32,253 nucleotides of DNA from Chlorobiaceae bacterium (GTDB lineage Bacteria; Bacteroidota; Chlorobiia; Chlorobiales; Chlorobiaceae), in the NCBI GenBank assembly GCA_013334525.1, contig JAAXXK010000031.1, positions 1 to 32,253 of the forward strand. The letters are read 5' to 3'. Made by a program: the position numbers and the translations under genes. Below, in pieces: positions 1 to 32,253 of this stretch. The number at the start of each line of letters is the position of its first letter. The stretch's first letter is position 1. Below the pieces are notes generated by a model that worked only from the letters and a program-made list of their open reading frames with translations, did not search any database and was not told the origin of the DNA.

Positions 1-177
1 CCTCTCCGCAAACAACCCCGTGCGGGGTCATTGGTTGCTGGCAGATGTGTTGTTTGTGATTACGTTCACGATGTTTACTTTTATAATAAGAGTTAAAATA
101 CCTCGCCTGATCCTGTTCGTGCGTAAATAATACGTCATTATCAGGGAGGTAAACAATATCCAGCCAGGGACCTTGCG

Positions 178-579
178 ATGCTTGTTATTGAAGGAGTGGA
201 ATTGCTTGCCAATGTTGCTCATGAAGACAGCAGAGGCTCACTGGTGGCCCTGGAAGAACACAGTGGCATTCCGTTCGAGCCGCGACGGATATTTTACATA
301 ACGGTGACCGATTCCTCAAGCATAAGGGCCGGTCATGCCGGAACATCCGAACAATTGATGATAGCCCTGACCGGAGGGGTTTCTGTCGAGCTGGACAACG
401 GAGCGGAGCAATCGTGTATCCGTCTTGCTGACAAACTGGAATCGCTTTGGGTTCGACCGGGAATATGGCTGCGATTGAAGGACTTTTCATCTGGAACAGT
501 CCTACTGGTCATATCCTCACTGACGTATGCGGAGACAAAGCACTTCATGAAGCCGCAACCTCTTTTTCAGGCTGAATAG
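178..579 (+). CDS. FdtA/WxcM-like sugar-nucleotide 3,4-ketoisomerase
   Basis: A 133-residue single-domain cupin of the FdtA/QdtA family, which isomerises dTDP-4-keto-6-deoxyhexose to the 3-keto sugar before transamination. Family signatures visible are RG at residues 19-20, the IPFEPRRIFYI strand at 31-41, and the GGxSVELDNG turn that follows. The catalytic loop is usually HAH with a following Lys; here it reads RAGHAGTSEQ, so His53 is kept and the second His is Gly55. It may therefore be a variant epimerase or isomerase, or inactive. The start follows an AGGGA about 6 bases upstream. Its stop TAG directly abuts the ATG of the aminotransferase, so the two are translationally coupled. The family is clear; the exact sugar is not. 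Confidence 0.85.
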   Translation: MLVIEGVELLANVAHEDSRGSLVALEEHSGIPFEPRRIFYITVTDSSSIRAGHAGTSEQLMIALTGGVSVELDNGAEQSCIRLADKLESLWVRPGIWLRLKDFSSGTVLLVISSLTYAETKHFMKPQPLFQAE

Positions 580-1677
580 ATGGCAATCATTCCACAGGCG
601 GATCCCTCTCTTCGCATAGCCCGGTTCAGGCAGGAGATAGACAGGGCCATCGGTACGACACTCTCTTCGCGTCATTATATCCTCGGCCCCGCAGTTGAGA
701 AATTCGAACATGATTTTGCCGCATACCTTGGTGTCAGGCATTGTGTGGGGGTTGCGTCGGGCACGGATGCCCTGGCGCTGTCACTGCGCAGCATGGGGGT
801 CGGGAAGGGAGACGAGGTCATTACAACAGCGCTGACAGCCCCGGCGACTGCCCAGGCGATTTTGCAATGCGGCGCCATTCCCCGATTCGTGGATATTGAT
901 CCGGCAAGCCGTTGCCTGGACACCGGCGCCGTTGAAGCCGCGATCACGGAAAGAACGGCTGCAATCATACCCGTTCATCTGTTCGGGCATCCTGCAGACA
1001 TGCCTCGATTGATGGGAATCGCCGGTCGTCATGACATCGCGGTGATCGAGGATTGCGCCCAGGCACACGGCGCGATGATTGATGGGAGGAGGCTGGGAAG
1101 CTTCGGTCATGCGGCGGCGTTTTCGTTCTATCCAACGAAGAACCTGGGTGGTGTCGGGGATTCCGGTGCGATCGTTACCAACGACGACGCGATTGATGCA
1201 AGGTTGCGAAGCCTGCGAAATTACGGGATCCCGTCCGGTCAGAAGGAAAGCTCAGCGATGGGGTTTAATTCCCGGATGGATGAATTGCAGGCGGCCATTT
1301 TGTCCGTGTTGTTGCCGTACCTCGATGCAGGGAATGCCGAACGTCGCGCATTGGCCGGAGAGTATCGGCGGGAGTTGACGGGTGTCGGGCTGTGCCTGCC
1401 GCCAGATGCTGACGGTGCGATCTATCACCAGTTCGCAATTGCGTGCAGGGATCGCGACCATATGGCAAGGTCATTGAGGGAGATGGATATACAGACGCTC
1501 GTCCATTATCATCCCCCCCTCCATTATCATCCTGCATTCAGGACAGGGGATGTCGTTCATTTGCCGGAATGCGAACGGCTTTCGTCGCAGTTGCTGAGTC
1601 TTCCCATCCAGCCCGAGGTTGCTTCCGGCAACACCGGGTATATTTCAAGGAGCATCATGAAGGTTATGGGCTTATGA
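580..1677 (+). CDS. DegT/DnrJ/EryC1/StrS-family sugar aminotransferase
   Basis: A 365-residue PLP-dependent aminotransferase, normal length for the family. The PLP Schiff-base lysine is K187 in FYPTKNLGG, and the PLP-pyridine aspartate sits in VIEDCAQAHGA near residue 160. GTDALALSL near residue 65 forms the phosphate-binding turn. Directly after an FdtA-like ketoisomerase it most likely aminates a 3-keto-6-deoxyhexose nucleotide (FdtB/QdtB role) in the cytoplasm; the substrate is inferred from context. It starts one base after the previous stop and its own TGA overlaps the next ATG (ATGA). Confidence 0.92.
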   Translation: MAIIPQADPSLRIARFRQEIDRAIGTTLSSRHYILGPAVEKFEHDFAAYLGVRHCVGVASGTDALALSLRSMGVGKGDEVITTALTAPATAQAILQCGAIPRFVDIDPASRCLDTGAVEAAITERTAAIIPVHLFGHPADMPRLMGIAGRHDIAVIEDCAQAHGAMIDGRRLGSFGHAAAFSFYPTKNLGGVGDSGAIVTNDDAIDARLRSLRNYGIPSGQKESSAMGFNSRMDELQAAILSVLLPYLDAGNAERRALAGEYRRELTGVGLCLPPDADGAIYHQFAIACRDRDHMARSLREMDIQTLVHYHPPLHYHPAFRTGDVVHLPECERLSSQLLSLPIQPEVASGNTGYISRSIMKVMGL

Positions 1678-2342
1678 AAAACGTCGTCATTTACGGAGTA
1701 GGTTCGCCGGTGCTCGCCGACATCGAAGAGACTCTTTTCCGTGTCGGGGCATTGATATCGGCGGGTGTCCAGAATTATGCAGGCAGGAGCTATCTTTCAG
1801 AAGGGATTCCTCTGGTTACACCCGACAATCTCGATGCGGAGATCACCGATTTGCCTTTCATCGTTCCCCTTTTCACACCGGGCAACCGTCATCAGGCTGC
1901 ATTGGAGGCGCGACAAAAAGGGTTTTTCCTGCCGTTCACCCTTGTGGACCCGACATCTATCACTCCCCGTTCCCTGACAATCGAGCCCGGAGGTTATATC
2001 AACGCGGGGTGCAGCCTCGGCGCCCAAAGCACCTTTGGCTCATTTGTCTTTGTGAATCGTGGCGCAACCATAGGGCACCATGCGAAAATCGGTCATTTTG
2101 TTTCAATCGGCCCCGGCGCGGTCATCGCCGGTTCAGTCACTATCGGAACCGGGGCGATGATAGGGTCGGGCAGCGTGTTGTTGCCGGAGGTGAGCATCGG
2201 GGAAAATTCGGTTGTCGGGGCCGGTTCGGTCGTCACCCGCGATGTCCCTGCGCATTGCCTGGTACTGGGCAATCCGGCAAGGATCGTCAAAGAGAATATC
2301 GCCGGCTACAAGGATATCAATGTCAGTGTCCCAACGCAATAA
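1674..2342 (+). CDS. NeuD/PglD-type hexapeptide-repeat acyltransferase
   Basis: A 222-residue protein with an N-terminal Rossmann-like part (KNVVIYGVGSPVLADIEE) and a C-terminal left-handed beta helix of hexapeptide repeats (IGHHAKIGHFVSIGPGAVI and onward), ending with the GNPARIVKE motif typical of these acetyltransferases. The His pair in IGHH is the likely catalytic base. It probably N-acylates the amino sugar made by the preceding aminotransferase, as PglD or QdtC do. The frame is open further upstream, but the ATG at 1674 overlaps the aminotransferase stop as ATGA and begins exactly at the family's usual N-terminus, so I chose it. Confidence 0.88.
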   Translation: MKNVVIYGVGSPVLADIEETLFRVGALISAGVQNYAGRSYLSEGIPLVTPDNLDAEITDLPFIVPLFTPGNRHQAALEARQKGFFLPFTLVDPTSITPRSLTIEPGGYINAGCSLGAQSTFGSFVFVNRGATIGHHAKIGHFVSIGPGAVIAGSVTIGTGAMIGSGSVLLPEVSIGENSVVGAGSVVTRDVPAHCLVLGNPARIVKENIAGYKDINVSVPTQ

Positions 2343-3197
2343 ATGAGCAGTTCCCATACATCGGAATTTATCGTGAACCTTGCCCCGACAGGAATGGTTC
2401 CGACCCGTGGAAGTTCACCTTCGGTGCCCCTGCAGCCCGATGAGATCGTGGCCGACGTGCTGGCCTGTGCTGAATCAGGCATTACTTCAGTACACCTTCA
2501 TGCACGTGACGAAAATGGCATCCCGACACATCGCAAAGATATCTATGCGCGAATTATCGGAGGAATCCGCGAAAAAAGGCCGGATCTGGTTATCGGTGTC
2601 TCATGCTCCGGCCGTATGGGCGCGACACTGGAGCAACGCACCGAGGTGCTGGGCCTGGAGGGTGATTTGCGGCCTGACATGGCCTCCCTGACGTTGTCAT
2701 CCCTCAATTTTCCCGGAGGAGCGAACATTAATTCACCTGAAACGGTAAGGCATCTCGCTTCTGAGATGCGGTCGCGTGGGATAAAACCCGAGTTCGAAAT
2801 ATTTGACCTGGGTATGGTGAACGTACTGAAGTATATGGTGGATCGTAACCTGGTCGATCCTCCGTTCCATGCGAATCTCATACTGGGCAACCTTGCTTCA
2901 GCCCAGGCTGGTTTCCTTGATATCGGTTGCATTACAGCCGCATTACCTCCGGACACCACCTACTGCCTTGGCGGTATCGGACGTTATCAGGTAAGTGTCG
3001 CCGGCATGGCTGTTGCAGCCGCCCCCGGCGTAAGGATCGGCCTTGAGGACAACATCTGGCTCGATCCTGCCCAGAGCGTTCCGGCGAGCAACATCGCCCT
3101 GATCCGGAAGGTGCACGCCCTTGCCGAGGTTCACGACAGAAAAATCATGACCCCGGACGAGCTTCGTCGCAGGCTTCACCTGCGGAGTTTCCAGTGA
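2343..3197 (+). CDS. BKACE (DUF849) family protein, beta-keto acid cleavage-like
   Basis: A 284-residue TIM-barrel protein of the BKACE family, zinc enzymes that condense beta-keto acids with acetyl-CoA (Kce type). The N-terminal NLAPTGMVPTRG motif, the zinc-binding HLH at H51 and H53 (SVHLHARD), and a Glu in RIGLEDN (E235) that matches the third protein zinc ligand are visible. The ATG abuts the TAA of the acyltransferase, so it is the fourth gene of a tightly coupled sugar operon. That setting is unusual for a catabolic family and suggests a role in making or loading an acyl group for the sugar. The biochemical assignment is inference. Confidence 0.85.
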   Translation: MSSSHTSEFIVNLAPTGMVPTRGSSPSVPLQPDEIVADVLACAESGITSVHLHARDENGIPTHRKDIYARIIGGIREKRPDLVIGVSCSGRMGATLEQRTEVLGLEGDLRPDMASLTLSSLNFPGGANINSPETVRHLASEMRSRGIKPEFEIFDLGMVNVLKYMVDRNLVDPPFHANLILGNLASAQAGFLDIGCITAALPPDTTYCLGGIGRYQVSVAGMAVAAAPGVRIGLEDNIWLDPAQSVPASNIALIRKVHALAEVHDRKIMTPDELRRRLHLRSFQ

Positions 3198-3273
3198 CAA
3201 TGGTTTGGCAGGACGCTGATGAATTGGCAACCTTTTCATGTGGAGCTGACTGGATAAAGCAATCAACAAGAAC

Positions 3274-4296
3274 ATGGCCATCCCTCCCAAAGTCTCCGTG
3301 GTCGTTAAGTCATATAACCACGCACCGTATGTTCGCCAGACGATCCAGAGTATCCTTGACCAGTCGTTTCAGGATTTTGAAATTGTCGTAACCGACGATC
3401 ATTCCAGTGACGGAACCGCTGATGTTGTCCGGGAGTTTCAGGACAAGCGCATCAGGCTCGAAGTCTCATCCCGGAACAACGGCATTTCGATCACCATGAA
3501 CTCGGTCATCGCAAGGGCGACAGGCGAATATATCGCCATTGTAAATTCAGATGATTTTGCGCTCCCCGGCAGGCTTGAAACACAGGTCAGCTTTATGGAG
3601 AAAAGGGCCGATGTCGCTGCTTTATTTGGATTACCCCTTCCTGTAGACGAACAGGGGAACCCGACCGCATCGTTCAACGATTTTGACCGGCCACTTTCGT
3701 TTCCCGACTTTGACCGGTCGACCTGGCTGAACAGTTTTTTTTTCAGGGGCAACTGTCTTTGTGCTCCGACAGCGATGGTAAGGCGTGACGTTTATGACAA
3801 GGTTGGCAAATATGACCCGAGGCTGACCAACCTTCAGGATCTCGACATGTGGGTAAGGATGCTGAAAGCCGGATATGACATTTATTTGTTGCCGGAGCAG
3901 TTTACAGCGTTTCGCATAAGGGACGGTAACAAGAACATGAGTGCGCCCCGCCCTGACAGCATTTTAAGGCATCATTTCGAACTTGTCCAGATCTTGCGGC
4001 ACTATATCGGGATGGATCCGCAATTGATCAGTGATATTTTTGCGGCGGAAATGGTCGGGGCCGGAATTGAAGATCCTGTCGGGACTGACATGTTGCTTGT
4101 TGAAATGGGCTTGAGTGTCGGGTCTTCAGCCTATAACCTGTTTGCTTTGCAGTTGCTGTTTGATATCGCCGAAACGGTCGACGATTTCACCAGACTGAGC
4201 GCCATCGCGGGAAAGCTCGATATCTTCGGGATACTGGATTCGATCGTTGCTGAAAAATCGCATGGATTTTTCAGCAGGTTAAAATTTCATCGGTGA
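3274..4296 (+). CDS. Family 2 (GT-A) glycosyltransferase
   Basis: A 340-residue GT2 enzyme. The N-terminal VSVVVKSYNHAPYVRQTI and VVTDDHSSDGT motifs bind the nucleotide sugar, and IVNSDDFALPGR carries the metal-binding acidic motif near residue 90. No membrane segment is evident, so it is cytoplasmic or membrane-associated. It likely transfers the sugar made by the four genes upstream onto a glycan. The gap to the upstream gene is 76 bases and no strong ribosome site precedes ATG 3274, so the start is less certain than the family. A run of nine T residues near 3735 lies inside the reading frame (NSFFFRGN). Confidence 0.88.
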   Translation: MAIPPKVSVVVKSYNHAPYVRQTIQSILDQSFQDFEIVVTDDHSSDGTADVVREFQDKRIRLEVSSRNNGISITMNSVIARATGEYIAIVNSDDFALPGRLETQVSFMEKRADVAALFGLPLPVDEQGNPTASFNDFDRPLSFPDFDRSTWLNSFFFRGNCLCAPTAMVRRDVYDKVGKYDPRLTNLQDLDMWVRMLKAGYDIYLLPEQFTAFRIRDGNKNMSAPRPDSILRHHFELVQILRHYIGMDPQLISDIFAAEMVGAGIEDPVGTDMLLVEMGLSVGSSAYNLFALQLLFDIAETVDDFTRLSAIAGKLDIFGILDSIVAEKSHGFFSRLKFHR

Positions 4297-4652
4297 AAGG
4301 CCATTATACGGATTACCCGAAGCTTCCCGCCGCAGCCGTTTCCCCGCGAAAGCGGGTTTATGCCTCCCGCAAAGGGCCGGTGATTCTGTGGATTTGTTTG
4401 ATTCGCCCGGCTCGATTTCGGAGCTCATGTACAGCATGATCGTTTTGACCGCTTCATCGGTCAGAGCCGCGGCCTCCTTTTTGCGGGATCATGCCGACCT
4501 TGCTGTCCAAACCTTCGATATCCTTTCCCTATGCCATAAGTTCATGTCGGAGCATCCTGACCCCGTTATTTGGCGCGCAACACGAGCCTCTGTCATGACA
4601 GGAGGTGCAACAGGATTCATCAAAAGTTTCAGGTAATCCTGATTACGCCGCC
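4297..4652. other. Gap between GT2 gene and thiM, no supported gene
   Basis: This 356-base stretch separates two convergent genes. A short open frame at 4388-4636 (plus) has no ribosome site, no recognisable domain and an unlikely composition, so I do not call it. The only structure noticed is a small CCCGC-GAAA-GCGGG hairpin at 4343-4356. Confidence 0.6.
4343..4356 (+). terminator. Possible weak terminator after the glycosyltransferase
   Basis: A five-pair G+C-only stem closed by a GAAA tetraloop, followed by TTTA. It lies 47 bases after the glycosyltransferase stop. The U tract is short, so termination would be weak. Confidence 0.35.
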
Positions 4653-5453
4653 TCAACCGATGGTGGAGAGCAGATCAAGGAATGCCACGGCGAAACTTCC
4701 GGTCCCACGGTTTTCCTTTACCGCCTCTTCGCCGGCGAAGGCATAAACAGCCGAAGCTGCCGTCGCTGCCCTGAGCGGTGATGGGGTTACGGGCAGGAAC
4801 GCGGCGATCAGCGCTCCCAATGTGCATCCGATGCCGGTGACCCTGGTCATGATCTCATGCCCGCCAGGGATGCTTATGATGCTGGTTCCGTCAGTGACAT
4901 AATCGACCTCTCCGCTGAGGGCTACCACCGTCCCAATGGAGGATGCCAGCCCGACGGCTGCGTCCAGCGCCTCATTTGACGAAGCCGTGGAGTCAACTCC
5001 ACGCGCATTTCCCGCCTCCCCGCTGACCGCGAGTATTTCAGAAGCATTGCCGCGGATGACCGTCGGCTGGAACCCGATGAGCTCCTTGACGATACCTGTC
5101 CGGAACTTCAGCGCCCCTGCTGCGACAGGATCGAGGACCCACGGGGTTCCGGTCTCATGGGCGACAGCCGCTGCCCTGAGCATCGCCTGGGCGGAAGACG
5201 TCGTGATCGTGCCGACGTTTATCAGCAGAGCCTGCGCGAAACGCACGAACTCCTCGACCTCCTCGATGGTGACGACCATTGCCGGAGAGGCTCCTGCGGC
5301 AAGCAGCACGTTGGCGGTGAAGTTGTTTACCACGTCATTGGTTAGGCAATGCACCAGCGGAACCTTCTGCCGCAAATTCGCAAGATCTTCGACAACCTCG
5401 CCATCAGGCCACGACCTGCTTTCAGTAACTGCGGATAATGTTTCCATGATCAT
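4653..5453 (-). CDS. thiM: Hydroxyethylthiazole kinase
   Basis: A 266-residue ribokinase-fold enzyme that phosphorylates 4-methyl-5-(2-hydroxyethyl)thiazole for thiamine salvage. Diagnostic motifs are VHCLTNDVVNNFTANVLLAAGASPAM near the N-terminus, VLDPVAAGA, RGNASEI, and the nucleotide/anion-hole motif TGIGCTLGALIAAF with the family's conserved Cys. Two in-frame ATGs lie close together; the first (5453) has GAG four bases upstream. It is divergent from the dehydratase activator operon. I looked for a TPP riboswitch in its leader and saw none of the conserved core. Confidence 0.95.
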   Translation of the reverse strand: MIMETLSAVTESRSWPDGEVVEDLANLRQKVPLVHCLTNDVVNNFTANVLLAAGASPAMVVTIEEVEEFVRFAQALLINVGTITTSSAQAMLRAAAVAHETGTPWVLDPVAAGALKFRTGIVKELIGFQPTVIRGNASEILAVSGEAGNARGVDSTASSNEALDAAVGLASSIGTVVALSGEVDYVTDGTSIISIPGGHEIMTRVTGIGCTLGALIAAFLPVTPSPLRAATAASAVYAFAGEEAVKENRGTGSFAVAFLDLLSTIG

Positions 5454-5666
5454 TTCACTCTATTTGTTGAACGTCCTGTTTGCCTGTCATGGTGGGGGGA
5501 ATTTATCCAAATATACGATTTGCCTTCCTGCAGTATAGAGTTTGAACCACTCCATTTTTCGTATACCATTCCATTTCTTCCTGACACCCAAGCCGGTTGT
5601 TTGATCGGGCATTATCGAAATGATTCGCCGTGAGTACATCAGGCAATATCTGCATACCGGACAAGA

Positions 5667-5682
5667 GGTATTTTTACGGTAT
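5667..5682 (+). promoter_or_regulatory. Regulon box A (GGTATTTTTACGGTAT)
   Basis: A full match to the 16-base element shared by several transcription units in this window. Here the GGTAT unit continues in phase: copies start at 5667, 5678, 5689 and 5711, i.e. offsets of 11, 11 and 22 bases. Direct repeats spaced by one helical turn are typical of sites for OmpR/PhoB-type or AraC-type regulators. Box A is 229 bases before the first dehydratase-activator gene. The binding protein is unknown, and none is encoded in the window. Confidence 0.75.
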
Positions 5683-5698
5683 CAGTAAGGTATAAATG

Positions 5699-5726
5699 TT
5701 GACAGTGAAGGGTATTCCAATATTTT
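5699..5726 (+). promoter_or_regulatory. Candidate -35/-10 promoter next to box A
   Basis: TTGACA at 5699-5704 and TATTTT at 5721-5726, with a 16-base spacer. The -35 begins 6 bases after the third GGTAT repeat, which suits an activator bound upstream of RNA polymerase. The fourth GGTAT lies inside the spacer. No equally clean promoter was seen beside the other boxes. Confidence 0.4.
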
Positions 5727-5822
5727 TTATCACGAAAGCCAGATCTCTGACGACAGGATTTTCCATGGGTTAAACCTGATGGAGAAATATTCCTTCAGCC
5801 TCCAATCTTCACGCTGGTCATG

Positions 5823-5869
5823 CAGGACTTGCCGGGGCAGATTTCCGTCACGGCGACAGGCAAATCCTG
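5823..5869 (+). other. Leader hairpin upstream of the dehydratase operon
   Basis: CAGGACTTGCC (5823-5833) can pair with GGCAAATCCTG (5859-5869), an 11-pair stem with one C-A mismatch and a 25-base loop. No U tract follows, so it is not a plain terminator. It lies between box A and the first start codon. Confidence 0.4.
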
Positions 5870-5910
5870 AAAGAACAGCGGTTTTAAATGAACATAATCG
5901 GAATAATTGA

Positions 5911-6780
5911 ATGAATAAGCATGACGTTCTGGCTGACGGGAAAGTTTCCGATCTGCGCCTGACCAATGTGATTGGCGTCGACATCGGCTCCCGTCAGGCA
6001 AAGGCGGTTCTTGTGTATGGCGAAGAGATTCAAACGGCAATTACTGCAAGCGGGGTCGATTCCCAGGAAACCGCAGCGCGACTGATCAGGAAACTCGGGA
6101 AGCAGACCGGCATAGAGCCCAGGGATATCGCATATCTGGTGGGCACAGGTTACGGGCGTATTGCGCTTGATTTTGATGCGTTTCCCTCGGAGGTTGTTAC
6201 CGAGATTTCATGCCATGCGATGGGGGCGCATTTTCTCAATGCAGGCACCAGAACCATCATCGATATAGGCGGACAGGATTCAAAAGCCATCAAGGTCGAT
6301 CCGGACAACGGTCGTGTCGTTGATTTTGTGATGAACGACAAATGTGCGGCAGGTACTGGCCGGTTTCTTGAAAAGGTTGCCGAACTGCTTGACTACACTC
6401 TTGAAGAGCTTGGAGAAAAGGCGAAGCTGTCGGAGAAAAAACTCGAAATCAGCAGTCAGTGCGTGGTGTTTGCCGAGTCCGAAGTCATTTCCCTCAAGGC
6501 CAGAGGTGAGCGACGGGAGGATATCGCAGCAGCGATTCATTTCGCTTCGGCCCGGCGTGTGCGAAACCTGGTTAACCGCGTGGGGCTTGAGCCGGAACTC
6601 GTCTTCTCTGGTGGTGTTTCAAACAATCCGGGGATGAGGTTCGCGCTTGAAGAGTTGATCGGCCACCCGATCAGGACCACGAAGCTCGACATGGTGTACG
6701 CGGGTGCTTTGGGCGCTGCGGTGTTTGCCCAGCGTTATTACGAGGGTATTCATGCTGCAGCAGAAAAGGGGGTCGCGTGA
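5911..6780 (+). CDS. 2-hydroxyacyl-CoA dehydratase activator-like ATPase (BadF/HgdC type)
   Basis: A 289-residue ASKHA-fold ATPase. These proteins form a dimer bridged by one [4Fe-4S] cluster and use ATP to inject a very low-potential electron into a partner dehydratase or double-cubane protein. Visible motifs are VIGVDIGSRQAKAV (phosphate 1), DIGGQDSKAI (phosphate 2), and the two cluster cysteines C145 (NDKCAAGTGRF) and C184 (SSQCVVFAESE). Length is close to the usual 260-270 residues. It overlaps the next gene (GTGA) and is about as similar to that gene's N-terminal half as a tandem duplicate would be. Ribosome site is weak. The electron acceptor is inferred to be the downstream dehydratase-like proteins. 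Confidence 0.92.
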   Translation: MNKHDVLADGKVSDLRLTNVIGVDIGSRQAKAVLVYGEEIQTAITASGVDSQETAARLIRKLGKQTGIEPRDIAYLVGTGYGRIALDFDAFPSEVVTEISCHAMGAHFLNAGTRTIIDIGGQDSKAIKVDPDNGRVVDFVMNDKCAAGTGRFLEKVAELLDYTLEELGEKAKLSEKKLEISSQCVVFAESEVISLKARGERREDIAAAIHFASARRVRNLVNRVGLEPELVFSGGVSNNPGMRFALEELIGHPIRTTKLDMVYAGALGAAVFAQRYYEGIHAAAEKGVA

Positions 6781-8786
6781 AACGTGTAGAGCTCCTTGAT
6801 CAAAGAGTGGTCGACAGAATCGACAGCAGCAGCGTGATCGGTGTCGACATCGGCTCCCGCGGAGCCAAAGCTGTGCTGTTGCATGGCGACGAGCTATATG
6901 TGGCGCAGGTGCCGACCGGCGTCAACATACAGGAAACAGCCGACGAATTGCTCGATGAACTCCTCGATGAGGCCGGTCTTGATCGCGGACAGATACGTTA
7001 CATCGTCGGCACGGGTTTTGGCCGGATCGCGTTGCAGTTCATCGGGATTCCTACAGAGGTCGTTACCGAAATTTCATGCCATGCGATGGGTGCGCATTAC
7101 CTGAACGCGGATACTCGTACGATCATCGATATCGGTGGGCAGGATTCGAAAGCGATACAGGTCGATCCGAAAAACGGCAAGGTCGTCAGGTTCATCATGA
7201 ACGACAAGTGCGCAGCAGGTACCGGCCGTTTTCTCGAAAAAGCAGCAAGCCTGCTGGAGTTCACGATTGCCGAACTTGGCCCGGCAGCCCTGCTCGCCAG
7301 GTCGCATCCCCAGATCAGCAGCCAGTGTGTCGTGTTTGCCGAATCTGAAATCATATCGCACCGTGCGCATGGTGAGACTCGCGAAGCCATTGCTGCCGGT
7401 CTGCACTATGCTTCTGCGCGGCGCGTCAAAAATCTGGTGAGCAAGATTCCGCTTGAAGGGGATTTGGTCTTTACCGGCGGTGTATCCAGCAACGTCGGCA
7501 TGAAAACCGCTCTCGAAGATCTCATCGGATTGCCCATTACCACCCTCAAGCTTGATCCGGTCTATGCGGGCGCATTGGGGGCTGCAGTTTATGCCCAGAA
7601 TTTTTATCTCAGGGATCGTAATGTTTCCGCTGAAAATTCAGCGATACATAAAGCGGATTTCAGTGAACTCATCGAGCGCACGACGCTGGCTGAAAAAGAG
7701 TTTATCGATCGATCGGATGTTAAGAAAGTAGGGTATCTGTGCAGTTACACCCCGATCGAGGTGCTTGCTGCTTCGGGCGTGGCTCATACGCGTCTTATGA
7801 AATGCGGAGACCAGGCGGTTGTTTCCAGCGGGGAGCAGTTCACCAAAAGCGTGTTCTGCGATTTTACAAAAAGTGTCCTGGGTCACTTTGCCGAAAAGAA
7901 CGAGCTTCATACCGGCCTCGATCGAATCGTTTCGTTCTATACCTGCGCATCGATGAAGGCTACCGCCGAGACGATCGATAACTTTTTTGTGCCGACACTT
8001 GGCTATGTAGTGCCCCGCGACGGAAGCCGTGAAGCTGGACGCACGTTTTTCCGCCATGAAATCCTCAATTTCCGCAATGATCTTGCCAAGCTGGGCGGCA
8101 AACAGGTCAGCGACGACGAGTTGTCGGAACAGATACGGCTCTACAACCGGGCACGTGCTCTGATCCGTGAAATTTCTGCACTGCGCAAGCGCGACAATCC
8201 GCCTCTGACCGGGCGCGATTTCCTTGAAATCACCAGGGCCTTCTATAATCTGCAGCCTGAAGCGCAACTCGTATTGCTCGAGGATGTGTATACGCGGCTC
8301 GCGGGTATACCGGAATCCGGGTCGGCACCGTTGCGTCTCATGATGGCCGGCGGCATCGTAGCCGATGGAGATCGGCGAATTCTGGACCTTGTTGAAGACC
8401 AGATCGGCGCACGCATTGTCGTGGAAGACCACTGCTCAGGCCTGGGAGCGTTTTACCACGATACGGACGAGAAGATCGATCCCTGGCAGGCACTTGCCAA
8501 CGCCTATCTCGACAAGGCGCCCTGCGCCCGGCAAACCCCACTCAGCAAACGTCTCGATTTCTCGGTTCAGCTTGCTTCAGAATATCGGGTTCAAGGGGTG
8601 ATCTACCATTATCTCAAGTTCTGTCCATGCTACGGCATGGCCAAAAACAGCTTTGTCCATCGATTCCAGGACCTGGGCCTTCCGGTACTGGAATTGGCCA
8701 GTGATTATTCCCTGGGCGATACAGGCCAGATCAAAACCCGTCTGGAAGCCTTTGTAGAGGTGCTAAAAGAAACACAGGAGAAATGA
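6777..8786 (+). CDS. Fusion of dehydratase activator and 2-hydroxyacyl-CoA dehydratase-like domain
   Basis: A 669-residue two-part protein. Residues 1-280 are a second activator with GVDIGSRGAKAV, DIGGQDSKAI and cluster cysteines C145 and C184 at the same positions as in the preceding gene. Residues from about 315 to the end are a 2-hydroxyacyl-CoA dehydratase D-component-like domain with cysteines in GYLCSY (C322), VFCDF (C361), FYTCAS, EDHCSGLG and KFCPCYGM that could hold an iron-sulfur or double-cubane cluster. It starts with GTG at 6777, overlapping the previous stop. Activator and acceptor are usually separate proteins, so the fusion ties the two. The substrate is unknown; no CoA-transferase or fermentation gene is nearby. 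Confidence 0.9.
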   Translation: MKRVELLDQRVVDRIDSSSVIGVDIGSRGAKAVLLHGDELYVAQVPTGVNIQETADELLDELLDEAGLDRGQIRYIVGTGFGRIALQFIGIPTEVVTEISCHAMGAHYLNADTRTIIDIGGQDSKAIQVDPKNGKVVRFIMNDKCAAGTGRFLEKAASLLEFTIAELGPAALLARSHPQISSQCVVFAESEIISHRAHGETREAIAAGLHYASARRVKNLVSKIPLEGDLVFTGGVSSNVGMKTALEDLIGLPITTLKLDPVYAGALGAAVYAQNFYLRDRNVSAENSAIHKADFSELIERTTLAEKEFIDRSDVKKVGYLCSYTPIEVLAASGVAHTRLMKCGDQAVVSSGEQFTKSVFCDFTKSVLGHFAEKNELHTGLDRIVSFYTCASMKATAETIDNFFVPTLGYVVPRDGSREAGRTFFRHEILNFRNDLAKLGGKQVSDDELSEQIRLYNRARALIREISALRKRDNPPLTGRDFLEITRAFYNLQPEAQLVLLEDVYTRLAGIPESGSAPLRLMMAGGIVADGDRRILDLVEDQIGARIVVEDHCSGLGAFYHDTDEKIDPWQALANAYLDKAPCARQTPLSKRLDFSVQLASEYRVQGVIYHYLKFCPCYGMAKNSFVHRFQDLGLPVLELASDYSLGDTGQIKTRLEAFVEVLKETQEK

Positions 8787-8787
8787 A

Positions 8788-10065
8788 ATGTCGCTGACTA
8801 CTACTGATAAGAGGCTCGTTGAGCCCGTTAAATCGTTTGCTTCGGGTTCTGACATCAGGAATCTGCATAAACTTCATGGTCAGCTCACCTATATCGAACA
8901 GAGCAAAAAGGAGCATGCATACTCACCGGCGGTTGTCAAATTGTATGATCTGGCGTTGAGCTATGTCGCAGATGCCGAAACCCACGCCAGAAACGGCGGG
9001 CGCGTGGCCAGGGTCATGGGCCCATGGATGGCCCCGCTGATGTACGCCATGGACATCGTGCCGATTCCTTTGAATGAACTCGACCGGAGTGGTTCGGACG
9101 ATACCATTACGATAGCCGAGGATCACTTTCAATTGCCAAAGGAAACCTGCTCGATGGTCTCCTCGATGCTGGGTGACCTGTATCTTCACCGGGATCGCCC
9201 GATAAAGGACCTTGTTGTTTTCAACGGCAGGTGCGAACCGCTCAATATCGCCTCGGACCTGGTCGCTGCCGAAGGCTACAGGGTTCATCGCATCGAGGCG
9301 GTCAATCGACCGCTCGACAACGATCCGGAGCGACTTGCCGTAACGGTGCGCTTCCTGGCAGACGAACTCGCGGATCTGGCTATCCGGCTTACCGGCAAGC
9401 CGGTAGACCTGGCGCGGGTTGAATTCGAGATCGCGCGTTCAAACCGCATTCTCGGCAAGGTTCGCCGGATCTTCGATCTGCGCAAGAGCAATCCCCTCTA
9501 TATCAAGACTCTGGGAACCATGTTCATGGTAACGGGCAGCGCAAACTTTTTCGGCAAGCCGGAGCAGTATGAGGCAACCCTCGATCTGCTTATCGAGGAA
9601 TTGATAACGGCTGATTATATCCGGTCGGCGCGCGGAAAGATTGTTCAGCTCGCCTGGGTGGGGGGACGCAGCCCTGCATTCGGTCTTTATAAAACCATCG
9701 ATGATTGCGGTGGCGCAGTCACGGCCTGGGCCACGCCAAACTCCTGGTCACAGGATTGGCCCAGGGCCCGCAATCCCCTGGAATCGATCGCCCTGCAGAT
9801 TCTTGGTAAAACCGGCGGCAATGGTCTGGGCTCACCGGTTCACCGCCTGAAGCCGATCGAACGGCTTGTCAACGAATTCGGGGCCAGCGGCATCATCTTC
9901 TACTCATTTCTCGGCTGCTTCAGGGGAGTTCACCAGGAGATTCAACGAGACCATTTCCAGAAACTGGCCATACCCTCAATCGGCCTGGAAGGCACTTTTC
10001 ATGTCGGGCCGCCTTCAGGTCAGTTGCTGACAAGGATTCGCGCATTCATTGAGATGCTTTCCTAG
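8788..10065 (+). CDS. 2-hydroxyacyl-CoA dehydratase-like second subunit
   Basis: A 425-residue protein of the HgdB/HgdC-like dehydratase-subunit family and the likely partner of the fusion protein upstream. Candidate [4Fe-4S] or double-cubane ligands are C121 (KETCSMV), C149 (NGRCEPLN) and C377 (FLGCFRGVHQEI), matching the three-cysteine pattern of the family. It starts one base after the preceding stop, with ACAGGAG as ribosome site, so all three genes form one operon under box A. These heterodimers either remove water from 2-hydroxyacyl-CoA or, in the double-cubane branch, reduce small molecules. Which applies here cannot be read. Confidence 0.88.
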   Translation: MSLTTTDKRLVEPVKSFASGSDIRNLHKLHGQLTYIEQSKKEHAYSPAVVKLYDLALSYVADAETHARNGGRVARVMGPWMAPLMYAMDIVPIPLNELDRSGSDDTITIAEDHFQLPKETCSMVSSMLGDLYLHRDRPIKDLVVFNGRCEPLNIASDLVAAEGYRVHRIEAVNRPLDNDPERLAVTVRFLADELADLAIRLTGKPVDLARVEFEIARSNRILGKVRRIFDLRKSNPLYIKTLGTMFMVTGSANFFGKPEQYEATLDLLIEELITADYIRSARGKIVQLAWVGGRSPAFGLYKTIDDCGGAVTAWATPNSWSQDWPRARNPLESIALQILGKTGGNGLGSPVHRLKPIERLVNEFGASGIIFYSFLGCFRGVHQEIQRDHFQKLAIPSIGLEGTFHVGPPSGQLLTRIRAFIEMLS

Positions 10066-10305
10066 AGGAGGGATCACCAGAGCGCCGGAATGTAGTCGAA
10101 GGGGATCTGATGATAAATATCTTCAGGCAAGAGTTTTAGGGGTTCAGAAGAAGATTGGCGCAACCCGGTTCAATGGCAGATGGCCTCCGGCATGATGCCG
10201 GCTTGACTGTGCCCGGGATTATTGCGTTCACCACCGCAATGCATTGTCGATTATCAAATACCGTAGAGCAGGATAAGACTGCCATAACCACGCCAAACAA
10301 TTTTC

Positions 10306-11361
10306 ATGACGATGAACAATAAGGTAAAGATTTTGATACCCGCTCTCCTGGCTATTCTGATTGGCGGATCATGGTGGTTCGCAGCAAGAAAGGAGGTGAC
10401 GAAAACAGCGGATGTCGTTATCCGGGAGATCCAGACGACGGCTCCGACGAACTGGGAGCTTGCCAATAAACTGAGCGGTCACGATATCCTGGCCGAAGAG
10501 GGGGTCCGGATTGAACCGGTTACCGCTATTTCAGGAAGCGGGGGCACCATCGCGCTTCAGGCGCTCCTGGCCGGCAACATTGATGTCGGTGGTTCAGCAT
10601 GGCCGGCATTTATCAACATCATTGCTCGTGGCGGCAAGATAAAGGCGGTTATTCCATGGCATGTTTCCACCAGGAACAACGAAGGGGGAACCCAGGGGCT
10701 GGTTGTCCTTGACAGCAGCAGCATTCACACCATCAAGGATCTTGCAGGCAAAAGGATCGGGGTTAATGTGCTTGGTGCGGAAGCGGATTATGTCATACGA
10801 AAGTATCTCAAAAAGAACGGTATTCCATATTCACAGGTTGAACTTGTCATCCTGCCGGTTGACAAACAGGAGCAGATGCTTCGCAAAGGGCAGATCGATG
10901 CCATGTCGTCAGGAGGTATCGGCGGACCCAATTATGAAATGGCGCTTGAGAACGGTGGCGTACGCCAGATTCCCGGTACCACGAACTATGATACCAAGGG
11001 TGAAGCGGTGTTGAGTGCCATCGGGTTCAGGAACGACTTTATTGAGAAACACCCTGATGCCGTCAGGCGGTATGTCCGTGCCTATGACAGGTCGAGGCGA
11101 ATCATTTATGAGGCTTTTCAAAAAGATCCCGGGAGGGTGAGAAACGCTTATGCTGAAGTCAGTATCAAGAGAGGGGCCAATCCGGCTCTCGCAAAGTTTT
11201 TCAGGGCCACAAGCTGGACACCGGACTTTCCGTTGATTGTCGACAAGGATCTCCAGTGGTGGTTTGACCGGTTTGCGGAGGATGGGATCCTCGGAGCGGG
11301 GCAGCTGAAACCTTCGGATATTTATACGAACGAATTCAATCCATCGTATATAAAACAGTGA
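10306..11361 (+). CDS. SsuA/TauA/NitT-like ABC substrate-binding protein
   Basis: A 351-residue periplasmic binding protein. An N-terminal hydrophobic segment (residues 8-26) acts as signal peptide or anchor. There is no lipobox; the protein contains no cysteine. The fold is the aliphatic-sulfonate/nitrate/taurine type, with ALLAGNIDVGG, IKDLAGKRIGVN and a KHPDAVRRYVRAY helix. No permease or ATPase gene lies beside it, so it is an orphan that would need a partner elsewhere. It follows the dehydratase operon by 240 bases that contain nothing recognisable. An ATG six bases further in (10312) is a possible alternative start; neither has a strong ribosome site. It lacks the regulon box. Confidence 0.87.
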   Translation: MTMNNKVKILIPALLAILIGGSWWFAARKEVTKTADVVIREIQTTAPTNWELANKLSGHDILAEEGVRIEPVTAISGSGGTIALQALLAGNIDVGGSAWPAFINIIARGGKIKAVIPWHVSTRNNEGGTQGLVVLDSSSIHTIKDLAGKRIGVNVLGAEADYVIRKYLKKNGIPYSQVELVILPVDKQEQMLRKGQIDAMSSGGIGGPNYEMALENGGVRQIPGTTNYDTKGEAVLSAIGFRNDFIEKHPDAVRRYVRAYDRSRRIIYEAFQKDPGRVRNAYAEVSIKRGANPALAKFFRATSWTPDFPLIVDKDLQWWFDRFAEDGILGAGQLKPSDIYTNEFNPSYIKQ

Positions 11362-11434
11362 CCATACAGGTTGGAAATATCAACAATGGGCAGATCAGGA
11401 TCGGCTGTTTTACGCATCGGCGCTGACTGATTCA

Positions 11435-12658
11435 TCAATGCAGCTGCTGCAGATCCAGCCGACGCAGTTTCGGGGCCAGCCTTGCCGTTGCGGCAACCAC
11501 GGAGAGCGTCATTATCCCGCCGAAAATCACCGATGGAACCAATCCCATCAGACGGGCCGCAATACCGGACTCGAACGCCCCGAGTTCATTGGACGAGCCG
11601 ATAAATATGCCATTTATTGCCGAAACACGCCCGCGCATGACATCGGGTGTCGAGAGCTGTATGATGGTTGTACGCATGACTACCGACACTCCATCGCATA
11701 CCCCTGAGAGCAGAAGCAGGATGGCCGCGACCCATATGTTGGCCGACAGGGCGAAAGAGATCATGCAGATGCCGAATCCTGCCACAGCTCCCAAAAGCCA
11801 GCGGCCACCATGGAGATTGATGGGACGGCGCGCAAGCACAACACCGGTCAACAGCGCACCTATGGCAGGAGCTGCACGAAGGAAGCCAAGTGCCTCAGGC
11901 CCGTAATGAAAGACGTCGGAAATGAATGCAGGCAGCATGGAAACTGCGCCCCCGAACAGGACGGCGAACATGTCGAGTGTTTGTGCTCCAAGGATGAGCT
12001 GGTTGCCGAAGACGAATTGCAAACCCTCACCGATGCTCTTGAAGACGGACGGAGAGTTTTGTGCTGCACGAGGCTCCTTGACATGCATGGATAGCAGGGC
12101 AGCTGCAGCAAACAGGCTCAAAACCGATGCAGTTCCGTAAGTAATTGTTTTGCCAGCCCATGCGACCATGAGACCTCCCAATGCCGGACCCAGCACCAAT
12201 CCCAACTGGAACACGGAAGTGCCGATTCCGGCAGCTCGGGCATAGGCACTTCTCGGAAGGATCAGGGCGAACAGGGAGCTGTAGGATGGGGCGATAAACG
12301 CCCTGGCGATCCCGCCGACGGCAACGGCGCTGTAGAGCCAGATGGTCGGTTTGCCGCTGACGATCCAGCCTCCCGACACTATTGTCAGCGTGAAGGCATT
12401 GCTGGCCAGCAACAGGCTGGCCAGTACACCGAACATGCGTCGGGAGTAGTGATCGATCGCATGACCTGCAAAAGGGGCGCACAGGAAGTAGGGAATGACC
12501 TCTGCCAGACCGATCAATCCAAGTGAAAGGGGGTCATGGGTCAGCTCGTATATGTGCCAGCCTACAACAACGGCTATGATCTGATATGCCAGAGTAATGC
12601 AGATACGAAATGATAACAGCTTGAGAAAAGGGCGATTTGCCGTAACTGAAAATTGCAT
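11435..12658 (-). CDS. MFS exporter, EntS-like family
   Basis: A roughly 407-residue integral membrane protein with about twelve hydrophobic segments, similar in style to the EntS/multidrug MFS exporters. The cytoplasmic loop motif after helix 2 (GHAIDHYSRRMFG) matches the MFS G-x3-D-x-x-R-R signature, and a second MRGRVSAING loop matches the repeat in the C-half. The frame can extend to a TTG at 12688, but the ATG at 12658 places the first helix at the family's usual distance from the N-terminus. Neither has a good ribosome site. It is convergent with the binding-protein gene. A link to the surrounding pathway is only positional. Confidence 0.87.
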   Translation of the reverse strand: MQFSVTANRPFLKLLSFRICITLAYQIIAVVVGWHIYELTHDPLSLGLIGLAEVIPYFLCAPFAGHAIDHYSRRMFGVLASLLLASNAFTLTIVSGGWIVSGKPTIWLYSAVAVGGIARAFIAPSYSSLFALILPRSAYARAAGIGTSVFQLGLVLGPALGGLMVAWAGKTITYGTASVLSLFAAAALLSMHVKEPRAAQNSPSVFKSIGEGLQFVFGNQLILGAQTLDMFAVLFGGAVSMLPAFISDVFHYGPEALGFLRAAPAIGALLTGVVLARRPINLHGGRWLLGAVAGFGICMISFALSANIWVAAILLLLSGVCDGVSVVMRTTIIQLSTPDVMRGRVSAINGIFIGSSNELGAFESGIAARLMGLVPSVIFGGIMTLSVVAATARLAPKLRRLDLQQLH

Positions 12659-12861
12659 GAATAATGGTTGCTTTAACCTGGAGGTCAATCAGGGGGTTTC
12701 GGTTTCCAATGTAAGCTTTTCGGTTCCCTGTCAGGCAGGGCAAAACCAGGGGGCTGCATTTGCCGGAATTGAACGAGTTTGAAAATCAATGCAGGGGTTG
12801 GCCTATGATGGCCCTCTGCCCTTCGCCGGGTCAATTTACGGTACATAATTTAACCAGGGCA

Positions 12862-12903
12862 ATGGAGTTGTCGCAATCACCGCCCAGATTGCGACAACTC
12901 CAT
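12862..12903 (-). other. Perfect 17-pair hairpin downstream of RS1
   Basis: Positions 12862-12878 and 12887-12903 are exact reverse complements around an 8-base loop. The hairpin begins 19 bases beyond the RS1 stop codon. No U tract follows on either strand, so it is more likely a 3'-end stabiliser or processing barrier than a classical terminator, though it could stop transcription. Confidence 0.75.
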
Positions 12904-12922
12904 CCGGATATGGGTAAATGGC

Positions 12923-14179
12923 TCAATTGATGCGTGAAAGGTCGGTATCGGGATGGTTGCCGCAGCGCCTGTAATCGTTGAAATCGATGATCAGCCCATA
13001 TTTTTTCCTGAGCTGGTTAAGTCCTCTTGCCACCCGCACACAATACTCCAATGAAGGACCTGTCTGATCTTCGAGGTCGGAACCCGGGCGAACAGACCAC
13101 GGGCTGCTCCATGTGGTGACCCCTCGTTCGGCAAGGTATTCAGCCTCATCAAGGGTAGCATTAAGGGCGTCCTCCTCACTCGTGTAACCGAATGGCCTGG
13201 CAAGCTCAACGCCGGCGACAATGCCGGTTCCGACATAACCTCTCCCGAAAATGTCGACAGCTGCGACGAGGCGCCGTTTCCACTCTTTGTAACCGATCGC
13301 GTCCGCCTTGCCGGGGCATATCCAGTTGAATTTCTCTTCGTTGAGCACTTCGAGGTCGCTGGTATAGGCCATGACGCCAGTCTCCTCATTCAGGCGCCTC
13401 AACTGCCTTTCGTTGAATGCGGATGTGGTTACGTCTGCAGGAAACTTTTTCGTCGCGAAGTTCTCTCCGATCGCCTGCAGGGTCTCGATGTAGATATCCA
13501 GCTCTTTGTCGAATACCTCATCACCGGCAAGTACTGAACCGCCCGTAATGTGAATGAACGAAAAACGCCCCGGTTCCTTCAGTGCCTCCCGGATGGTTTC
13601 CGATATCTCCTGGGGCTTGTATCGGCTTTTTCCAACCCCCTCCTTTACCTGCTGTTTGTTGTGGCTGTTGATATTGCAGTAACGGCACAGGTTTCCTTTG
13701 GTCCCGAAGTGGCAGTAGCTCGATGCAGTAAGGTCGAGACGTTGCGGACGGGCCGTGACGATCTCTTTCATAGGGATGCCTGATGTGGTAACGAGATCAT
13801 AGTATCGCGGCTTAAGGGTGAGCTCGAGAAACTCGAGAAATTCACCGTTGTCGAACAAAGCCAGTTGTCCGTCGACGAGATCGATGATGTATGGATTTTT
13901 TTCGATAGGGGTCGGATCAGGCAGAATAAGGGTGCCGTCCTTCAACAGGACCGACGAAGGCAACGGCTTGAGCTGACCGTCCCTGGTACCGAAAAGGGTT
14001 CTTCCCCGAACCTGGTGGATCGCCGGATCGACCGAACCCAGGGCGGCATCGGTGTAGTGGACGCCTCGCAGGCGCACGTCGGTTTTGATGATTACAAGGC
14101 GGGGAACATCCGGATATCTGGCTACCACCTCCTGCCTGGTCAATCTCCGTTCTGCTGTTTGTGTTATGGTGTTGGACAT
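12923..14179 (-). CDS. Radical SAM protein RS1, CX8CX2C type
   Basis: A 418-residue protein. The SAM-cluster cysteines are C156, C165 and C168 in CHFGTKGNLCRYC, spaced CX8CX2C instead of the canonical CX3CX2C. A conserved ITGGS motif after the cluster fits the GGE/SAM-binding strand of the family. Further conserved features are NWICPGK near residue 285 and the C-terminal YRRCGNHPDTDLSR, both with cysteines that could bind an auxiliary cluster or act in catalysis. RS1, RS3 and RS4 are full-length, close paralogs. RS1 is a single-gene unit read away from RS2, with box B 282 bases upstream. Substrate unknown. Confidence 0.87.
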   Translation of the reverse strand: MSNTITQTAERRLTRQEVVARYPDVPRLVIIKTDVRLRGVHYTDAALGSVDPAIHQVRGRTLFGTRDGQLKPLPSSVLLKDGTLILPDPTPIEKNPYIIDLVDGQLALFDNGEFLEFLELTLKPRYYDLVTTSGIPMKEIVTARPQRLDLTASSYCHFGTKGNLCRYCNINSHNKQQVKEGVGKSRYKPQEISETIREALKEPGRFSFIHITGGSVLAGDEVFDKELDIYIETLQAIGENFATKKFPADVTTSAFNERQLRRLNEETGVMAYTSDLEVLNEEKFNWICPGKADAIGYKEWKRRLVAAVDIFGRGYVGTGIVAGVELARPFGYTSEEDALNATLDEAEYLAERGVTTWSSPWSVRPGSDLEDQTGPSLEYCVRVARGLNQLRKKYGLIIDFNDYRRCGNHPDTDLSRIN

Positions 14180-14460
14180 GAGATTATTTCATCTATTTGT
14201 TTAACTGCGGATACTTTTTTTATATCTGAACGAATAAATATGCTCCTGTTCCATATGTGCCGGTCGTTACATGAGAGATCTCTTCCAGTGCGATGCCACA
14301 TCGATATGAAAAATATTTCGTTTGGATGTGCGAAGTGCAAAAATGAAAGAATGAAAAACCGGAAAGATATTGCGATTTGTCTTGTTGGAAACTTATGGGG
14401 TCCGCTTTTACGATTAATTGAGGCGAATTGATAATCAATATCAGGTGAGCGGACAAGTTT

Positions 14461-14476
14461 ATACCATAAAAATCCC
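14461..14476 (-). promoter_or_regulatory. Regulon box B (GGGATTTTTATGGTAT)
   Basis: One mismatch to the shared 16-base element, on the minus strand facing RS1. A further GGTAT begins at 14498, 22 bases (two 11-base steps) before the box start at 14476. The match to box F upstream of RS4 continues past the 16-mer: minus-strand 14476-14453 and plus-strand 30049-30072 agree at 23 of 24 positions. Confidence 0.7.
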
Positions 14477-14770
14477 TTATTCATGGGATGCCTATACCGT
14501 CAGGATATTGGACGGACAATTACGATGCTGCGTTTTTGTGACAATCTGTATCATTTCTCCTGAAAACGGATTCATGGTGAAAATCAGGCCAAAGAGGCGT
14601 TTTCTCTCCATTATCAATGAATACAGGGGCTTCAGGGAGTCCTGACTGTTGTTGGCACAGCTGTCCATCCTTGTCATATCATTTCCCAATGCTATTCTGC
14701 AAATGTGAATATGTGATATCTATAATGATCTTCCTGATATAGGGAACAACAATATTTATGCCATGTATAA

Positions 14771-14786
14771 GGTATTTTTATGTGAT
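14771..14786 (+). promoter_or_regulatory. Partial regulon box upstream of RS2
   Basis: GGTATTTTTATGTGAT, 14 of 16 positions of the shared element, with the second GGTAT changed to GTGAT. It lies 139 bases before box C on the same strand and may be an auxiliary or decayed site. Confidence 0.45.
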
Positions 14787-14909
14787 AAGTGATGAGTTTT
14801 TCTTGTTTTTGATCTGCATGAATGATATTGGGTGCGGATGGGATGGCTGATTATTTATCGGAGAGTTGATTTGTGGCTTTGATATGATGGTATAGCTTAC
14901 TGTGTTTAT

Positions 14910-14925
14910 GGTATTTTTATGGTAT
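14910..14925 (+). promoter_or_regulatory. Regulon box C (GGTATTTTTATGGTAT) upstream of RS2-nifHDK-like operon
   Basis: A perfect copy of the shared element. A third GGTAT starts at 14889, 21 bases upstream. It lies 386 bases before the RS2 start codon, the longest leader of the set. Confidence 0.7.
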
Positions 14926-15311
14926 TCGTAAACCTGATATGACAGTTTAATCTTTAAATATCATAACTATCATCATGCTTCGGCGTGGTTTGGATATCAT
15001 TGCGGACTCTTCGAGGAATTATATCAGCCATAAACGGCATCGGTATTCTCCTTCCCGCGAATAAATATGGACTTTCGGCATATGAAAACGGTATCCCGCA
15101 CTCCTTGCCGGTGATACCATACCTGACTCTCCTGGTCTCAGTATGAGGGATCTGTTCGCTGGGACCAGAAATCAGGTCTGGTTTGAAGAGGAAAGCAGGC
15201 GACGACGAAAAGATCTGATTCCTGTCTTTCATCTCTTTCTGTACGGAGTTGCCTGCAAAGGTCGATTTACTTGAACAAACAATCTCAATCAAGAACGGAG
15301 CGATATAACCC

Positions 15312-16505
15312 ATGAGTACTCTTAAAGATAAGCTCTATCAAGAGCTCGCATTGAAGGTGGCTACTATTGCCGACGGCATCAATTTTGATCCGGCCATATT
15401 CAAAGACCTTGATCTCGGTGGCCGGTATCAGGAGGAGGTTCACTGTCTGTTCGAGCGTGCCTATGAAACCCATGTGGGTGTAAAGTTTCCTGTAGGCTTT
15501 TATTCGCCGCACGGGATTATCCATCCTTTGAGGTGGCATCGACGCTCCTCCTACTCCCTGATTCTTGAAAACGGGGTCTATTACCTGGCTCATCACGGAA
15601 AGATCATCTATCCCGTTGAGTTTCTCGAGAGGCCGAAATATTACGGACTGAAGACATCTGATGGTGTCGCCATGCAGACGCTGGGCGTGTATGCGCAATA
15701 TGGCCTCGTATCGGTGGCTTACAGCAATGAGTGCTCGCTCAAGGACCAGGGTCAGGATTGCAAGTTCTGCAACATCAACGCGACGAAGGAGACCTATGGC
15801 GAGGCTGAAAATATCGGCTGGAAATATCCGCACCAGATCGGTGAAATGCTTGCTGCAGCATACAGGCTTGACGGCGCAGGACGTTTCAACCTTACCGGGG
15901 GGTTCGTCGCCGAGCGCCGGGAGGTCGAGTATTACCTTGATGTCGCCGATGCTGTCAGGGAGCATACGGGGCTGGATGATTTTAACGGCACGGTTGTCAT
16001 CGGTGCTCCTCATGACCTGAGCATCATCGACAAATACAAGGAGGCTGGATATCGCACCATTGCTTCCAATATCGAGATATGGGACAAAGACATTTTCAAG
16101 GCTATCTGTCCGGGCAAGGAGCTCCAGTCAGGCGGCTGGGAGCATTGGGTCAAGACGCTGGAGTATGAGGCGAAAGTGTTCGGCAGGGGACGGGTGAGAT
16201 CGAATATCGTGGCAGGAATTGAACCGAAGGACTCGACATTGGCGGGTGTTGAATATCTGGCATCGAAAGGGGTCGTTTGTATGGCGACGACCTGGTGCCC
16301 GAATCCGGGATCCGCCCTGGAAGGGCATCGTGCACCTGAACCGGAATGGTTCTATGATCTTTTCGAGAAAATAACGGGCATCTTCAGGCGTGAAGGTTTT
16401 AGCTATGAACAGATCTATGACTGCTCGGCGGGAATTGGTGTCGTCCATGATTTTTACCGGATCGAGGATGAACTGATGCCGGTATTCAAGGGTCAGGTAG
16501 CCTGA
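15312..16505 (+). CDS. Radical SAM protein RS2, CX8CX2C type
   Basis: A 397-residue radical SAM protein, more distant from RS1, RS3 and RS4 but with the same CX8CX2C cluster motif (C141, C150, C153 in CSLKDQGQDCKFC), the same CPGK motif (KAICPGKEL), and the same FGRGRVRSNIVAGIE strand. It lacks the C-terminal YRRCGNHPD tail of the paralogs and ends instead with a YDCSAGIGVVHDFYR segment. GGAG lies 11 bases before the ATG. It is the first gene before the nifHDK-like genes, so it is the best candidate to modify or mature the substrate or cofactor of that reductase. Its substrate is unknown. Confidence 0.87.
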   Translation: MSTLKDKLYQELALKVATIADGINFDPAIFKDLDLGGRYQEEVHCLFERAYETHVGVKFPVGFYSPHGIIHPLRWHRRSSYSLILENGVYYLAHHGKIIYPVEFLERPKYYGLKTSDGVAMQTLGVYAQYGLVSVAYSNECSLKDQGQDCKFCNINATKETYGEAENIGWKYPHQIGEMLAAAYRLDGAGRFNLTGGFVAERREVEYYLDVADAVREHTGLDDFNGTVVIGAPHDLSIIDKYKEAGYRTIASNIEIWDKDIFKAICPGKELQSGGWEHWVKTLEYEAKVFGRGRVRSNIVAGIEPKDSTLAGVEYLASKGVVCMATTWCPNPGSALEGHRAPEPEWFYDLFEKITGIFRREGFSYEQIYDCSAGIGVVHDFYRIEDELMPVFKGQVA

Positions 16506-16539
16506 ATGAAGGGAGATTGTGGGATCAGGTCGGGCAAAA

Positions 16540-16576
16540 GTTGCGCCCACAGGGTTCTGCTCCCTGTGGGCGCAAC
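16540..16576 (+). other. Perfect 15-pair intercistronic hairpin between RS2 and nifH-like gene
   Basis: GTTGCGCCCACAGGG (16540-16554) pairs exactly with CCCTGTGGGCGCAAC (16562-16576) around a 7-base loop. It starts 35 bases after the RS2 stop and ends 42 bases before the nifH-like start. No U tract follows. It could protect or process the mRNA and set unequal expression of RS2 and the reductase genes. Confidence 0.75.
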
Positions 16577-16618
16577 GTGTAAATGAACAAACAGGTATAA
16601 AGCATATGGAGCATTTTG

Positions 16619-17494
16619 ATGAGTGAAAAGAGAGGCAAGCATATCGCCATATATGGAAAGGGCGGGATCGGCAAGTCCACCACCACCTCAAATATCAGCG
16701 CGGCCCTGGCCGAAGCTGGATACCGGGTCATACAGATCGGTTGCGACCCCAAGAGCGACTCGACGACCATACTGCGAGGCGGTAACGATCTGCCGACGGT
16801 ACTCGATACCCTGCGTGAGCAGAGCAGGGTGCGTATCGAGGATATCTCGGCGATTGGCTTCGGTGGCGTGCTCTGCATCGAGGCGGGTGGACCTGTCCCG
16901 GGCGTCGGTTGCGCCGGTCGCGGCATCAACGCGGCGATCGAGTTGTTGCAGGAACTCAAGGTATTCGAAGAGTACAAGCCCGACTTCGTGCTTTACGACG
17001 TTCTCGGGGATGTTGTGTGCGGAGGCTTTGCCGTCCCGATCCGCGATGGCATTGCCGACCGTGCGTTTGTGGTGACATCATCGGACTTTATGGCGATTTT
17101 TGCAGCCAACAACCTGTTCAAGGCGATCAACAAATACGCGCCATCGGGCGGAGCGCGCCTGGGTGGCGTTATCGCAAACAGTATCCAGCATCCCTATTCA
17201 CAGCCTTTGATCGATGATTTTGCAGTTCAGGCCGATGTGCCGGTGATCGGCTATGTGCCCCGATCGATTACCGTGGCCCAAAGCGAACTGTTCGGCAAAA
17301 CCGTCATCGAGGCGCTCCCGGAGTCCGAACAGGCCGGCGTCTATCGAAACCTGGCAAGACATATCGACGAAAACCTCGATTCGGTTATTCCAAAGCCTCT
17401 CAACGGACCGGAACTCAAGAAATGGGCCAGGACATGGGGGGACCGGATTTTAGCGGTAGAGACGGGAGTGGTTCAGAAAATGGAATCAATCTGA
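16619..17494 (+). CDS. NifH-like ATP-dependent reductase (iron protein)
   Basis: A 291-residue homolog of nitrogenase iron protein. The P-loop [12 protein letters not shown] is at residues 12-23. Both [4Fe-4S] ligands are present: C98 (PGVGCAGRG) and C134 (GDVVCGGF), matching NifH C97 and C132, and the Arg after C98 that is ADP-ribosylated in NifH is kept. It should dimerise around one cluster and pass electrons with ATP hydrolysis to the NifD/NifK-like proteins downstream. It is closer in motif style to NifH than to BchL or BchX. An in-frame TTG lies three bases upstream, but the ATG has GGAG 7 bases before it. It is not the true nitrogenase, because its partners lack FeMo-cofactor ligands. 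Confidence 0.93.
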
Positions 17495-17521
17495 GAGCTG
17501 ATCATCATAAAAAGAGTACCC

Positions 17522-18934
17522 ATGAGCCTCCTGAAAGCCAAATCACCCCGCATTCGCGAAAAGCGGCTCGATACGTTGAACGCCTGGCTTGGGCGGGCGG
17601 ATGAAGCCATTGCGGAATTTTCCGGTGAGGATACGGTTCAACGGATCCGCACCTTTTCACAAAGCACACAGGACGATCTCCTGTACGCACTAAGACTTCT
17701 TGCCGGTATCCGTAACAGTGTCGTGGTAATCCATGCGCCCCGGGGATGCGCTGCCGCAGCCCTCTATCATCGGGTAAGCTCCGGAACTGGACGATGGATA
17801 GTCTCCAACCTTGACCAGAGGGATACGATCATGGGCGCCGACAGGAAACTTCGCAAGGCGGTGGTTGGAGCTTTCCGGCAATACAGCCCTGAGGTGATCT
17901 TTATCATTGCAAGCCCTGTTGCGGCAATCAATAACGATGATATCCAGGCGGTGGTCGAAGAACTGCACGAAGAACTTGAACTTCCGATCGTGCCTGTCTA
18001 TGTGACCGGGTTTGCTTCCCGGAATGCGGTGACCGGATATGACATCGCCCTTCATGCCATTCTGAAGCATCTTGCAGGACCCCGGGGGGAACATCAACGG
18101 ACAGCCGGGGTCAACCTGTTGTCAGTCGTTGAAAATGGTCGCGATCGCCTCGAGGCCGAGAGGCTTCTTCTGCGGCTTGGAGTCGAGCTGAATACCCTTC
18201 CGGACCAGGCTTCAGCGGCAAGCTTTCGTCTTGCGACCCAGGCCCGCCTCTCCCTGTCACTTGACCAGGATTCGGAAAATTACCTTGGACTCATCCTTCG
18301 TGACGAGTATGGTGTTCCCTATGTCGAACAACCCCGACCGATAGGGATAGGCGCGACAGGCCGATGGCTACTCGAGGCAGGCCGCGCCCTCGGTATCGAA
18401 GATGCGGCCCGTGAGCTTCATGAACAGGAGTCCGGACTGCTCAGGCGTGAGTTGGGGGATTTCAGCCTTCAAGGCGTTCGCGTCTATATTGCGCTCTCTG
18501 TCGCCACGGCATTCGCCCTGTCCGATCTCGTCGCGGAGTTTGGCGGCCAGGTCGCGGGCATTACCGTCGGCCACCTGGATCAGCTTCATAAAGCCCGCCT
18601 CAAGGAGCTCGTCCTCCAGCATCCTTCACTTCAACTCCATGTGGCTGACGGACAGCCTTTTGAGGAGTTGAACATCGTCAGGCGCCTTGCCCCGGATCTA
18701 TACATCGGCGACGTGGCCCATATCAGTCAGGTCGGCAGGCTCGGCATTCCGGTTGTATCTCTTGAAAACACCCCCGTTCTTGGATACAACGGAGTGGCCG
18801 GCCTTGCCCGATCTGTTTCATTAGCCCTGAAGAACCGTTCTTTTGCTGCCGCTCTTGCAAAAACACCGACTCCCTACACAGAGGCCTGGTATCGGCGCAG
18901 CCCCAACTGGCACATAAAAAAGGAGGTCAGGTAG
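17522..18934 (+). CDS. NifD-like subunit with a single cysteine
   Basis: A 470-residue protein of the oxidoreductase/nitrogenase component 1 family. VVVIHAPRGCAAAA aligns with the second P-cluster cysteine of NifD, giving C76. This is the only cysteine in the protein. The first P-cluster cysteine position (about residues 46-52) and the third (IIASPVAAINNDD, 127-139) carry other residues. There is no equivalent of the FeMo-cofactor Cys, and the motif VLGYNGVAGLARSV, which matches NifD GYDGFAIFARD, has Val where the FeMo-cofactor His would be. It therefore cannot carry FeMo-cofactor in the usual way. It lies 27 bases after the nifH-like gene and one base before the nifK-like gene. Confidence 0.88.
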   Translation: MSLLKAKSPRIREKRLDTLNAWLGRADEAIAEFSGEDTVQRIRTFSQSTQDDLLYALRLLAGIRNSVVVIHAPRGCAAAALYHRVSSGTGRWIVSNLDQRDTIMGADRKLRKAVVGAFRQYSPEVIFIIASPVAAINNDDIQAVVEELHEELELPIVPVYVTGFASRNAVTGYDIALHAILKHLAGPRGEHQRTAGVNLLSVVENGRDRLEAERLLLRLGVELNTLPDQASAASFRLATQARLSLSLDQDSENYLGLILRDEYGVPYVEQPRPIGIGATGRWLLEAGRALGIEDAARELHEQESGLLRRELGDFSLQGVRVYIALSVATAFALSDLVAEFGGQVAGITVGHLDQLHKARLKELVLQHPSLQLHVADGQPFEELNIVRRLAPDLYIGDVAHISQVGRLGIPVVSLENTPVLGYNGVAGLARSVSLALKNRSFAAALAKTPTPYTEAWYRRSPNWHIKKEVR

Positions 18935-18935
18935 C

Positions 18936-20297
18936 ATGTCAAATCATATCGATGGATCACGCAACTCCTGCGCCCTTCACGGAGCCCTTCTAGTCATAGA
19001 GGCCATTGACGGGGCAGTACCTGTCATTCACAGCAATGCCGGTTGCGGTTTTCATTATTTCCTTGGCCTCAACCGCCTGAATGCCGGCGGTGATGCATTC
19101 GGCGGGCCGCCGGTCTCCAGCAGCAACATCAGCGAGAAGCATGTGGTTTTCGGAGGCAGCTCCCGCTTGCGCGAACAGCTCAAGAACACGATCAAGGTGG
19201 TCGAAGCAGATCTCTACTTCATCGTATCGGGGTGCTCCACGGAAATGGTGGGAGACGATATCCCTGCCATGACCAAAGAGGGGCGCGAGCAGGATTTTCC
19301 GGTTATTTACGCCAATACCCCAGGCTTCCGGGGCGATGTTCACCAGGGTTATCAAATCGCTGCAAAGGCTCTGGTCGAACAGTTGCCGGAGCTGCTCAGG
19401 GAAAAACGGCCACGTGCACAAGGGGTGGTGAACCTCTGGGGAATCATTCCTCACCAGGACCCTTTCTGGGCCGGGAATCTTGAACAGATCGGCCGCCTGA
19501 TGGAAGGCATCGGGCTCAAGCCGAACCTGCTGCTGGGTTACGGTCAGGATCTTGACGGATGGCATAGGGTTCCGGATGCTGAACTCAATATCGTCGTTTC
19601 AATATGGGGGGAAACGACAGCAGCGTTGCTTGAAGAGCGATACGGTACGCCGGCGATCACGCTCGGGGGATTACCGGTCGGAGCTGCCGCGGGCCGGATG
19701 CTGCGCGCCGTCAGCGATAAACTGGGCCTTGAGGCTGAACGCACCGAACGTTTCATCCAGGCCGAAGAGAGCCGCTTGAACCGGCATCTGGGCGCTTTTG
19801 CCGATACCTATTACCGGGCAGGCTTCCAGCGGGATTTTGCGCTGGTCGGGGAGAGTGCCCAGGTTGTCGGGTTGAGCGAGTTCCTGACCTATACACTGGG
19901 GATGGTTCCCCGTACCCTGGTCATCACCGACAATCCATCCGGGGAAGCAAAATCCACGCTGCACTCTTCGCTATCGGCTCTGGTGGAAGGCTGGGGTGCA
20001 GAGCTGTTCTTCGATGAGGACCATGCCGCGATTTCCGCACTGGTCAGATCGGGGGGTGCCGGCCTGGTGCTGGGAAGCGCACTGGAGGAGGCTGTCGCGG
20101 ATGAACTTGGGGTGCCGTTCCTGCAGGTCTCATTCCCGCTTTCCGGCAGGGTGGTGCTCAATCGCGGATATGCCGGTTACCAGGGGGCAACGGCGCTTCT
20201 GGAAGATCTCGGGAGCCTCATTCTTTCTCACGCCCTGAACGTTGAGGTTTCGAGTCCGGCATCGCTGTGCCGCACGGAAACGGTTTATCATTCATGA
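18936..20297 (+). CDS. NifK-like subunit with three P-cluster-type cysteines
   Basis: A 453-residue component-1-family protein. It keeps all three cysteines at the NifK P-cluster positions: C12 (NSCALHGA), C37 (SNAGCGFHY) and C100 (SGCSTEMVGDD), plus HVVFGGSSRL between the last two as in NifK. The only other Cys is near the C-terminus. With C76 of the NifD-like partner this gives four ligands, enough for one [4Fe-4S] cluster at the subunit interface. A clear AGGAGG precedes the ATG. It is the catalytic partner of the NifD-like protein; the substrate is unknown. Confidence 0.9.
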   Translation: MSNHIDGSRNSCALHGALLVIEAIDGAVPVIHSNAGCGFHYFLGLNRLNAGGDAFGGPPVSSSNISEKHVVFGGSSRLREQLKNTIKVVEADLYFIVSGCSTEMVGDDIPAMTKEGREQDFPVIYANTPGFRGDVHQGYQIAAKALVEQLPELLREKRPRAQGVVNLWGIIPHQDPFWAGNLEQIGRLMEGIGLKPNLLLGYGQDLDGWHRVPDAELNIVVSIWGETTAALLEERYGTPAITLGGLPVGAAAGRMLRAVSDKLGLEAERTERFIQAEESRLNRHLGAFADTYYRAGFQRDFALVGESAQVVGLSEFLTYTLGMVPRTLVITDNPSGEAKSTLHSSLSALVEGWGAELFFDEDHAAISALVRSGGAGLVLGSALEEAVADELGVPFLQVSFPLSGRVVLNRGYAGYQGATALLEDLGSLILSHALNVEVSSPASLCRTETVYHS

Positions 20298-20328
20298 CCT
20301 TATACCAACATCAACTATTGAACTCAAG

Positions 20329-21030
20329 ATGGGCAGTAAAGTATTTCTCATTACAGGAGCATCCAGCGGCATTGGTGAGGCGACGGCCAGGCGTGCCGCA
20401 GAGGCAGGGTTCAATGTCGTGCTCGCCGCACGCTCATCCGGCAAGCTGGAAAGCCTGTCGGATGAATTGGGCCGTGACCGTTCGCTTGCCGTCACCTGTG
20501 ATGTTTCAAGCATCGAGTCGCAACAGAATCTTCTTCATCAGGTTTTTCAAAGATTCGGGAGGATCGACGTCGTATTTGCGAACGCCGGTTTTTCGGATGG
20601 ATCCAGGTTTCACAAGGGGGAGGCCGATCTTGAACGGTGGCGCGAAATGGTGCTCGTCAACGTGTTCGGCGCTGCTGCGACGGCTCGCCTGACGTTGCCG
20701 GAGCTGGTGAAAAGCGGCGGTCACATTCTCCTGACAGGCTCCGTCGCCGGTCGTATCACCTCTTCGCCGGCATTGTATTCGGCAACGAAATGGGCACTCA
20801 CCGGCATAGCGCAGGGTATTCGAAACGATGTGGCCGGTACGGGTGTTCGAGTAACGCTGCTCAATCCCGGCGCTGTCGAAACGCCATTCTGGGATTATCT
20901 GAAAAAGCCCGATCACGAGAAGTGGCTCTATCCTGATGACGTTGCGCGGGCAGTACTCTACGCAGTTAACGAACCGCCACACGTTGATGTCAACGAAATA
21001 TTGATCAGGCCGACAGGTCAGACGAATTGA
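20329..21030 (+). CDS. Short-chain dehydrogenase/reductase (SDR)
   Basis: A 233-residue classical SDR. Cofactor motif TGASSGIG is near the N-terminus, FANAGFSDG matches the NAG motif, and the catalytic Ser and YSATK follow in GSVAGRITSSPALYSATK. A basic Arg soon after strand 2 (AARSSGK) suggests NADP(H). The frame runs 29 residues further upstream into the nifK-like gene, but ATG 20329 begins at the normal SDR N-terminus. It lies 31 bases after the nifK-like stop, so it belongs to the same operon and probably oxidises or reduces a hydroxy/keto group on the pathway's intermediate. Confidence 0.9.
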   Translation: MGSKVFLITGASSGIGEATARRAAEAGFNVVLAARSSGKLESLSDELGRDRSLAVTCDVSSIESQQNLLHQVFQRFGRIDVVFANAGFSDGSRFHKGEADLERWREMVLVNVFGAAATARLTLPELVKSGGHILLTGSVAGRITSSPALYSATKWALTGIAQGIRNDVAGTGVRVTLLNPGAVETPFWDYLKKPDHEKWLYPDDVARAVLYAVNEPPHVDVNEILIRPTGQTN

Positions 21031-21088
21031 CGGTAATGTTTCGGCAAATCCGAAGGATAGACGGGCCAAACAACAAAAGGGAGAATAC

Positions 21089-21661
21089 ATGAAGAGATCG
21101 ATCGGGGCAAAGACGCTCCTTTTTCCAGCACCGGTACTTATGGTCGGGACATATGACGGCTCAGGCCGGCCGAACCTGATGAACGCCGCATGGGGCGGTA
21201 TCTGCAGTTCAGAACCGCCAAGCGTTGCCGTTTCGGTGCGCAAAGCCAGATACACCTACGAAAACATCGTGCAGCGCAAAGCTTTTACCATAGGGATTCC
21301 ATCTGAAAAATATGTCGCTGAAGCCGATTTTGTCGGCATTGTTTCAGGACGCAACATCGACAAGTTTGCCGCGGCCGGGCTCACCCCGGTGAAAAGCGCG
21401 CTGGTGGATGCCCCTTATGCGGCTGAATTCCCGGTGGTGCTTGAGTGTCGTCTGATCCAGGTCATCGAAATCGGCGTTCACACGCAGTTCATCGGAGAGA
21501 TCATCGACGTCAAGGGGGATGAGGAGCTGTTCGACGATGATGGCCTGCTCGACATCCTGAAAATCAGGCCTCTTCTCTATGACACCTCCCACCGGGGGTA
21601 TCATGGCGTCGGACCGCTGGTCGCGCAGGCTTTTTCAGTCGGCAAATCAATATCCTCGTGA
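21089..21661 (+). CDS. Flavin reductase-like / flavoredoxin FMN-binding protein
   Basis: A 190-residue split-barrel flavoprotein of the flavoredoxin type. The N-terminal FPAPVLMVGTYDGSGRPNLMNAAW segment and the AVSVRKARYTYENI turn are typical FMN-binding parts. AGGGAG lies 8 bases before the ATG. In anaerobes such proteins pass electrons to or from ferredoxins or reduce flavins. As the sixth gene after box C, it could supply electrons or act as a flavin oxidoreductase in the pathway. The specific role is inferred from position only. Confidence 0.87.
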   Translation: MKRSIGAKTLLFPAPVLMVGTYDGSGRPNLMNAAWGGICSSEPPSVAVSVRKARYTYENIVQRKAFTIGIPSEKYVAEADFVGIVSGRNIDKFAAAGLTPVKSALVDAPYAAEFPVVLECRLIQVIEIGVHTQFIGEIIDVKGDEELFDDDGLLDILKIRPLLYDTSHRGYHGVGPLVAQAFSVGKSISS

Positions 21662-21713
21662 TCCTGTCAGGGGAGACTTCAATCATGTATCAGGAAACAT
21701 AACAATACAGGCC

Positions 21714-22004
21714 ATGTCACAATTAACTGTGATCGCAACAGTCGTTGCGGAAAAAGAGTCTGCTGAGCAGCTCAAAAGCGAACTATTGAAGCTCGTGGCT
21801 CCAACCAGGCAGGAGGAGGGATGCATCAGCTACACCCTGCACCAGGACAACGAAGACCCGGCCGTTTTCATTTTTCATGAAACATGGCAGAGCCCCGTAC
21901 ATCTGGAGAGGCACATAGCAAGCGAGCACTACAGGGCTTACGCCAGCGCGGCCGAAGGTTTGATTGCAGGGAAAGCCGTGAACAAATTGACGCTGATCGG
22001 ATAA
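21714..22004 (+). CDS. ABM-fold (antibiotic biosynthesis monooxygenase) domain protein
   Basis: A 96-residue dimeric ferredoxin-like fold protein of the ABM family. PTRQEEGCISYTLHQDNEDP, IFHETWQSP and HLERHIASEHYRAY are the usual conserved stretches. The family includes quinol monooxygenases and heme-degrading IsdG-type proteins as well as many of unknown function, so no activity is claimed. The frame stays open upstream to 21579, overlapping the flavin reductase gene, but ATG 21714 is the natural family start. It is the last gene before a 445-base gap and so the probable end of the RS2 operon. Confidence 0.85.
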   Translation: MSQLTVIATVVAEKESAEQLKSELLKLVAPTRQEEGCISYTLHQDNEDPAVFIFHETWQSPVHLERHIASEHYRAYASAAEGLIAGKAVNKLTLIG

Positions 22005-22449
22005 CGGGTTCCGTGAGGCCTTCTCAAAATGCCGGTCAATAATTACATGGCAGGATCTGAAACGAGCGCATTGTCCTGTTGACAAGTCGCTATTCAACGA
22101 GGGCAGTCGCACAGGTAGCCGCAAGTCAGGCAAGTCACCTCAACCTGACTTGTCAGACGGCCTGCATTTGCGTTTAACAAAACGGTTTTTGTGCCTGTTG
22201 ATCTATCGTCACGCTTTTTCGTTGTTGGAAATATTCGGGATCTCCGATCAGGTTGATGGCGGATGATAGAGTACCGTCATTCAGGTATTTTTACGGTATC
22301 TTATTGTATTTGCTTTAGATATTGATGTTTATTGATGACAGGGCAACTGAAAGGGTCGCGACCTGTACCCTGATTATGGAGTGATGCGGTCAGCGTTCTG
22401 CCTGTTATCCGCAAAGTGAAACCAACTGTAATGAAGAGGAGATAAAACA
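22005..22449. other. Intergenic region with hairpin and box D
   Basis: No gene is supported in these 445 bases. CAAGTCAGG (22122-22130) can pair with CCTGACTTG (22144-22152), a 9-pair stem that may end the upstream operon, though no U tract follows. Box D is further right. Its leader contains a GGTCGCGACC palindrome (22354-22363) nested between CAGGG and CCCTG. Confidence 0.5.
22284..22299 (+). promoter_or_regulatory. Regulon box D (GGTATTTTTACGGTAT)
   Basis: A perfect copy of the shared element, identical to box A, 150 bases before the PPOX-fold gene. It is the shortest leader of the set. Confidence 0.7.
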
Positions 22450-22911
22450 ATGAGCCGAGAAGAGCGTCTGGCCGAAATCCAGCAATACATCCTGGATACG
22501 AAATATGCACTGCTCACCTATGTTCGCAGTGACCTGAGCCCGATAACGCGAACGATGGGCAGCTTTGCACCTGATGGCCTGAACATTTTCTTTTCAACAG
22601 GGAAGGCGACATCAAAGGTGAAGGAAATCGAGAAAAACAGGCGGGCTTCATTCTTTTTTGAGCATGATAACCAGTTGCCCGAGCAATGGAAGAGTCTCCT
22701 TCTGGTCGGTGAGGCAGAAGCTCTTTCGGCGGGGTCATCCGATTACGACAAGGCGGTCGAGCGCCTGGCTGCCAAAAGTCCCCGATTCAGGCAGCGAGTC
22801 GAAAATGGGGAACTGGACAGTGCCGCTATATACAGGATCAACACCAGCGAACTTGAATATGTGGACCGCAGCACGTCAAACTCCCCGACCCGAATAAACA
22901 TAGCCCGATAA
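22450..22911 (+). CDS. Pyridoxamine 5'-phosphate oxidase-fold flavoprotein
   Basis: A 153-residue single-domain split beta-barrel protein of the general PPOX-like family. The early strand (KYALLTYV), the middle GLNIFFSTGKATSKVKEIEKNRRASFFFEH block and the C-terminal IYRINTSELEYVD strand are characteristic. GAGGAG lies 7-8 bases before the ATG. It is a single-gene unit with its own box D, so it is regulated with the radical SAM and reductase genes. It may bind FMN, F420 or heme; residues alone do not decide. Confidence 0.88.
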   Translation: MSREERLAEIQQYILDTKYALLTYVRSDLSPITRTMGSFAPDGLNIFFSTGKATSKVKEIEKNRRASFFFEHDNQLPEQWKSLLLVGEAEALSAGSSDYDKAVERLAAKSPRFRQRVENGELDSAAIYRINTSELEYVDRSTSNSPTRINIAR

Positions 22912-23391
22912 CATGTCCGCCACCACATGTCGTCAGTAGCTCCATCATTCGGCAAACCTCCAAAAATCGTTTCCTCTGTTATCCGGAATGAGGGTGGCGG
23001 TTTGTTGCTTGTCTGTCATTCAGTGTTATAAAAAGAGGGGATATTCAACCCATATCGAGGGTATTTTTATGGTATATGCCTGATGGTTTGCAGGATATTT
23101 TCTTTTATTGGTCGTTGTTGATTGTCAATAACATGGAGCATGGTTTGCAAAGAGGATAGATCATCATTTATCCCTGGATATTCCTGCCCGATTATTTGTT
23201 TGCACATCTGTTTGGAAATATTTCTACAGCCGACAACTGAGTCTCATGAAAGAGATGTGTGATGCAAATTCCGATCATTTCCGTTTGCCTCAAAATCCTT
23301 TATTCTACTCTTTGCTAAAAGGGTGTTTACGGATGTTGACATATGGATAATCTCAATACAATTATTTCCAATAACCACAGGAGAGAGCTTT
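22912..23391. other. Intergenic leader of RS3 with box E
   Basis: A 480-base A+T-rich region with no supported gene. It contains box E and a 316-base stretch before RS3. A small ACATGT...ACATGT inverted repeat lies right at the upstream stop (22911-22930). No strong terminator was seen. Confidence 0.5.
23060..23075 (+). promoter_or_regulatory. Regulon box E (GGTATTTTTATGGTAT)
   Basis: A perfect copy of the shared element, 316 bases before RS3. The sequence 23054-23070 is also repeated with one mismatch at 26164-26180, just before the ABC exporter. Confidence 0.7.
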
Positions 23392-24636
23392 ATGACTGCC
23401 ACCCTGACAGCTACATCGGAACGTGTGCTGACTCTTAATGACGTTATCGCAAAATATTCCCATATTCCGCGTCTTCTCATCCTCAGGATCGACGCGCAAA
23501 TCCGTGGAATCCACTATACGGATCAGGCGCTAAGCGCGGTGGATCCGGCTATTCACCAGATTTACAGCCGTGCCCGGCACGGAATAAAAGAGGATGAATC
23601 AAAACAGTATCCGGCCTCTCTTCTGCTTCGCGACGGCTCACTTATCATCGCCTCCCATACCCCGCTCGAAAAAAATCCATACCTTGTCGATCTTGTCGAC
23701 GGTCGCCTGGCCCTGGTAGATAACGATGAAATCATTGAGTTCGTCGAGCTATGGGAAAAACCGGCCTACTACGAGCTTTATACCTCTTCTGGCATTCCGA
23801 TGAAAGACGTTGTCAGTGCGCGTCCGCAAAGGCTCGACCTGAGTTCTTCAACCTATTGCCACTTCGGGGCCAAGCACAAGGGGTGCAAATTCTGCGCCAT
23901 CTATCCCCCGGACAGGAAGACCGTTGCTGCCCGCATCAAGCCGCAGGACATCACTGAAACGATCCGTGCCGCAATCAGCGAACCGGGGCGTTTCTCATTC
24001 ATCCACATTACCGGCGGCACCAAGCTTGGAGGAAAAGAGCTTCTGGACGCTGAGCTTGAGCACTACATCGAAACCCTTCAGGCGATCGGCGAGAACTTCT
24101 CGACTAAAAAATTCCCATGCGATGTGACCACCACCGCATTCAGTGAAAAGCAGTTGCACCGGCTCTACGATGAGACAGGCATCATGGCCTACACCACCGA
24201 TATGGAGGTGCTTGACGAAGAGAAGTTCAACTGGATCTGCCCCGGCAAGTCGGAAACCATAGGCTACAGGGAGTGGAAGAAGCGCCTTATTACGGCGGTC
24301 GGCATTTTTGGCAGAGGTTACGTCGGAACTGGTATCGTTGCGGGAGTAGAGCTTGCAAAGCCGTTTGGGTTCACCAGTGAGGACGAAGCGCTGCGCTCCA
24401 CCCTTGCGGAGGCGGAAGATCTTGCTGCAAATGGCGTCACAACTTGGGGAACAGTCTGGAAGGTGCTTCCCGGGGCGGAATTCCGTGACCAGAAAGGTCC
24501 ATCGCTCGAGTATTGCGTGCGTCTTGCAGAAGGGCTCTACCAGTTAAGGGTCAAGTACGACCTGAAGGTCGATTTCAACGACTACAGGCGTTGCGGAAAC
24601 CATCCGGACGCCGATCTGTCCAGGCTCCTGAAATGA
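23392..24636 (+). CDS. Radical SAM protein RS3, CX8CX2C type
   Basis: A 414-residue paralog of RS1 and RS4. Cluster cysteines are C156, C165 and C168 in CHFGAKHKGCKFC. NWICPGK and the C-terminal YRRCGNHPDADLSR are conserved. The segment after the cluster differs from the others: RS1 and RS4 have a short N-H-N-K-Q-Q stretch, whereas RS3 has YPPDRKTVAAR, which may alter specificity. The frame extends 23 residues upstream, but the ATG at 23392 has AGGAG 11 bases before it and lines up with the RS1 and RS4 starts. It is co-transcribed with the Ldh2-type gene 43 bases downstream. Confidence 0.88.
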   Translation: MTATLTATSERVLTLNDVIAKYSHIPRLLILRIDAQIRGIHYTDQALSAVDPAIHQIYSRARHGIKEDESKQYPASLLLRDGSLIIASHTPLEKNPYLVDLVDGRLALVDNDEIIEFVELWEKPAYYELYTSSGIPMKDVVSARPQRLDLSSSTYCHFGAKHKGCKFCAIYPPDRKTVAARIKPQDITETIRAAISEPGRFSFIHITGGTKLGGKELLDAELEHYIETLQAIGENFSTKKFPCDVTTTAFSEKQLHRLYDETGIMAYTTDMEVLDEEKFNWICPGKSETIGYREWKKRLITAVGIFGRGYVGTGIVAGVELAKPFGFTSEDEALRSTLAEAEDLAANGVTTWGTVWKVLPGAEFRDQKGPSLEYCVRLAEGLYQLRVKYDLKVDFNDYRRCGNHPDADLSRLLK

Positions 24637-24669
24637 TGTTTCAAGCTGTTTTTCGAGTGGCTGAAAGGG

Positions 24670-24700
24670 GCGCTTATCAATGAACTTGACTGATAAGCGC
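24670..24700 (+). promoter_or_regulatory. 10-pair hairpin holding the Ldh2 start codon in its loop
   Basis: GCGCTTATCA (24670-24679) is the exact reverse complement of TGATAAGCGC (24691-24700). The 11-base loop begins with the ATG start codon (24680). The ribosome site AAAGGGG ends at the foot of the stem. The structure could limit or gate translation of the dehydrogenase relative to RS3. Confidence 0.6.
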
Positions 24701-25747
24701 ACCGGGTCGCACTACAAGGCAGAGGAGTTGTTGAGGTGGGCGAGCCAGGTTCTTCAGGCTGCCGACATGCCGCTCCGGGATGCGTTCAATACCGCCCGAT
24801 TACTCGTTCGCAGCGACCAGCGAGGTTATTACACCCACGGCCTGGTGCGACTGCCTTCATACGTCGATCGATTGAGGGAGGGGGCGGTTAATCCCAATCC
24901 GGTTATCACTATTGCCCGCAAATCATCATCATGGGTCGTCGACGCCGATGGTGCGCTTGGCCAGGTGCTGGCAATGCGTGTAATCGAGGCTGCGACGCCA
25001 TACCTCCAGAGTGAACCGCTGCTCTGGGTAAACGTCCGGCGGACAGGTCATCTGGGTGCGTTGGGGATCATTGCGCTGGAAGCTGCCGAGGCCGGCTTTA
25101 TCTGCATGATGGGGCAGCGTACTCCGCCCCTTCTGGGGTTGCCGGGATTTGGGCGTTGCGCTATCGGCAACAATCCCTTTGCTTTCGCCGCCCCTGCCGG
25201 TGACAACCGGCCGCCGTTCGTGTTCGACATGGCCTGCAGCGTTGCGGCGAGGGGTCATATTTTATTGGCTTCGCGGCAGGGTAACCCGATTCCTGATGAT
25301 TGGGCGCTCGCTACGGACGGGACACCGACAACCGATGCCGGCAAAGCGGTCGGTGGTATCCTGCGCCCTGCAGGCGGCTACAAAGGCATGGGCTTGTCCA
25401 TGATGATCGAGTGCATGGCCGCAGCGTTTTGCGCAGATGCGGGTTCAACGGAAGAGGTCGGCATGGAGGTGCATGCAAATGGAGCGGGGGGGCGACAGAG
25501 TGCATTTTTTCTCTTTTTGAACCCGGCTGTCGCCGGCGACCGGGAGGCGTTTACCTCATATATGCGCCATTGGATTGACTATTACGTAGAGAGCGGTGAG
25601 GAGGCCCGAATTCCTGGGCAACGAGGCGACTCAATGGAAGTGTATTCCTGCCATAGCGGTATTGCCTACTCATCGCAGATCGAATCGGAGTTGCACTGTT
25701 TTGGCCTAAGCTTTGGGATCAGGATGCCATTACCTTTGATATGCTGA
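24680..25747 (+). CDS. Malate/L-lactate dehydrogenase (Ldh2) family oxidoreductase
   Basis: A 355-residue protein of the Ldh2/YlbC/ComC family, NAD(P)-dependent 2-hydroxyacid, ureidoglycolate or imine reductases with their own fold. Typical features are SDQRGYYTHGLVRLPSYVDRL near residue 50 (THG with the conserved catalytic-region His), RRTGHLGALG near residue 125, and GGYKGMGLSMMIE near residue 235. AAAGGGG precedes the ATG by about 9 bases. Position behind RS3 under box E suggests it reduces a keto-acid or imine group of the same product. The substrate is not predictable from sequence. Confidence 0.9.
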   Translation: MNLTDKRTGSHYKAEELLRWASQVLQAADMPLRDAFNTARLLVRSDQRGYYTHGLVRLPSYVDRLREGAVNPNPVITIARKSSSWVVDADGALGQVLAMRVIEAATPYLQSEPLLWVNVRRTGHLGALGIIALEAAEAGFICMMGQRTPPLLGLPGFGRCAIGNNPFAFAAPAGDNRPPFVFDMACSVAARGHILLASRQGNPIPDDWALATDGTPTTDAGKAVGGILRPAGGYKGMGLSMMIECMAAAFCADAGSTEEVGMEVHANGAGGRQSAFFLFLNPAVAGDREAFTSYMRHWIDYYVESGEEARIPGQRGDSMEVYSCHSGIAYSSQIESELHCFGLSFGIRMPLPLIC

Positions 25748-25944
25748 TCTCCTGTTACGGAAAATGATATAATTCCGGTGTAATTAAATCTGCAAAGTGG
25801 TGTGTTGATTTGTTGATCGAGTATGGTTTAATGTTGAAATATTCGATTGGTTTGGGCAACTCCATCATGGTTATGATATCTGGATAGGCATGGATAACTA
25901 TTTCCGCCATGAAGGGGAAAACTTGTTCGCAGTTAGCTCGTTTC

Positions 25945-25961
25945 CGGTATGCAATATACCG
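25945..25961. promoter_or_regulatory. GGTAT inverted repeat upstream of ABC exporter
   Basis: CGGTAT, five bases, then ATACCG: a 17-base perfect dyad, 242 bases before the exporter start. The half-site equals the unit of the regulon box, but in inverted instead of direct orientation. A separate regulator or chance is possible. Confidence 0.4.
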
Positions 25962-26163
25962 CATGGAAGGGATTGATTGTCGATTAAATATTGCACATTT
26001 TAAGCGATAAAGTTTGTGGTGAAATAAATTGTAACCCGCATGTTGTTTATTTATTAAATATAGATCCGGATTGGAGAGAGAACTATAATGGAGCTGATTC
26101 CTGTTGATATGGGGTCAGCTTTTCATTTGTTATGGATTGTTGTTTAATGCGGGGATATGTTGC

Positions 26164-26180
26164 ATCGAGGGTTTTTTTAT
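26164..26180 (+). promoter_or_regulatory. Half-preserved regulon box before the ABC exporter
   Basis: ATCGAGGGTTTTTTTAT matches the left part of box E and its flank at 16 of 17 positions, but the second GGTAT is replaced by CAAGA. It is only 23 bases from the start codon, unlike the 150-390-base spacing of intact boxes, so it is probably not functional as an upstream site. Confidence 0.3.
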
Positions 26181-26202
26181 CAAGAAATAAGTTAAGGTGA
26201 TC

Positions 26203-28065
26203 GTGTCCGGAATAAGTCTAGTCAGCGCATACATCAAGCAGAACAAGGCGAGCTATTTTCTCGGTATGGGTCTGGTTGCGACCGGAAGCTTTTTTGCGGC
26301 GCAGATTCCGCGTCTGCTCGGGCGTGTCACCGACAGCTTGCGGAACGGGAGCCCCGGGTTGGCTGAAATGGCCGGTTATGCAGGGTTGATTGTTCTGATT
26401 GGCGGAGTTCGTGTGGTCGCGGGCTGGAGCGGCCGTGTTCTTGTGCATCACAAGGGACGGGTGTTGACCTATCGCCTGCGCAAGGAGCTGTTTGAAAAAT
26501 GGGGTACCCTTTCGCCATCATATTACCATCGCAACAACGTCGGCGATATGATTTCCCATGCATTGAGCGATGTTGAGGTGGTACGTGAACTGGTCTCCCA
26601 GGGCTTTAACCAAGGCATAAGCGCGACGGCATTGTTCCTTGGTGCCCTTTTGCTCATGGTCCTGAATGTCGATTGGCGGCTGACGCTTGCAGGGATGGGG
26701 CCTCTTCTGGTGATTCCTCTCCTGGTCAAGTGGCTTGGTCCGGCAATCAGGCTTCAATCCCAACGCGCCCAGGAAGCAATTGGTGACATGGCCCAGACAA
26801 CGGAAGAGGTAGTTGAAGGAATTCGTGCCATCAAGGCTTTTGGTACGGAGAAGGTCTTTATCGACCGCTTTGAGAAGAGGGTTGATGCGATAGCCGAAGA
26901 AAAGATGCGATTTGCACATCTCTCGGCACTGTTTACCGCCCTTGTGCCCCTGATGGTCAATCTTGGCTTCATTCTCGTTCTGGGATATGGCGGGATCCTC
27001 GTGACGAGCAGGGTGATCTCCCTTGGGGATTTCGTAGCCTTCACGTTGTATGTTGTGCTTTTGCGCCTGCCTCTGGAACAGTTGGGCAACGTCGTCAATA
27101 TTGTTCAACGCGCTGTTCCCTCATTGAACAGGATTGATGAACTCTTCCATATCGTTCCCGATATACTCGACAAAAAGGATGTACTTGACCGGCCGATTCA
27201 GGGAGCCATAGAGGTCAGGGGCCTCACCTTCCGTTACCCCGGAAGCGACAGGAGTGTGCTGGAGGATATTTCGTTTTCCGTCAAACCGGGCCAGACTCTC
27301 GGTATCATCGGTTCAGTAGGAAGCGGCAAGTCCTCTCTGGCTGATCTTTTACTGCGCCTCTATGACCCACCTTCAGGAACGGTTTTTTTTGATGGCCAGG
27401 ATATACTGACCTATCCATTGCGCCGGCTCAGGGAGGGCATAGCCTATGTCCCCCAGGACGGCTTTCTCTTTTCCTCCACGGTGCTAGAGAACATTGGCTT
27501 CTCTGATGAATTTCCCGATCGCGAAAGGGCTGAGAGTTGCGCAAGGGTTGCTGCCGTTCATGATAACATCGGCCGCTTTTCCGAAGGGTACGATACGGAA
27601 ATCGGTGAGCGGGGAATACGTTTGTCCGGAGGGCAGAAGCAGCGCCTGGCCATTGCCCGAATGATCTATAAGGATGCTCCGATCCAGATCATGGATGATT
27701 CCCTGAGCGCAGTAGACGCTGCAACAGAGTGGAGGATCCTGGAAAATCTTGATCGATTGTCAACTTCTGAAACAGGAAAGCAGGAGGGCAAGGTCACGAT
27801 AATCATCTCCCATAGGTTGAGCGCGGTCCGGCATGCAGATGAAATCCTGGTTTTTGAAGAGGGGCGGATTGTCGAGCGTGGGACTCATGCCTCACTGTTA
27901 TCTATTGACGGGATATACGCCGCGCAGTGGTTCATCCAGACCGGCCAGTTCGGCAACAGTGAGACCGATGGCGCAGTTGTGAAGGACAAACGAGGACTTC
28001 AGGAGCCCGTCCTGGATGTAGAGAGAGACTCTCTGGAAGCCGGTCATCTGGAGGATGTTTCATGA
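26203..28065 (+). CDS. ABC exporter half-transporter A (LSGGQ, degenerate catalytic Glu)
   Basis: A 620-residue type I ABC exporter subunit: six-helix membrane domain (about residues 15-310) and C-terminal ATPase. Walker A is GSVGSGKSS near residue 370, the ABC signature RLSGGQKQR is canonical, but Walker B reads IQIMDDSLSAVD, with Asp in place of the catalytic Glu. This is the usual makeup of one partner in asymmetric heterodimers such as BmrCD or TM287/288. GTG 26203 has AAGG five bases upstream; a GTG at 26197 overlaps that site and is less likely. It overlaps the next gene as ATGA. It presumably exports the product or protects the cell from it. Confidence 0.9.
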   Translation: MSGISLVSAYIKQNKASYFLGMGLVATGSFFAAQIPRLLGRVTDSLRNGSPGLAEMAGYAGLIVLIGGVRVVAGWSGRVLVHHKGRVLTYRLRKELFEKWGTLSPSYYHRNNVGDMISHALSDVEVVRELVSQGFNQGISATALFLGALLLMVLNVDWRLTLAGMGPLLVIPLLVKWLGPAIRLQSQRAQEAIGDMAQTTEEVVEGIRAIKAFGTEKVFIDRFEKRVDAIAEEKMRFAHLSALFTALVPLMVNLGFILVLGYGGILVTSRVISLGDFVAFTLYVVLLRLPLEQLGNVVNIVQRAVPSLNRIDELFHIVPDILDKKDVLDRPIQGAIEVRGLTFRYPGSDRSVLEDISFSVKPGQTLGIIGSVGSGKSSLADLLLRLYDPPSGTVFFDGQDILTYPLRRLREGIAYVPQDGFLFSSTVLENIGFSDEFPDRERAESCARVAAVHDNIGRFSEGYDTEIGERGIRLSGGQKQRLAIARMIYKDAPIQIMDDSLSAVDAATEWRILENLDRLSTSETGKQEGKVTIIISHRLSAVRHADEILVFEEGRIVERGTHASLLSIDGIYAAQWFIQTGQFGNSETDGAVVKDKRGLQEPVLDVERDSLEAGHLEDVS

Positions 28066-29819
28066 ACGGGAAATCTCCATCCCCTGGTGCACTGGTGCCC
28101 TTGATTCCTTACATGAAGACGCACCGCAATGGCCTTGCGCTTGTTTTCGTCCTGGTAGTGTCCGTTGTATTTATCGATCTTGCCCAGCCATGGCTGGTGA
28201 AAGAGGCTATCGACCGCTACGTCTCGGTTTCCCGACCGGACTCCATGGCGATTCTTCGCATGGCGGCAGCTTATTTGGGACTTGTTCTGCTGGCTTTCGG
28301 GCTCACCTATTACCAGGATACCCTGCTGCAGAGAATCGGGCTGTCGATTGTGCGATCCATACGTCTCGATCTTTTCAGGCATATCCAGAGCCTCTCCCTT
28401 CGTTACTTCGACCAGAACAGCGCCGGCCGGGTCATCACCAATGTGGTCAGCGATACCGAAGCGCTCAACAACTTTTTTACCCAGTTTCTCTCCAATACGC
28501 TCAGGGGTGGCTTCTCCCTGGTGCTGATTATGGTGTTTATGGCTCGTCTGGACCCGGTTATAGCTCTTTACTGTTTTCTCCTGGTTCCTGTTGTGACGGT
28601 GTCGGCATTCTTTTTCCAGAGGAAAATCCAGTCCATCAACGCTGAAGTCAGGCATCGGCTGGGTCTGCTCATTGGTTTCCTGGCCGAGAACCTGAGCGGT
28701 ATGGCCATTGTGCAGATTTTCCATCAGGAGGCCAAACAGCAGAAGCGGTTTGACGATCGAAACAAGGTGTTGCTGGCGGCCACCATCAGGGAGAACCGTT
28801 GGTTCCTGCTTTTTTTCAATGTCACCGAAATGCTGGCAGACCTTACCGTGGCTGCCCTGGTATGGTTTGGGGGAAAAGGTGTGATTGAAGGGACGATATC
28901 TTTTGGTGTACTGTATGCTTTTGTAGGATACATCAGGCGCTTTTTCCAGCCGATCACCATCATATCGCAACAGATGAACATCCTGCAATCTTCGATCGTC
29001 GCTTCGATGCGCATCAGCAGTACCCTTGAGGAGGTGCCGGATATCAGGGAGGTTGATGGTGCAAAAGCGCCGGAGGTGGCCGGCGGCATAAAACTTGTCG
29101 GTGTTTGCCTGGCCTATCTTCCCGGCCAGGAGGTGCTCCATGATATCAACCTGACGATCCGGCCCGGCGAACGGGTAGGTTTCGTCGGGGCCACCGGCGC
29201 AGGCAAGAGCTCGATCATGAACCTGGTTACCAGGTTTTATGATGTTACCGAAGGTGCGGTGCTTGTCGACGGAAAGGACATTCGCCTGTGGCCGCAGGAT
29301 ATGCTGCGACGTACGGTCGGCATCGTGCAGCAGGATGTCACGCTGTTTGCCGGAACGGTTACCGACAACGTACGTTTTTTCCAGTCCGGAATTAACGGGG
29401 AGCGGGTCCGGGAGGCCTGTCGTCTTGTTGGCGCCGAACCGTTCATTTTACGCCTGCCTCAAGGCTACGATACCATTCTGTCGGAGAAAGCCAGCACCCT
29501 GTCGGCCGGTGAACGGCAGCTTCTCTCCTTTGCCCGCGTCCTGATATTCGACCCCCGGATACTTATCCTCGATGAAGCGACCTCATGCCTTGATTCAAGG
29601 GCCGAAGAGGTTTTGCAGCAGGCCATCCACAGGGTCTCTGCCGGTCGGACCCTGCTTGTCATCGCCCACCGGTTGTCGACGGTGCAGGAGTTGGACACGA
29701 TCTGCGTACTTGAGCAGGGGCGGATCGTCGAGGCCGGTACGCATCTCGAACTGCTCGGCATGAAGGGTTATTACTGGAGACTGCACCAGTCACGGATGCT
29801 GCTCGACGAGGTGGCCTGA
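28062..29819 (+). CDS. ABC exporter half-transporter B (degenerate signature, intact catalytic Glu)
   Basis: A 585-residue partner of the preceding exporter subunit, with a six-helix membrane domain and C-terminal ATPase. Walker A is GATGAGKSS near residue 376, the ABC signature is non-canonical (TLSAGERQL), and Walker B ILILDEATSCLD keeps the catalytic Glu. Together the two proteins build one working ATP site (LSGGQ of subunit A with Glu of subunit B) and one degenerate site. The ATG overlaps the upstream stop, indicating coupled translation. The cargo is unknown; lipids, peptides and drugs are all known for the class. Confidence 0.92.
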   Translation: MNGKSPSPGALVPLIPYMKTHRNGLALVFVLVVSVVFIDLAQPWLVKEAIDRYVSVSRPDSMAILRMAAAYLGLVLLAFGLTYYQDTLLQRIGLSIVRSIRLDLFRHIQSLSLRYFDQNSAGRVITNVVSDTEALNNFFTQFLSNTLRGGFSLVLIMVFMARLDPVIALYCFLLVPVVTVSAFFFQRKIQSINAEVRHRLGLLIGFLAENLSGMAIVQIFHQEAKQQKRFDDRNKVLLAATIRENRWFLLFFNVTEMLADLTVAALVWFGGKGVIEGTISFGVLYAFVGYIRRFFQPITIISQQMNILQSSIVASMRISSTLEEVPDIREVDGAKAPEVAGGIKLVGVCLAYLPGQEVLHDINLTIRPGERVGFVGATGAGKSSIMNLVTRFYDVTEGAVLVDGKDIRLWPQDMLRRTVGIVQQDVTLFAGTVTDNVRFFQSGINGERVREACRLVGAEPFILRLPQGYDTILSEKASTLSAGERQLLSFARVLIFDPRILILDEATSCLDSRAEEVLQQAIHRVSAGRTLLVIAHRLSTVQELDTICVLEQGRIVEAGTHLELLGMKGYYWRLHQSRMLLDEVA

Positions 29820-30048
29820 AAGGTGGTGGCAGCTTCCGGAACGGAGAATCTGCGGCGGCAGGGGCTGCTCTTTATGGCGAAAAAGCCAGGTACGGTTGCT
29901 CATTCCATCGTCTGATACCATCATGGCGATATCAGCAATGTTTAGGGAATCTATGTTCAGCATGGAATTTATGAGTAGTAAACGTATGGGAAACAATTGA
30001 TTGTGCTTTTTTTATCAGGTTTGCGGGATGTTCGCCTACTCTTTATCA

Positions 30049-30064
30049 GGTATTTTTATGGTAT
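30049..30064 (+). promoter_or_regulatory. Regulon box F (GGTATTTTTATGGTAT)
   Basis: A perfect copy of the shared element, 283 bases before RS4. Its downstream flank to 30072 is also conserved with box B of the paralogous RS1. TTTATCAGGT just before it also occurs at 30011-30020. Confidence 0.7.
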
Positions 30065-30258
30065 AAACTTGTTGTTTGACCAAGGATTGTTTTTTTTGCT
30101 TCGTAGTTATTAATCAAAGGTGGATGATATGATTTCAACAGGCAGATATATTGCTCTCATTTTCAACAAATATCGGTTGTGTTGTAACGGGCACAATCGC
30201 TGTAAAATGTTCGGCTTGCATACATAATGATATTTCATTTTGGCAGGATTATGTAGAG

Positions 30259-30290
30259 GCCGATTCTCGAATGCAGAGGGTTGGCTTTTT
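30259..30290 (+). terminator. Intrinsic terminator / possible attenuator in RS4 leader
   Basis: GCCGATTCTC (30259-30268) pairs along its full length with GAGGGTTGGC (30276-30285), three pairs being G-U, around a 7-base loop, followed at once by seven T residues, a G and five more T. It lies downstream of box F and 57 bases before the RS4 start. Either transcripts from box F are attenuated here, or the RS4 promoter lies beyond it and this ends upstream transcription. Confidence 0.65.
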
Positions 30291-30347
30291 TTGTTTTTAT
30301 GATGTATGAAAGGAAAAAAATAATAAAAGATTACTGGAGGATATCTC

Positions 30348-31604
30348 ATGACTGTGACATTACTCAATAAAGTCGAGCATAAGTTGACCGTAAATGAGGT
30401 CGTGGATAAATATCCTGACGTGCCCCGCCTTGTCATTCTCAAAACAGACGTGCACCTGCGCGGGGTCAATTACACAGATGCCGCACTTGGCGCGATCGAT
30501 CCTGCGATCCATCAGGTGCGTGGACGAAGCATTTTCGGCTCAAGGGATGGACAGATCAAGCCTTTGCCGGCATCTATCTCCCTGAGGGACGGTACCCTGA
30601 TTTTGCCTGACCCGACGCCGATTGAAAGGGATCCCTATATCATCGATCTCGTCGACGGTAAACTGGCCCTGATCGACAACGATGAACTGCTCGAGTTTGT
30701 GGAGCTGACGGTAAAGCCCCGCTACTACGATCTTTTTACCACTTCAGGTATCCCGATGAAAGATATCGTCACGGCTCGTCCCCAGCGGCTTGACCTTATT
30801 GTTTCAGGTTACTGTCATTTCGGGACAAAGGGGAACGGCTGCCGTTTTTGCGATATCAACAACCATAACAAGCAGCAGGTAAAGGAGGCCGGCGGTAAAA
30901 GCAGATTCAGGCCGGAGGATATATCTGAAACCATCAGGGAGGCCCTCAAGGAGCCCGGCCGTTTTTCATTCATTCACCTTACAGGGGGCTCGGTGCTTGC
31001 CGGCGATGAGGTTTTCGACAGGGAACTTGACCTCTACATCGAAACCCTGCAGGCTATCGGTGAGAACTTCTCGACCAAGAAGTTTCCTGTCGACGTGACT
31101 ACTTCCGCCCTTAACGAACGGCAGCTGCGGCGCCTGAATGACGAGACCGGCATCATGGCCTACACCAGCGATCTCGAGGTGCTCAATGAGGAGAAATTCA
31201 ATTGGATATGCCCCGGAAAGGCCGATTCGCTCGGATACAGGGAGTGGCGGAACCGCCTTGTCCGCGCTGTCGACATATTCGGCAGAGGCTACGTCGGAAC
31301 AGGCATAGTAACCGGAGTCGAACTTGCAAAACCATTCGGATACACCAGCGAGGAGCAGGCCCTTCGCGCCAATCTTGAAGAGGCAGAATACCTTGCCGAG
31401 CGCGGAGTCACAACCTGGAGCAGTCCATGGGTTGTTCGTCCGAGTTCAGACTTTCATGACCAGAAAAGTCCCTCGCTCGAGTATTGCATCCGTTTCGCAA
31501 GAGGCCTTGACCAGTTGAGGGTGAAGTACGGGTTGATCATCGATTTCAACGACTACAGGCGATGCGGAAACCACCCCGATACCGATCTGTCGCGCATTCA
31601 TTGA
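30348..31604 (+). CDS. Radical SAM protein RS4, CX8CX2C type
   Basis: A 418-residue protein, the closest paralog of RS1 in the window and equal in length. Cluster cysteines are C156, C165 and C168 in CHFGTKGNGCRFC. LTGGSVLAGDEVFD, NWICPGK and YRRCGNHPDTDLSR are conserved. GGAGG lies 9 bases before the ATG. It is followed after 76 bases by a PPOX-fold gene. RS1 and RS4 also share their upstream box and flank, so the gene was probably duplicated together with its promoter. Function unknown; likely cytoplasmic and oxygen-sensitive. Confidence 0.88.
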   Translation: MTVTLLNKVEHKLTVNEVVDKYPDVPRLVILKTDVHLRGVNYTDAALGAIDPAIHQVRGRSIFGSRDGQIKPLPASISLRDGTLILPDPTPIERDPYIIDLVDGKLALIDNDELLEFVELTVKPRYYDLFTTSGIPMKDIVTARPQRLDLIVSGYCHFGTKGNGCRFCDINNHNKQQVKEAGGKSRFRPEDISETIREALKEPGRFSFIHLTGGSVLAGDEVFDRELDLYIETLQAIGENFSTKKFPVDVTTSALNERQLRRLNDETGIMAYTSDLEVLNEEKFNWICPGKADSLGYREWRNRLVRAVDIFGRGYVGTGIVTGVELAKPFGYTSEEQALRANLEEAEYLAERGVTTWSSPWVVRPSSDFHDQKSPSLEYCIRFARGLDQLRVKYGLIIDFNDYRRCGNHPDTDLSRIH

Positions 31605-31680
31605 TGTCACCGGCAAAAGCACTGCATTTGCAACAAGTATAGAAAAGTAATTAACCCAACAGTATAAAAGGAGATAAAGT

Positions 31681-32160
31681 ATGAGCGCATTATTGTCACC
31701 GGAACTGGTATCCATCATTAACGATTCCCTGTCATTCAAGGCTTTGGCGACCGTCGATGATTCAGGAGTGCCGCATGTCGTGGTAGACCACTCCATTTAC
31801 GTCGGAGAAAACGGCAATATCTACTACCTGGAACTTCTTGAATCTTCCCGGAGCAACCATAACCTTGTCGGTTCCATCTGGTTTGACCGTAAGGTCTCAA
31901 TCGGGGTTAAAGGGGAGGAAGAGAAGAAATTCCAGATCCAGGCTTATCCGGTCAAGGTGCACATTTCCGGGCCTCTTTTCCAGAAGCATTATGTCGAACT
32001 CCGCCAGAAGCTCGGCGACGTCGACCTGACCGGCGTATGGGAATTCAAGGCCATCGAGGTGACTGACCAGAGCCTCAAGGCCCTCCAGCATGATGAAGAG
32101 ACCAATCGTCCGATATTTCGCCATCTTGACAGGTTTGCGAAAATACAGAGCAACAACTGA
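31681..32160 (+). CDS. Pyridoxamine 5'-phosphate oxidase-like FMN-binding protein
   Basis: A 159-residue split-barrel protein. FKALATVDDSGVPHVVVDHSIYVGENGNIYYLELLESSR-type N-half (residues 19-57) is typical of PPOX-like flavoproteins, followed by VSIGVKGEE and a VKVHISGPLF strand. AGGAG lies 8-9 bases before the ATG. It is distinct from the PPOX protein at 22450 and probably not a recent copy. It sits behind RS4 in one unit. Cofactor and substrate are unknown. Confidence 0.85.
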   Translation: MSALLSPELVSIINDSLSFKALATVDDSGVPHVVVDHSIYVGENGNIYYLELLESSRSNHNLVGSIWFDRKVSIGVKGEEEKKFQIQAYPVKVHISGPLFQKHYVELRQKLGDVDLTGVWEFKAIEVTDQSLKALQHDEETNRPIFRHLDRFAKIQSNN

Positions 32161-32175
32161 TACGGTCACTGCCAA

Positions 32176-32221
32176 TGAGGTTGCTTCTCTGCAGCACAGC
32201 CGACGCAACGATGCAACCTCA
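32176..32221 (+). other. 9-pair inverted repeat after the last gene
   Basis: TGAGGTTGC (32176-32184) pairs with GCAACCTCA (32213-32221) across a 28-base loop, 15 bases after the PPOX stop. It could end the RS4 unit, but the loop is long and no U tract follows. Confidence 0.35.
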
Positions 32222-32253
32222 ACGACTGGTGTAAAAACAGAAACCTTACTTAG

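Follow-up and report, generated by a model that had tools for sequence, protein, structure and literature searches.

A conserved promoter element before nitrogenase-like and radical SAM genes of a Chlorobiaceae bacterium probably marks a sulfur-limitation regulon

The window, that is, the whole stretch of 32,253 nucleotides analysed from a Chlorobiaceae bacterium, carries dehydratase-like, radical SAM and nitrogenase-like genes. On the forward strand, an hgdC-like gene for an acyl-CoA dehydratase activase of the BcrAD_BadFG type (5911..6780; TIGR00241 237 bits, PF01869) is followed by a fusion of an activase with an HgdB/double-cubane-like subunit (6777..8786; TIGR00241 above cut-off, NF040772 205 bits and below its cut-off of 350) and by a separate HgdB/double-cubane-like subunit (8788..10065; PF06050 120 bits). 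The gene of an SsuA-like substrate-binding protein (10306..11361; PF09084, and TIGR01728 at 97 bits, below cut-off) begins 240 bp after hgdB on the same strand. The reverse strand encodes RS1 (12923..14179; NF045502 187 bits, above cut-off), a variant radical SAM protein with a C-X8-C-X2-C motif, and downstream of it an MFS transporter (11435..12688; PF07690). All the remaining genes are on the forward strand. RS2 (15312..16505; NF045502 450 bits), an IsrB-like variant radical SAM protein with the same C-X8-C-X2-C motif, lies directly upstream of nflH (16619..17494; TIGR01287 370 bits, below the cut-off of 394), nflD (17522..18934; PF00148) and nflK (18936..20297; PF00148). The SDR, flavin-reductase-like and ABM genes after nflK (20242..22004; PF00106, PF01613, PF03992) are the probable remainder of this operon. 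A PPOX-type (PNPOx) protein (22450..22911; PF01243 32.1 bits), the variant radical SAM protein RS3 (23392..24636, with its start reset to the ATG at 23392; NF045502 187 bits, 64% identity with RS4) and an Ldh_2-family dehydrogenase (24680..25747; PF02615 279 bits) come next. Two ABC transporters, each a fusion of membrane and ATPase domains (26197..29819; PF00664, PF00005), have homologs that recur in the nfl loci of relatives. The last genes are RS4 (30348..31604; PF04055), another variant radical SAM protein with 81% identity to RS1, and PPOX2 (31681..32160), which is labelled from its appearance, has no Pfam match and is a recurrent partner of RS1/RS4 in relatives. All 27 window ORFs were domain-scanned, and no regulator was found among them, as the first-pass annotation had stated.

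That annotation had singled out a 16-base box as the mark of a regulon. Its five exact copies were found again at 5667, 14910, 22284, 23060 and 30049, together with a single-mismatch copy at 14461-14476 on the minus strand and a double-mismatch copy at 14771. All of these seven sites are intergenic and oriented to the genes it had named. An eighth match, with three mismatches, is at 26252 within the ABC transporter ORF 26197-28065. The eight window matches at up to three mismatches compare with 0.30 expected (100 shuffles, maximum 2). The idea of a regulon box with a regulator outside the window is retained, but the 16-mer is just part of a longer element. This element consists of an inverted half-site TACC, 8 bp, GGTAT-N6-GGTAT, a -35-like CTTGGA and a -10-like TTTATT. 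The last half-site ends 4 bp before the -35-like element, the -10-like hexamer is 28 bp past the box, and each of the two core hexamers agrees with the sigma-70 consensus at 4/6 positions. The GGTAT direct repeat had been taken for an activator site, which it probably is, although that description lacked the third, inverted half-site and the fixed core promoter.

The operators were scored with a weight matrix (PWM) built on 24 of 28 listed sites, which themselves score 31.5-62.2; the copy at 14771 and the sites L051, L052 and L055 were left out. L052 scored 33.9 afterwards, so that its exclusion was too strict. Operator 1 (5655..5682, forward; PWM 33.6), before hgdC-hgdC/B-hgdB, has TACC at 5655, GGTAT at 5667 and 5678 and a weak -10-like sequence at 5711. 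Operator 2 (14461..14488, reverse; 44.0), before RS1, has the variant GGGAT, opposed by TCCC at the inverted half-site. RS2 is preceded by a weaker forward copy (14759..14786; 22.0), with the half-site TGCC and GTGAT as the second GGTAT, and by operator 3 (14898..14925, forward; 34.0), which stands before RS2-nflHDK and has the half-site TACT and a -10-like sequence at 14954. Operator 4 (22272..22299, forward; 36.6), before PPOX, has TACC and TTTATT at 22328, and operator 5 (23048..23075, forward; 40.6), before RS3, has a degenerate ACCC and TTTATT at 23104. Operator 6 (30037..30064, forward; 42.7), before RS4, has TACT. The inverted half-site is thus exactly TACC in just two of the seven window sites. 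The substrate-binding protein and MFS genes had been listed as lacking the box. This holds for their own 5' ends, but both follow box-led genes on the same strand, and therefore the former may be reached by read-through from the box promoter of the dehydratase genes and the latter is possibly co-transcribed with RS1.

The spacing of the core promoter was examined over a larger collection. A -10-like TTTATT (5/6 match) stands at +44 in 44 of 78 non-redundant sites, against 15 at the next offset and a median of 0, and the -10 region lies outside the matrix used to select the sites. In the source genome, a 4/6 match is present in 9/11 sites (null 9%). The distance from box to start codon is 150-386 nt. 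A riboswitch or known leader RNA in this leader has no Rfam support, since a search of the window and five loci at the gathering threshold returned two tRNAs only. Since the -10-like element comes after the box, the box is most likely a DNA element.

A scan of the whole genome with the 16-mer gave six exact, four one-mismatch and three two-mismatch copies. At up to one mismatch there are ten copies against two in the reversed control. At up to two mismatches the 13 copies are no better than the 11 of the reversed control, a pattern that can match the box itself because the box is repetitive; the long form gives seven matches against none. The two-mismatch copies outside the window, on contigs C50 and C63, look like chance (matrix scores -3.5 and -26.3). 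Six of the ten close copies precede window genes, three precede sulfur genes and one precedes a porin-like gene that has metY on one side and sulfonate-transport genes on the other. The three sulfur-gene boxes stand before sbp-cysTWA for sulfate uptake, before tRNA-Cys with sulfite reductase-cysH-cysD, and before DUF4395-metY with a response regulator gene. The box had been thought to limit a system to its radical-SAM/nif-like set, and this part of the first-pass annotation has to be given up, as the same element precedes sulfate uptake, sulfate reduction, metY, tRNA-Cys and porin-like genes.

The long-form box was found in 59 of 86 Chlorobiaceae genomes, with 151 matches against five in the reversed control. 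Among 28 box loci, one per genome, 23 flank sbp, a sulfite reductase or a metB/Y-like gene, three flank a porin-like gene only and two flank none of these; such counts are not independent because box sites were drawn from related genes and genomes. Other boxes in relatives precede alkylsulfatase/sulfatase/radical SAM-SPASM, ssu and nfl-RS operons, and a CODH catalytic-subunit gene carries a box in genome G097. tRNA-Cys stands behind a box in 21/22 distinct cases, the loci having been picked for boxes or sulfur genes. The porin label comes from sequence reading: two reference porin-like proteins gave no match in a Pfam search, and two other outer-membrane-type proteins, box- or hgd-linked, match Porin_O_P. 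Poorly scoring one-mismatch matches in relatives (L049, L051, L054, L055, L059) and those outside the family with poor long-form scores (L014, L033-L036) were set aside as probable chance. Four of 23 Chlorobi-titled nfl loci have a box score of at least 5 in the flanks examined, and two of the remaining 19 (G074, G091) have a box further upstream. No near box was found at the nfl loci of G011, G023, G030, G035 and G069, some of which are cut by contig ends, and the best score at that of G019 is just 4.6. Rescanning the box-less nfl loci at a lower threshold added nothing beyond weak sites in G006, G008 and G019. Because the boxes of the genome and of the family precede sulfur genes, the element points to a sulfur-limitation regulon and not just to the radical-SAM/nif-like set.

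As judged from gene distribution and domains, the strongest candidate activator is a LuxR/NarL-type response regulator; its gene adjoins metY and, in many of the relatives, cysK too. A conserved regulator gene with the distribution of the box was one of the checks proposed earlier, and the response regulator tracks the box: both occur in 56 genomes, the regulator alone in eight, the box alone in three and neither in 19 (p 4e-10, not tree-corrected). The regulator is present in 19/19 sbp-bearing genomes (of 37) and in 23/23 nflD-bearing genomes (of 86). Where the box occurs alone, G003 has lost the gene by deletion, with similarity breaking at the -10 of the box, and G086 and G097 are 85% and 80% complete. 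In the source genome a box precedes the regulator gene (C21:3422); in most regulator operons of relatives no strong box of their own was found. The domains PF00072 (36.8 bits) and PF00196 (44.1 bits) are above cut-off, and the predicted fold matches RcsB, LiaR and NarL. The candidate has a receiver and a GerE HTH in common with these proteins, and it differs from them by an incomplete acidic pair and a variable switch residue. In 30 aligned regulators the phospho-acceptor Asp59 and Lys109 are kept throughout, one acidic residue (Asp15) is kept instead of the full pair, and the switch position, Thr/Ser in a typical receiver, is Thr in 15, Cys in eight, Ser in six and Glu in one. NarL/RcsB/LiaR-type proteins bind inverted and direct half-sites.

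The regulons of CysB/Cbl/SalR (LysR) and CysR (Crp) are known examples in which one regulator couples the uptake and reduction of sulfate to the scavenging of organosulfur, and the box regulon joins the same functions. Its candidate regulator is of the LuxR/NarL type, not LysR or Crp. LysR (PF03466) was found in none of nine box-bearing and in two of three box-less genomes, and nothing of the Crp-type HTH was above cut-off in the 12; these regulators were rejected because their genes are absent above cut-off from the box-bearing genomes tested. In the open-access literature searched, Chlorobi have no reported sulfur regulon, sulfur box or sulfur regulator; nor was there any sulfur role for a NarL/LuxR-type response regulator or any sulfur-controlled tRNA-Cys, so that the candidate would belong to a regulator type without a described sulfur role there. 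Sulfate assimilation in Chlorobi is itself the subject of a published paper. According to PMC5498476, the cultured species C. luteolum and C. ferrooxidans possess the sulfate-assimilation pathway.

Taken together, the box quite probably serves as the operator in promoters that depend on an activator and turn on a Chlorobiaceae sulfur-limitation regulon, with the metY-linked response regulator as the candidate activator and the window genes as organosulfur scavengers. The activator would bind the three GGTAT/ATACC half-sites immediately upstream of the weak -35/-10 pair and recruit RNA polymerase. In the source genome it would act on the genes for sulfate uptake and for sulfite/APS reduction together with tRNA-Cys, on the metY-regulator operon and the porin-like gene, and on the window genes. 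These last may encode anaerobic organosulfur scavengers: nflHDK of the isethionate-reductase type with RS2, besides other units of the radical-SAM, PPOX and HgdC/HgdB types. Life on sulfide is a well-known trait of green sulfur bacteria. Since the same signal stands before sulfate-uptake, sulfate-reduction and cysteine genes, the window's set of nitrogenase-like and radical-SAM genes most likely works as an emergency kit that draws sulfur from organic compounds when sulfide is scarce.

It is possible, though clearly less probable, that the sulfur regulon is as described while a different regulator, of the Rrf2 or some further family, occupies the box and the response regulator simply travels with the metY-cysK cluster. 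Rrf2 proteins are present in 12/12 genomes tested, and the eight genomes with the response regulator but without the long-form box fit such a reading; however, each genome has two Rrf2 proteins above cut-off, equally in the nine box-bearing and three box-less ones, the LysR and Crp alternatives fail as above, and it is the response regulator that tracks the box. A repressor operator, at which a bound protein blocks the promoters when cysteine or sulfide is abundant, is unlikely. Many sulfur regulators are repressors, and the last half-site comes within 4 bp of the -35-like element, but the operator is entirely upstream of the -35 at a fixed distance and the core hexamers are weak, which is the usual design of activated promoters. 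It is improbable that a different stress of anoxic life (low redox potential, shortage of metals or iron) is the signal and that sulfur genes form only part of the response: several targets are low-potential Fe-S enzymes and the CODH gene of G097 is boxed, whereas sulfate uptake, sulfite reductase, cysteine/methionine synthesis and tRNA-Cys recur most constantly among the targets, and sulfatases occur too. A dispersed repeat or chance, to which the control-like genome count at two mismatches could point, can be dismissed on the window count, the long form against its control, the fixed -10 spacing and the 10/10 close copies before one functional set, so that the earlier statement that five exact copies are not chance is borne out and the many unlinked genomic copies that would have spoken for a repeat were looked for among the genomic matches and their downstream genes and not found.

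Within the proposed sulfur regulon, the nitrogenase-like enzyme can be specified further. The window proteins were compared with the published IsrH/D/K cysteine pattern. As in Isr, a radical SAM gene lies upstream of H-D-K. NflH has Cys99 and Cys135 (numbering from 16616), and NflK has Cys12, Cys37 and Cys100, compared with Cys12, Cys37 and Cys99 of IsrK. According to PMC11423573, IsrD retains only the cysteine equivalent to NifD Cys88, has Pro/Ser at the Cys154 position and lacks the cofactor Cys275. Cys76 is the sole cysteine of NflD, with Pro at the NifD Cys154 position (9FMG alignment); at the NifD Cys62 position, where Arg is typical of IsrD, a phmmer alignment places Asp51, in a poorly aligned region. 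NflHDK thus fits the isethionate reductase pattern and is IsrHDK-like, with a predicted activity. By sequence, NflD and NflK come nearest, among proteins of solved structure, to the methylthio-alkane reductase MarHDK (PDB 9FMG), a C-S cleaving nitrogenase-like enzyme (PMC12552129). Unlike the D subunit of MarHDK, NflD has no other cluster-ligating cysteines, and membership of the methylthio-alkane reductases was ruled out because the D-subunit cysteines ligating the P-cluster and [Fe8S9C] were not found.

The isrBHDK (nflBHDK) genes of Rhodobacter capsulatus (PMC11423573) share with the window the RSE-H-D-K order, the cysteine pattern and a linkage to sulfonate transport. The same paper reports that nflBHDK, sulfate-transport, cysteine desulfurase and serine acetyltransferase genes are induced when isethionate replaces sulfate. 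The window differs by three extra RS1/3/4-type radical SAM genes, PPOX genes and an HgdC/HgdB operon, which have their own boxes. That paper assigns Isr almost exclusively to Bacillata, Spirochaeta, Pseudomonadota and Myxococcota, and 'Chlorob' has no match in its text, so that the isethionate-reductase idea would extend to a lineage not named in it.

The dehydratase-like operon combines an ASKHA activase with HgdB-type subunits (TIGR00241 and PF06050 above cut-off), as expected for a 2-hydroxyacyl-CoA dehydratase or double-cubane reductase, while NF040772 (double-cubane) is below its cut-off for the fused window protein. Among nine genomes with the operon, hgdC is preceded by a box in G000 (33.6), G006 (14.9) and G008 (16.3). 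In G074 a box (38.9) is on the opposite strand of the gap before hgdC, and in G092 a box precedes RS4-PPOX2-hgd. None was found in 19 kb of G069 or in 5-kb stretches of G085, G097 and G100. We tentatively propose, as a possibility rather below even chances, a second, hitherto undescribed ATP-driven C-S-cleaving system beside Isr, in which HgdC-HgdC/B-HgdB of the benzoyl-CoA-reductase/double-cubane type would act with RS1/3/4-type radical SAM proteins and PPOX on sulfonates or other organosulfur compounds; in this reading tRNA-Cys genes would share the sulfur switch, all under the LuxR-type response regulator.

These results predict that many green sulfur bacteria carry a dedicated sulfur-scarcity programme and that tRNA genes for cysteine are under sulfur-supply control. 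The box also suggests functions by regulation for RS1/3/4-PPOX, for HgdC/HgdB with its radical SAM partner and for CODH-like genes beside sulfonate transporters. The sulfur-starvation encapsulin operons (SrpI; PMC8049743) have in common with the present system an encapsulin and a family-2 cargo-like cysteine desulfurase adjoining cysK/cysE-type genes. The encapsulin shell here differs in being of family 2B (NCBIfam) with a cNMP-binding domain, a type that the same paper places beside terpenoid genes.

The first-pass annotation had read a 16-mer, GGTAT-N6-GGTAT (the box), as the mark of a regulon in the window. The observation was right and was understated, as the box appears to mark the window's share of a sulfur-limitation regulon that extends across the family. 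The architecture of the site, its target genes, its conservation and its co-occurrence with a candidate regulator are shown, and activation, the signal, the identity of the regulator and the substrates are inferred. The copies were recovered as claimed, with five exact, one with one mismatch (14461-14476, minus strand) and one with two mismatches (14771). All seven are intergenic and face the hgd operon, RS1, RS2-nflHDK, PPOX, RS3 and RS4. At up to three mismatches, eight matches were found in the window against 0.30 expected. The genome itself (2.55 Mb, the window being its contig 68) held 10 copies at up to one mismatch against 2 in the reversed control, and six of the 10 are in the window. 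At up to two mismatches there were 13 copies against 11 in the control. This count is not above the control, and therefore weak copies should not be counted. Outside the window, the box stands upstream of sbp-cysT-cysW-cysA on contig C7. On C1 it precedes tRNA-Cys followed by sulfite reductase-cysH-cysD, and divergently oriented from these are a metB/Y-like gene and cysK. On C21 it precedes DUF4395-metY-response regulator and, separately, a porin-like gene. Thus, all 10 copies face classical sulfur assimilation, a porin-like gene or the window gene set. On C7, sbp, cysT and cysW exceed NCBIfam cut-offs; gene names on C7 and C1 come mostly from family scans, and cysA (C7) and cysD (C1) were named by likeness to relatives.

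Alignment of the sites with their flanks revealed the 16-mer as the right-hand part of a longer operator, TACC-N8-GGTAT-N6-GGTAT. TACC and both GGTA elements were in place at 58 of 78 non-redundant sites. The inverted half-site is weaker in the window, where TACC is exact at 5667 and 22284, has one change at 14461, 14771, 14910 and 30049, and has two at 23060. At 14461 a GGGAT change lies opposite TCCC in the inverted half-site. It is the sole such pair among the 78, TCCC with unchanged GGTA occurs at seven other sites, so that the pair hints weakly at half-site pairing. In 52 non-redundant sites, CTTGG(A) starts 3 bp past the box, and TTTTATT occupies positions +43 to +49, counted from the box's first G. 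TTTATT (at least 5/6) was found at +44 in 44 of the 78 sites (next offset, 15; median offset, 0), and this stretch was not part of the matrix used for site selection. CTTGG (at least 4/5) at +19 in 48/78 sites is a partly circular count because that stretch is inside the matrix. In the genome itself, 9 of 11 sites carried a TTTATT match of at least 4/6 at +44, against a null of 9%. The -35 and -10 elements are 18 bp apart, and each hexamer matches the sigma-70 consensus at only four of six positions; spacing and weak hexamers together would suggest a promoter of the activator-dependent kind.

The long pattern, with two mismatches allowed, was present in 59 of 86 Chlorobiaceae genomes (151 matches against 5 in the reversed control). 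Box loci were read in 28 of these 59, one in each. Sulfite reductase, sbp or a metB/metY-like gene flanks the box at 23 of the 28 loci, three of which have only the divergent metB/Y-like gene. Three other loci have only the porin-like gene, and two have neither, one of them fronting tRNA-Cys. The box also precedes PPOX2-MFS-RS2(n)-nflHDK operons (G074, G085), a porin/SBP/RS/ssu/nflHDK run (G091), RS1-PPOX2-ssu genes (G070, G104), RS4-PPOX2-hgdC-hgdC/B-hgdB (G092), a B12-methyltransferase set (G070), a CODH catalytic-subunit gene with ssu genes (G097), an alkylsulfatase with sulfatase and radical SAM-SPASM genes (G100), and an alkylsulfatase (G074). For tRNA-Cys, 21 of 22 distinct copies had a same-strand box upstream within 3 kb, which is no rate, the loci having been selected because they hold boxes or sulfur genes; 13 of the 21 boxes are 69-220 nt upstream. 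In many Chlorobiaceae the tRNA gene lies behind the box before sulfite reductase or after the porin-like gene, for instance at L043:2799-2875 (-). In G034 (L142) another tRNA-Cys gene sits between DUF4395 and metY-regulator, and no upstream box was found.

A box match scoring at least 5 was found in 4 of 23 Chlorobi-titled nfl loci with flanks up to 10 kb. Two of the other 19 (G074, G091) have the box farther upstream, and G019 has a weak box only. No box was found at the nfl loci of G011, G023, G030, G035 and G069, some cut by contig ends, nor in any of four Geobacter-titled nfl loci. Close relatives of nflD (58-66%) occur in Geobacter- or Geobacteraceae-titled records, OR-1 included (L204, L205, L211, L217); transfer or, for MAGs, a binning error is possible. 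The fused HgdC/HgdB protein was found in 9 of the 86 genomes. The box precedes hgdC in G000 (the genome of the window), G006 and G008, weakly in the last two, and in G074 it lies in the gap before hgdC on the other strand. None was found near hgd in G069, or in 5-kb stretches of G085, G097 and G100.

RS2 is directly 5' of nflHDK. NflH keeps Cys99 and Cys135, and NflK keeps Cys12, Cys37 and Cys100. The single cysteine of NflD, Cys76, is at the NifD Cys88 position, and Pro is at the Cys154 position. This pattern rules out a methylthio-alkane reductase (9FMG, the closest solved relative). It is the pattern reported for IsrBHDK, the isethionate reductase of R. capsulatus, with whose published description it was compared, except that Arg at the Cys62 position is unconfirmed (PMC11423573). 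According to the same paper, nflBHDK, sulfate-transport genes, cysteine desulfurase and serine acetyltransferase are co-induced on isethionate in R. capsulatus, and these gene classes are those found here (PMC11423573). Apart from RS2 there is a second group of radical SAM proteins, RS1, RS3 and RS4 (63-81% mutually, about 29% to RS2). Judged by co-regulation, the window genes would scavenge organosulfur.

In line with the first-pass annotation, no regulator was found among 27 ORFs read in the window, all of them domain-scanned. The candidate is a LuxR/NarL-type response regulator within the box-fronted C21 operon DUF4395-metY-regulator; its cluster neighbours in relatives are DUF4395 and metY, joined in many of them by cysK. 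Among 37 family genomes it was present in 19/19 with sbp and 5/18 without (p 2e-6). In the 86 genomes, 56 have regulator and box, 8 the regulator only, 3 the box only and 19 neither (p 4e-10, without tree correction). In one box-only genome (G003) the gene was lost by deletion relative to G002, and similarity also breaks at the -10 of the box; the other two genomes have a completeness of 80-85%. The regulator is present in each of the 23 genomes that carry nflD. Its receiver keeps Asp59 and Lys109 in 30/30 sequences and one residue only of the acidic pair, and the switch residue varies (Thr 15, Cys 8, Ser 6, Glu 1). Phosphorylation is therefore plausible but uncertain. The fold predicted for the regulator (mean pLDDT 81) is similar to RcsB, LiaR and NarL. 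Rrf2 does not discriminate as a candidate, Crp-type HTH proteins gave nothing above cut-off in 12 genomes, and LysR was absent from all nine box-bearing genomes tested. A whole-genome search of G000 found three paralogs of the response regulator, one of which (L123:5078-5707, contig C49) was given there with an internal TAA.

A sulfur-starvation regulon is a known kind of system. What is unusual here is the candidate regulator and the membership of nitrogenase-like and HgdC/HgdB reductases and tRNA-Cys. No report of such a regulon was found in the open-access papers searched. Assimilatory sulfate reduction was described in iron-oxidising Chlorobi, and the available part of that paper names neither such a box nor a sulfur regulator (PMC5498476).

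In the regulator cluster on C49 of G000, the genes that come after cysK are cysE and those of a family-2B encapsulin and of a cysteine desulfurase, which scored 795 bits with the encapsulin-cargo model, whose cut-off is 800; the encapsulin and this family-2 cargo-like desulfurase, beside cysK/cysE, are at L123:1481-4916. The G034 cluster also has a SrpI-like shell gene, and other clusters are alike, judged by sequence starts only. This 2B encapsulin adjoins sulfur genes, unlike the placement in the available part of a survey, where 2b shells are near terpenoid genes and 2a shells near sulfur genes (PMC8049743).

Anaerobic CODH catalytic-subunit genes (L255:4844-6895, L124:3061-5157, L139:2870-4873; TIGR01702 above cut-off in 3/3) adjoin ssu-type transport genes. 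Two are next to the regulator and the L255 copy has a box; chemistry of carbonyl sulfide or a related compound is possible, speculatively. Corrinoid methyltransferase-like genes of MtaA/CmuA type, with a B12-binding protein, are near or behind boxes at L045:12239-16080 and L259:6377-9975, and one protein of these loci is presumably RamA-like. They may serve the use of methylated sulfur. In the window, an Ldh_2-family dehydrogenase (24680-25747) follows RS3. Sulfolactate dehydrogenases are members of this family, and a sulfonate role is possible.
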